Of a stretch of DNA of 64,000 nt, positions 1 to 64,000 are shown in pieces. The first letter of the stretch is position 1; each line of letters starts with the position of its first letter. Source of the DNA: Branchiostoma floridae (Eukaryota > Chordata > Leptocardii > Amphioxiformes > Branchiostomatidae); the NCBI RefSeq assembly GCF_000003815.2, contig NC_049990.1, positions 15,965,548 through 16,029,547 of the forward strand. The letters run 5' to 3'. The translations under genes were made by a program, and so were the position numbers. The notes below the pieces were generated by a model. It ran no database searches. It had not been told where the DNA came from and was given only the letters and a program-made list of their open reading frames with translations.

Positions 1-265
1 GTGGTTAGAAAGAGGGTTTCCGAATAACACTTTAGAAGGAAAACATAATACTTCAGCATATATCTCAGCAAAACAGACCTGTTATGTTTAGGTTGGCTGT
101 TGGTGGTTAGAAAGAGGGTTTCCGAATAACACTTTAGAAGGAAAACATAATACTTCAGCATATATCTCAGCAAAACAGACCTGTTATGTTTAGGTTGACT
201 GTTTGTGGTTAGAAAGGTGGTCTTCCAACAACTTACAAGAAGGAAAACATGATAGTAGAACAGCA
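1..265. repeat. Tandem repeat, 102-bp unit
   Basis: Two nearly identical 102-bp copies (1-102 and 103-204) are followed by a diverged partial third copy from 205. Each unit starts GTGGTTAGAAAG. The array begins at the window edge, so more copies may lie upstream. It is intronic to, or upstream of, the visible YAP exons. Confidence 0.9.
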
Positions 266-302
266 CAAATTTGCTAGAAGAGAGAAAGTACACAACAGAG
301 CC

Positions 303-700
303 TCTTAGGCCTAGGAAAAAAATGTTGTGTTTCCTGTTTCAGTCCTGAAAAAATTAGGGTCGGTAGGTAGGGATTATCTTTTTTTTTTCTTTTTTTTTTT
401 AGGCTAGCCAAAATTCTAGTGATACATATTTACAATACAGTTGAACAATGTAAACTGAAATGCATGATTACACTTGTCTTTCAATGTCAAACTTTAATTT
501 TGTGCATGATAGATACATTTATCCTTCATTAGATGGGACAAGCAGTGTTTTACTTCAATAGGAAGCAGGCTAAATAAAAATTCTGACTGGAAGCTATGTG
601 ACTCCACTGCCCACCCCAAAAAAAAGTCTAGGGTCGGCAGGTTTTTTTAGGGTAGGTAGGGAAACAGGAAACACAACATTTTTTTTCCTAGGCCTTAGTA
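303..700. mobile_element. Fold-back/MITE-like element with about 33-bp inverted ends
   Basis: The arm at 307-339 (AGGCCTAGG, an A-run, then TGTTGTGTTTCCTGTTT) is repeated inverted at 662-695. Just inside both arms is a related GGGTCGG(T/C)AGG motif followed by GTAGG. No coding capacity is seen; short open frames across it are by-products of the repeat. Target-site duplication is not clear. Confidence 0.7.
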
Positions 701-3040
701 TTTGTGATGGACAAATCCTCTGTCGACAATGTAGTGAGAAACATTCAATGTTCTTAACCCTCAAACCACCGTACTTTTTTTGTACAAGGTTCATAAACTT
801 GCAAATTTTGCATTTCTGCCATGGTTTCAAATGTGAACTTGAAGAATCAAAGACTGCAAACGCCTCCTTTACCATTCTACCAGCAAACTTAAATCAGTTT
901 ACAGTACAGTATGGGGATGACCAGGTATATTGTGTTGTTGCCTGTTTCGTGTAGTACTACTAGTACATGTGTGCAGTAAGTCCCGCATGGTGTTAGGTTT
1001 ACTCTTGGTCTGAGCACTTATACAGTATGCAAAGTACACAAGTCATTCAGACATCTATCAAAAAGGCCTGAACCAAAACTTAGAGAATACTTGAGTTCAC
1101 TACGTTTACTAGTGAATGACTCTTGGCAATGTGTATTTATACCATCCAGGCCTTAGAGGTTATATTTTGTGTTTTATGGCAGTGAAACTGTTTTCAAATG
1201 GTTGTTCTGTGAACCCAAGGCCCCCCTCCCCCTTTAGTATGTTCAGGTGCAGCCTGTTGTGTTTCAGCCCCTGTCTGGAAGGTCTGTTGTTGAGCGCCGC
1301 CCCTGGTTACTGTTTAGAAAAATGTAAACTGTCAGAAGAGGTCATTGTCAAGTGTAGTGCGTACACACACCAGACATACGGACACAACGGTCTCAGACTT
1401 TCCGCTATAGCAGTTAGAGCAATGGTTTGTTTATTGCAAGGATAGGTAGGTTTTCGTAGCAAACGAACACTTGTAAAAGTACCATAAAGGTACCTTTAAC
1501 AACACTGGTACAGTGGATAGAAACTGTGATGGTACTGATTAATAATGTGATATAATACTAACCTAAAATCTCCTTCCTTACACCTACTGTATATGAACAC
1601 AAGATGCAAATTTTCAGTACCATGACAGCACAAAAATATTTGTTCCTTAATTTGTAAAGAGCAGTTGGAGATACATTTGCGAAATCCTTAGGAAAACCTA
1701 AGGACTAAAGCCAAAGTTGCATGGTGAGTCAGTATTTAAACAGTATTCAAACAGTAGCAAAACAGTTAAAAATTTGTAGTTACAACCTTCAGTACAAAAA
1801 CACTTGTTTCTTGATCTTGTAAAGAGCATTCAGAGAGACATTTGCGAAGCTCCTTACGAAAGAAAACTGATTTATGTACGAAGGACAAAAGCCAAGATGG
1901 CCTGACGAGCCAATCAGAGTTAACCTTGAGAATCCTCCCCCTCTGTACACGGGACATCCAAGGTCATGTGAACTCCCCGCGGTGAGTGCTTCCAGCGGCC
2001 CGGGTGAGAGCGGGTCACCGGTTTGTTTGCGCCGGCTTGGCGGGAGACACCAGAAGGTGGCGTTGCATGCTGGTAGAGTCAACAGTGGCCCGTAGGAGGG
2101 GTGCGCAGAGCGGACAATACTCCACTTGTGACGGGGAGGGCAGGGCAGATTAACAAAGGCACTGGAGAGGCTGAATAAATTTCAAGCCTGCCTACACAGC
2201 ACAATACCCATTATAGTGTCTCTGACTAAGGGGATAGGGAAGACTTCAGCAGAGCAGAAAACCATAGACTATTTACACACACTCTGTGTATGTGTGCTTT
2301 ACCGGCTTGCCTAAGAAAAGTACCCCATGCTCTTTCTAAAGGCTTTTAAGAAAGGCATAAGAGAAGTAGGAAGTTTACTGGAGACAAAAACAAACACACT
2401 GTTGTCTGAGAAATGATGCCTTATTATCTGGTTGCTGGCCCTCTGCTAGGATATGTAAATGAAGTGACATGACCTTGCTTCTAGTTGACCTTTGTCCTGG
2501 TCTAGACTCACCTGGTACAAACTACTACTGGTTATACTGTGGTTAACCCTTTTCTTACCAAGTCCTGTTAAAATGTGAAGTTTACGATGCTTATGTGAGC
2601 CTACAGCTGGGAAATGGTTAATCTGCTGATAGAATTGCACCTATAGTATGTGTGCCTTTGATATTGACATAATATGCTCATATATGTTTGTAATTTGAAA
2701 CTTGCCCCAAATCATAACTATGATACGACACTTCTAAATTTATTGTTGAAATTCCTCGGCAATGTTCACATGCTAAAATCTTTGAAAATTCGAAGTATCA
2801 AAGGCATGTCCACATGATAGTAAAAGATACATGTGGACATTGGCACATGTATGAAAATTGCGGTAGTTTACACAAGAAGTTAAAGATATAAAATCCTTGC
2901 CACATGTTTTGGTGCATAGCACTACAGTAGGGGGATAGTACAATTATAGTAGACTACCAATTTCTCTTTCTTGCAAGGGCTATGATAAATGCTAAGCAGA
3001 TACAGCAAACCTTTATGTACCATTTTTAAAGTTGTTGGTA
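700..3040. other. Non-coding intronic or upstream sequence
   Basis: I see no exon here with a supported splice pair, and no WW or TEAD-binding motif of YAP. A GC-rich patch near 1960-2100 has no convincing open frame. Confidence 0.5.
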
Positions 3041-3130
3041 TGACCTTGTCGGGATTCGAGCCCGAAACCTCACAAACACTGTAACCATTGAATATACAAT
3101 GTAGCTGATTTTCGGGTTATGTTGAACCAG
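3040..3130 (-). repeat. tRNA-derived (SINE-like) fragment
   Basis: On the minus strand, GGGCTCGAATCCCG matches a T-arm/box B, and GGTTACAGTG lies upstream of it. The body does not fold as a complete tRNA, so I read it as a SINE relic or tRNA pseudogene. Confidence 0.4.
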
Positions 3131-3219
3131 TGTACAAAATACTTTTCTGAGCTGGGTTGCAAAGCGTGCAACCTGGGGCAAAAACTAGGTTGCACAACTG
3201 AATTTCAGGTTGCACAATT

Positions 3220-4280
3220 CACTAATTTCTGAAAAGGTACAATACACAATCTTTTACTATCATCAAAAATACAATAAGGAAAATGTTAAAATAGTTATTA
3301 ATAACACACCAATTAATCAAGTTACGCACACGTGTTTCTTAGGTGTCACCATTGATGACAAACTTACCTGGAAAAAACATATTGACCTTATTTGCAAAAA
3401 AATCTATAAAAACATAGGTATTGTCAGAAAAATCGCAATGCTACTATCTTCTAAAACATATATGATATTATACTATAGTTTACTATATCCCTATCTTGCA
3501 TATTGTAACATTGTATGGGCGAGTACGTACTCCACATCACTTAAACCTCTACTTCTTCTGCAGAAACGCTTCGTCCGAATAGTCTCAAATGTGTCGTATA
3601 CATTCCCTTCTGCATCTTTGTTTCGTAATTTAAAAGTATTAACTATATATGATATAAACAAACTGCAAAGTTGCCTTTTTGTTCACAAAACAATTAATAG
3701 TTCTTCTATACCTAAGCAATTCCAGAACCTTTTCCATCACAATTCAGACCACCATCATTACAATACTAGACAGTCTAACCATTTAAAACAGATACAAGTA
3801 AAAACACAACAAAGAAAGTTTTCCATGTTCTTCAAGTGTCCGCAAATCTGGAATAGTTTAAATGAAACCTTACATCATTGTCATTCACAACCCATCTTCA
3901 AAAACCTGTTGAAAAAGTCATTATTAGATAATCAAACATTTAATTAATCTCACATTCATTGTCAGTTGTTACATTTCTTTCAATGTTATATTCTTATTAC
4001 ATCATTTCATTCATTTCGCCGTTATGATATTGCATAAGTTATCAATTATTGAACTATTATGATTTATTTCCATTTTGTTAATTGATATAATTCTTTTGGT
4101 TACATTATTGTCTAATGTTTAATTTTACACGTCTATTCAATCTTGTTACTTTGGAGGAAGACTTTGTACAAGCCACGAGGCTTTTTTCTTCCCCCCTGCA
4201 CGTACTTTCTTCCTTTAACTTGTTTTATGTTAACTTTTTAAAGATTGTGCAAAATAAATAAAGTCAAAGTCAAAGTCAAA
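3220..4280 (+). mobile_element. 5'-truncated LINE (3' end of reverse-transcriptase ORF)
   Basis: An open frame of about 240 codons ends at 3947 and matches the end of a LINE ORF2. It has FLGVTIDDKLTWKKHI (RT thumb region), then YPYLAYCNIVWAS, then a typical C-terminal tail with IWNSL. There is no palm/YADD region, so the element is 5' truncated as is usual for LINEs. A non-coding 3' tail ends with a microsatellite of AAAGTC units at about 4255-4280, typical of CR1/Jockey-like elements that end in short tandem repeats. It sits in an intron of the YAP gene. Confidence 0.85.
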
Positions 4281-4505
4281 TCATGTTACTTATAAGCATG
4301 TTTGTTTCAAACTAAAAATCAAGTAAATTGACAACAAAATGGAGTTCTGAGGCTCAAAATCTAAGTTGTACCCTGTGCAACCTGACTTTAGCAGTAAGTT
4401 GCACCAAGCAAAAAGTGGTTGCAGTGTGCAAGTGTTCAAGTGGGTATTTTGCACGCTGTGAACATAAATGAGTTCCGTAGAGTGACCTCTCTTGTTTTCC
4501 CCTAG

Positions 4506-4647
4506 GAGATGGCTTTACGTGCAGGGCAGATGCCAGAGGAACAGATGAACGTAGCGGGGATGCCGCCCGCGTCGCAGGCCGCCGTGTCGTCCGCCTCGCA
4601 AAACCCCACCCAGACCACGTCAGAGATGCAGGCAGTCACCACAACAG
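4506..4647 (+). CDS. YAP1: YAP1/Yorkie homologue, internal exon (third from last)
   Basis: This exon lies between a polypyrimidine tract with TAG acceptor (4503-4505) and a GT donor at 4648. It encodes EMALRAGQMPEEQMNVAG followed by a Ser/Thr/Gln-rich stretch ending AVTTT. The start corresponds to the ELALRSQLP position of vertebrate YAP, at the beginning of the transactivation domain. It ends with one base of a split Gly codon (phase 1), which matches the next exon. YAP is the transcriptional co-activator that Hippo kinases (LATS) inhibit and that binds TEAD factors in the nucleus. The N-terminal TEAD-binding and WW exons are not in the window. Confidence 0.85.
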
Positions 4648-4845
4648 GTGTGTGGAGCTTTTGTTTCCTGTGATGGCAATTTGTGTGAATTTTGATTGTT
4701 AGCTTTGTGCAATGTGTTCGTAGTAAAATTTAGTTTCCAGGTTGTTTTATCATACCTCCCAGTTCAGTTCTGTTGGCCCTGATCAACTGCAGGGAATACC
4801 AAAAATCACTACGCCATGCATTGTTTTCTTTTTCGTTATAAAAAA

Positions 4846-4865
4846 TACACACACACACACACACA
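4846..4865. repeat. (CA)n microsatellite
   Basis: About ten CA dinucleotides in the YAP intron. Confidence 0.9.
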
Positions 4866-5179
4866 GTGCATTGTAACTTTCAGAAATTGTTTTGGTTCTA
4901 AAGTCAACAGCTTTTGCTTCTGCAGACTTATTGCACCAGCAATTTTTACTTCCTTCCATTCTAAACTACAAAGAAACCAGAAACTTCACCATTGACCTGA
5001 AATATTTCTTACAACTTGATCACAAACTGAGAGCTTTTTTTAGACGCTGAAATCTATGTTGATACAGGCTGTCTTATATCCTTTTTATGCAGTTGGTTTT
5101 GTCAGTGTGCTCAAACTTCTAGCACATCACAATCATACAGCCAGTCATGCAACAACTATTGACGAATGTGGCTGTAGGG

Positions 5180-5518
5180 CAGGGCTCTAGCCAGCTCGAT
5201 TTTTTTTCCCTCAGCCAATTCCCCTCGTCGCGAAAACACTATTCCAGGAGTTAGAGAGACTGAACTGAGACCTTGGAAAACGGGTTTTAAGGAGATTATC
5301 GTATGCGAAAGGGCAACGACACACATTTTCAACAATCATAACAATAGCAAAACAAACAGTGTGTGCCTTTTACGTCTCCAAGCTGCCTGTAGATTCCACC
5401 AAGTAGCTTTTATCAGATTTTTGTCCGTCAAGGTTGACAGATTGGCTTTAAAATTTTTCCGTCAAACGCAGCAAATTTCCGTCAATTGACGGAAAAACGG
5501 ACGCTGGCTAGAGCCCTG
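5180..5518. mobile_element. hAT-type MITE with 8-bp target duplication
   Basis: The 339-bp element begins CAGGGCTCTAGCCAGC and ends with the inverse, GCTGGCTAGAGCCCTG. Both sides carry the direct repeat CTGTAGGG (5172-5179 and 5519-5526). An 8-bp target duplication with CAGGG termini is diagnostic of hAT transposons. No transposase is encoded, so it is non-autonomous. The near-perfect ends and intact duplication suggest a recent insertion. It lies 50 bp upstream of a YAP exon. Confidence 0.92.
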
Positions 5519-5530
5519 CTGTAGGGTTAG

Positions 5531-5740
<210 letters not shown>

Positions 5741-5789
5741 TAAGAATTAATAATAATCTTTATTGCATGTGCATGAATGTAGCATGCAT

Positions 5790-5890
5790 GGTCCATTGGT
5801 TAGTGGCCCTAGCGCCTCTGTATCAAGGAGGCGCAAGTTCATATTCAGGCTGTGTCGCTCACCCTAGATAAATGTGATCGGAAAGGCTCA
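5790..5890 (+). repeat. tRNA-derived SINE fragment
   Basis: TGGTTAGTGGCCC resembles a box A, and GCAAGTTCATATTC about 40 bases later resembles a degenerate box B. The arrangement is tRNA-like but too degenerate to be a functional tRNA. Confidence 0.5.
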
Positions 5891-5946
5891 CAGTGCTTAG
5901 GACAGTATGTAAATCGTTGGACCACTGCACATTGCTGTTGTGTAAG

Positions 5947-6547
5947 AGATGGACGTAATATACCGTATTACTATATATTGGACAAAGTCATAGAAGATGG
6001 ACCAAATGTACTGTATTACTTTATATTGTAGCTAGCTGTTGAGAAGAACATGGATACGATCAGCTGTTACTTCTTTCTATCGTAGCTAGGCCGTAAAAGG
6101 TAGACCTAATCATGTACAGTAGAAGCCAGTTAATTGCACAACGGATTATTGCACACTTCTGTTAATTGCATGGGATCCCCTAATCCCAGACTGGTCGGTC
6201 CAGCTGGATAACTTCACTTTGTTGCACCATTCGGAAAATTGCACGAAATAAATTGGCAAATGGGGTGTGCAATTAAACCGGCTTCTACTGTTCTGTGTTT
6301 CTTGATATTGTAGCTGTATTGTAGAAGACAGATCTAATGTACTGTATTACTTTCTATCGTAGCTAGGTTTTAAAAGCTAGACTGGGTACTGTGTTTCTTG
6401 AAATCGTAGCTGTAGTGTAGAAGAAAGATCTAATGTATTGTATACCATAGCTAGGTTGTAAAAGATAGACCTAATGTACTGTGTCTCTTGATACAGTAGC
6501 CATTGTGTAGAAACAGATCTAATGTACTGTATTACCTTATATCACAG
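5947..6547 (+). repeat. Degenerate minisatellite running into a YAP splice acceptor
   Basis: Diverged units of roughly 45-100 bp share the core CTAATGTACTGTATTAC, a T-rich stretch and a terminal TAG. TAG-ending units finish near 6031, 6085, 6313, 6362, 6409 and 6499. The real acceptor of the last YAP exon (TATATCACAG, ending 6547) is the final unit. The array is interrupted by the MITE at 6117-6290. Confidence 0.7.
6117..6290. mobile_element. Short MITE with CAGTAGAAGCC ends
   Basis: Terminal inverted repeats of about 24 bp start CAGTAGAAGCC(A/G)GTT and continue AATTGCAC. The left side is preceded by TA; the right side has TT, so a TA target duplication would need one mutation. Length and termini fit a pogo/Tc1-type non-autonomous element. 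Confidence 0.7.
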
Positions 6548-6798
6548 CTGGTGCAGAAAAGATGCAGACGAGTCGCCCCAACTCGACCCAGCCTCAGCCC
6601 GGGCGCGGCATGCCTGACATCCTGGACACCATGCAGGGCACCAACGTGGACCTGGGCTTCCCGGAGACGGAGAGTTCCAACGTAGACAGCGAGGAACTGG
6701 TGCCCAGTCTACAGGAAGCGCTGAGCTCAGACATACTCAACGATGTTGAGAACATGTTGTCACCATCCAAGATCGACAACTTCCTCACCTGGTTGTAG
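6548..6798 (+). CDS. YAP1: YAP1/Yorkie homologue, last coding exon
   Basis: The acceptor CACAG ends at 6547 and the phase fits the preceding exon (A|CT, Thr). The exon encodes GAEKMQTSRPNSTQ, then IPGTNVDLG-like MQGTNVDLGF, then ELVPSLQEALSSDILNDVEN, and stops after KIDNFLTWL. The SLQEALSSDILND block and the terminal FLTWL are hallmarks of YAP; FLTWL is the class of PDZ ligand that binds ZO-2/NHERF-type PDZ proteins and affects nuclear entry. Vertebrate YAP has KLDKESFLTWL, so three residues are missing before the motif here. TAZ also ends in LTWL, but YAP is favoured by the longer transactivation domain. In an invertebrate chordate this would be the single YAP/TAZ ancestor. Confidence 0.96.
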
Positions 6799-9230
6799 TG
6801 CAGCCAAGGCAACAACAGTATTAACCAGCCTTGGACGAAGGCCCAGAAGGACAACTTAAGTCGCAAACGATTTGTTGCCTACACAAACCATTTTTCCTAT
6901 GCCGCGTTCAGGTCACAAAATTTTCCTGCACGAAGCTCGCAAGATTTTTTCATAGAGCTTTACGTACTTCGAACCGACAAAATGTTAGACGTAGCCAGAA
7001 AAATGGTTTTGGCAGTTGACGAAAGTTGTACTTGTGGGCCTTCGTAGCCTTGAAAGGTAGCCATAGGCTGATATGGGTTCATGTGTATAAGCAGTCATGT
7101 CGAATAAGAATAGTCTGTTGGGAAATAGACAGAAGGAAGAGACGAAGACTGCCGCAGCAAAATAACCTTTTAAAGATATCGAGCAATATCACGAAGAGGC
7201 CACTTACAAAATATCTGGCACGGTCATATCAAAGTTTACGGTGCCATTTGTACCTACTTAATAGGATGTTCTGTTGGTTTCACCCGGTCTCCAGCCTGCA
7301 TGCCTTATATGGTAACCCACCTCGACCAATCGCACGGCTGCATGAGTGGAATTGACCAATGAGAGGATAATTCCTTCTGACCAATCAGTCTCTTGTTCAT
7401 ACTGACAAGCCAAGTATGGGTTGTATATTTTTATCAAAGATATTATCAAAATTTTAAAAAAATTCAGAAAAAAAAGAAAGAAAATTGGCATATTTTTTTG
7501 CAAAGTTGTGAAAAGAGGCTTTTTATGCTGTCAAACCAACAGAATATCTGAACACTAGTAATTCTATGGCCTGACCACTTTAGGGTTAAGTTTTAAATTA
7601 GTGTTGTAAAGATTTGTTTGATATCTCAATATATAACATTTTTGTCTTCATTTTATAACTAGCTAGTATGAAAAGAAAGTTATTTTCACATCATATCAGG
7701 TGAAGAAATGTAGTACAGTAGTCATATCTTTTAGTCGTTTGCATATCACCCAGAATTAGCGTACTATACGGTGTAGAGAGGACGATCTTTTCATTTTATT
7801 TTGTATATACGTTTGGATGAGATGTTATAATCAGAGTGAGTGAGTGGGAAGATATATTGACTTTAAAGTTTTAGATTTGTTGAATATAGAATGATTTAGC
7901 AAATCAGTTGATCAATGAATTCATCAGCATTGCTGCCAACTTTAACAGATCTTATTTACAGTACCGCGTTGCCAGTACAGCGATTTTTGATCTTGGTTTA
8001 ATGTCTTGCTAAGCGACGAAAGATTTTTGAAATGTGGGATAATTTCAGGTTGCCTTCTAGCAGAAGTCTTCCATAAAAAATTCTAAATTCATTCTTTGCA
8101 AAAGCTTTAACCGAAGTCATTGACGTGCTCTCTGTTTCGCTGCGGTCACTTTCGTTGTAGGTCATCGTATGATTTTGATGTCGAATTTTCAAGCAGCCTA
8201 TGGTGGAAGAGTTTAAGGCAGCTTTTTCAGTACCAGCAAGACAGCAGAATTTGGCAAGTGGCATGTATGCATACCCCAAAAATGCTCTTGGTTTGCTATC
8301 ATACAGCAACAACAGTACGATGTGATCGGGGCCTTTAAGTTAGACGAAAACATACTCTCAGAAAAACGTTTATTGTTCACTGACCATCCAGAACTATTGA
8401 TGGTAATGATTTCATGAAACTTATGATTTTACGATGGCTTCTTTTGCAAGCTTAGTCGTTTCATGCTGACCATCTGAATTATTGATACTTTTGCTTTACG
8501 CTCGCTTTAGTTTTTAATTATGCTGTACATTTCTTTATGCAAGTGTGGCATCGCCGCCTCACCATTTTAGTTGATGAAATTTTTCTTGTTTTTCCAAGTC
8601 CGACTTTTAGTTTTGCATTTCTTTTGAAATAACTAGCTATGGACTTTGAATGGCATTTTGTTTCTGTGCATAAATGATAGTTTGGAATGCCGCTTGTCTC
8701 TTACTGAGACAAAAACTATGGCTCACATCTTGCCACTATGTAACAAGAGCCTGGGAGTTGTTGCACTAGCGTTCCAACAAACACTACTGGCATTACCATA
8801 GCAACAGCACGTTGTCATAACAACTGACAGAATCATTGCTGCATTACTCTTACTTACATCAACGCGTATTTCTGACAAGTTCACTGTCATTCCAGTGACT
8901 AAAGAGATATATTTTCCTGTGTCGTTTTGTATTTCTAACGTCCACCGTGCCTTATACCATAGGTATTTTCTAAGCAATAAGAAATGAGAACTCTATGCTC
9001 ATGTGCTAAACGATATTTCCCTCTATCAAATACAGCAAAGGTATATTTAACTTAAAACCATGAAGTGCCTTACGTAGTATCTCATCTTGGTCCTGTTAGT
9101 TGCATATCACGTATCGCAAATAGTTGTATCACCAAATGACCATATCTTTTCTATAGATGCCAAAGTGAGGAATTATGTTAAGGTGATGGAATCCCTAGTT
9201 ACAAGTGTATTAGCCATTGTCTATATATAC
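6799..9230 (+). other. YAP 3' UTR and downstream non-coding sequence
   Basis: No open frame here looks coding. The first kilobases after the stop are probably 3' UTR, since YAP transcripts have long 3' UTRs in many animals. I cannot place the polyadenylation site with confidence. Confidence 0.4.
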
Positions 9231-9261
9231 GTTTAAAGATTGTTTGTGGACCTTTTTAGAG

Positions 9262-9393
9262 ATCCATTGCATGCTGGGAGATACAGTGCATTATGGGTAG
9301 CAAATTTCGAACTTGGTATACGTGCACAGCGTACATGCGTGCATGATGATTTTGTATGCCGCATGCGCTACCCACAGTGCATTGCATCTCCCA
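9262..9393. repeat. Imperfect palindrome (fold-back repeat)
   Basis: GCATGCTGGGAGATACAGTG at the left is repeated inverted as GCGCTACCCACAGTGCATTG then CATCTCCCA at the right, with about 70 bases between. Small open frames over it on both strands are by-products. It could be a small MITE or a stem-forming regulatory element. Confidence 0.6.
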
Positions 9394-10900
9394 TTGAAAA
9401 CTATATGGTAGCGACAATGTATACACGCTCGTGTATGTATCTCGGGACTCCATTGTCTTTGTGTAGTTGACTCTACTGTAGAATATTTCATATCAAGAAG
9501 TAAATATATTAGACATATCCTGTGTGCCATATCAGTTGCCCGAATGTACGGTGTAGTACACTTATACTGAATGTTTGGGAATAACCCCAACCCTTCCCTT
9601 TATAATTCGATGCAGCCATATAATTCTCACTACTTTCGTCATATCAGATAATGCGAATCTTCAGTAATGCACAAGTTCATGTACTTAGAACCATATCACA
9701 AGAAAATATAAGGATATCAACAGCAATGTTGCAAACCCGAAAGCTAATCGCAAACAAAAGCAAAACAACATGTGTATACTTAAAACAGAGCAGGAAAATT
9801 GAATGTATGAATGAATTAAAGATGAAATGACAACTATTCTAAAATCTATTTACAACAATTCTACAGATATGTTTTTGTAGACTGACGAAAAATCCCACCA
9901 TATTTTTGTGGAGCTGTATTTTTGTCCTTGAACCAAAATTTACCAAATACTGCCACGCATTGTAACCTATAGCTTATGCTAAAGACAAGCTGGTTTCTAT
10001 AGTGACTAGCGAAGAGTTAGAAACACAAGGTGTAAATAGTGCCTTATAGACTTATTCACCACCATATCAGGACACTTTAAGGTAAAGTTTTATACCGCTA
10101 GTATGAATAATGTGAGTTTTAAAAAGAGAGAATGGACTTTGGTTTTTAAGATGTAAATAGAACTTTTGAGAAAAAAAGAGCTTTGGCTTGGTGTTGTTTC
10201 TTGTGTGTTTCTTCTTGAAAGACTGTTAGATCTAGGTGTTAGAACTGATAGTGGTATTAGAGATGCCATAGTATAACATCTTGAATACTTGGAAACTAAA
10301 TTTTTAACAGAAAATTGTTGAAGATTATCTCAGACGATGGCTTATTCAGGTATGTGTATGGGAGAGAAGTCGACTAAAGAATTTACCTAACACGAGTAGC
10401 AATTGTTCATCTTATTCGTTTATTGCAAAAATTGTATGTAAATAGTAAATCGAATGTTGAAAGTGAAACCTAAAAAGCTACTCTCAAAGTAGAGGTTAGA
10501 CTCTGGCTGGTTTTGGACACTTTTTGGCTACTTGGAGAAGCATGAAGAAAAAGTCCACATGGATCTGTAAATGAACAAAATCTTGTTGGGTGATCATCCC
10601 GTATTTCCTCTAGAATGTTGTCTGGTGACGTCAAGAAAAAAAGATTTTAAATAGCATTTCACCTACATGCTGATTACAGACTCCAAATCCCAATCTGTTC
10701 AGGCATTTTAGAGATCCCAATGCTGATGTTGCGCGCACCGGCAGCTTAAAAGCGCCGGCTAGCAGTTCAAAGTATTATTGCAGTACTGTTCTATAAACAT
10801 GAAGAGGTGGGTCACTACAGGTGCAATGCACCGTTTCACATATGTGTAGGTATTATTGAAAAAAATCATGCAAAATCAGTAAAAACTTTGTAACCTTGAC

Positions 10901-10946
10901 ATAATAGCAATTGATCACTGATTATAATAGCAATTGATCACTGATT
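10901..10946. repeat. 23-bp tandem duplication
   Basis: Two exact copies of a 23-bp unit starting ATAATAGCAATTGATCACTG. Confidence 0.95.
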
Positions 10947-11059
10947 CTTAGCAAGGGCTTAATTACCTTTGCCAAGAAGTTTATGTTTTCAGTTGTGCAA
11001 TGGTCCAGTGACCCTGCTCTGAGTGTGTATGTATAACAGGATATTGAGAAGCTGTGTAT

Positions 11060-11350
11060 GGATCTTCATTGTGGTAGATCATTGTTCCATGGCTAGTGCT
11101 CCAATGATCTTACTACTTGTCCCTCCGGTGAGAGCCTTTCAGCCCAACACTAGGTTTTCTTCAAACTCACATCGCTTTACTGTTCAATTGCCGGTTTCCA
11201 AGCCTTCTACAGCAACAGTTTTTCCCCCCGGAAAGCCAAATTATGGAACTCTCTCGACATTAACAGTTTCCCTCCTGTCAGCCTTCAAAACAAATGTCCA
11301 CCGCTATCTCCAGGCACAGCTATTTCCAACTTCTTAGTTCAATCTCGTTA
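11060..11350 (+). mobile_element. LINE ORF2 C-terminal relic
   Basis: The translation has FTVQLPVSKPSTATVF, followed after a one-base shift at a C-run (about 11225-11231) by PRKAKLWNSL. The (R/K)xx(K/R)LWNSLP signature is typical of the LINE ORF2 C-terminus. The frame is broken and not expressed as a host gene. Confidence 0.55.
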
Positions 11351-12260
11351 AAAAACTATAGAAAGGCCGACATTTGTTTAGGAGCAGATACATCATATTT
11401 CAGCCATACCTTTTCCCATGCAACATGTAACTGTCTCAAATAACCCCTGCTCGAAAATGGAACATTTATGGGCAAACCCCTCGCCCCCATTGAAACGTAA
11501 CGTTATAGTTAAGAGACTATTTTCAACGACGCCGTATTTCCAAACAAAATTTCCCCCGGGAACTACACCTATACAGTAACAAGTTATAAAGGAAGTAAAA
11601 ATGTACCATTTGGTCTAACGTATCTGATTTACAAGAAAATTCTAGTACCTAAAATTGTCGTAGATTGGTCGACAAAAACTTACCGAAAACAACATATAGG
11701 GGTCGAATTTTATACTAGCAGCGATTTGTATCCGCTACGCTAATTTTACACTAAGTAACTATTTAACTAAGTAACTAAACGGATGCTAAAATCCCCTTAC
11801 TCCAAACTAATTTGGGACCATCACTGACCCGGTCGCGCAAAAACTGGGGTGTGCACCGTTAACAGTAAGTTCTCACAAAAAATGAACTAATATTGTGAAT
11901 TGATTTCAGGTCAAAATGGAGCTTACCCAACATGCCATGGGCCCATATGGAATAATGTACTATCCACAGGAGCACCTATGCATAACTAATTGCTTTAAAT
12001 TGTAATCGCCAGCTCCTATTTTTTCGAAAGTGAAAGAAATCACCATACCTTCCATTCAGAAACTTTTCATCATGAAATTACATGTAGCCAGTTTCCAGTA
12101 CGATAACTGGGCCTAAGTCCCGTTATAAGCTCATTGTGATGTGGGTACATTTATCATTGCAGTTGGGCATAAGTTTTACTAATTATCAAGCAGGTGGAGA
12201 TACTGTGTAGTAGGAGTCTTTGTTTTCTTCAAGCCAGAACTTAAATCTTCTTCTTGTTTT
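11350..12260. other. Intergenic, nothing recognised
   Basis: No coding frame, clear inverted repeat or RNA gene is evident. Confidence 0.4.
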
Positions 12261-12266
12261 GTATGG

Positions 12267-12312
12267 CTAGACGCAGGTGCAGGTGCCGGCTAGACGCAGG
12301 TGCAGGTGTCGG
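12267..12312. repeat. 23-bp tandem duplication, GC-rich
   Basis: Two copies of CTAGACGCAGGTGCAGGTG followed by (C/T)CGG. A second small tandem repeat of CACATCCCAGTTAAATA units lies at about 12597-12640, and a C-homopolymer run is at about 12506-12520. Confidence 0.85.
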
Positions 12313-12779
12313 CTCTGTGGGGTGAACGTCCGAAAGGTCACGGCATGGGGAACGAAAGAAAACCAATTTCCCCTCAGAAAAGTGCTAAAATTAAGCATTT
12401 TACAGTACTTTATGCCAAAAATTTTACTCGGATCATTTTACCAACTATATTATGCCTATCTATACCAAATTTCAGGTCATTCAGTCTGAAACTGCCGAGC
12501 CCGACCCCCCCCCCCCCCGTTATGCAACCATAGGATCTGCTTTGAGATTAAACGAAGAACACCTGCAGCTAAGAACTTACACAGGTGCGAAAACCACATC
12601 CCAGTTAAATACACATCCCAGTTAAATACACATCCCAAGTGATACTCTTGGGAACATCCCGATTGAAATGTAAAGTATGAAACATTAGTCCAGACAAGAA
12701 GTGGTCCGTCTTGTTTTTTGATTGATTTCGTAAAAGACGTTTCGTATTAAAGAAAGCATCACGGAGAAAGACCACGAAA

Positions 12780-14189
12780 ATGAAGAACGCGTTCGCAGAG
12801 GTAGATACACACGCGGTGCTACTCATGGAAGACAAGGAGATGAAGACTTATCGTCAAAAGATTCTAGCCGAGAAACAACAGCACGATTGGGAAATGAGGC
12901 TGTTAGAGAAAGAAAGACTGATCGCCTGGAACTCCGACAGGTAAAGGGTCGTCGACAAGCTTAAGGGGGAAATACTTCAATAAATGTAGTATTTTAGTCA
13001 GGCCAAACATTTCAGACGTTTCCTTTTTTAACTACAGATTCGTTTCGATAGCAGCGAGAAGCAGAACTCCAGTTATAGAAGCTCTAAGGAAGGTGTCTGA
13101 GAGACATCGAAACGTAAGCAAAGTAAGTACATACTAGTTGTGTAAAACTATATATATCCTAGAGATTAGCTTGTGACTGCTTTAAACGTTTCTCATGCAT
13201 TCAAACATTTCAGGGTCGAAAAGAACCGACTGTTGTCTCGTCTGCAGAAGATAGATAAGCGTATTCTGGAGATAAACAAGGCAAATTCGGGAAAACAGAA
13301 GCAGCAGGCGACACTATTGCAAGGTGGATGCGAGGGCATCGTGACGTCACCAAAGAAAGCGGACGAAAACGAGAAAAATGCAGCCATGGCTAAAATGCCA
13401 TTTTTGTCCTCCACTTGGCCGGGAGGTATGGGATGCTCATACCAAGACTCGCACGGCGTTGCCCAAAAGCAAAAAGACCAAAACGCTTCACCGCATAACT
13501 TACCCTCGAAAAATGAAAAGAAACGCGATCACAGACGTCCTTCAAAAACCGACAACAACAAAGACAAGAAGGAACCAGTCAAATCCAACCTAACCCGCCG
13601 TCCGAGCATGGACCCGAAAGTTCTCGCATCCCTCTTGAGCGTGGAAGAATCTTCAGTTCAGAAACAGAACCAGGTTTTCCAGAGAGCGAGATTGAGCTCT
13701 GATGCAGCTCTGAGAGCAAACGCAGACGACGCGCAAGAAAATCCAGAAGAGAACAAGAAGAAGACCTCGGCAAAAAAGTTTCGACGAAGAGCGACCGTAG
13801 CTTCCATGCATCTGTCGAGTGACTTGTTAAAAGTCGGCTTCCCTGATTGGAAGGCCAGGGAAGAAATGTTACCGATGACGTGGTCTACCACAAAACCGTC
13901 ACCGGGTGGCTTCAGTGCTTTCTCTCGGGGCCGGAGAAGCTCCTTGCCGTCCGTATCCCCCGCGAACCACGGTAAGTTTACGAAGCCGGGTTCAACAGCT
14001 ACGCGGAGGACGAGCATCGGGTCGACAAAATTGAAAACCTCGTCGTTGAACAAGCTGGAAAACGTGATCGAAGAAAGCGAGGAACATTTACACCACTCGG
14101 AGAGGGAAGAAACCATGAGGAACTTGATCCAAAGTGTCATGGCGATCGACTATAGACTGCCGTTATTACTACGGAAGAAAGAACTATAG
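12780..14189 (+). CDS. Unrecognised basic protein with N-terminal coiled coil (three exons)
   Basis: Proposed exons are 12780-12940, 13038-13122 and 13248-14189, about 395 residues. ATG 12780 is the first in frame after an upstream stop. Exon 1 is charged and helical (EDKEMKTYRQKILAEKQQHD, MRLLEKERLIAWNSD). Exon 2 continues with EALRKVSERHRN. Exon 3 has KIDKRILEINKANSG, then a long Lys/Ser/Arg-rich disordered region, and ends YRLPLLLRKKEL. No enzyme motif, signal peptide or membrane segment is visible. The residues just before 13248 (VEKNRLLSRLQ) also look coding, but the acceptor at 13213 gives the wrong phase for exon 2, so a micro-exon, indel or other donor is possible. I do not recognise the family. 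A cilium- or microtubule-associated coiled-coil protein is only a guess. An AATAAA lies at 14649-14654. Confidence 0.65.
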
Positions 14190-14648
14190 GGATTTGTCAT
14201 TCTTTGTGTTACACTGCCTTAACTATACTCAACTTCGGCAATTTGAAAGACTGGTAGGTTTTGTTACCGACATAGATAGTCTGTCTGTTGACATTCATGT
14301 CTTCTTTTCCGTTTACGGCCCCAAATTCTCAAATATCAGTATAGTGCTTCTAAACATTTTCAAAAGATTCCAAACGCTTTAATATATAAGGATTAATCTA
14401 TCTATGTATTGCATTTATAGAATGTATAAAATTTAGTTCAATTAACTCAGAACTTTTTTTTGTAATCAGTAAAGACTGCATGCAATAGATTAGAAGTGTC
14501 TAGCGACCTTACATCATACTGCAAGAATTTGATATTCAACAGTTTGATGTTTGCAATGACTACAGATGTCTGTAATGATGACACAACAGTGGAGGGGATA
14601 AGAAGATTTAGAAATATGGATATCCACTGAGAGTAAAGATCCATTTGA

Positions 14649-14654
14649 AATAAA
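14649..14654 (+). terminator. Candidate polyadenylation signal (AATAAA)
   Basis: AATAAA lies 460 bases after the stop of the preceding gene, followed by a T/G-rich stretch (GTCGATGTTTTGGTCATTTC). It is a plausible transcript end. Confidence 0.45.
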
Positions 14655-15362
14655 CTCCATCAGTAGAACGATGGAAAAGTCGATGTTTTGGTCATTTCTT
14701 TACATAAGCATAATGAGTTCAATCTACATTGTCATATTTGTCTAGCAATGCTCACAGAGTACACATGGAACGTTATCGTATCGTATGAGCGCGACGAAAA
14801 GCTGGAAGTTGTTTATCTATTTATTTCAGTGAATAACACACAAATAAACAAACGAAAAAATATACATCTAAAGATAAAAAAGAAGCAAAATGATGTCTAT
14901 AAAGATCAGAAACAAGCGAAACTTGGAGTTGTTTACAAAACATTTTTGTTTTGGTCAGTCTTAGGACTAGTTCCACTTAAAATGTACTCGTCGTCTTTTG
15001 GCTCTATATACTTTTTCGAAGACGTCAATGAGCTCGAATGTCCAAACTGTATGTTAAAGAAATCATCATAAATGGAAGGATACGACAAAATTTTGTTTTG
15101 GAAAAAGTTTCGGTGCCCAAACTATACAACAGAGCCTTTCAACGTATGTAGTCCGCTGAGATGTGTTTCAATTAGTTTAATAAAACTTTATACACCGGTA
15201 CCTCTCTCACGATAGATCGAAGACGAGGTCAATGAGGCAAACAGACAAAATTTATTTCTAAAATCAGCTGCCATTTAGTTTTCACCCAAACAACACAAAT
15301 TTTCACAATGTAAGATCAAACAATAAATATTATATCCGTGAATAACTTCATCAGGTTGGCAA

Positions 15363-15847
15363 TTATTCATATAGTAAGGTTCTTTTAGCACAACCAGAAA
15401 ATAACTTACTTCCGACGTTTCGGTGTCTGTCAGACACCTTCATCAGGGTGGAATGACGGGAACTACTTCTTGCTGCTACTTATAGCCGATGTAGGTGGCG
15501 TTGCAGCAGCAAGAATGCCATCCCAGACGTGGCTCAGCTTGTATCCCCCCTCGTCTCTGTTCATGACTGGCACTGATTTTCTGATCCAAACTGCTTCTTT
15601 AATCCATCGAGTTCTTCTGTTTTCCTCTCTGTCAATGACTCTTGCCCCCTCCCAGTCTATTACGCAATTGTTTCTATGAATATGGTCTGTGACTGCCGAT
15701 TTGTTCTCTGTTTGTTCTGCTGCCTTCTTCTGAGATCTTGTGTATGCACTGCCTTTGCTGTTTTGTGCCTCCTTTTTTGACAGACACCGAAACGTCGGAA
15801 GTAAGTTATTTTCTGGTTGTGCTAAAAGAACCTTACTATATGAATAA
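15363..15847 (-). mobile_element. Penelope-like element (PLE) fragment with 70-bp inverted arms
   Basis: Perfect 70-bp inverted arms at 15363-15432 and 15778-15847 flank a coding relic read on the minus strand. That relic has SAVTDHIHRNNCVIDWEGA, VIDREENRRTRWIKEAVWIR and VMNRDEGGYKLSHVWD. The H...DW..A..ID.E..RR.R..KEA..IR....NRD.G pattern is the C-terminal part of the GIY-YIG endonuclease of PLE retroelements; the reverse transcriptase is absent. Immediately 3' of the ORF, on the minus strand, CTGATGA, a GGTGTCTG hairpin and GAAAC form a hammerhead-ribozyme-like core. PLE terminal repeats are known to carry hammerhead motifs. Confidence 0.75.
15415..15448 (-). ncRNA. Hammerhead-ribozyme-like core in PLE end
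   Basis: On the minus strand the order is CTGATGA, then the hairpin AGGTGTCTG/ACAGACACC, then GAAACGTC. This fits the conserved CUGANGA - stem II - GAAA core. I could not find convincing partner strands for stems I and III, so self-cleavage is not established. Confidence 0.45.
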
Positions 15848-16809
15848 ATATTATAACTGAAAGATATAGCAATTTAGAGTAGCAGAGACTGATTCCATAG
15901 TCCCTTAAGAGATGCAAAATAAAAACATAATGCAAATATTTGACGGACATGCAGCCATTCTCTTATTGGTCTATTTCCTAATTGCCAGGCTACCTATGGT
16001 TGAACAGCTAATTATGATGGGCAGTCTTTTGTTTGCCTCATTGAACTCGTTTTAGATCTATCATGGCCGCCGCGTGAGAAAGGTGTATTACCCGAGACAT
16101 GACCGATAGTGAAGTGAGAGACAAACAATTAGAATATCTGAAAATGTATTCTACATATGTCTGGCTTGAAGGCTGAGACATACGATTTTGCAAGAACATT
16201 CGTGTCACAGTTGAGTAACGGTTGTGTGGCAGTTGTGTAACGTTCCAGACAGTTGTCTTAAAAACGCGTGACAATTGTGACAAAAGTTGTTCGTGTAACA
16301 TTCTAAATATTTCCTAGTAAACCCGATAGAAAACGTTGTGTAACACCAGCACTCTGCCCATTGTCATGTCAAAAAAGGTAATATGTGATCTTCCTATTGG
16401 CACAAAACTAACAGAAATTCAAATAGGGTTGTTACATAAAATCCCCAAGGACTAATTGAAGAAGGATAAGGATGTAGCTATAGTGAGGCTTGTATAACAG
16501 GTGTCCAAAGGCGGTGCAAATCTTTACGTAATTAGCAAGCGGGCGTAAGACCATGTAAGGATCCGGCGCTGACCAGTCTCGGTGTAAATTATGTGAATCT
16601 CATACTCGTGATCATGATATGTGTAAAAAAAGTTGGTAAGTTATAAAAGGCGTACATTACCGTGCATAGATTATGTAGATGTGATGGCTATCGAATAGGA
16701 ATTCGCCTAGCCCGTACAAGCTTTCCGGTGCATATTCCTTTCACGGCATATATTCCTTTCCCGGCATAATATTCCCGGTTAGAAATCGCGAATCGACCTA
16801 CCCCCCGAA

Positions 16810-17470
16810 AAAAAAATCGCCAAGCTTGCCAGAGAGGCCGGTAAGGAGGCTAAAGCTAGGGGCACAACCCGCCGTACGTGCAATTTGTCCGTACGTTTTG
16901 GGGGGAGGCCACGTCCGCCACGTATTTCTGAAAACGTGGGGAACGACTGGCAAGAGCAGGGAGGGAGTACGTCTCAACGCACGTCACTCGCACGGTTGCG
17001 CAAGGTGTCCCGATGGCACACAAAGTTTTGTCTGCAAGTAAACTTATACGGCGTGTCTGCGTGCTCCAAAATCCGTCGGATTCCCTACGTGTTCGTACGG
17101 AGGCGGTACTTACCACTTACGGATCCCAAACTTTGAGATTGCCCACGTTTTGGCACGTAGACAGCACGCACTTGCAAGTACGGCGGGTTGTGCCCCTAGC
17201 TTAAGCAAAGCCAAGGAGCTGGCCAAAGGACTCTGGTCGGAGGCCAGCGAAGAAGAACGGGCCCCCATGTACCGGGAGGGACTTGCCGGAGGACGACGAG
17301 CTTGCTGCCAGGGTAGATAAAACCCTGGATGAAATCTTCGGTAAGAAACCGAGGACGCGTTCCTCCTCCCGTCGGAAGGACAGGAAGGACACAAGCCCGT
17401 CCCCATCCCACTCGCGGTCTCCAGACGCCGTAGGTCGTCGTACGATTATTCCTGTTTACAAATTTACCAT
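16810..17470 (+). pseudogene. Broken HMG-box-like reading frame interrupted by a MITE
   Basis: Left of the MITE one frame reads AKLAREAGKEAKA. Right of it a frame continues SKAKELAKGLWSEASEEER, then APMYREGL. After a one-base shift near 17283 comes PEDDELAARVDKTLDEIFGK, then an Arg/Ser-rich tail. The LW.EAS.EER.PMY pattern resembles the second half of an HMG box. No upstream exon is evident. It may be a host pseudogene or part of a transposon-encoded protein. AATAAA follows at 17655-17660. It is disabled by the insertion and the frameshift. Confidence 0.4.
16853..17202. mobile_element. 350-bp MITE with about 30-bp inverted ends
   Basis: The left end AAGCTAGGGGCACAACCCGC, continuing CGTACGTGCAA, is matched inverted at 17172-17202 with one mismatch. 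A related, right-truncated copy lies at 44273-44480, so this is a dispersed family. The target duplication is ambiguous. No coding capacity. Confidence 0.85.
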
Positions 17471-17679
17471 TAATTTACACTGATGTTCCTTTTCTTATGT
17501 AAACGTCTATTTGGTTGGTATCATTTTCTTCCCGCTGTAGTATTGTTATTCATTTTTGGATCCGTGGTTTATGTTAATGTTTTGTCTCAGTTATTGTCTC
17601 CATCTCTATTGTCATTATGTAATCATCTCTGTTACTTTTGTTTGTTTAAAATGCAATAAATATTTTTTTAAGCAGTCCT

Positions 17680-19490
17680 TAAGAATTACTTTATTTATGT
17701 TTTTTGGTCATTTTTAGACGAAAATACTTATTTTGAGCCCCTGTGACCTGGTATTACAACCTAATGACCCGAAATTTGGCCCAGATGTGCATTGGACATA
17801 TGCCCACATGACGTCATCAACACTGTATGTTATTTTGAGATCTTAAGTCATTTTTGACAAAAAAATTATATTTTTGGCTCCTATGCCCTTGTATTAAAAT
17901 CGTCAAATTATCAATGTGACACAAACATAGTGCGAAAGGAAAACATGACGAGTGGTATCTTCTTGAGGTATGTTAGCCAATGACGTGCTTCTTTCTATCA
18001 CTCAACCTGTTAGAAAAGCGCCTGAAGGCAAATGCAACTTTATTGCTCGGCAGGTTAAGGCTGCGTGACACGGTTCAAGTAACCCACACCAGGCCTTGCT
18101 TTATGGTAGTCCTAAGCTCGCTCTATTTGTCGCCCGGATGACCAGAACGTCTGAAAGTTTAATCAACACTCTTTTCGGACCATGTACCACGGCACAAAAT
18201 TAGACTGGCGAGTTTGGACTTTGCCTAAGTCCAAACTCTAAAGGTTATAACTCCCCCACGAGACATGCCAACTTGTTTGACACTTGAACCAGTGTACATA
18301 CAGACAAACAGAGAACAAACCTGTCCTGATTGGCTGAACGTTATCAACGCAACATTCTTGCGTTCTGAGCCGTCCCTTTGTACTTGTTGTCCTTTCTACG
18401 GGTACATCGGACTGCAGTTTCTTTGTCGTCCTGGTAGCCTACGCCAAAACCTTCCAGTGGAAATCTTTGGGTTTTTTTTTAAAGGTAACTGTTAATTCGT
18501 CATTTTCAGCTCGCTTGGCCTCTATTAAAGTCAGTGATAGTTTGAAAAGATTTAGGGCACAGATTATGCGCCCTTGTCGGAAGTTCAGGGATTTCACATC
18601 ATTCTAGGGACGCCATATTTAACGCTGACTGAACAGCCACAGGTGTCCCCGGTCGGTTTTAGATTTTCTGGAGTAAAACTTACAGACATGACAAAACAAA
18701 CGTAAATCTATTTGTATAACTTGAAAACGTTTTCTATGCTATCTATGACTGTCCATTTCCCGTCGCCATATCGCTGCAGAGAGGCGGATGTGAAACCAAA
18801 CGAGGGAAGTCTAGATCTTTCCGACAAACCTGTGTATGTATGGCCGAGGGTTAGGGTTATGGTTCATGGTAAGAACATAGGGGTGGAAACATACTTGTCT
18901 ATGCAGTGTGGTGACCGTGGTTGGCTGGGGTTACACATGCGCTAGTTGGAGTCGACTTGGGACTGTGCAAAAAGAACTTTAGGATACTCAATTACCCTTT
19001 CCCAAAGTGGGCTTGAGTCGGCCCGGAATAAGCATGACTGAAGTTGTATGAAATCCACGGAGTCGACTCCATTGATACTATCAGTGAGTTATGCTAATGG
19101 TCATACTAAAATCATAGAAGCCTTTTCACGTCATTTTAAAAGACTTGTAGTGCCGTTTTTAGAAGAAAGAAAGAAGCCATTTATGTTCTTATGTCATTGT
19201 GTGTATAACTGTTGCGTCGACGATAGTTGAAACAAGGCGGAATGGGGGAATGCTACATGTATGCTAGATCCTGGACTACTTACAGAGACTCAAACCAAAC
19301 TTGAGTCAGGGCGGAATGAGCAAATTCCTAGTAAGCAAATCGGAGCGCGGTAGCAACGGGCGTTCCAACTCTCTTCGCGTCCGTGGCCCCCGGGTGTTAA
19401 TGATTGAAGACCCCTATTGCACATTTTTGCCACACCGGGCTAAGAACAGGTCACAACAAGGCATATGCATGTTGTAAAGATACAGTTAAC
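17680..19490. other. Intergenic, nothing recognised
   Basis: Several short open frames lack codon structure, conserved motifs or splice partners. The 5' non-coding exon(s) of the large gene starting at 21516 may lie here, but I cannot place them. Confidence 0.4.
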
Positions 19491-19497
19491 AGATACA

Positions 19498-19641
19498 AAA
19501 TGAAACTATCGTTGGATAAATTCAACTTCTTCTCGTTTATCTGTTATAGTGGAGTGAAAAGAACAGATATGAATGAAACTATCGTTGGATAAATTCAACT
19601 TCTCGCTTTTCTGTTATAGTGGAGATAAAAGAGCAGATATG
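19498..19641. repeat. About 72-bp tandem duplication
   Basis: Two diverged copies start ATGAAACTATCGTTGGATAA and end ACAGATATG/GCAGATATG. They form the 3' end of the LINE relic read on the minus strand. Confidence 0.85.
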
Positions 19642-19900
19642 TTTTATGATCGATAGGTTGTCAAGATGCATTAGGAATATAAATTTTTCTACAGAACTTA
19701 GGTGTATGAAATAAGGAAATAAGTTTTGTATAACCTTATACAGTTCATTTCTCTCTACCGTATACAATCTGCACTCTACTACAAAATGACGTTCATCCTC
19801 TATTCTATTCAAATCACAATGTTTGTGTAGTCTTTGTTCCAGAGGGGTCCTTAGTCCTGTGACAGCATTCCTGTCCCTCATATTTAGATAACTTTCTTCA
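19579..19900 (-). mobile_element. LINE ORF2 C-terminal relic (minus strand)
   Basis: The minus-strand frame includes LNRIEDERHFVVECRLYTVE followed by RNELYKVI. This matches the IEDExHFxxxCPxYxxER block of the longer LINE at 21745-24110, so the two belong to related families. Confidence 0.65.
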
Positions 19901-20319
19901 TTGTATGTCTAGTTTTGAATAATCTTAACTTACGTTAATTGTTTTGCAGCTCCGCCTTTTTTGTCATTGTGCATTTCCTTCAAAAACGTTTGAACGTCTT
20001 TTAACCACTGACCAACTGAGTTAACAATCTGAGACATGTGGGATAAAAAAAAATGCCACAATTATGCATACCCGCACTCCTCTAAGGACTTGCGCACTCC
20101 TGACGCCCAACATTAATGTCCAACTGGCAGGAGAAAGCGTCTGCTTGAAAACTGTCGGCTGGCACGTTCAGGCGAAGTCTTAGAAAATGTTTGATAGAGT
20201 TTAGGGAGGCCTAAGACCACTTGCATGGGTATTTCCCTAACTCCGCCCTTGCAGATGAGCTGCAAAATGACCTCGGTACGCGCAATGATTGTTGCCTCCA
20301 TGAAATGTCATAGAGGTTA

Positions 20320-21090
20320 TATTTTACCCTGCGTTTGTCTGTCTGTCTGTCTGTGTGTCTGTATGTAAAGAAGATAACTCAAGAACGACAGGGTGAATTG
20401 ATTGAGTGTTGGTAGTGTATGATGAAAGCTGGAAATGATTAGATTTTGGGCCCCTAGTGACTTTCCGTGGTACTGCAGTGCAACTTCCGGGTTCGCTATC
20501 TCGTGGTCTGAACAAGCTATGGTCACGATTTTTGGGTGTTAGATAGCTCGTGTGCTCAGAAATAAGTGACATAAGTTTGGGCCCCCTAGTTTTGGGATAG
20601 CAGGGGCATTTTTGTCAAATACTTCTGAAGACGATAACTCAAGAAATGAAGAACGGATGTTCATGATTTTTGGTATGTAGATACCTTAGACAATGTTGTA
20701 CGAAATGAAATACTAATAATGCAAAATAGGAGTACATTTGCATCCTTAATGAGAACATTCTATCATAGCAGTTTTTTCTATGTATCTCTTATCCCAGACA
20801 TGATATGGTCTTGCCATTTGCCTGGTAGATAGCCTGCAGTGTCATGACAAAGTGAGGCAGGTTTCAGTCCCCGTACATTTAATTTCTGAACTGCAGGGGC
20901 GTTTTTGTCAAGACATTCCAAAGAGGATAACTGCAGAAAGGATTGACGGATTGGCATCATTTTAGGCATGTAGGTATCTTGGGCAAAGCTGTTAATAATG
21001 ATATGCATGTTATGCAAATGAGGACTTAATTTGCATATTTAATTTGCATATTTAATGAGGAAATTGTATAATTCCATTGTTTGCAATAGC
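20320..21090. repeat. Dispersed AT-rich repeat family
   Basis: It contains a GTCT microsatellite (about 20335-20356), blocks such as AAGAAGATAACTCAAGAA and TTTTGGTATGTAGATA, then CTGCAGGGGC(G)TTTTTGTC and AT-rich (T)AATTTGCATA segments. The same blocks recur near 26690-26960, 29000-29200, 30300-30680, 45830-46130, 53310-53530, 58790-59040 and 60900-61290, in either orientation. This is a high-copy non-coding element; boundaries are unclear. Confidence 0.6.
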
Positions 21091-21515
21091 TGGACCTCAA
21101 TAAATGACACTTGTTAATTATGATAGGTGGAATATGATTAGATACCAAATATGGTAATGAGGAATTTATTTGCATAATCTATGTAAAAATTGCAAAACCG
21201 CTTTATGATTGATGATTAATGATGGGACTTTTTTTTCAATATTTTAAGTGAACAGATCCAACTGGTCATTTGACCTTTTAAACGCGTCCCATATTTTGAA
21301 ACCATGCAAAATATTGGGTTTGACGCATGCGTCAGAGAGGTTGTTTCTAACGGAAATGGACGCATTGGCTTTGTCTAGTGAGGTTATACAACCTATATAC
21401 AACCTACTTGATCATGTGATCTTGTTGCTCGGAGGTTTTGTTTGTGTCTTGTATTTGCGCCTTGTTGTACGGTGAAATTTAAACATTGAAATGATCTCCC
21501 TCTTATCATTTACAG

Positions 21516-21581
21516 TGCAAGGTGGAGCTGCCCTCGTGCAGTGACCAGGCCAGGGCAATATCATGGCAGAGGCATTTGCAG
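21516..21581 (+). CDS. Proposed start exon of the TIR-pseudokinase-SH3 gene
   Basis: TTATCATTTACAG (acceptor ending 21515) precedes 47 bases of 5' UTR and then ATG at 21563. The coding part reads MAEAFA plus one base before a GTAAAC donor at 21582. The phase-1 end joins in frame to the TIR exon at 35135 (G|GC, Gly), giving MAEAFAGSPEGPSRYDLLF. TIR genes often begin with such a short leader. The weak point is the 13.5-kb intron between the two exons, so this joining is inference from phase and placement. Confidence 0.5.
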
Positions 21582-24500
21582 GTAAACCTAACGCTGCTAG
21601 ATATGTAGCCTACCTTACTTTAAAGGTCCTGAAACATCTGCAAAAAGGTTGGAATTTCTGCCCTATCAGGAACAAAGGATTTTATATGAATTAGATTACA
21701 AGCGGCACATGTACTTGATAATATGTTGTTATCTTTATTTTGATAGATAGATAGATAGATGGTTCATTGCGCAACAATTGCATCAGTGACAATGTATGGC
21801 AATATATATACAACTACAGTCTAATACTACACATACACGTTATATTGCAACAATTTCAGTTACTACAATACTAGTGGGATCTACGGTAGGTAATAATGGG
21901 AACTATAACATACATCAGGTTGGGTATTTCTATGCTACTAGCGACATAATATCAGTCAAAAGTGATTTAGGAATGGTACAGACTGTTTCTTTTTTGCATG
22001 GAATGATAAATGTATTGACCTACGTGGATAGATATGGAATCATGACATGATAAAAGTATATTGAAGGTGTCACCATTTGTGTGTGGTTGAGGTATATTTG
22101 ACTTACATGTGATTGATTGCATTAGCTTTTGCCTTTCTTCATTGTATGTAGGACAAGTCATAATGAAATGATACTCATCTTCAATGCTAGTATCATCTTG
22201 GCATGAATGACATGGTCTCTGATCTGTTGATATATTATGGTGGCGACCTTTTTCGATTTCTAGGCAGTGTGCACTTATTCTCAGTTTGGTAATGCTATTC
22301 ACAAAATTTTTGTTTTTAATAGATAAGAGGTAGTTTTCTAAACCAAACTGGGTTTTTATTTTTGAACACACTTTGAGTTTATTGTTGTTTCTTATTTTTT
22401 TGTCTCCATTCAGAGAGGAATGTATCCTACATGCGTTCCTTGAATGTGTTTCCAAAATATTTGACGTCAACAGCTAGTAGGATTGAGCCAAATATTTCGG
22501 AATCCATGTCGGCTTAGCATATCTTGAACATGTACAGCCCAATCTTGGTCTTCTTCAACGGCTTCATCGTATGCTTTTATAACAATTCTGTCATTAGGCA
22601 TGTTCTGTAGTCTGAGCCAATATTTTATTAGCTGAGCTTGGGTGTCAATGTACAGTGGGAACGCTCCTAGTTCCCCCCTTACAGCGGCGTTGACGGAGCT
22701 TCTGGGAACTATTATTTTGTAATAGTTTAAGAGAACATATTCCAAGTCGGGAACTTCGTATGATACTGTAGGTTGCTCTACCGATACGCTTTGGTTTCTT
22801 AGTATGTTAGAATTATGAACTACGTTAAGCTTGTCATTGTATTTCTTAAGACGTATGAGTATAGGGCGGCTGCAATTAGGATCAGTTTTCTTTCCGATAC
22901 GGTTTGTCTTAAGAATACTTACTGGTGATCCTATATTGGAGATAGGATGTTGGATATCGATGATATATATCGTATGTTTTCATTAGGGGATTCTTTTATA
23001 CCTTTAAGAATCAGGTCCCTGCATTGGATATTTGTGCCTAATATTTCACTACAGTAAAGTAAGATTGGCTTAACCAGGATATTGAATAGTTCTAGCGCGA
23101 GAGAAATAGATGGGTTGCGATTTGTTGATAATAATGACTTAAGTTAAAAAGAGGCACGGAGAGCTTTAAGTCTAAGTTGCTTGTTTGCACGATTGAATGA
23201 TGCCGAGGGGGTTACTAGTATATCGACTCCTAAATATGTGTAGGTGAGGATGTTATATCTAATGTATGACCCTGTGATTGGAAGTGGGGGTGGTAGTTTT
23301 TACTTATTTGTCCGTTTTTTGAGAAAATCATTATTTTAGTTTCATTTTTATTAATCGTTAATTTCCAAGTGGAGCAGAAGTTATGTAATCTTTTCAAACA
23401 TTCCTTTAGACCATTTTCTGATTTGGATAGCAGCACGAGGTCATCTGCCCAGGAAAGACTATTGACAAAAGTATCTTTTAGAATGATGGGGTCGCAGAGT
23501 GATGAATTTAGTAAGGTTGGAAGGTCATTAACATATAGATTGAAGAGGAGTGAGCTTAAATTTCACCCTTGACGCACCCCGCAGGTTGACTTGAAGTATG
23601 CTGATAGACCGTTTGAGTTTTCCATGTTAGAGTATATTGTCTGTATAATTTTGAAGAAGTTCCCCCCTACACCTGAGGATAAAATTTTGTAAAACAACCC
23701 ATTTCTACAAACAGAATCGAATGCTTTTTTAAAATCTACAAAACAGGCATATAATTTACCCCCGGATGTGGATATCTGCTTATCAACTAGAGTTTTGAGA
23801 ACAAAAATGTTGTCACTTGTGCGAAAATTCGTTCAGCAACCAGATTGAAATGAATTCGAAGACAATATTGTTATCTTCGAAGCATTGAAGTCGTTTGTTT
23901 AGCACAAACGTGAACAGTTTTCCGACGCAACTTGAAATAGCAATTCATCTATAGTTTGATGGATTTGTTGGGTTACCACTTTTGAATATCGGGACTAAGA
24001 CGCTCTGACTCCACTGATGGGGAAATTTACCTGACTGAAGGGTGGTGTTAAAAAGTTTTCTTAAGGTTGTAAAAGTTGATTAATGTCTTGGCTTCATTTG
24101 TTTCCTAGGGCTGAGAAGTACAATATACTGTATATGATGGGATTGAAAAGAGGGTCAAAATTAACTAGGCTAAAGGGTATTCAATGTGTGGGCTACACTG
24201 CGGTGCGCAGTTCTCTTCTATTTGCAGTAGATTCGCCTATTTTTCCTTAGCATGCGCCTGGTTTCACACGTCATCCAAGGTTGGTCTCTCACGGGGCACA
24301 AACCGCGCGATCGTTGTAGAAAGTGTTGTCATGAATGTTTCGGTTAAGACGTTTATGTCCGGAATGTTCTCCGAGACAATCGAGTCCCACAGTCATAGAC
24401 TCCGTTGCAGTATTCGAACGGGGCTGGTTTAAATGGGGGTGGGGTGGAGTGTGTGTGTGTGTGTGGTGGCGGGTGTTTGGGGGTGTGCGTGGGGGGTNNN

Positions 24501-27500
24501 NNNNNNNNNNNNNNNNNNNNNNNNNNNNNNNNNNNNNNNNNNNNNNNNNNNNNNNNNNNNNNNNNNNNNNNNNNNNNNNNNNNNNNNNNNNNNNNNNCCG
24601 GCAACTCCCTTTCCAGCATACTCCCATCCTCGGCAAACTCCCTTTCCCGGCACAAGAGAACCCAGCCAACGTTGAAAAACGCGAACCAACAAGACCACCC
24701 CCCTCCCCAACTGAAAAACCAGCCCCGTTCGAATACTGCAACGGAGTCTAGGAGTCCTAACGTTAGTCTACGAAGCAGAGTTTAGAGTTTAATCCTTCAT
24801 AATTTGCTTTGTCAAAGAAAAGTCACATACAGTATCTCCAAGATAAATGTGATGCCTATTTAGCTCCTTACCGTTACATTTGATGTTATAAGTTATAATC
24901 AGGATACATTTTCTTCTGTCTTATGACCAGGCTTATGTTAATAACGATGCATCTAAATCAAAGCTACGCCACAAAGCCGTTACTCAGGCAATTGGATATT
25001 ATTATGGAAACGGTTAGACGGTTTCAGACAGACATCCGGAGTCTTTTGCCAGTGACACTTCTTAGCATCTAAGCGTTCTCAATTTTAGTCGCATCAAGTT
25101 ATTCGATTACGCTAACATTTAGAATATCTTTTTTGACCAAACGTTTTGTTCCTTAGTAGTAGTCAGTCATGTGGCGCAGTCGGGGTGTCTGTGTGGCGCA
25201 GCGGCTAGAGCGTTGGAATCAGAATCAGTAGGTCCTGAGTTCGATAGTCGCCATGCCCCTGCCCCCATGACGGTGGAGTGACGCCCACCGAGCCTCACGG
25301 CTCTGTCTAAAGGTGCCAAAAACACCTACGGATTTGCTACTGCCTGTTCTTTCTAGCTCAAAAGGCATGAAATTCCCCGCCCACGCTAAACGCATGCCTA
25401 GAATTGTGACCTTCCACCTTGGAGAAATTTATCATAATCTGTGATAGGTTATGCTAATGCAAAGCATACAGTAAGCTACTGTGAAAGAATTATATAGAAA
25501 AAATAGATTATAGACTGAGATAGGATATAGATTTACGTGCCATGGATTTACATGTTGTCCGACATTTTCGTGTAGGTCGTGGTCACGGTGTGAAATACGC
25601 TGTATTTGCTAATGAGCCTTTCTCGTTTTTTTCTTCACAACTGTATTGAAGGATTTCCAGGTTGGTGAACTTTCATATCCGTGACATGCGTAACTGCAGT
25701 ATTTACCATCTTCTACATGCACCAGTTTTTATAACATTTTGTGAATGGGTCAGTGGGCAATTCACACATCCTTGCAAAGTATGGTTGGGTATCATGCAAC
25801 AAAAGATCCACCAGTGTCCAGCAGTGCACAAGTATACAGAGGCAACATTAGGGGTTACTTTTATGGGGCCATGTAATTTTACCGTTTGGCAAAGTTTACA
25901 AATATTTGTAAATGTAAAAGAACCACACAGAACTTTGGCAATTATTCTAAATAAAGATATTTTTACAGTTACCTGTGAAAATGTTTCTAAATGTTTCTAA
26001 GATATTCAATGAAATTCAAATCGATGAATATTTTCTTTTAATCTTTTGAAAAAAAAAAGTTTTATCATTGTGGCTTAAAAATCTTTTATTCAAAATGATT
26101 CAAAGTTGTTCCAAATATCACCTAAAACACTCATGGTGACTTGAATGGACTCTAGTAACCGGTTGGTTTTATACTTTGCCTTAATTACATGCAGGTAAAG
26201 GTAATGAAAAACACAAGGCTTACAGAGCTCCCCACACTCATGATATACAAATTGAATCATAATTTGCATAATTTACATCTCATACCTGTACATCTCTGTC
26301 TACGCTACCTGAGTACGACAAATATGTAATACCAATTATTCCTTGTTCGGTTATTTTCCTTTCAAGGTTTTTGGATCCTTAGGCCTGCAGTTGAAGGGTT
26401 CGGGGCAAATCGACCTTGACTTTCAGGTCCACAACACGTAATGATATATTTACACATCAAAATATAATCAAAACCCATCCAGAGGTTCTTAAGTGATGTT
26501 GACACATATCGACAAATACAGACGCGCGTAAAACAATACATTCTTATCATGGAGGTAATTAGTAAATTACAATGTCATGAACAAGGGCGTATATCAGATC
26601 ACAGCTAATATTGTGATGTTTGGTATTATAAATGTATCAAAACTTATTGAGACGTTATATCAGCATTCACAATACTGACAGCCTACCTGACTCCCATGAT
26701 AATGCTGACTTCATTCCAATAAAGTACGAAGTTCAACAAAGAGGGGGCCCCAAATCTACCTTCACCATCACCACACCCCCACCTATTCACCTGTAGTTTT
26801 GCAAACCTTCCAGCGGTTCTTGAGATATGTCCCCACATAACCCCCAGAGCAAAAACAGTATGGCCAAAACAATACTTCTATCTTCATGAAAGTAACAAGC
26901 AGTTTTAGCGAATGTATAAGGTTGTGTAACCTTCTCGTTGGTTGCATTTGCAGTGAGTCTGGAGGTCACAGGCCGTCAATGGTCAGCGCTATCTTAAATG
27001 GTGTTGTTAAGCTCTTTTAAAAATGACATTGTTCATTCGCCATCAAAATGTGTATACAGGACAATGCCAGAAAATGCAAAAACTCACATATTGTTTTAAC
27101 TAAAATGTAAGTTCTTAATGCTATCATACAAGGTCAACTATGTGCACACGGACCTATGATAACAATCAGTTTTGTTCAGCCCTGGCACATCAAGGATACA
27201 CAAGAACGTTGGGCGTTACCTCAAATAGACTTTATCAACTATAGAGGTATGTTTGCGTGCCGAATTGGAATTTAGAACAATGCAAACACCTCAAGAAACG
27301 CCTATGGTAAGCAAATCTCCATCATAACATGTTTACATAAAAGTCGAAAGGTTGTTGTGCGATCGAATGTGTCTGCTGCACGTCATAACTAATTAGAGTT
27401 CCACGAACCCGTGCCCTCGCCGAAATGTAAATTTTTATGTTGTCCAAAGCTGTTGATTGTTTTACGTGATGGATGTTTAATTTGTAGGGCATTGCTGTTA

Positions 27501-30229
27501 AAAAGAAAGGCGATCTGTTATGACGAGTGACTTATCATAAAATGATTCTACTTGATTATACAAATAAGGTCCTCATTTGCATGAAAGAGACCAAATGGTC
27601 TTCTCTACCTAAATAACAATGTGTTCAAGATATGAAAGCCTTAGCAAAGAAAGCTATTGTAGCATTTTCTCATAAATTATGTACACGAGACCCTAATTTG
27701 CATGACTTACGTCCGCATGTCCAACTTAACGTACATTTTGCTACCAAATGTCGCAAGAATGGAATTCTTGTCAATTAACACTATAATAACAATTTCTCAT
27801 TAATTATGTACATTAGGTAACAATTTGCATAATTGATGTCTATTGACATTTCTCTCTAGTTACATAAGTCATGTTTAAGTGCCCAAGTAGTACTGAAATA
27901 CTGTGGCTTAATAGACTGTGCTCATTAATTATGCAAATTAGCCCCTGGTTTGCATAAATAGCCCTTATTCATGGAAGGCATCTTCGAAGTTTTCTACATA
28001 TCAAAAATCACGATGATCCGTCAACCCCTTCCCGAATTATTCCTTTTTAAAGGGATGGTGTAATTGCGCACGCGTGCACGAATTGCTGTGGAATTTCGGG
28101 AATTTTGTGCCAAACGGATATATCATTAATTAACAGTAATTAACATGTCTTTCTTTATGAGTTACATGTACATATGGCATATTTTTTAGCATGCTAACAT
28201 TAAATGCAGTGTATTTATAAACTGTTTCAGTAATTATGCAAATTAGCCCATAATTTCATGATTAGTATTTGATTATGTAAGGCATATCTGAAGCTATCTA
28301 TCTATATTCCAAATATCATGAAGATCCGCCAACCCATGGCCATTCCCGACTTATTCCCATGTAAAGGGATTATGCAACTACACATGCATGTAGACAAAAT
28401 TCCTGATATGCCTGCGAGATTTCTTGTCAAACGGTCGCAAACTATGATATTAGGCTTGCCCCTGAGGCGTCACCAAAAACTAATATGGATTATTTGGAAA
28501 ATTAGACATCTTCCAGCCCAATGAACCATTATAACCATACATAACAGTCACACCTACCCATATCTCGTCTATTGTAATATTGTTTGGGGAAATGCCTACA
28601 AGACTTTTTCCACACACACGCTTCACCACTAGTTGAGAAACTCAAGTTATTTCTGTTAGAAATATTGCATCTGACGCCTAGTAATGGACATGGCCTAGAT
28701 TTTGAGACCTAGAAAGGCCAACATTTGCTTATGAGCAAAAACAGCATATATTTCAATGATATAACGATACCTCAGTCGTTCCAGTAATCACCAAGCATAT
28801 GTTAGGAGGCAAAATTGTTACATTTTCCAGTTATTAAACTAGTTCGTACAGTAGCTACACTACCCTTTTCTAGATCTGTTAGAAATTGCATCCAACGCCT
28901 AGTAACGGACATGACCTATGCAAGGGGACAAAGCTTTGAAACAAGATTTTTGAGACCTCATGCATCCATGAAATATTTAGAGCCTTTGTAGATTGTTGTT
29001 ACCTCCATGAAGATGGAGGTATTTTTGCCATGATACTGTTTTCAGTCTGGAGAGGATATGTGGGGGTAAACGTTATATCTCAAGAACCGTTGGAAGGTTT
29101 GCAATGGTTTTAGTAGGTGGGTAGGTGTGGGGATCATGTGATGGAGTAGTTAGATTTTGCCCCCCCCCCTCTGTTGGTTGACCTTGGTACTGCAGCAGCA
29201 CGTTTTGTGCTATACTGTAAATGCAGAAATGTTCGCGGTGGATTAATGTTCGGAGTTTTCGCGGTGACCACTTCACCGCGAACTTAAAACCACCGCGAAT
29301 ATTTTTCCATTATGGTATTAGACTGCAGTCTATGGTGTTACCGCGAAGTTAAATCCACCGCGAAAAGTCATTTTTCCCGCTACCGCGAAATTAAATCCCC
29401 GCGAACTTAAATGCATTTACAAGTATCTTTGCACCTGTTGTTGCTGTGGTGCTGATTTTTATGTGGTGGGTAGGTGTATAGTGGATACTTGTTTGGTGTA
29501 CATTTCGGCCTTTTGTCTGTTTGTTGTGGATCTGCAGGGTTGTTTCTTTTGTGGATGTTTGCGTGTGCGGCGAATATCTTAGGAACCTGTGGATGATATT
29601 CGTAACAATTGGTTAGGTGTTGTGATCTTGTTCATCTTGTCTCGTTGATTGGGCTGTCATTATAATTCCGCTATGACATCAGAAGCGTGCTCTGTCATTG
29701 TCCACGCTCTGTCCGGCCTGTGTGAGTGTCCCACCGAGCTAGCGGGGGCGTACCATATCCTATTAAAGGTCATAGCAAGTAAATTTATGGATGACATCCT
29801 CAGATCTGCAGAATGAAAAAAAAAATAGTGTGATGGGGCGAAAAAAAAACAAGATGGGTGAAGAAAAAACAAGATGGCTACATTTAAAAAAATAGGCACC
29901 ATAAAGCTGTGATGAATGTTGTAACAAGAATTTAAGGGACAAAACGTGGTATCAGAGCCAACAAGGCATTCATTTCTGTATTTAAGATATGTACTGGTAT
30001 GGTAAAAGTAACACTAGTGTGGTAGACTGGCATCACCAACAAAGTTGGTAACCACAATCATAGCTTCCATATTGGTGTCACTTTTACAACTATCCAATAA
30101 GTCTAATTTTTTTCTACAACTACAAGCCTGGGTACCGTCACTTCTACAAGTACAATTATTAGGCTACAAGTTACAACACAATATATTTACCTTTGACAGA
30201 ATGGCTAAGATTATGTTTTGGGCTTGTGA

Positions 30230-30260
<31 letters not shown>

Positions 30261-33200
30261 AGTGTGAGTCTGTGTGTGTGTGTGTTTGTTTGTGTGTGTG
30301 TTAACAGCATAACTCGAAAAGCCTTTGATGGATCCCAATGATATTTGGTAGGTGGGTAGGGGTTAGGAAAACGAAGGTCAAGTTTGATAATGGGCCTCCT
30401 AGCGGCTTGCTAAAGTACTGCAGCAGAACCTCAATTTTTGATATCTCCTGTTCTTTGTGATTTTTGAGTGGTAGATAGCCCTTGGGGCAGAGAGTAAGTG
30501 CTGTACGTTTGGACCCCCCAGCGGCTTGTTTGGAACTGCAGCCGCGAATTTCCTTCCAAACTTTGGACAAGAATAACCCGAGAAGGTGTAAATGGATCGT
30601 CATGATTTTTGGTATGTAGATAGTACATAATGGAATACTAATTATGCAAATCAACAGCTAATTTGCATAATTAATGAGGAAAGTTCATGAATACACTGCA
30701 TTTCATGATAGGACTTTCAAACTTGTCACATATAACGTTATATATGAGAAAGAGAGAAATATTTATGAGTTATGTGTTCGTGGAACTCTAGTTGCTCATT
30801 TTGGTACTTTATCGTCTTGTTGACCATCCATGCAGAAGAAAAAAAATTCTTGTTTTTTTTTCTGAAAGCAGGCGAAAATGAATGCGCTCGTTGATGTCAT
30901 CCATAAAATTTACTTGCTGTGGCCTAAAGTAGGATGTCCTGGGTTGGACCATCCTTTCACCATATTAGGTAAAGCCCGCGGCCAGGCAAAGCACGGAGGA
31001 AAGATGCGGCTTCCTACTCTGGCGTTCTCTGTTTGGCCAACTTCTATTGCTATTTTTCAGCCACCTCATGATTAGAAGTCCAGTGGAGACTCATAAGTTA
31101 TAGTGTAAAATGTCTAAGCCAATTCTCCACGAGCTGAGTCTTTCCAAGGAGTCAAAAGAAAGATTCAAAGAAGAAGAAGAAGAGTCTGTCCAAGTAGTGT
31201 GTCACATGTCAGACCGAAGATTACCACAGGCTTTTTCCCGTTCGTGATCGTGACCCGGCAGAATATGGTGAGATTTGACTCATTGGGAAGGTTATAGTTC
31301 TCAGGGAGGTCGTTGAACTTGGGTCAGAATGTCTTCAATAGAGTCGTTTACTTTCCTTGACCTTTTCACGACCCTTTCAACCACGACCGAAATGCCCGCG
31401 GCGACCAATTTCCGACATGTATACTACTGCGGTCGGTAATCAAACGTATAGCTTTAATAGCAGGGGGAGGGCCTAAGAAAATAATAATTTGAGCGGGGGG
31501 AAGACCTAGGATTTTTTTTTTTTTACCTGTGGTCAGGGCCTAGTGGCCTAGGAAGAAAATTAGCTTGGAATGGTCTACCAGTAACGTTAAAATTTGCCCC
31601 CTAAAATACAAGAAATCACTGGCGGATCTAGAAATGTGCTTGGGGGGGGGGGGGGAGTTGCCCCCCTCTCGTTGGGGGGGGGGTATGGGGGGCCTCCCCC
31701 AGAGAATTTTCAAGATTTAGAGGCTGTCTGGTGCATTTTCTTCCAGTAGAGAAAACGATTTTTGAGGGCCACAATCCAACCCCAACATATTTTCCACTAT
31801 GTCGTCGTGAGCCCCGAAGACGCAAGCCGTCGCAAGTCAGTTCTGGAGAAATTTTGAAGCCAGGACACTTTAAATGCCATTTCCTTCATTTGAGGGGAAC
31901 ATTTTGCTTGTAAACAAAGCTAAGTCTGATAATGAAATGTCTATTTAATAGTAAAAAGTGTTGTGGGGGACGACACCCCGGCAGCATTTTCCCACCATGT
32001 CCAGTGCCGAAGGCGCGAGTCCTTGCAAGAGGGGTCTTTTGAAATTTTGAAATCTGGACCCTGTGAAGCGTCATTTCTTGCATTTTCAGGGGCAAAAATT
32101 TTGCCAGTAGACTAGCAAGATTTGATGAAATTTCCATTAGTGAAAATAGACGCAAGGGTTTCAGCTTGATTTTGTGTGTTTCAGCTTATTTTGTCGTTGG
32201 GCGATGCCCTGTTGACCTATTTTTTGTGGGGGCGACCGCCCCCATGGCACGGTGCCACCGCCAGTGATAATCTTTTGTATTTTTAAAAGAAAAGCCCGTT
32301 TTTTGTAGACTAAGTGTTTTTCGGTGGTGCTGATTTGGGTCTGCTGCCTATACTTCCAGATATTAATGCACGATAGCGGTAATACAGTGTCATTGCCTGA
32401 TTACCGAGATTGTACTTTCTAAGTGTGTTGTGGGTGCTTTGGTGCCACTGGACCTTACAAGTTTCTTCCATTTTACTCGGTATTCAGAAGAAATGTTGAC
32501 CTTCATTGCCATTATGCAAGGAAAATTTGTTTATTCCATGCAGCGGCCAGTGAAGAATTGCACGAAATTAGCAATTTTTGAGTGAAAATTTGATTGTATA
32601 GATGGTATTTACCAAATATAACATTTCATAAAATGTCAACATTACAGTAAATGTCGTCTGAGTTTGTCAATCAGCGACGATGCAGATCTTTGTATTGGAA
32701 AAATTTAATTATCCGAAAACAATGTTTTAAGAAGTGCTAGCGATGCTTCATGTACTTAAATAGAAATTAAGAAAATAGGAATCTGATTTCCATATAGTTA
32801 AAAAGGAAATCCTATAAAGCTGCTCTGTTCCAATTTAGGACTGTTCCAACAAGTGACACTTGTAACTGAGCCAGAGAAGAACATTACGTGACATTACGCA
32901 AATGAAGACCTAATTTGCATGATTTATGAGAGCATGCTGTAATCCTGTTATACTAAAATACAGGAATTTCTTACTCAAACGTGTAATCAAGAAGTTCTAG
33001 GGGTGAACATCATTTGATATTGAAGCTCATAATGCAAATGAGGACCTCATTTGCATAAATTATAAAAATGCTATTATAGCCCTCTTTTAAAAAGTTGTAT
33101 GTGAGCCAGTATGTACAGGAGGAGGAGATGGCAAACTAAAATGATATGCCAAAGAGGACCTTATTTGCATACTAAATGTCAAACACATTATATATCAGTT

Positions 33201-36200
33201 GTAAAGGTTTAAATCACATTTGGTGAAGCAGAGCTCAAAATCCTTTTTTCTGCATACCTTATTTTTTTCCGCCTCAAAATCCACTCGGTACATCCTTATT
33301 TTAGACGGTGCGTTTATTTTTTTTTTTCAAATTGGGGCTTTCTTTACTAACCCGGGACCCCAAAAATATTGAAAGTTTGGTATTTTCTGCCCATATTTCT
33401 GCGGTATTTTTGCTTAAAATTCACTATTTTTCGGACGAGGCAGCGCGGATTTCCCTGCCGCTAGCGGTATGACCCAAACATCCTAAATTAAACTAGGGAT
33501 GCGTACCGGTACGCTGGATCGGTGCTGGATTTGCAAAAACTTTTCGGTTCAATTCCAAAAATAAGTGATTCGGTACAGCACTCACATATATCCTTTTTGT
33601 TTTAGACCATACTTAACCTTCCAAAAATCTTGAAATTTGCGCTGAACAAAGACGAAAACATTGCCAAACATCAAGGTCCATAGGCCGAGCTCAAACACAT
33701 GCTACACAGTCACTCAGATCCGTAAATTCTCGATCAAAACACAGAAATTAACCGCCAACCAAACAAACTAAAAAGTTACCAATACTTTTCCACAATTTTT
33801 CACCCGTAGTCAACTTGTTTTAATGTTCCAGCAACGAAAAAATCCTTCCAAAATAAAGCACAGCGTTCAATCGGCTTGAAAACATCCGCCATGTTGGATT
33901 TATCAACTCACGCCGAATCTCGCGGTAATGCGCAAGAGAATGAATATTTTCTGCAGTACCGTTATTTTTTAATAGGGGGCAGTGTCTATGACCTCCTTGG
34001 TTTCTGCAACATTGAAAATAGCACAAGAGGTGAATAAAGTAAGGTATTATACTAAGTTGGAATGTTTCTTCAAAATGTTATTTTGTAACAATGATTATAA
34101 AATCAAGTTCTTTTTTTTATTTCTTCAATTTTTATTTTCATTCATTTTTTACTTTTATTATAATTTTTGTTGATGTTGTGACACTCAGATAAAGAAAATA
34201 TGTGCAATAACATAGGAATTATTCTGTTCATTATTTATACAATTAACTGATATGGTACTCAGGCATAAATGAATAAAAAGAGCCTACCTGCTTATGACTG
34301 AAGTAGCATGGACACAGTTTACATGTCAATTTGGTATTTTTCCGCGGGGTACTTTTATTCCAGGGGGTACTTTTATTAAATTTTGAAGATTTGTCCCGGG
34401 GGTACTAGTACTTCTATTTGAGAGGTGAGAGTATGGATTGTACTAAAATTGTTGAGGAACCATTGCAATTTTTTCTTTACTTAATAGATGGTAACAGTCA
34501 ATGCAGCTAATAATCCACATATACCTACATCATAAGACATTTATGTATAAACCCAGTGCATCTACCAGTGCAGGTAGGCACCAGAAACACCTGCACAGCT
34601 CCAATTTTACCTGCACTAACCTGCATATGCAGGTGGTATTTCGAGCCCTGTGAAGGTATATTGTCATGGAACTCTAGTTTGATTTTAACATTTTTCACAG
34701 TAGCCAATTACATCGGACTGCCTGGTCAGCTAATCTATACACAATGAGTTACAACTATGGCAATCAAGTTACAAGCTGCACTTCATGATCACTGGGTGAA
34801 ACATATACTATTTTGTGGGTCTGTAGAAAATGTTATCAGCTGGCTTCTTGCAAATTTGCAAGGGTATGATAAACTCTGAGGATTCTTACTGGCGCTAAAA
34901 TGTCTATTTTGATGAAGATCCCTGAGGATCCCATTCAAGCACAATCCAGGTTGCTAGAGTTTACAAAATGCACATTAATTTTGTACTTGATATGTTTAGA
35001 TCTGTAACGTTACAGCATTGTGCTCCCAATTGTCAATGATACGTGTTACTGTCAAATTGTGAATCACAATGATTTTGTGTACATCACTAAATAAATTTTA
35101 AGATGTACACAATCTATTTTCTTTTTTTGGACAGGCTCACCTGAGGGGCCCAGCAGGTATGACCTTCTATTTTTGTCAAGTGATGAAGACAAGCTATGGA
35201 CTGAGGAAAACCTTGTCAAGCCTCTAGAGAAAAGGGGATACACAACATGTCTGCCACATCGGGACTTTACACCTGGTATGCCAAAACTGAATCTTCTACA
35301 CGATGCTCTTAAGAACAGTATGCGAACTGTCCTTGTCATCACACCTGAGTTTCTTGAGGATTGGCAGTTCAAACAGGCACTGGATCCAACTTTTATAGAT
35401 GAGGGAAAGCTCATTCCCTTCATCTACAAAAGATGTAACACATTACCAGAGGCTCTTACAAAGGTGATGCCCCTGGAGTACAATGAGCAGGTGGACCCTT
35501 GCCTTCTTCTTGACAGGATTGGCAATTCAATTGAACACAGAAAGAAATGTAAGTAAATTCAATGTTACAGTTGTAACTCAAATAACCTGATTTAAAGATT
35601 CTGGAATATAATATGTTGAGTGTGATCATGATCATGGTTCAGCAGTCATAGACTTCACAGAACTACTTCGGAGGTTTTCAACAAGAGTTTCATAACAAAA
35701 TACACAAGAGATTTAGATGAATCCAATTAACAGGGAGTGTGAAGATTACAATGATAACAAACTTAGGTCACGAATGGCATGAGAGCATGTAAATAGATAC
35801 TATTACTAGTATAAACAGTTTACATGCCTTTCATACTTGTAACAACTCTTACTCTTTGTTTGTGTCACTCTTTAAATCAAGACACCTGTTGTCAATAATG
35901 TTACCACACCCAAATTTAAATTATTAATTGAAGTACATGTCTTAGGGACTTGTTTTAGATTCAAAGTAGGGCATATCAGGTAGGCATGTCAGAACATTGT
36001 ATAATTGAGCACACAACCAGTACCAATGTCAGTATCATTTAATTTACTAGTACTAGAGTAGTAGTAGATTCAAGAACTAATTCAAATCAAAGGAAGATAA
36101 CTTGGCACTGTGTAAAAGGCAGAATCTGATCTAGATTGTCCATCAATATAGTTCCCTTCTATGTACATGTAGGTCTTGATGCAGATGATTTTCTTTTTTT

Positions 36201-39200
36201 TTGCTATTGAGCATTTGGAAGGCTGCTGCTCTCACCAAAGTAAAGTTTAGTAAATGTTATTCCCCAACCCATGTGGCTTTCTTGGTATAAGGTAAATGTA
36301 GAAAATGTGAAGACCCAGGATCGAAGACCCATTGATTGACAAATCTAATGTGATGCCTTTTCTACAGCTGTTGATACTCCTCGACGTGATCGACCAAGGC
36401 CTGTAAGTGAAGTACTGTGGGATGTGGTTGTATATGAACGTCTTCCTGGATCTGTAGGAACAGAGAGCAACCGCAGATACAGTGAAAGTGGAGGTAAACA
36501 TTTCTTATATTGGAACTGTAATGTATTGATAGGGCAGTATGCTCTATAGCCAGAAAAAGCTTATTTTGTAAAACAGACACAGAACACGCTCATTTTAAAT
36601 GTAAAACAACATAATTTTGAAATCAACTTAGTCGTAACCTATAAAATCTGAAAAACAAATTGAGATATATTGTATTTTAGTCAGTCTCAAAAAGCTTTAT
36701 CTACACCTGTTGAGTGACACTGTGTGGATTTACCTTTGTGTCAAATCAAGGGTCCTTGGTCAAATTTACTAATTTCATTAAAAAATGAACCTGCTATCAA
36801 TTGATACGAATGATATTCCTTTTTCATTTGCCTCATTGTATGCTATGTTTTTTATCAATCATAAGATACAAATGTATGATTAACAGTGTTATCTGTATTA
36901 AATTTACAGATTGGTCTGTAGATGCCTTCTTCAACGACGTCGATGGCTACCTACAGAGGCTTGACAGGAAGGAGGGCAGACCCTTCATCAACATAGAGAC
37001 AGACATCTGTGAAAACATCATTCCAGAGCATCTTGTAAAGCCAGCTCTGTCCCACTTGTCCAACTATGACAAGAGCCGCATGGTGTTGTCCAAGCTTAGC
37101 TGCTATCGAAGAAGCACAAAGATAGTAATGGTAGCACTAATTGCTCTCAATGAATTGATCCTCAATGACCCTATTGAAGGCATAACAGCAAATCGCATCA
37201 ATGACTTTGAAAAGATCCTGCGAGCAAAAGTCCAGCCAGCATCCCTTCATGCTCAAGCAACCAAAGAACAGCGACTGAGGTTGACAACATACAGTAACCT
37301 TCTTCGTTGCATCATCTTGCATCTTGCCCGGGGAAACTTAAAGACAGTTTTCTCACAGGATGATCTCTCAAAACTGGAAACCATCAAGAGGGCCTTAGAA
37401 GAGGACTATGAAGATGACAATCCACCAAGGTTGGACTTTGCTCTGACATGCACAATCCAAGCCCTGACATGTGTGACAGAGCCACAAGAAAAATTCCGGA
37501 AAATCTGTCAAACAGTAGGTGATATCCTGAAAGAGGTTGATTGCATTACCAGGAGTCAGTCTGCATCCAAACCTGACTGCTCAAGCCTAGGCAGCAAGAT
37601 TGATAAAGCAGGGATATTTGACACTGGTGTTGCTGCTACTTATCTCCTGCCAAAGGTTGGTTAACATTGACAAATAGTGATGAGCATAATTTGTTACCCT
37701 CACCAAGAGCATAAATTGTTTTCGGTGCCATACGTGGTTGGTTGGTTGGATATCTGGTTGGTTGGTTTCCAGCAAAAACATTGAATTGTTCAGAAAATTA
37801 TAAAACAAGGAGTCAGATTAATGGCTCAAAATTGTCGAAAAAGTGTAGCATTCTGAGACACGGTCAAAATCTGAAATCTGACCCAAAACCTTTTCCATCC
37901 AAATTACACAATCCTAAGTACAAAATTCTATTCATTTGATTCAGGGCTCTTTGATAATTATTGTTTGTGGTCATAGGTATTATGAGAGTAGACATGTACA
38001 TGTATGTCCTTTAAACCCAAACTGATTCCCTTTTAGTATTTAGACTTAGTCTTATGTAAAACATACATACAGACTTAGTCTTATGTCACCAAAAACAATT
38101 AACCCTAAAGTTTCATCAAACTTAAAAGTTATTCCACAGTTTACCCTAAGCTTTTATATCACTAGGCTATGGCTGTCTAGCTATGGGACTGAGCATAGAT
38201 TATAATATTTCCTGTACCCAATTGAAATTACAATTATTCATACCAATTGCCACATTTAAAATTTCTCATTAACAATGCAAATGATGGCCATATTTATGTA
38301 ATCTTTATCTAATGGTGTTCACCCTTACTTGACCTAATCAAAATCATTACACTGATTAAAAAAAGGTACATAATTTTAGATATAAGTAGCAGTATGTTAA
38401 CTGATAATGATACTAGGAATATTATTAAAGATGTTACTTGCACATCTGCAATTCTAGATCACAAGCACCCATGCTCTATTGTGCCTGAGAACTTTGCTCG
38501 ACCACCACATCCAGAAGTGCACCAAGGGCACATTTTGGAAGAGGCAAACGAAGGCAAACAAGAAGCAAAAGGGAGCAGAGTGGATACTATACCACACAGC
38601 AGTTATGTTTGTACGTGTTCTGAAGAACAAGGATTGCCCCAAAGGTAGGTGTGATGGGTTAGTGATTTCTTTGATTAGCAGAGAATTTTACTAACTATTT
38701 ACAGTCTGGAGGTTTGCAAAATATGATCTGGTCTTAGGCTCAAATTGATGCAAATTTCATGAGCCACAAACTTTGCTCTTGCAGTCTGAGTCTTTTTTAA
38801 AATAGAAACTAAATTTGATATAATAATGTTGTACCTCAGACTCACCCCCACCACCATATTGTACATTTTATTCCTTACACACTGTAAATAGTTGCTGCAA
38901 TTTGTGAAATTGCTGGAAATATGATACCATACACATAGTCTGGCAGTTTTGCCAAACAAAGGATCGTATTTTTTGCAGACACAGGGCTATGGACCATTGG
39001 TTACGGCAAGGAGTTTAAGAAAGGAACTTTTTCAACCTCCTTGGTTACGGTCACTTTAGGGTTACACTACAGGGGGTACCAACATTACGGGGCATTTCAT
39101 TTGGTCACAAGACATGTTCATGTCAGTGCAGCAATACTTACATGTAACATACAATAATGTCTTATATTATTTTGATTAAAGTGAAGTTGTTTGGAAATGC

Positions 39201-42200
39201 CTATCATAATTAATAACGATCCATGGTCATGAATGATACATGTAATTGAATTTATCAGGAAAAACGGGTCATAATTATAACATTACGTAACGTGATATCC
39301 AATTTTTTTTTATAGAACTGCGCACATTGGCTGCAAATGGTGACCGCAGTGTAGTTTCCAGTGAACAAGATGGTGAAGGGCTGCTGTGTCTGGCATCCTT
39401 TTGGTCCAACCAGCGTCTGAAAAACATGCCTGGCTATTCCAAAGTTCAGCCACTGATCAACAAAGAATGCAGGGAACTTGTGTACTGTGACATTCCAGAC
39501 ATTGCTAATGCTCTCTCCAGACGTTTGCTGGTAAAGGACAACTGTCTTGAGGTGGAGAAACTGGTGTAAGTTATGAATTTATCTTTCTCAATTAGACCAC
39601 ACCAAGTAAATGTTGTGGATGACCCCCTCTACAGACTGCAAACCTAAACTAAAGCATGTACATGTATGTGAAAGAAATCAAGGTGGGCAAAGAAAACAAG
39701 ATGCCTAATTTTCTAGATTTAATCAGGAAACCTTGTAATAAGAAGACTCTTAGCGATAAAACATTACATTTTACAACCGACAAGCTGTACCAGTCGGCAT
39801 GCACCAACGTAGTGCTAACTGCCAGAAATTCATCAGGTACATTGTAGTTTACATCCATGGACTCGATTTGATTTGACATTGGTAGAAATTTAATCTTGCA
39901 GGTACGTACCTGGCAATTGCAAGCCTCAAACATGAAATGAGCACTGCAATCTAACCCCAGTAGACATTGTGACAGAGGTCTTTATTTGCATATTCTATCC
40001 AATCCCCCCTCTCTTTGAGAGTCCTATCTTCAGGGTCTGCCTAAATTGTGACCTCAAACAACCTCAAATGACTCAAATATGCAGTGTGCATGGGTCAACA
40101 ACATTGTGTGGTGCTCTAGATACCTTTATAAACTAAAGAAAAATTAGCAAGGCCTAACTATTGTCACAGTGGTTTCTAGATCAAAGCAATTTAAGGCTGA
40201 AAAAATAAGTTGACAATGAAAGAGTAGTGCTAATTACAGCGTCCACAGTTTGATTTACTGGCGTCTGTGGACTGAAGAAGGTATAAAAAACTTCTCCATT
40301 CAGACTCCTAATAACACAGACAATCCAATATGGCGACCAGAAACTGCTTTGATCTTAAAACCGGCGGATTTACTCAAAATAACTGGAAAATACATGTAAG
40401 TGGCACCAATAACGTCACAGACTTTGGGGGAGGTGATAATTCACTCACACTCTGAAGTCTCACTATCCTGTTTGCAAAAGGTAAATGTATATCCTTGTTC
40501 CTTGTTTGAAATGCAGGACAGAGGTACAACCCAAGCACATCCGCAGTCTTCACAGTACTAAAGGACTGGAAATTGAGCGAGGTCCAATACACACCTGCCA
40601 CAACACTGTGATATATCATGGTACTATGAGTGGAAACCACCATGTTGTTGTCAAAGTTCCCCAACTACAGAGACTTGAAAATCTACAGTGCACCGAAGAC
40701 ATAGTTTCAGTGGACAGTAAGTTTTGCATCAGCTGTTTGTCTAGCGCACGGTCTACTATATGTTTTAAAAGTGTTGATGTGAGTCATCGTCTCAATGCTT
40801 TGTAGTCCTTATAGAAATCTCAGGGCAAATACTTGGTTTTCTGCTGCCATGGCACTGTCACCTTCCAGATTTCCAAAGTTGGGAGTGATTGATCATGAGT
40901 CAGATTAAAGTTATAAGGACACCTCCATGATTCTAGCCAATTTCAGTCTAGTGATTTTTTGTCAAATCCTTTTTTTACTGGCAGGGTTAACATGAATTTA
41001 TTAGTTAACAGATAAGTTCTAACTACAATATGTAACCTAATGATCACCTAATGTTTCGGTTGGCATCCTCTTGAACGTATTACTAACCAAAAGCTGATGC
41101 GTGATGCTCGGGCCTCAAGATCAGCATCTTCATCGTCCCAACTTTAAAAAAATTTGTATTCTACATGTTTGTCTCTACATGCATGATTAAATCATTATAC
41201 ATTAATGTATATTATAGTGTATTTTTCAATCTTTTTCTTTTACAGGAATCAGAAATGAGATTTTGATGTTGAAGCATCTCAGGCATGAGAACATCATGCC
41301 CATCTCTGGATATGTCCTAGCCATTCCCCCAGTGCATTACATCACAGAGTTCATGCACTATGGCAACCTCCGACAATATCTATGCAACAACAGAAGGTCC
41401 ATGTGGCCAGCTCAACATCTGCTTGGTATAGCTTCTGATATCCTACAGGCCCTTATCTTCTTGGAATCCCGGTCGATAGTACATCGCAATATCAGAGCAA
41501 GGAAAGTTCTCCTTGGGCAGAGTGGAAATCGGATGGCCATCAAACTTACTGGGTTTGAGCTTGCCAGAGAAGTTGAACAGAATTCCTCATTCTATCATTT
41601 TGACATGTACAGAGGTATGCAATATAAATTAATTTTTTTATCTTTTATAGGCTTTGTTGTGAAATATTAAAATAGGGTCTCAATCCAAGCTATAGAAATT
41701 TATCAATTCATGCTGCTCTATTATTGAATACAGATTTTATGATTTGCTGATGATAAAATTACCATGCAGGCCTAGGCTAAGTTAGTTCACTAGCCTTCAT
41801 GACTGTACATTTCTATTGGTCATGTATGCCATAACATCATACAGATGTCTCTCTCTCTCTGTATAAAAATATCATTTTATTGATGACATCTGCTGGAGAC
41901 CTCAAAACTAATGCTGGATAGTAGAAAAAAAAGGCAGCAAAAAATGCTGCTAAATAATTAAAACTGCTTTTTTGAAAGCTGTGCAGTAACTGTTACATTA
42001 CGAATTGAGCCACAGAACACTGTATCAATTTGAAGCAATCATCAACTACTTGATTGTATGCAAGTAACAGACTTGTGGGGAGCCGTGGAGAATTTCTTTT
42101 TTCAGAGCAAGAAAAAAGTAATGCATGCATGACGTGTGGTTGTCATCCATAACATCAAGTCAGTGTTAGTCTTAATCGTTTATGCTCTGGTTATAGGTCA

Positions 42201-45200
42201 CTGACAAGGCATTATGTCACCATGAATGTTGAGGTAAAAGTAAATGATCAACTGTTAATTGTAATTTCTGTTTTCAGGAACAAAGAATGAAGAGCTTCCA
42301 TTGAGGTGGTTGGCAGTTGAGTCCCTGGCCTACTGCCGCTACTCTGTCAAGTCAGACATCTGGATGTACGCTGTGGTGTTGTACGAGATTTTCACAATGG
42401 GCTGTGTTCCCTGGCAGGAGTTTGCAGCGCGGTCATTTGATGAAGTTCTTCAGAATGTAACTCTCAATTCCTACATTTAAAAGTTACAGTTCAATAGAAA
42501 TTGATAGCACTTAACATAGATTAACCTAGCAGTGAACATTTTTGCAAAAGTACCACACAAAAGCACCACCAAAGAGGGACAATGTGTTTCACATATTCTA
42601 CTTGATCCTGTTCTATGACTATAATTATATTGTACTGTTACTGATTGCTAATATGTGTCCTCCCCCCAATGTTTTTGTCTGCTCGTGACTATTCAAAAGA
42701 TGGATTCATGGATGAATTATATTAGATGAAGAAAATGAAAATTGATTACAGTCTATTGATCGAATGTTATTAATATGCATTTATCCTTTTGTAGATTGTT
42801 CACAGAAACCTCAGAATGAAGAGGCCACCTTGCATTCCAAATGCAGTTTTCCAAGTCATTCTGGAGTGCATGAATGTTGAAGACCGGTCTCGTCCCAGCT
42901 ACTCTACTCTTGCTGATAAGCTGGGACAGTTGCATGATCGCTATCTTGAGTCCGCAGGTGACAAAATCTGATATAGACATACATTTTGTATCATAATTAT
43001 ATCATTGTGAGGCCTTAGTCCCATTGTGCTGTGTGTCAAGCTGTAACATCTATTATCATAATACCGGTACGTTTACGACGATTTCTTTAGCCATACTGAT
43101 TTGACAAATTGTCAACGCATCATTTTCTCCAGTTACATGTTGCTGTTATAGGTTACCCTTGCCACTTCTTCTGTGTAACTTTTCTGCCACTCTTGTCCTG
43201 CTAAAAGCGTAATATTGTAATTGTAACACGCCGCGGAATTACACGGCGAACGGGCGCGTGGTTGGGAGGGGGTACAAAATACCGGTAGGAAGAAACACGG
43301 CACAATTAACTGCCGCTATGTACATTTATACATCCTCTGATGTTCCTTCCTTTTCTGTCAGTAAATGCATAAAACATAAACCTGCATGAGCATACAAAAT
43401 GTCATGAGAAAACGGACGTATACTGTCAAGAATTTTCATTTAACTTCTGTCCGTCACAACCGCTATGACGTAACACTTCACTGCTAGCGTAGATATAAAA
43501 ATGGCGGGAAAATGGCTGCGTACGTTCAATTTTGCCCATTCAGTCGTAGATCCGGGCTATTATGCAATGGTTCTTCACACTTTTACATGAGTTGTAGGTC
43601 ACCAACAGAAATTCAAGATTGTTGTTGAATCATGTTCGTCTTGTGCCGTGAGCATGTGTAATTATGATCTATATAAATTTGGCAATGAATGTGACAGTAC
43701 ATGTATGTTCGTCCCACGACGAGCTGCCTACCCCGAAATTTAAAAAAAAAGTATACTGAAAACTTTTGGCCTTGTTGTCTTCGAATGCATTGTTATCGAT
43801 GCTTTGTAAATGGTGTATTGGACACCTAGATGTCTGAAGTGTGCACAGCTCAGAAATAACTATTGTTGCATGTGTAGATCTCTTTAAGTTCCAGTATTTT
43901 AATCTACCGGTATAAGTCTTACTACCGGTATTATGCCAATGCATGTTACCTAAATTTGTTAAACTCATAGGGCAATTTTTCATGAGAAGATTTTAGGCAA
44001 AATAGTTAATGATAATTTTGATGCAAGATTTGGAATTTTGCTTGTCAATGAATGTTTCCCTTACAGAAATGCCATCATGTACATTATAAAGCTTGTTGCA
44101 ACTGGCATGCCATTGTTACTCAGCAACGTTGTATTGAAAAATTTTCAATGTGTTATAGACTACCACAAATACCATTATTTGAACTCGGAACAAAAACTTT
44201 GGAATATTAACTTTTTTAAGAAGTCGCTTCTGGAAGATACAAGTCTTCAGGTCAACGAGCTTCGGTTCAGCCAAGGGCACAACCCGCCGTACGTGCAATT
44301 TGTCCGTATGTTTTTTTGGCAGGCCACTTCCGCCACATATTTCTGAAAATGTTCAGAATGTACAGGTCAGGCGTGTCACCTTTACTGGCATGTATGGGGG
44401 GGGGGGATCCGCAACCTGATGGCACACAAAGTTCCACAGTGTGTCTGCATGCTCCAAAATCCGTTGGACCATTGATGTCCTCTGATGTCTAAACCTTGCA
44501 ACCAGGACTGTTGAATTCGAACTTTGAGAAGAGCGACAGTGGTTGAAGCTATTGGAATGTAAGCATATTCTCATAAGAACAGGATAATGCCGTAGCAAGG
44601 ACGTTTGGGCAAATTTTGTGTCCCACTTACGTAAGCAGGCCTGGTGCTCGATCCATGAGTTTACAATCATAATGAGTCTGATATAATTATAGGAAAGGGA
44701 ATCACATCCGCTTTTTATTGATATCTAATACATTGAAATTGATGCAGAAAGAACAGTGATACTGAAAATTAATATTCCAGACTTTTTGTGCAAAGTTTTG
44801 GGCAGATTGTCCTCCTTGACAGGCTTTTAAGATGTAACAGGCTAATCTTATTTAGATCTATGCGTCCTGTTGCAGATTGAGTATAATCATACTCATCTGT
44901 CAGTAGTGATAAATAATTAAACTTTTACAAAATGTATTGTGATTGTGATAAACAGGCAATGTAATCGGTTATAATTGCCCTGAGGAATTTGACAGACGGT
45001 CGCTGAAACGTTGCTGAAAATAAAGCAATGGTTGTGAAAAATGAGTCTCTTATTAATAAGTTTTTTCTTTGACATGATAACCAACCTGATTGAACTATAT
45101 ACGGACTAATCTGACTAGGATTTAAATGTCGCTGCATGTTATTGGGGTGTCCATATATATTACTACATCATGATGTCACTTAGGAATTGTAACTTAGGCC

Positions 45201-48200
45201 CAGAATCATTGGTAACTGAATTAACAAGTCTCAATTTTGACCTGCTGACAGAAAGCTTCTTTTATTTCCAGATGTTGTCTATGGTGAAAAACTGACAGCT
45301 CCACCTCCAATTGTTCAGTCAAACATGGCAGATACATCTCCAATACCGGTATGCATTACTGTCATGTAAAACTGTTGTAAATGTTACAGAGAGTGTGTTT
45401 CTCATAGACTAGTGTGCGACATACAAACAGTTGCTCAGACCTTGACATCAGATGGTGTTTTGACAATAAGATTCAATTTGGTGCATATCCAGTCATGATG
45501 AATGAGCCCTATAAATTGATTATTGATTCGTTCACCATTATGCACACATGTACGTGACCTAATAGTATGAGCTTAACTCATTATATTATTAAGATATAGC
45601 TGCAAGAACTCGAAAGTTGAATATGACTTAGAGCTGTTCAGGATGACGTTAAGAATTGGTTTACAATGATTTATCCTTTTTGATGTCTAGACAATTGCTG
45701 TGCCTGGAAGAGTGTTCATACCAGATCCTGTACCTGGAGTGTTTGAGTCTGACCCAGAAGATGACGGGATCTACATAGACACGGTAAAGAAGCTTTTAGT
45801 TTTTATAGTTTGACAAGAAGTCTATGTTTTCAGTTGTGCCATGGTGTTGTGGGTCTGTAGGTAGGTCAACGGCATATAATACAAGACGTGGATAGATCTT
45901 GGTCATATTTGGTAGGTGTGTATAGTGGTAGGTGCATAGCGGTTGTGGAGAGAATTGTCATTTTTGAAAATGATTTACCTGGCGTTTTCCTTTTTTGGGG
46001 TACTACATGTAGGTACTGTTGACTTTTAGTAAGAGACAAAATTGAGACCTTAAAGTCTTAAATTAAGGCACTCTCAATTGTAAGCCTTGATTATTTGGAG
46101 AAGGTATGTGTTCGAGGAACTCTTACAAGTTATCCTCATATACATTTATTATATATGGACCCAAATATATACCGTATGACTGCACATCTGTATATCATAA
46201 TGTATCAAGTACATGACATAATGGAATATGATTGACCATTATAGCACTGATGTATTTTACTGTAGCTTGCTGAGCTATATTTTTTACATACAGTCAAACC
46301 TATTGATAGCAGCTACTCATGATCAAGGGACACTATGGTCATATTAAGCACATAAGTTTCCATTCGAACACAGAGTATCGGGTTACCGGGGCTCCCGCGC
46401 GGTCCCCTTGGAGGACTGACGGTGACTGCAACATCTTCTAACAGATTGTGGTAGTTAGAAAAGCAACATCTTGCACGTGTCTCCCTAGAATTGAATGAAA
46501 ATTATCAGTGTGTATATACCTCAAATCTAGCCGTGTACCTGTGCTGCACAATCTTGTCTGAATGTTTTCTGAACAATGCCTAGTTGGTTGATTTAGAAAG
46601 GGTGTTCTGTGGCCAAAAAAGCAGATACCCTTGGCTATTAAAATTAAAATCTAAATCTTTTATATCTGATGTACATCTATTAGTAAAATCAAACTTTCTG
46701 TCTTAGGGATTTTTTTAGCTTCTACTTTTAACTATATTTACAGCCAAGATAAGGTCAAAAAATCATTTTTTCACACTCGTAATTAAAAATTGCCTCCATA
46801 TTTCAAAAAGCCCTATGACACAAATCTGGAGATATTACTGAGTAGTAGACTGTTGATAATATAAGTCCTGAAAGAATTGATTTGCTCGCGTTTCGTAAGA
46901 GATTTTAATACCATGTTTGGCCCAATGTCGAGTCGCACTGATAGGGACATGGGGTAATTGATACTGCCGTAAACAAGTCTTGTAATATTCAAGGTCACTT
47001 ATAACGACACCGGCAGCTTCGTTACATGCCACATGTTCCAAACTAAACGGCAGCAAAACTATGCTGGCCAGGTAATATGTGGTTTACATTATTTTGTGAA
47101 GATGTTCGTTTTTGTTCTGACGCACAGCACCCTAGAAAATGAGCGCGTTTTTGCGTGTTTACTGTAACAACCTGCAGGTGACCGCAGGTGACCCCAGATA
47201 GAATGCCTGTTCTGTTCGATTACGTCAGATCGAACTTGGTTCGGGTTCTAAAACCCCAAATAGAAGTCTGGAAATTTTAGGACCAAATTTGACCATCGTG
47301 GGACTAGAGAAATGTGGCCATTAAAGACAGGTGTCCAGTGACTATAGAGAAAAATGCTAACAAAATTGACCACGAGTAATATTACACATGATTTCAGTAC
47401 CCACTGATCTTTCTAACAGATTAACATTGTCTTGATCGTCTCAAAATTCAACTGACCCTGCCAAAGTCAAATCTACCGAAAATAATTGATATTGCCATGC
47501 GCAATATTGGTAAATTCGCCAAAAATGACTTGACAATGTGCTCTAACATTCAAGGAACGTGTAGCTTCCACTACCGCCAAAATGACCCTGTCGGGAACTC
47601 CAAATCCTCGAAAATTACGATCTTAAACTTGACGCAGGGTGACGTATACGGACACAGTATGGTCGCAATAGGCAGTGTTTCTGTATCTACTGGACCGAAT
47701 ATCGTGTGGCTGGCGTGGCCGCGTTGGACAGGTGGCCGCTTTAGACTATTTCTTATATGCTTCAGTTAGTTCAATGGGAAAAATCCAAGGGACCCGCAAA
47801 AAGTGACCACATTGGACACGTCGCAATGCAAAGGTGGCCGCTAATATAGGTTTGACTGTATACAATAGATATTGCAAATGACCCTTTCCCATGACTCATT
47901 TGCAAACAGGCATCAGTTGGCTTCAATGGGTGTAATTTGTCATGAAAATGGCATTTTTGTGAAGATTTACAAAAAAAACACAATTTGTTGATGAGTTACA
48001 TATAAATGCACATATTTTCAAGTTGACATTTGGCTCATTTTTACTTATTGTTTATGATACTTTAGTTGCCCTACAGCACAGAAGAAAGTGTTTATAATGT
48101 GTACGAAGATGTGGACAAGCAAGACATGGTAAATATTGAATGTAAAATTTTTATTGTCAATGATTTAGAAATTAAATGACTGTATGATTTTAGACGTAAT

Positions 48201-51200
48201 TTAGATATGCTGCACCATGCAATGATTATAATGCAGAGAAAACCCAATTTTAACATATCCTGAATTTGCAGTTAGGAGTCATACTATCCAATTCAGAATT
48301 TTAAAGTTTTTTTAATCATTTTTTTATTGTAATTGATGCAATATCTTAATTTATGATCTAGTTATTGAGGATGGCAGAGGGAAATAGATATATCCAGGAC
48401 TTAATGGGCCTAGGCCATCTGTGCACTGCCCTCTTTTGGCCCTTACCACATGATATTGTGATGTTAAACTTTGCCCCGGGTATAGCAAAACAATTATGTC
48501 TGTAGTGTTTAAGAAAAAGATACTTCAAGATCTAAATACCATCATTTATCATAATTTTGATTAATTACCAATTATGCCCATCCTGCCCATCCTTGAGTAT
48601 AGAAAACTGATGAACATGTACAATACATGTTGGTCGCAAACCCTGATCATGATAAATGGCTTAGTTGTACCTTTAATGATATTTTAAACACTACATCCCA
48701 ATCATGCTAACAGTGCAGATTTTTCTGTCACACTTATTTAGATGCTGACATCAGCTGTTGCTGCTGAAGACCAGCCTCAGCCCCAGAAAGAGGTTACTGT
48801 TTAGATTGTATACAACTGCCTGTCAGTGAGATGTAATATTTCATCTTCCCCAATCATGTATAATTGTGATGGGATAATCAGGCGCCAAGCCACATCAAGA
48901 GTTCTATGCATGCAGTTTTATCTTTATTTTGCGACAGAAATAGATTTTCCAATAATTGTACTCCTAGGATGAGGAGAAACTTTAGAAATATAATACCAAG
49001 ATAAGAGTACCGATGTTCCAAAAACAGGCATGAAGTACCAATTTTTACTTTCTTTTTATATAGGAATGATTTAGATAGAAATTGGAAAAAGAATATGTTT
49101 TATAAATCAGAATTTTAGACTTTATCTATAGAGTATTATGTCCAGGGTGGTCCTCCCATTCATGTTGTGATCCAGAGTTGCATTGGTGATGAAATGTCTC
49201 GGATCATCAAATTATATTTTATCAAGTTCAAAATCAGATTTTCCCAATGTTTGTACTTAATAAGTCCTCACTATTATTTGTGTGCACTATTTAGAACCAG
49301 TTCATGGAGGTAACTAGGTACAATGAGAGAAAAACCCGGACTCTAAAAGACTTCAGGAGAGAAATGAAGAATCAGAACTCAACACTCAGAATCGCCGACC
49401 TCCGACAGTCAATCAAAGAAGGTTCCATGACTATGGTATGTTGAAAATATTTGAATCTCAGATAGCATTGTTTTTTTAATCTTTGTGAAAGGAGGACTAT
49501 CACCTCCCGAAGGGAGGGTTTGAAACTATCCGTGTTTGTGCTGTTCACAGCGACATGATTGGCAGTAGATCATTATGTATATGGTCAGGCGGTAGCTCCA
49601 TGATAATGTACGTTGTTTTGTTTACACCGTAATTTTCTTTATATAGGCATTGTCATATTTCAGAAATCACTTGTTTTTAATCGCAGAGGCCATCAATAAC
49701 GTTGGATTCCAATGTGCGACTCATTAATCTCTTAATGCTAGAATACCACACACATCATGTCAACATGATTTACAACAGCCAATAAGAAAACATCAGTACG
49801 GCTTCTTTTAATTACGTGGACGTGGAATAAATCGCAATGTGACCAGGAGATGTCCATGAGGTAGTACGCCATAGTACAAATGTAGATGTGTGTTTTTTGG
49901 GTGTCTATAAACATGAATGCAGAAACTTATTAAAAGCATCTTTTTTTTTAAAGTTTAAAAAAAAAGTATGACTGAATCGTGATAGGTAATATGGTATTAT
50001 CGTAAACTTAAGACAAATTAAACAGCATCTACGTTGTACTTAATGGTATTTTCAAGCAGAAGTTTGAGCACTCAGGGTTTAGGGTGAATTCGAATGCCTA
50101 CCAGCCATACATCTAAATGCTTGTCAATGATAAATTTAAGTTTGTTCTGAGACTCAGATTTATTTTATACTTACCTGTAGGTCACAGAGGGTACTAGGAT
50201 GGGAACATTAGAGGACTGGTTGATAAAGACAAAGGAGGAAGACCCGACTCACTATGCACTACACATTGCCAAAGCTCTGCAGGCAGTGCACAACAAAGGA
50301 TTTGTCCACTCAGACCTGCGCCTGGGTCATGTATTTCTTGATGCATCGCCGCATGGAACTCGTGACATTACGGTAGTAATAATCTGCTTATTGCTCTTAT
50401 TTAATATAATTTGTGTCAAATGGACTTTACCTACGAATCCTTTAATCAACAGAATGAGATTAGAACTTACAAAGTAGTCAAGTTTCAAAGCGTTTAGCTC
50501 AAGTTCAGAGACTGACAGCATATACTGTAAGTTGAACAACAACTTGCAGAATTCAGAACATCATAGTTTCCTACAGTCATTTGTTTTGTTAAATGGTATA
50601 ACTCATTTCTAATAAATTTTAGATTTAGATTATCTGCACACCAACCTACATTATACACACACTCATACTGTATTCAGTCTTTATGTTATTTCAAAAGCAG
50701 GGTTGAATTTTTCAAATTGGTCCGAGCAAGTTGGGGGAGTGTGGGGGAGGAAGGAAGGGGGGGAAGAGGGAGGGGAGGGGAGGGGAAAAGGGGGGTGCGG
50801 GGGGGGAAAACGAGGGGAGGGAAGGGGGGGGAGGGAGGGGAAGGGAAGAGGGGGAGGGAGGAGAGAAGAAGGGAGAGAAGGGGGGGGGCAGAGAAGGGAG
50901 AGAGAGAGAAGAGGGGAGGGGAAAGGGGGGGAGGGAGGAGAAGGAGAGGGGAGGAAAAAGGGGAGAAAGGAGAGAGGGAGGGGGGAAGAAAAAAGAAAGC
51001 CGAGAAAGAGGGGGGGAAAGGAGGGAGGAGGGAGAGGGGAAAAAAGAGGGAGGGGAAAAGAGGAAGGGGAGAGAGAAAAAAAAGGAAGGGGAAGGAAGGG
51101 GGGGGGGGGAGGGAGGGAGTGAGGAAGGGAGAGGAGGGGGGAGAAGGGGGGAGGGAAAGAGGGAGGGAGGAAAGGGAGAAGAAAGAAGGGGAGGGGGAGG

Positions 51201-54200
51201 GAAGGAGGAGGGGGGGGAAGGAAGGGGGGGGAAAGGGAGAGGAGGAGTAGGGAGAGGAGAAGGGAGAAGGGAGGGGAAGAGGAGAGGGAGAGAGAGGGGG
51301 AAAGGAGGGAGAGAGGAGGAGGGGAGGAGGGGAAGGGAGGGGGAAAGAGAGAGGGAAAAGGGGGGGGAAAGAGGGGAGGGGAGGGAAGAGAGGGGAAAGG
51401 GGAAAGGAAGAGAAGATGGGAGGGAGGGGGGAAAAAAAAAGAGGGGGGAAGGGGGGGAAGAGGAGAGAAGGGGGAGGAGGGAACGAAGGTTGGATAGGGG
51501 AAGGGGGTAAATNNNNNNNNNNNNNNNNNNNNNNNNNNNNNNNNNNNNNNNNNNNNNNNNNNNNNNNNNNNNNNNNNNNNNNNNNNNNNNNNNNNNNNNN
51601 NNNNNNNNNNNNCTTTTGAAATAACATAAAGACTGAATACAGTATGAGTGTGTGTCATGAAGCTTTGAATGTGATCTGGATGTAATGAGTGTTTCTTGAG
51701 CATTTTTGACTTACAAAATCATTAAACCTTTGAACTACACAGTGATCCAAACACTGCCAAAAAACGTTGTGTGTATAATTATTTAACATAACTTCCTTGT
51801 TTCAGATCAAGTTGGGACGGCTATCTCGAGTAAAAAAGCTGCAACGCGGTGTTTATGATATGAGTCTATCAGAGAGCATGTTTCAAGATATGGATGGTTG
51901 TCCAACAGATTCCATACGCTGGTACGTTTGACTCTAGATCTCACTCACTCACTCACTCACTCACTCACTCAGTGCTATAGCTTTAACTTGATGGTTGATA
52001 GGCAGATTTGTTACAATTTTGAAACAACTAACCAGGAGTTTTTATTTCAATAGTCAGCTATATGGATCATTACCAAATGTCACATCCATTGATTTGTTAA
52101 ACAATATTTTAATGCCGACTACTCCTTGCCGGCCATGTTGCTTGTAGTAGAGAGCCAGCCAGAAAACTCTTGTTCTGGACACCAGTGTGTTCTCAAAGAA
52201 ACTGTGTATGACTGTATTTGTGTTTCTGCATTGCATACTTAGCTGTTTTATGTATGGATTGGAATGATCTTGGTACTAGTATGTGCCACTCAAAGGTACG
52301 TAGCTAGGTCTTGTACATTATCGTGGTAACATGTGCTTAATGTGAATTGTCAATATAGATTCAGAATCTGTAGGAAATATTCTAACAATAAATGTAACAA
52401 TAAATGACATCTCTCCACATTCTAGGTCTCCTGCTGAAGTCATACAATCAGGAACCTACTCCTTTGCTAGTGATGTTTACAGCCTTGGAGTTGTGTTTTG
52501 GCAAATGTACATGGCAGGCCAGCTGTTGTCATCTCAAGGAGCACATGTTCGCTTGATACCTCATCAGCTTCTCAAGAATGAGGACGTAAATTGTTATTCT
52601 TACTACTGTAACATTTTTATTAGAAAGTACAAACTTTGACAGGATATATTCTAGAAAATCCAACTATTGGTTTTGCAACCCAGTATTTGTTGCAAAGCAT
52701 CATGGTCTTGCCTGATACTTTCTTGTAAACTATGCACTTTCTTGTATGCACTTTCTAAACTTATCAAAATTGAAAAATGGGTCCATGGTGTTGCCTTAGT
52801 CGAGTTGTGGACGTAAAAATGCGACAAAACGTAAACACAGGCTAAAGGTATGACCTGTGCTAGCCACAGAGTGACTGTTTTGTACTATATGTTAACTTTA
52901 TATTTCCTATTTCATAGGTGCTCCTGTTTCTTGAAGGCAGTCACTTCTTACCAAAGCCACCAAACTGTCCAGACTGGATGTACACCGTTATGAAGAAATG
53001 CTGGGCGTACCAGCTGTTGGAAAGGCCAGCTATCCAGGATGTGATAGAGGTGCTGAACCACAGGTATACACCGATCTTTTACTGACATGTCTTTCTATAG
53101 TTTACCCAAACGGTAGCATTTCTAGTGAAACAGTGTGATTTAAGAAGCTGGTGATAAATCGTTATCACGATATTGAATTTAGTAACTTCAACTTCCCTCA
53201 TAGTTCCATTGGTTTCATTATACACCAAAATTATAAGACACTAATTTAAGATCATGGTCATTGTCATTTAAAGAGATCAGATGAAAATCGAGCTGCAGGC
53301 TGATTTGAGCTTCTCTACTCAGAAAGGTGTCTCCTTACCTGAAGCCAACTCAAAGAGCTATCATGTACAAAAAGCTAGGGGGTCCATTATCTAACTTGAC
53401 CTTCATTTTCCCGACCCCTATATACCCACATACCAAATATAATCAGGATCTATCTGAGAGTTATGCTGTTAACACACAGACACACAAACATGCCCAAAAC
53501 ATAACCTTCTGCCATTCTGGCGAAGGTAACTACTAGTACTAGGGCTGGGTACCGGTACAGAAAATTCAGGTCCAGGTCCAGTTCAGGTCCAAAGGATTAG
53601 TTCCAGGTCCGGACCTGAACCTGGACCTGATGCAGTATGACTCATACCAATGGTCCATTTTACTACAAAGAAATCTGTTTGGTGGAGTATTAGACTTACA
53701 CTTTTAAAACCATACAACGCTAACTGCACCTGTACAATTGGCTGTAAAACTTGGTAGAAATTACTATAAATTCTACTCTACTTCACTCTTGTTATTTTCT
53801 TCCATCTGCAAGCGCTAAAATGTGTGAATGCCTGATAAAATAATCTATTAATTTTCGAATCGGTCCAACATCCGGTCCACCTAATTTTTTCAGGTCCGGT
53901 TTTTCTGGACCGGTCCAATAAGAAAAACCGGTTTTGTACCGGTACGCAGTACCGATACCCAGCCCTAACTAGTACGTATACCCGTATGCATGGTACCCAC
54001 TGCAGGCTAATGTTTACGGGGAGAAAACAGCTCCATGTTTACGTCCATTTTAAAGTTTTAAGGTTCGTGGTCGATTATTTATTATTATTTCCCATAACAG
54101 AATATAGATTACTTACTAATGTTATAGATATACAATGTAACTCACACAATCAGATATACGTACAACATTACTATAGCTTCAGAATCTATTTTCTGACCAC

Positions 54201-57200
54201 GGACAGAATCGTCGACAAGGATGGCGTATCATTGCAGGTATAAATAGACAGGGCATCTTATAGGCAGACATTCATGCGTAAAACATGCTTGCGTATAAAT
54301 TGTGAAAACAGTTCATTTCAGCATGATAATCTCTGAGTTTTGCAGAAGTTAGGCATTGACATTGTCTAGATACAATTAGCTTGTATTTTAATGAATATTT
54401 GTATTGATAGTTTTGCAAGCTGTGTATTGTATTGAAAATTTGTCACGGTTTCTTTTCTTTTTTGTTTCAGTGACCTTGGTAATGCACTATTCAGTTCATG
54501 GAAACAGTCATGTGATCCACCTGACCTGTCGGAAATCTATGACCGTCCTTACGAGGGTGCCAGTGCTGATGTAAGTGTATATCTTATCAAATTGAATGTA
54601 GAAAGGTAATAAAGTATCATAACTCAGGTGGAAAAAGTACATTGTTTTCTGCCACCATGGTTAACACTATTCAAAGAAATTTGGGCATTTAAAGTTGCTG
54701 TTACATTTGGTAATTACTAAGTATGAATATGGAAAAAAGAGACTCTTTTTCACAAAACCATAAAAATATGATTGCTTTATTCACACCGATGTTTCGGTGA
54801 CCGTTTGTCACCTTCTTCAGGGTAATTCTGACTGGTTCACATTACTGCAGGACAGGTGTCGCTGCTCACAGTTCAGATGCGGTCACAAAACGTAAAGTAT
54901 TTAAACATATGTACAGACGGATTTATGCAAAATATTTTACTGTACAATGTAAATATTTTTTTGTGACCGTATCTGAACTGTGAGCAGCAACACCTGTCCT
55001 GCAGTACAATGTGAACCAGTACATGCATGCATTGCTTCTTTAATGTAAGAGGAACACATGTTAGGGTGTTATTAATTCTCATTATCATAATTTATGCAAA
55101 AGATCAGCAAGACCACGTTTTGCACTAACCCTCTTCAGACCGGGGATTGCGGTTTTGAGGCCCTCAGCAACTTTAATATTGCATGATGCTTGAATTGCTT
55201 GTGCTAAAGCTTCCATACATGGTAAATAGTCGCAAAATGATATTAGTATCCAAAATTTCAAGTTAATAAAATATGTTTATCATTCATTGTGTTGCCATAG
55301 CAACGGAAGTATGTTTCTTAAAAAAAATTCCGATTTTGATTGAAACATAATTTTCTTGGTAAACTACACAATCATGTTTTCGAACATATTCTATGAAATT
55401 AAATATAACTTACGATATATGCTAGTTTGATGACGCCAGTGGTCAAAATCCAAGATGGCCGCCTTTATTACCTTAATGATGTCATAATGTCATATAAAAA
55501 AATGATGATGACACAAAAACTGTTATTATAAAATTTGTTATACATCTACACGGGGTATATTATCCTCTCCAAATTTGATGTTCATACGACTTTTTTAATA
55601 TGCATTACACAATTCACTACGTATACCCTTATAATGTGTTACTCTTTGCATTTATTCACTTCTTTAATCTATATCTTTACTCATAATTATAATTCTTAGA
55701 TTCCTTTAACCTAAGTACTTGATTTGGTCTTACTTAAATTTTAAGAAAATTCAAGGTGGTATATTTTAATTACCTTAAATTTAGATAGTACATGAAATTA
55801 AGAATCATACGTGACAAGCATTTAGCAAGATTATAAGCTTTTTTTGTGATTATCAAAACATGTATTTCCAATCGCTACAACTCCTTCACTATTTCCAGCC
55901 TAATGTTCTTGTTTTCAGTCCTGGTTGTCTGACAGATCAGGGATAGGACGAACTGCAAGTGCACGCAGCAATGTTGATCAACCTTCCCATGGTACAGCCA
56001 CTGAAATGTCTAGGAGTATGACAGACCTTCAAGACCAGAATCCTCATCAACGTGCACCTCCACCGTTTCCGCGAGACAACAGTCTGAACCTTCCAGAGCC
56101 TTTACCTCCCAGGGATTATGAAGGCCTGCTGTACCCATATGGTGAAGAAATTTACCATAAGCTGATGTAAAGAATTATCAATACAGTATGATGCCTTAAG
56201 TTTAAAAATGACTGTTAGAACACGTTTATATTACAGAAGAAAAGTGTCTGCATCAAGTATAATCCAAATTTGCAATCATGACATAATTGTATCTTGACAT
56301 GTGTGAATCATCTAAAGACAGATACATGAAATCCCAAACAGTTACATTGAACCCCCGACAGGTACATGGAACTCCAGTTTATGGCCTGAGGAGGAGGATT
56401 CGGTTCATTCATCTGTTACCAGTGGTTCAGAATTATTTCACCTCGTTTTTGTACGGTGAAAACACTAATATTGATTATTTCTAATATAATTGTATTTTAG
56501 AGCAATCTGAAGCCAGGCTGTCCGAAGACGAATATGAAAACCCGAATCAGGATCCATATGAAGACCCGGGCCCAGTCATTCATCAGATAGATCAAGGTAA
56601 GCTCCACTTCATCGTCAGTAGTGAACTTCTAAACGGTTCTAGACTCCTCCCAGTACGTTTCCCCTGGGCTGATCATACTGTACGTTGAAGACAAAATGAA
56701 TTAAAGCAATTTTGTATCCAATTTGGCTTTCATTAAGGAAACGATCCATGATCCACTCGCTGCATTTCAATTCAGGAACACCAAGAAGTTTTGGATAGCC
56801 CCGACGGAGACCACATACATGTTGAAAAAATCACCAATCCCAGGCCTAGATTTCCACCCTCACATCTTATCCCATCTATCCGTTTGCCTAACTATTTGAA
56901 AGTTGGGGCACCACGGAAGATCTGGTAGACAGGTTTCTCCCCCCTTCTCAGTTATCTGTATTTCTCAGTGATTTTGACACTTACATCTAGTGTCATGCAT
57001 GTCTATTCGTTGATATTATCCTCCCGTCTTTTCCATTGCCTACCTCATTTCCTCTCTGGAAGGTTCCTTACATTTTTGGCTAGTCCAGATGACCGTGACA
57101 CATTTGAGTTTAGTTTTCCTTATTGAGGTTAGAAATTCACCACGTGCATAAACAAAAAAATGTCAAAGTGTCATTCACATTAATTTTGCAATGGCATAAT

Positions 57201-60200
57201 TGTATCTTGTGTGAACATCTAAAGACAGACATTGGCAGACTCCAGTTTATGGCCTGAGGAGGAGGTTTCGGTTCATACCAGTGGTTCAGAATTATTTCAC
57301 CTCGTTTTTGTACGGTGACAACACTTGATATTTCTAATAATTGTATTTTAGAGCAATCTGAAGCCAGGCTGTCGGGAGACGAATATGAAAACCCGGATGA
57401 TGAGGAGTTCTATGAAGACCCGGGCCCAGTCATCCATCAGATAAATCAAGGTAATCTCCACTTCATCGTCAGTTGTAGTGAACTTCTAAACGATTTCTAA
57501 AAACTAAGGACATAACCAACCCTCCCAGTACATTTCACCCTGGGGGGATTATCCTGTTGAAGATGATTCTCCCCAGTCGTTTACACCCCCCCCCCCACCC
57601 ACCATGCCTTTAATCTGACTTGATTGTCACTACTACGCGGGTTGGGGTACCTGATAACCTTCTAAACCAGTACTGTCTGTTAACGGTTATAATTATTATA
57701 TCCTGTTACTGTCTTCTTTAATTTGTTGTAATCCAGACGAGACCAGTTAGGCACAAACAAATAACAATGATTATTAAGATATACAAAATGTTTAACCTCT
57801 AATGCTGTGTTGATTCGGCCTTTTAGTACTAGTATTTAGTCAAATTATACCTATTTTAACATTCTTTTTTGCTCTCTCATTTAAAACACTCTTTTAACAT
57901 CCCAGTTGTCCCATTCTAGCAATTAAATATGATATGAATCACTGTTAGCCTTTCAGAACGTTTCAGAAACATTTCTTGTACCCATTTGTGCAATTTCTAA
58001 GGCCACAATGACTTAATTTTATACATGACATCCTCTGGAGACCCTAAAACTAATTATTATAATGCACACGGGCGAAAGAAGAAAAAATCGATCCAAAAAT
58101 GCTGCTAAACATCCAGACCATTCTTTCCCAGGCTTGGTTTGTCTTATGTTCACCTCCAGTAAGACTGTAACACTCAATCATTGCCAATTTTTAATCATGT
58201 TTGTATTGCCATTCTTGTTTAAAGAAAGGAACAAGGATGCTGTGGCTCCATGTCTTGACCATTTGCCCTCCAATCCTAGAGAGCACTCGGTCCTCCGATA
58301 AACATGAAATTCTTTTTTTTCTTAAACAGGAGAAAATTATTGCGTGCGCGGTTGTCATCCATAAAATTAAGTCAGTGTGGCCTAACTAGAAATCAACATT
58401 CATAACTGATACTATTTTTTCTGTCACAGCTTACTCTGATAAGGTGGCAGTTTTGAGCTCGCACCATCCACAATATAATCTCAAGCTCTCTGTTGGAGAG
58501 GTTTTGACTGACCTTCAACATCTGGGAAATGGCTGGTGGAAAGGCACCTCTGCAGAAGGAAGAGGCCAATTTATGTCTGCAAATGTGGAATTCTTTGTTG
58601 ATGGCAGAGATGCATATTCTGTGAACAAAGAAATCCTGGAACAAGATGTACAATGTGGGTACATGTGTATACTGCTGTAACAATAGATTATCCCATAGTG
58701 CACTGGGTGTCCCCAAAACGAGGAAACATGAGTTTAGGCTTTAAGCAGTAGCAAAAGTCATGAAACGTATTAATGCCTTTTCTGGGGCTTGGATGATGGC
58801 TGTTGCAGGCAGGAGGTCAGAAAAAGTTTTAAAAATGCAAAATGTGCTGCTGCAGTACCAAGGTCATCAATCAAACAGGGGGCCCAAAAATCGACCTTCA
58901 CCATCACCAAACACACACCTACCCACCTACCAAAAACATCGCAATCCTTCCAGTGACTCATGAGATATACCCCACATACCATCTGGACCCAAAACAGTAT
59001 GGTCAAAGCAATACTTCCTTCATGGAAGTGTAATTAGTGTTTTTTTTAGTGATATTGATATTATTATTTGATTGGACATTTCACTACTTACCAAATATCC
59101 CAAAACATGTAATAAAAACTGTAAAAATCAACAATATTCTTTTTAATGTCATCTACAGTGAATCCAAATCTCAAAGCGAGGGTTATTCTAGACTATACAC
59201 CAGATGATGAGCTGACAATTGTGGCTGGTGAAATGGTCACTGTTGTAGATGAAACAACTTCAGATGAGGATGGCTGGATTAGAGTGATGTCAAGTCGTGG
59301 AGAGGGATTAGTACCAAAATTATGCCTTGCAAGTACCATTAAGGATACAACTTCGTCTCTGACTGCATGCAACATTGACTCAGACACAGGTAAGCCCTGG
59401 GCTAATTATAGATCTCCATCTTCCTGACCATAACATGCCTAAGATGTATCAATGTCAACAACAGCTGTTGCAATATGTGAAAGAACGTTTATACCGCTTG
59501 ATATCTTTGGTGCTTTAACTTCTTAGAGGGCAAACTTTCATATTGTTTTTACAGATGATATGTACGACTTTGCGGATGTTCCAGGAGAAGAAGGCGTTTA
59601 TGAAGAGTGGTCCCCACCTCCATCACAAGCACCAAGTGACCAGCGCTTCAGTATCAACATCAGTATGAAAAAAACAGAGAAAAACGACAACTGTACGATT
59701 AAAACTTCAAGTGCTACCTCTATAAGTAGTCCAATTATAGAAGTACTTATAATAATCAGTAACTGCAACGGTGTGGCCTTTCGTAATGCTTAACTCTAAG
59801 TAAGTGCAAACTTGATTTACCTGATTTGCCCAATCATTTATCAATATTTCTAGCAGTTAAAGAAATTCTCTGTCTTGCAAGCTGTTGCATATTATTTCAA
59901 TTTATCAATGCATTAAAAAACAGCCACATATGTAGATGCTTTGTAGCTCTTGTCACTTTTAGTATTTAGTACTGTACTAAATTTTCAAATCAATTATTTT
60001 CTTTTATTTACAAGCAATTGCTTTATTTCTTAGTGTTTGATGTCAGATTAAAGTGTGTTTGTTTCAGATCGGCTGATGGTGTCGATGGCAGATCCAGGTA
60101 CACTAGTTCTGTAAATTTTGTAGTCATATAATCTGAATGATAGGGAATTGGGGGAGGAGGGAGATTTCTAGAAATTACAAAATAATCCAAAAATCTTCAC

Positions 60201-63200
60201 TGTAGCAAAGTTAGATCTTCCACCAGATGAGTGTGTTGTTTTCTCTATTTTTCATGCAGATCCATCGGGTATGATGCATGATGGGAATAATACCTTAACT
60301 ACTGCTTTCTATGGATAAGTTCCAGGTCAATTTGGGATCAAATAGATAGATAGCAGAATTAAGTTGCTTACGTCGAAAATGATGAACAACTATTCACACG
60401 CATGCTGCAAACATTTTGATTTCCGAAGAGCACCGCATTTTTATGAAGGCTCATTTTTCAAGTCTTAAGTATGGTTCTCAATGGAATGATTGACGAAGAT
60501 CAAAGCCCATTTTTGACCAAAAGCAAATGGAAAACAAGAGTTCGGAGACCTCATACCTCCATTAAATATTATGGTTATGCAAATGACTTGCACATCTGCA
60601 TAATTTGTACTTGATTATGTACTCCTTTAAATAACTTACACATGTCAGTAACTATCCAATCATTTACTACATGTACTTAGATAAAACAGGACGCTTTTAC
60701 ATTAATTATGCAAATTAGGGACTTATTTGCATAATTGGTACATGTTTTTTTTTGTATCTGATGATTTTCCACCTACCATGTTATGTATTGAGTCATATGA
60801 TAGAAAATACTAGAAACATAGATTTTCCTCATTAAATATGCAAATTCAGACCAAATTTGCATAATTTGCACTTCATTATGTACATCTCTGCCAAACACAC
60901 CTACATGCTTAGCTTAGTAACATTTCATGGAAATCCATCGTTCCTATGTTCCGTTATGCTCCTTAGAAGATTTTGACAAAATTGCCCCTGCAGTTCCAGA
61001 GCAAGCAGCTAGGGGGGCAAACACACATCACTTTCTGCTTACATCACAAACTATCTGCCACCAGAAAATCAAGACCATAGCATGTTCAGGCCAAAGATAC
61101 AAAAAAATCGAAGTTCTGCTGTAGGACCAAGGTCACATACCAGGGGGCCCAAAATCGACCATGACCTATGTCTTCCTACCCACCTACCAAATATCATTAC
61201 TATCCATTCAGAGGTTCTCGAGTTGTGCTGACCACAAATATCCAGACACACACAGACACACCAAAACTATACCTCCATTGAACTGTCACACAACACAAGA
61301 AATTGCTCACCTAGAATTAATTTCCAGTCGCCCATGTCATCCATAATGATCGACGTTCGTCTGGATTGGTGATTCAATTCCTCTGAGTATGTGACCTAGG
61401 GACACTTAACTGAGTCACGGAGGCCGATACCACTTACCAGGCATGTAAGATTCTTTACTCGAGTCACGTGCTCAGAGTTTAATTGAATCACCACTCCTTA
61501 CGAAGGTCGACGGATGTGCAACCGAAAATTCGAAGTGAGCAATTTCTTGTGTTGCGTGACAGTTTAAAAACTTCAATATGGATATGCCAACACCGATGAG
61601 CTTTCATGCCAACACATACATTGTTGTCCACCTGCAGAGTCAATCAGGAAATGGATTATAAAAAGTATGGAAGGAATTTTGCTTTAGATTATTCTGTATG
61701 ACATAAAGCCGTAATCGGAAAATTAATCTTATCAAAATCTATTAATTCATAATTAATTACATAGGTCGACTCAGTGTTGAGTACACCAAGAATGGACAAC
61801 TAAAGAAATCAAGGGATCAATGTCTTGAAGCCGATGTTGCTGCCCACAACATGACAGAGGAGCAAAAAGACCACTACCATCCTCTTGCATATGGCTGGAT
61901 GATCAAGAGCATGAAAAAAACAATTGGCGCTCGAGGTAATCTGATCTTAAAAACTAGAGTAAGATGTATATTGTTTGAAAAATATTAGATAAGTCAGTAG
62001 TGCCAAATCTCAGTACAGTATTTGAAACACAGACTGTGCCCGGGGAATACACAATCAGCAGAAGAGGAGTTATCTCCTTGTCGGAGGGTTTCTAATATTT
62101 GTTTTGGAGGATAAATTATATACTTTCCCTATCACTAAACAGAGGCTATGTTTCCAAATTTTGTTTCTCTTGTGTTTCCTGGTAATCATTCACTCTTAGG
62201 AGATAGTTGAGCACAGTTGATGCACAACAAACTCCTATTAGATCTCTGGGTCTAATTATGGGTGAAAAATCTATTATCCATGCACTGCCAAGGCCTTGTA
62301 CACTGTAGTATTGCCAAAACTACCCAACTTTAAGAGCAACCTGGTCATGCACATGACCTATCAGGTGTCTTGTCAAAAGTCATCTGGTAGCCATGTTGTA
62401 AGCCTGTACTGAAGGAGCAGGGCAAGGACCACTAATTCAGAGCCCTATCCAAATATATATACATGTAGCAAAGTTTCATGTTAGAAACAGGCTGTCAAAA
62501 GTCACCTAACTGAGGTTTAGTCCATGGAAAACTCACTTTGGCTGCATAGTCTGACCTCTAAAGTATTTATCTAGTGATGTTGACCCAAAACCTGCTTGCA
62601 GAAATCCCTCTATCACAACCTGGTGACCTTTGACCTCGATAAAGAAGACTCGATGACCTACAACCTGCCTTATAGCTACTTGACAGTTTAATGGACACTC
62701 CAAACATGGCTGAAATAAAATTAGCCTATCTTTCTAACACCATAAACCTTACCTGTATCATCCAGCTCCAAAATATTTTAGGTACTGACACAATAGATAA
62801 TAATGCAATAACATTGAGTTGTGATTAATCTATATATGATAATTCAAACCATCATTGTTTTGATGTTTCCATAGATATCACCTTTTTGGACTGGGCAAGT
62901 ACAGCTGCTAATCCGATGTTCCCAGCTGCTGTAGAAAAGGGTAAGACAAACAGACTACCATTCAGTTAGACCTTAAGTTAGGTCATGGAGATTAAAAACT
63001 TTTCTTCATAGATTTGAAAATCCACACTAACACCCATTATGCTCAGTGCATGAACTAGCCAGGAGAAGAAGCAGGTAGACATCAGAAATGCCCTTAATAC
63101 TAAAATTGTACCTGTGAAAAATCTGTTAATCGTGGGGCATCTAGAGTTAGGTGAGGCGTGCGTTTGAATAAATCTTAAACAGTAGTTACAAATGTCAATC

Positions 63201-63669
63201 TAGGTTTCATTTTATGACTACAATCAGGGCAAGAAATGTACAAGTTTTGTAATAAGCTTCATCTGAGAATGAATGGATGAATATCTTTTATACAGAAGTG
63301 TATTATATACCCTGGTTTAAGTACATGTACGTATCTCAATAAAAATAGTTGATAGATACAAAATATATCAATTAATGCAAATGTCTTTTATTTGCCCTAT
63401 TACAGGCTCCATCATCTATGGTCCCAGAGTAGGGAATGGAGAGGAAGATGGTCGACTTGTCCTAGTCTGCATGTCTCCTTTCTATGGGAAGAAATGTGTA
63501 AGACATGAATGGTACAAAGATGGTGATTTGGTGTCTGAAGGTGTAGACCTTTGTATGTTGTACGTCACTGAGCCCGGGGAATACCGTTGCCACATCATCA
63601 GCTGTAGTGATGACCGAGAGATGGCAATGTCTGAACCTGTGAAAGTTGTGCAAATTTATAGAGTTCCAG
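21563..63669 (+). CDS. Giant multidomain signalling gene: TIR - helical - pseudokinase - pseudokinase - SH3 - SH3 - Ig (incomplete at 3')
   Basis: I reconstruct 31 exons: 21516-21581, 35135-35548, 36368-36493, 36910-37655, 38458-38644, 39316-39565, 40517-40716, 41246-41614, 42278-42456, 42795-42957, 45272-45348, 45691-45783, 48066-48128, 48742-48792, 49295-49435, 50181-50372, 51806-51921, 52426-52585, 52918-53063, 54471-54570, 55919-56141, 56501-56596, 57352-57450, 58430-58654, 59159-59389, 59555-59662, 60068-60097, 60260-60268, 61765-61935, 62875-62940, 63406-63669. All have AG/GT borders and every phase agrees; 5314 coding nt give about 1771 residues with no internal stop. The last exon ends in phase 1, so the gene continues beyond the window. 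The domain order matches no family I know. No signal peptide or membrane helix is seen, suggesting a cytosolic scaffold in innate-immune-type signalling. It may be two genes if the first exon or the long introns are misjoined. Confidence 0.75.
21745..24110 (-). mobile_element. Truncated, stop-containing LINE (reverse transcriptase), minus strand
   Basis: On the minus strand, from about 24100 downward, the RT blocks are GKFPHQWSQSVLVPIFKSGN, then LYACFVDFKKAFDSV, then a stop at RQG*NLS, then LSWADDLVLLS, which is the catalytic Y/F-x-D-D block with WADD here. KLTINKNETKIMIF follows. Downstream come a separate-frame block with AVHVQDMLSRHGF and a C-terminal IEDEYHFIMTCPTYNEER. The 3' end is a (GATA)n run at about 21745-21760, typical of LINE tails. 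The stop and frame changes make it inactive. It lies antisense in the proposed first intron of the large gene. Confidence 0.88.
24396..24750. repeat. Perfect 35-bp inverted repeats around an assembly gap
   Basis: The arm at 24396-24430 (TAGACTCCGTTGCAGTATTC onward) is exactly inverted at 24716-24750. Between them are a G/T-rich tract, about 100 N (24498-24597) and a C-rich tract. The sequence is either a TIR element with a low-complexity core or a hairpin the assembler could not cross. Open frames spanning the N run are meaningless. Confidence 0.85.
24498..24597. other. Assembly gap (100 N)
   Basis: Run of N; true length unknown. Confidence 0.95.
25186..25345 (+). repeat. tRNA-derived SINE
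   Basis: GTGTGGCGCAGCGGCTAGAG (box A region) and GGTCCTGAGTTCGATAGTC (box B) have tRNA spacing. The tRNA part is followed by a tRNA-unrelated body (GACGGTGGAGTGACGCCCAC). The extra sequence and body mark it as a SINE rather than a tRNA gene. Confidence 0.75.
25400..27390. other. Intronic, repeat-rich, no gene seen
   Basis: An open frame at 25662-26000 is preceded by a possible acceptor but its composition and lack of motif do not support coding. 26690-26960 is a copy of the dispersed family (CAGTATGGCCAAAACAATAC; ACCTTCCAGCGGTTCTTGAG). Confidence 0.45.
28552..28690 (+). mobile_element. LINE reverse-transcriptase relic
   Basis: One frame reads TYPYLVYCNIVWGNAYKTF, matching YPYLAYCNIVWASTY of the LINE at 3220-4280. 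The frame is lost soon after. Confidence 0.65.
29211..29422. mobile_element. Palindromic MITE with CCGCGAA motifs
   Basis: The left end TACTGTAAATGCAGAAATG then TTCGCGG is mirrored on the right by CCGCGAACTTAAATGCATTT then ACAAGTA. Inside are several direct and inverted ACCGCGAA(C/G)T copies. TA at the ends fits a Tc1/mariner-like target. Confidence 0.75.
30231..30301. repeat. (TG)n microsatellite
   Basis: Imperfect TG/TGAG run of about 70 bases. Confidence 0.95.
31617..32266. mobile_element. TIR-bounded element with CACTGGCGG ends
   Basis: It starts CACTGGCGGATCTAG and ends CACCGCCAGTG. The interior holds a G homopolymer stretch and two diverged copies of a roughly 180-base unit (about 31733-31915 and 31985-32110). 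Ends of this type are common in hAT-like elements, but I see no 8-bp target duplication. Confidence 0.6.
32270..35134. other. Intron of the large gene, no exon recognised
   Basis: The region is AT-rich with repeated ATTTGCATAA blocks (about 32880-33180). A sequence near 33500 (GGATGCGTACCGGTAC) resembles the end of the hAT-type element at 53540. No coding frame is supported. Confidence 0.45.
35135..35548 (+). CDS. TIR-domain exon of the large gene
   Basis: The acceptor TTTGGACAG ends at 35134 and the donor GTAAGT follows 35548; both ends are phase 1. The exon encodes residues about 7-144 and holds a nearly complete TIR domain. Visible parts are box 1 YDLLFLSS, helix A KLWTEENLVKPLE, the BB-loop RDFTPGM (compare RDxxPG), LLHDALKNSMRTVLVITPEF, and KLIPFIYKR. 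TIR domains assemble MyD88-type signalling complexes, and some hydrolyse NAD+. In NADase TIRs a Glu usually lies four residues after the helix-C Trp. Here that position is Gln (WQFKQ), favouring a signalling rather than enzymatic role; this is inference without a structure-based alignment. Confidence 0.9.
36368..36493 (+). CDS. Linker exon after TIR
   Basis: The 126-nt exon (phase 1 to 1, residues about 145-186) encodes a basic, proline-containing start (DTPRRDRPRPVSEVL), then WDVVVYERLPGS, then RRYSESG. No domain is recognised. RRYSES resembles a basophilic kinase site. The splice borders and phases fit both neighbours. Confidence 0.75.
36910..39565 (+). CDS. Helical module of unknown family (3 exons)
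   Basis: Exons 36910-37655, 38458-38644 and 39316-39565 encode residues about 187-580. The sequence is rich in amphipathic helices: DWSVDAFFNDVDGYLQRLDR, HLSNYDKSRMVLSKLSCYRR, STKIVMVALIALNELIL, YSNLLRCIILHLARGNLK, then ALLCLRTLLDHHIQKC, AEWILYHTAVMFVRVLKN and PDIANALSRRLL. It has the look of an alpha-helical repeat or helical bundle, but no family motif is recognised. The middle exon is read in the frame with phase 0 at its start; the other open frame over 38394-38648 would break the splice phase. The position between TIR and kinase suggests a regulatory or oligomerisation spacer. Confidence 0.75.
40517..42957 (+). CDS. First pseudokinase domain, tyrosine-kinase-like (4 exons)
   Basis: Exons 40517-40716, 41246-41614, 42278-42456 and 42795-42957 (residues about 581-884) encode a kinase fold. 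The N-lobe lacks a GxGxxG loop (TVIYHGTMSGN) but keeps the beta-3 Lys (VVVKVP) and the helix-C Glu (RNEILMLKHLRHENI). The hinge is YITEFMHYGNL. The catalytic HRD is HRN (IVHRNIRARKVLL), the following metal-binding Asn is Lys, and DFG is GFE (LTGFELA). The C-lobe is tyrosine-kinase-like: LRWLAVESL for RWMAPES, SVKSDIWMYAVVLYEIFTMG, and RPSYSTLADKL. Losing both catalytic Asp residues makes it very probably inactive, acting as an allosteric or binding module. Confidence 0.9.
44273..44480 (+). mobile_element. Truncated copy of the CACAACCCGCCGTAC MITE
   Basis: GGGCACAACCCGCCGTACGT, GCCACTTCCGCCACATATTT and GTGTCTGCATGCTCCAAAAT match the element at 16853-17202 in order. The right end is missing. 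Confidence 0.8.
44970..45060 (+). mobile_element. PLE-type terminal fragment with hammerhead-like core
   Basis: CTGAGGA, a spacer with GACAGACGGTCG, and GAAACGTTGC, followed by AATAAAGCAATGGTTGTG and AGTCTCTT, match the minus strand of 54730-54830. CTGAGGA fits the hammerhead CUGANGA box. Stem II is only partly complementary here. Confidence 0.55.
45272..48792 (+). CDS. Inter-kinase linker with acidic tyrosine motifs (4 small exons)
   Basis: Exons 45272-45348, 45691-45783, 48066-48128 and 48742-48792 (residues about 885-979) encode a low-complexity linker. It contains APPPIVQ, VFIPDPVPGVFESDPEDDG then IYIDT, STEESVYNVYEDVD and AEDQPQPQKE. Several Tyr lie in acidic surroundings (GIYID, SVYNVYEDV), which fits tyrosine phosphorylation and SH2 binding; this is inference from motif type. 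Internal boundaries are phase 0, so single exons could be skipped without frameshift. The third intron contains the 1.57-kb element at 46291-47858. Confidence 0.75.
46291..47858. mobile_element. 1.57-kb TIR element with CAGTCAAACCTAT ends and TA target
   Basis: The left end CAGTCAAACCTATTGATAGC and right end GGCCGCTAATATAGG then TTTGACTG are inverted copies, flanked on both sides by TA (46289-46290 and 47859-47860). Such CAGTCAAACC termini with TA duplication fit pogo/Tc1-mariner transposons. GGTGGCCGC repeats occur near the right end. No transposase is apparent; the open frame at 47497-47769 has no transposase motif. Confidence 0.85.
49295..54570 (+). CDS. Second, strongly degenerate pseudokinase domain (6 exons)
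   Basis: Exons 49295-49435, 50181-50372, 51806-51921, 52426-52585, 52918-53063 and 54471-54570 (residues about 980-1264) encode another kinase-like unit. The N-lobe is reduced: no glycine loop and no VAIK lysine are visible. The hinge-like VTEGTRMGTLEDWL parallels ITEFMHYGNL of the first unit. The catalytic loop is VHSDLRLGHVFL, so HRD is HSD and the Asn is His. The DFG position reads GRL (IKLGRLSRV). The C-lobe is recognisable: IRWSPAEVI, SFASDVYSLGVVFWQMYMAG, and MKKCWAYQLLERP. The last exon ends with EIYDRPYEGAS, a possible phosphotyrosine motif. Probably inactive. Confidence 0.85.
50655..51655. repeat. Purine-strand (GA)-rich tract and gap between perfect 43-bp inverted repeats
   Basis: The arm at 50655-50697 is exactly inverted at 51613-51655. 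Between them, about 50715-51510 is almost wholly G and A on the + strand, followed by 100 N. The very long open frames over this tract (Arg/Gly/Glu/Lys on +, Pro/Ser/Leu/Phe on -) arise from composition alone. The tract lies in the intron between 50372 and 51806. Confidence 0.9.
51513..51612. other. Assembly gap (100 N)
   Basis: Run of N; true length unknown. Confidence 0.95.
51938..51971. repeat. (CACT)n microsatellite
   Basis: About eight CACT units 17 bases after a splice donor of the large gene. Confidence 0.9.
53540..53967. mobile_element. hAT-type MITE with 8-bp target duplication ACTAGTAC
   Basis: The 428-bp element starts TAGGGCTGGGTACCGGTAC and ends with the inverse, one mismatch. 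Direct repeats ACTAGTAC flank it (53532-53539 and 53968-53975). The interior repeats CAGGTCC(A/G)G many times in both orientations. No coding capacity. Confidence 0.9.
54730..55021 (-). mobile_element. PLE-type terminal fragment with inverted arms
   Basis: On the minus strand CTGAAGA, the hairpin GGTGAC/GTCACC and GAAACATCGG form a hammerhead-like core at about 54786-54820. Adjacent arms 54831-54890 and 54958-55021 are inverted copies (two substitutions and one 2-base indel). Similar ends at 15363-15847 and 44970-45060 make a family. Confidence 0.6.
55919..56141 (+). CDS. Ser/Pro-rich exon with SH3-ligand-like stretch
   Basis: Exon residues about 1265-1338: a disordered Ser/Arg/Gln-rich part (SRSMTDLQDQNPHQ) then APPPFPRDNSLNLPEPLPPR and DYEGLLYPYG. 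Proline motifs such as PLPPRDY could bind SH3 domains, perhaps the two in the same protein. The frame stays open to a TAA at 56168-56170, so reading through the donor GTGAAG at 56142 would give a truncated isoform ending GEEIYHKLM. Confidence 0.75.
56501..56596 (+). CDS. Duplicated phosphotyrosine-motif exon, copy 1
   Basis: The 96-nt phase 1-1 exon encodes EQSEARLSEDEYENPNQDPY followed by EDPGPVIHQIDQ. DEYENP and DPYEDP are acidic Tyr motifs of the type bound by SH2 domains after phosphorylation. A second copy follows at 57352. Confidence 0.85.
57352..57450 (+). CDS. Duplicated phosphotyrosine-motif exon, copy 2
   Basis: The 99-nt phase 1-1 exon encodes EQSEARLSGDEYENPDDEEF followed by YEDPGPVIHQINQ. 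It differs from copy 1 mainly in the middle (NQDP against DDEEF). Because both are phase-symmetric, either or both could be included in mRNA without changing the frame. Confidence 0.85.
58020..58395. repeat. Dispersed repeat shared with 41876-42180
   Basis: Shared blocks in order: TGACATC(C/T)(T)CTGGAGACC, AAATGCTGCTAAA, then GTTGTCATCCATAA and AAGTCAGTG. Parts also occur at 29763-29800 and 30890-30935 (TTTATGGATGACATC and inverse). Confidence 0.6.
58430..58654 (+). CDS. SH3 domain 1 exon
   Basis: The phase 1-1 exon (residues about 1404-1478) carries a full SH3 domain: KVAVLSSHHPQYNLKLSVGE, then VLTDLQHLGNGWWKGTSAEG, then RGQFMSANVEFF. The GE.L..L, WWKG and G.F...NVE positions match the SH3 consensus. 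The usual ALYDY is changed to AVLSS, so the ligand surface may differ. The donor at 58655 (GTGGGT) is fixed by phase. Confidence 0.85.
59159..59389 (+). CDS. SH3 domain 2 exon
   Basis: The phase 1-1 exon (residues about 1479-1555) encodes LKARVILDYTPDDELTIVAG then EMVTVVDE, DGWIRVMSSRGEGLVPKLCL. This is a canonical SH3 order (..LDY.P..DELT...GE, DGW, G.VP..C/Y). LDYTP keeps the ALYDY Tyr. It is followed by a Ser/Thr-rich tail. Confidence 0.9.
59555..60268 (+). CDS. Small linker exons including a 9-nt micro-exon
   Basis: Exons 59555-59662, 60068-60097 and 60260-60268 are all phase 1-1. The first encodes DDMYDFADVPGEEGVYEEWS then PPPSQAP, with acidic Tyr motifs (DMYDF, GVYEEW). The second encodes RLMVSMADP and the 9-nt exon DPS. 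The frame after 59662 stays open to a TAA near 59790, but the donor A|GTATGA restores phase with the next exon. The two tiny exons are inferred from AG/GT borders and phase; skipping either keeps the frame. Confidence 0.55.
61281..61565. repeat. Nested fold-back element
   Basis: AACTGTCACACAACACAAGA (61281 on) is inverted at about 61535-61565, and inside it GATTGGTGATTCAATTCCTC is inverted as GAATCACCACTCC with surrounding bases near 61480-61500. It is a long imperfect palindrome with no coding capacity. Confidence 0.75.
61765..62940 (+). CDS. Unrecognised module before the Ig-like domain (2 exons)
   Basis: Exons 61765-61935 and 62875-62940 (phase 1-1, residues about 1605-1683) encode GRLSVEYTKNGQLKKSRDQC, then EADVAAHNMTEEQKDHYHPL, AYGWMIKSMKKTIGAR, and DITFLDWASTAANPMFPAAV. 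The composition is ordered and conserved-looking, but I recognise no family. Confidence 0.75.
63406..63669 (+). CDS. Ig-like domain exon; gene continues past the window
   Basis: The phase 1-1 exon (residues about 1684-1771) encodes GRLVLVCMSPFYGKKCVRHE then WYKDGDLVSEG, and YVTEPGEYRCHIISC. Cys - Trp (in EWYKDG) - Tyr-x-Cys (EYRC) is the Ig-fold signature of an I/C2-type domain. One Ig per phase 1-1 exon is the classic shuffled arrangement. In a protein without a signal peptide this would be an intracellular Ig, as in titin-like proteins. The exon ends in phase 1 at a GTAAAA donor, so more exons follow beyond 64000. Confidence 0.85.
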
Positions 63670-64000
63670 GTAAAAGTTCTTTATATCTGCAGTTTTCTGT
63701 CTTTCTTAGGTGAATTTCATGCAGGCAACGTCATGCGTATTAAGCCCCGGTTACAAAGCGCGTACGATTTCTTGCGATGGTATATTCCGCATATCGTACG
63801 ATGAGCGCAGTAAATCGCAGCAAAATCGTAAGCAAAATCAGCCATCGCAACGCATCGGATGGTGTTCAAAATTTTTCCAGCGTCGTACGAGTTTTCACTT
63901 GTGTCTCTTTTGAATAGCCGCCTGGCCGCTTTTGTGCTTCTTTAACAAACAAAATGTGGACTTAGCTGTTGAATACCTTCCTATAATATCTTTAACTGTA

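Follow-up and report, generated by a model that had tools for sequence, protein, structure and literature searches.

The plus strand of the window (the whole stretch of DNA analysed, 64,000 nucleotides) carries a chain of exons that, on balance, probably belongs to one multi-exon animal gene encoding a large, catalytically dead TIR scaffold with no predicted membrane segment. The exons are phase-consistent and encode a TIR domain, two tyrosine-kinase-like domains that have lost catalytic residues, a tail in which tyrosines in an acidic setting are enriched, and SH3 domains. A preliminary description of this DNA had proposed a cytosolic scaffold connecting TIR signalling to tyrosine phosphorylation and SH3 networks. 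The combination of TIR, pseudokinase and SH3 domains remains the best reading of the chain, and the lack of a predicted membrane segment agrees with it; a single transcript and a cytosolic location would both have to hold for the proposal to stand in full.

Candidate internal exons were scored with generic splice matrices and with a codon-usage table. Since this table was derived from 978 codons of obvious exons in the same chain, the scores are partly circular. We searched for chains among exons from position 21,000 onward, excluding a polypurine tract, at three different penalties. All three gave phase-consistent chains free of stops, with 59, 44 and 32 exons, the last having 5327 nt. The stop-free chain of 31 exons and 5314 nt given in the preliminary description was thus reproduced in kind, with an exact exon list that varies with the settings. 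A conservative chain has 25 exons and 4954 nt, or 1651 codons without a stop. The weak exons left out of it include those at 46374, 46994, 47766, 48077, 48742, 53274 and 53480, and further ones at 54821, 56654, 58132, 60068, 60227, 62875 and 63710; part of these may be genuine. On the Kyte-Doolittle scale no 19-residue window of the 25-exon chain exceeded 1.6, so that a membrane segment is not predicted in the part seen. Rfam and tRNA scans returned no matches.

Between 34.9 and 64 kb, 18 separate exon candidates totalling 4126 nt exceeded the threshold on the plus strand, compared to 4 candidates (425 nt) on the minus strand at the same threshold. The remainder of the window had 7 candidates on the plus strand and 5 on the minus strand. 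Twenty first-order random resamples yielded 4 candidates in total (none in 17 of them; 1, 2 and 1 in the others). Among the 18 exons, which were picked regardless of phase, 16 of the 17 neighbouring junctions were phase-compatible (P = 2.7e-07 if each fits one time in three), and the sole misfit was gone once the weaker exon for the N-lobe of kinase 1 (40517-40716) was added. The excess of exons and the compatibility of their phases argue for a coherent coding chain. A single gene boundary would be phase-compatible by chance one time in three, so a coherent chain cannot by itself rule out one such boundary.

Several candidates were rejected. Exons found by the chain search between 21.6 and 35 kb were dropped; none of them scored above 4.7 bits for coding, and a minus-strand retrotransposon piece lies in the region. 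Exon 44323-44391 was dropped on account of its peptide, which resembles, by eye, a repeat near 16.7-17.0 kb. The high coding score of the polypurine tract at 50.7-51.5 kb was judged to be false, and the tract was left out of the candidate counts as well as the chain search. This tract, 800 bases long (50700-51510), is within an intron of kinase 2, adjoins an assembly gap and inflates coding scores.

The first part of the chain comprises the TIR domain and a region without known relatives:

21563..21581, plus strand: possible first coding exon, speculative (MAEAFA; ATG, donor CAG/GTAAAC, with a phase 1 donor that fits the TIR exon)
35135..35548, plus strand: TIR exon (TIR_2 6.2e-09 for the open frame alone; RDFTPG loop motif retained)
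36368..36493, plus strand: short basic linker exon (coding score, phase)
36910..37655, plus strand: large helical exon, without known family (coding score 68.3, top-ranking once the polypurine artefact is set aside)
38458..38644, plus strand: helical region continued (weak acceptor)
39316..39565, plus strand: end of the helical region (donor GGT/GTAAGT; in-frame stop 2 nt beyond the donor)

The TIR domain was well supported. In the joined protein it matched Pfam TIR_2 at 5.8e-08 and TIR at 1.6e-06, above the curated cut-offs of both families (33.7-36.8 bits versus 28 for TIR_2; 28.5-30.7 versus 21.3 for TIR). The nearest PDB sequences to the TIR exon are the TIR domains of TLR15/TLR2, Toll-receptor-related 2 and TLR1. 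The domain reads WQFKQ at a site, beyond the printed alignment, that we take to be WCHYE in TLR1, with Gln where the TIR domains of TLRs presumably have Glu. If this correspondence is right, SARM1-type NADase activity of the domain is unlikely. An upstream start exon is required, as the TIR exon has its first in-frame ATG at 35278, within the domain. The start proposed earlier, at 21563, was not borne out: the choice of that exon is a guess, given that it has 19 nt and lies 13.5 kb upstream of the TIR exon with an assembly gap in between.

Nor was a helical domain confirmed. The helical exon had no Pfam family and no relative in IMG/VR, where 8 pattern matches fell in viral contigs, and the helical part had no credible PDB relative, its sole match being a thioesterase at E = 1.1. 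A single-sequence model of the exon was all-helical and of low confidence (mean pLDDT 36.9), and was unusable for a fold search.

The kinase-like part of the chain consists of the following exons:

40517..40716, plus strand: N-lobe of kinase 1 (beta3 Lys retained, VVVK; joined Pfam match from residue 28, no kinase match alone)
41246..41614, plus strand: catalytic region of kinase 1 (HRN for HRD, GFE for DFG; joined Pfam match 9.4e-50, alignment)
42278..42456, plus strand: C-lobe of kinase 1 (joined Pfam match, alignment)
42795..42957, plus strand: end of the kinase 1 C-lobe (joined Pfam match, alignment)
45272..45348, plus strand: proline-containing linker exon (coding score, phase)
45691..45783, plus strand: acidic linker exon, GIYIDT (chain search)
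49295..49435, plus strand: kinase 2 from alphaC to hinge (joined Pfam match from residue 18, no match alone)
50181..50372, plus strand: catalytic loop of kinase 2 (HSDLRLGH for HRDLAARN; alone Pkinase 6.5e-05, below cut-off)
51806..51921, plus strand: RLS at the DFG position of kinase 2 (from alignment with kinase 1; the alignment to PDB sequences is gapped there)
52426..52585, plus strand: C-lobe of kinase 2 (joined Pfam match, PDB alignment)
52918..53063, plus strand: end of the kinase 2 C-lobe (joined Pfam match, PDB alignment)

As had been proposed, there are two tyrosine-kinase-like domains. The joined proteins matched PK_Tyr_Ser-Thr, kinase 1 at 9.4e-50 (169.7 bits) and kinase 2 at 2.1e-28 (99.8 bits), versus a cut-off of 23.1 bits. 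The exons at 40517 and 49295 read as kinase within the joined protein and had no kinase family match singly. The search found no exon for the start of the N-lobe in kinase 2; the Pfam match starts at profile position 46, with beta1-beta3 unrecognised, and the alignments of JAK2 from the PDB to kinase 2 begin at query residue 14. Kinase 1 keeps the beta3 Lys; its HRD and DFG motifs read HRN and GFE, and the Asn of the catalytic loop is replaced by Lys. Kinase 2 keeps the HRD Asp (as HSD) and has His for the catalytic-loop Asn and RLS at the DFG position. The full set of HRD Asp, loop Asn and DFG Asp is missing in each, and both domains are predicted from these residues to be dead, in agreement with the earlier claim. 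They are only 23% identical over 204 columns, and one is therefore not a recent duplicate of the other.

Downstream of kinase 2 is a tail with several tyrosine-containing exons:

54471..54570, plus strand: tail exon with YDRPYEG (coding score, motif scan)
55919..56141, plus strand: Ser/Pro-rich tail exon (PPPFPR, of the form PxPxPR; DYEG; alternative acceptor at 55936)
56501..56596, plus strand: phosphotyrosine-type exon, copy 1 (YENP / YEDPGPV)
57352..57450, plus strand: phosphotyrosine-type exon, tandem copy 2 (duplicate of 56501..56596)

We compared the setting of the tyrosines between kinase 2 and SH3a with that in shuffled tails. With both exon copies included, 8 of the 9 tyrosines have D, E or N as the next residue (shuffled mean 2.4), a count that was reached in 1 of 5000 shuffles in one run and in none in another. 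With one exon copy, the figure is 6 of 7, reached in 3 of 5000 shuffles. YxxP occurs five times with both copies (shuffled mean 1.1; 11 of 5000 shuffles) and three times with one (shuffled mean 0.9; 200 of 5000). The acidic setting of the tyrosines is firm, and the excess of YxxP comes mostly from the exon duplication. The phosphotyrosine-type linkers of the preliminary description hold as putative sites; the enrichment of tyrosines in an acidic context persists with the duplicate counted once. The tandem duplication covers approximately 855 bp, with 88-98% identity in matched blocks, and its exon copies carry YENP and YEDPGPV. A motif scan of the chain found one YxxM, within the kinase 2 fold, three ITIM-like motifs, in the TIR, linker and helical parts, and no ITAM. 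As to possible partners, YxN suits Grb2, YxxP suits Crk and Nck, and PxPxPR suits SH3 domains of the CD2AP/CIN85 type.

The last exons in the window encode SH3 domains and an Ig-like segment:

58430..58654, plus strand: SH3a (SH3_1 6.9e-04, 19.6 versus 22.9 bits, below the curated cut-off alone)
59159..59389, plus strand: SH3b (SH3_1 4.2e-06, 26.7 versus 22.9 bits, above the cut-off alone)
59555..59692, plus strand: acidic tyrosine exon (MYDFADVP, VYEEW)
63406..63669, plus strand: Ig-like exon (Cys-Trp-ExGxYxC pattern; motif level only)

Two SH3 domains had been claimed, and SH3_1 matched the two stretches jointly at 2.2e-10 (40.4 bits); singly, only SH3b passes the cut-off. SH3a had weak PDB matches (E 0.0003-0.009) to SH3 and cysteine-rich protein, SH3KBP1, CD2AP and GAS7. 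Its ALYDY motif and terminal residues are degenerate, and most of the ligand-site residues are lost, as judged by eye. The claim of an Ig-like domain stood as far as the motif: the pattern Cys-Trp-[DE]xGxYxC occurs in this exon and nowhere else in the six frames of the window. It did not extend to a family or fold. Pfam gave no Ig family at E values up to 10, and its single weak match was to a dynein AAA lid (E 0.039, short of the cut-off); PDB matches were weak (titin, E 0.063; IgM, 1.7); and a beta-rich model with a mean pLDDT of 62.7 gave no Foldseek matches at E ≤ 0.001. The exon finishes in a donor site, so the protein extends past the window. Three units resembling TATGCAAAT...TTTGCATAAT lie at 60576-60890, at a spacing of 130-131 bases.

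That these exons form one gene is suggested by the splice sites, the phases and the lack of AATAAA between the TIR domain and kinase 1, and from these features we regard a single gene as somewhat favoured. At the junction between the TIR-helical part and kinase 1, the donor GGT/GTAAGT and the acceptor TTGTTTGAAATGCAG/GA have matching phases. The plus strand has no AATAAA from 35,090 to 45,019, where about 4.7 would be expected from 30 per 64 kb, and none from 45,783 to 49,295. AATAAA occurs at 45,019, in several places after 49 kb, and at 62,714, 63,167 and 63,338, before the Ig-like exon.

An arrangement of two adjacent genes, one for a TIR and helical adaptor (about 35.1-39.6 kb) and the other for a protein with two pseudokinases, SH3 domains and the Ig-like segment starting near 40.5 kb, is unlikely but has several points in its favour. 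Exon 39316-39565 would meet an in-frame stop 2 nt beyond its donor, and exon 35135-35548 one at 6 nt, so the coding content is compatible with a gene ending at either exon. An in-frame ATG at 40485 precedes the first kinase 1 exon, a TIR adaptor could stand complete on its own, and there are ten ATTAAA variants on the plus strand within 35,090-45,019. Against two genes, a good donor and a usable acceptor of matching phase join 39565 to 40517, the exons are just 951 bp apart, and AATAAA is absent where several copies would be expected.

It is also conceivable, and in our estimation improbable, that kinase 1 belongs with the TIR domain and that the part from kinase 2 through the tail to the SH3 domains, or the Ig-like exon alone, comes from another gene. 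A 3.5-kb interval (45783-49295) contains weak linker exons only and a 3.7-kb interval precedes the Ig-like exon; the AATAAA at 45019 stands before the linker exons. The three AATAAA just before the Ig-like exon strengthen a split at these later parts and weaken the single-gene reading, and the joint to this exon is the least secure of the chain. The phases, however, are compatible over both intervals, there is no AATAAA within 45783-49295, and any 5' exons for the N-lobe of kinase 2 would have to lie there as well. A decaying pseudogene or chance chain, to which the absence of catalytic residues from the two kinase domains and the degenerate SH3a (by eye) might point, is highly improbable given 1651 stop-free codons with usable splice sites throughout, catalytic losses that are substitutions inside recognisable folds, and the 4 exon candidates in all from 20 random resamples.

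Under the single-gene reading, the protein could act without an enzyme of its own. The N-terminal TIR domain, of the TLR type, would dock onto receptors or adaptors bearing TIR domains, and the two dead tyrosine-kinase folds would serve as platforms for binding or dimerisation. A separate kinase might phosphorylate tail tyrosines in the YENP, YEDP and YDRP settings, which could then recruit SH2 proteins of the Grb2, Crk or Nck kind, and the SH3 domains may have proline motifs as ligands, perhaps including the PPPFPR of the protein itself. Some observations do not favour this scheme. Kinase 2, in which beta1-beta3 are unrecognised, retains the HRD Asp, the YxxP enrichment with one exon copy is weak, and most of the ligand residues of SH3a are lost (by eye). 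As a tentative proposal, which we place just short of an even chance, the gene would represent a new family of animal adaptors whose catalytically dead body couples docking by a TLR-type TIR domain directly to SH2/SH3 signalling; the helical domain would be new as well, and a recent duplication of an exon would have added phosphotyrosine sites. If one transcript has all of the modules, it would be a natural shortcut from TIR innate immunity to tyrosine-phosphorylation adaptors, and would offer a testable example of a pseudokinase pair kept as scaffolding.

The preliminary description knew of no family with this combination. For the exact domain order this stood among the literature matches listed; a link between kinase and TIR domains as such has been described, in the sections of the sources available to us (PMC6040629, PMC5094078). 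None of the TIR-combination matches listed, from a search with most subscription journals outside its scope, had a TIR domain with two or tandem pseudokinases and SH3, and the available part of PMC8195603 contains nothing on a TIR-pseudokinase-SH3 combination. According to the portions of the paper available, choanoflagellates have 'Kinase TIRs' and also TIR with SH2 (PMC6040629). The 'Kinase TIRs' likewise combine a kinase with a TIR domain and lack a transmembrane segment; they differ in having Pkinase followed by TIR, and were proposed to bypass kinase recruitment, and these portions do not mention SH3, a tail or a pseudokinase pair (PMC6040629). A predicted sea anemone gene, 'Novel Gene 3', likewise has kinase (Pkinase_Tyr or Pkinase), SH3 and TIR in one protein, but with Roc/COR and death domains and a C-terminal death-TIR end, as far as the excerpt describes it (PMC5094078). 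Here the TIR domain is N-terminal and is accompanied by a pair of dead kinases and a pair of SH3 domains, and no Pfam match to Roc/COR or a death domain was found in the part of the chain inside the window (the C-terminus lies outside). In amphioxus, the accessible text reports 28 TIR combinations, 20 of them amphioxus-specific, which may include TIR with tyrosine kinase, and the gene fits the pattern published there of lineage-specific shuffling of TIR domains in invertebrates (PMC2575513).

BCAP (PIK3AP1) offers an analogous logic. From the part of the source consulted, it is an adaptor with an N-terminal TIR domain that joins the TLR signalosome, is tied to phosphotyrosine-dependent partners, binding p85 and PLCgamma, and differs in having its own DBB and ANK regions (PMC5241739). 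Of the features of BCAP and BANK1, we found no DBB or ankyrin Pfam match after the TIR domain and no YxxM array (one motif, in kinase 2); by the features tested, the predicted product is not a BCAP. To our knowledge, the PEAK pseudokinases have no TIR or SH3 domain. They are alike in being dead kinases that serve as scaffolds, recruiting CrkII and Grb2 in the account available (PMC10279719). Tandem kinase-like domains are shared with the JAK family, and JAK and TYK2 chains are among the PDB matches of kinase 2. In JAKs, FERM and SH2 domains stand ahead of the tandem. The chain differs in that no FERM or SH2 Pfam match was found in it and neither of its domains keeps the full catalytic set.

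Other features were seen elsewhere in the window. Two plus-strand exons at 5568-5717 and 6548-6699 encode peptides without a Pfam or PDB match, which we take to resemble the C-terminal part of YAP1. Between these and the TIR gene, a plus-strand open frame of 339 aa (13170-14189) scored high as coding sequence and matched no Pfam family above cut-off. The presumed first intron of 13.5 kb contains retrotransposon-like pieces on the minus strand, at 23233-23562 (RVT_1, 1.8e-10) and, with no Pfam match, at 21967-22979. Each of two gaps of 100 N, at 24498-24597 and 51513-51612, is flanked by a sequence and its inverted copy (38 nt, 97%; 43 nt, 100%), a pattern suggestive of an assembly artefact, either a gap or a palindrome.
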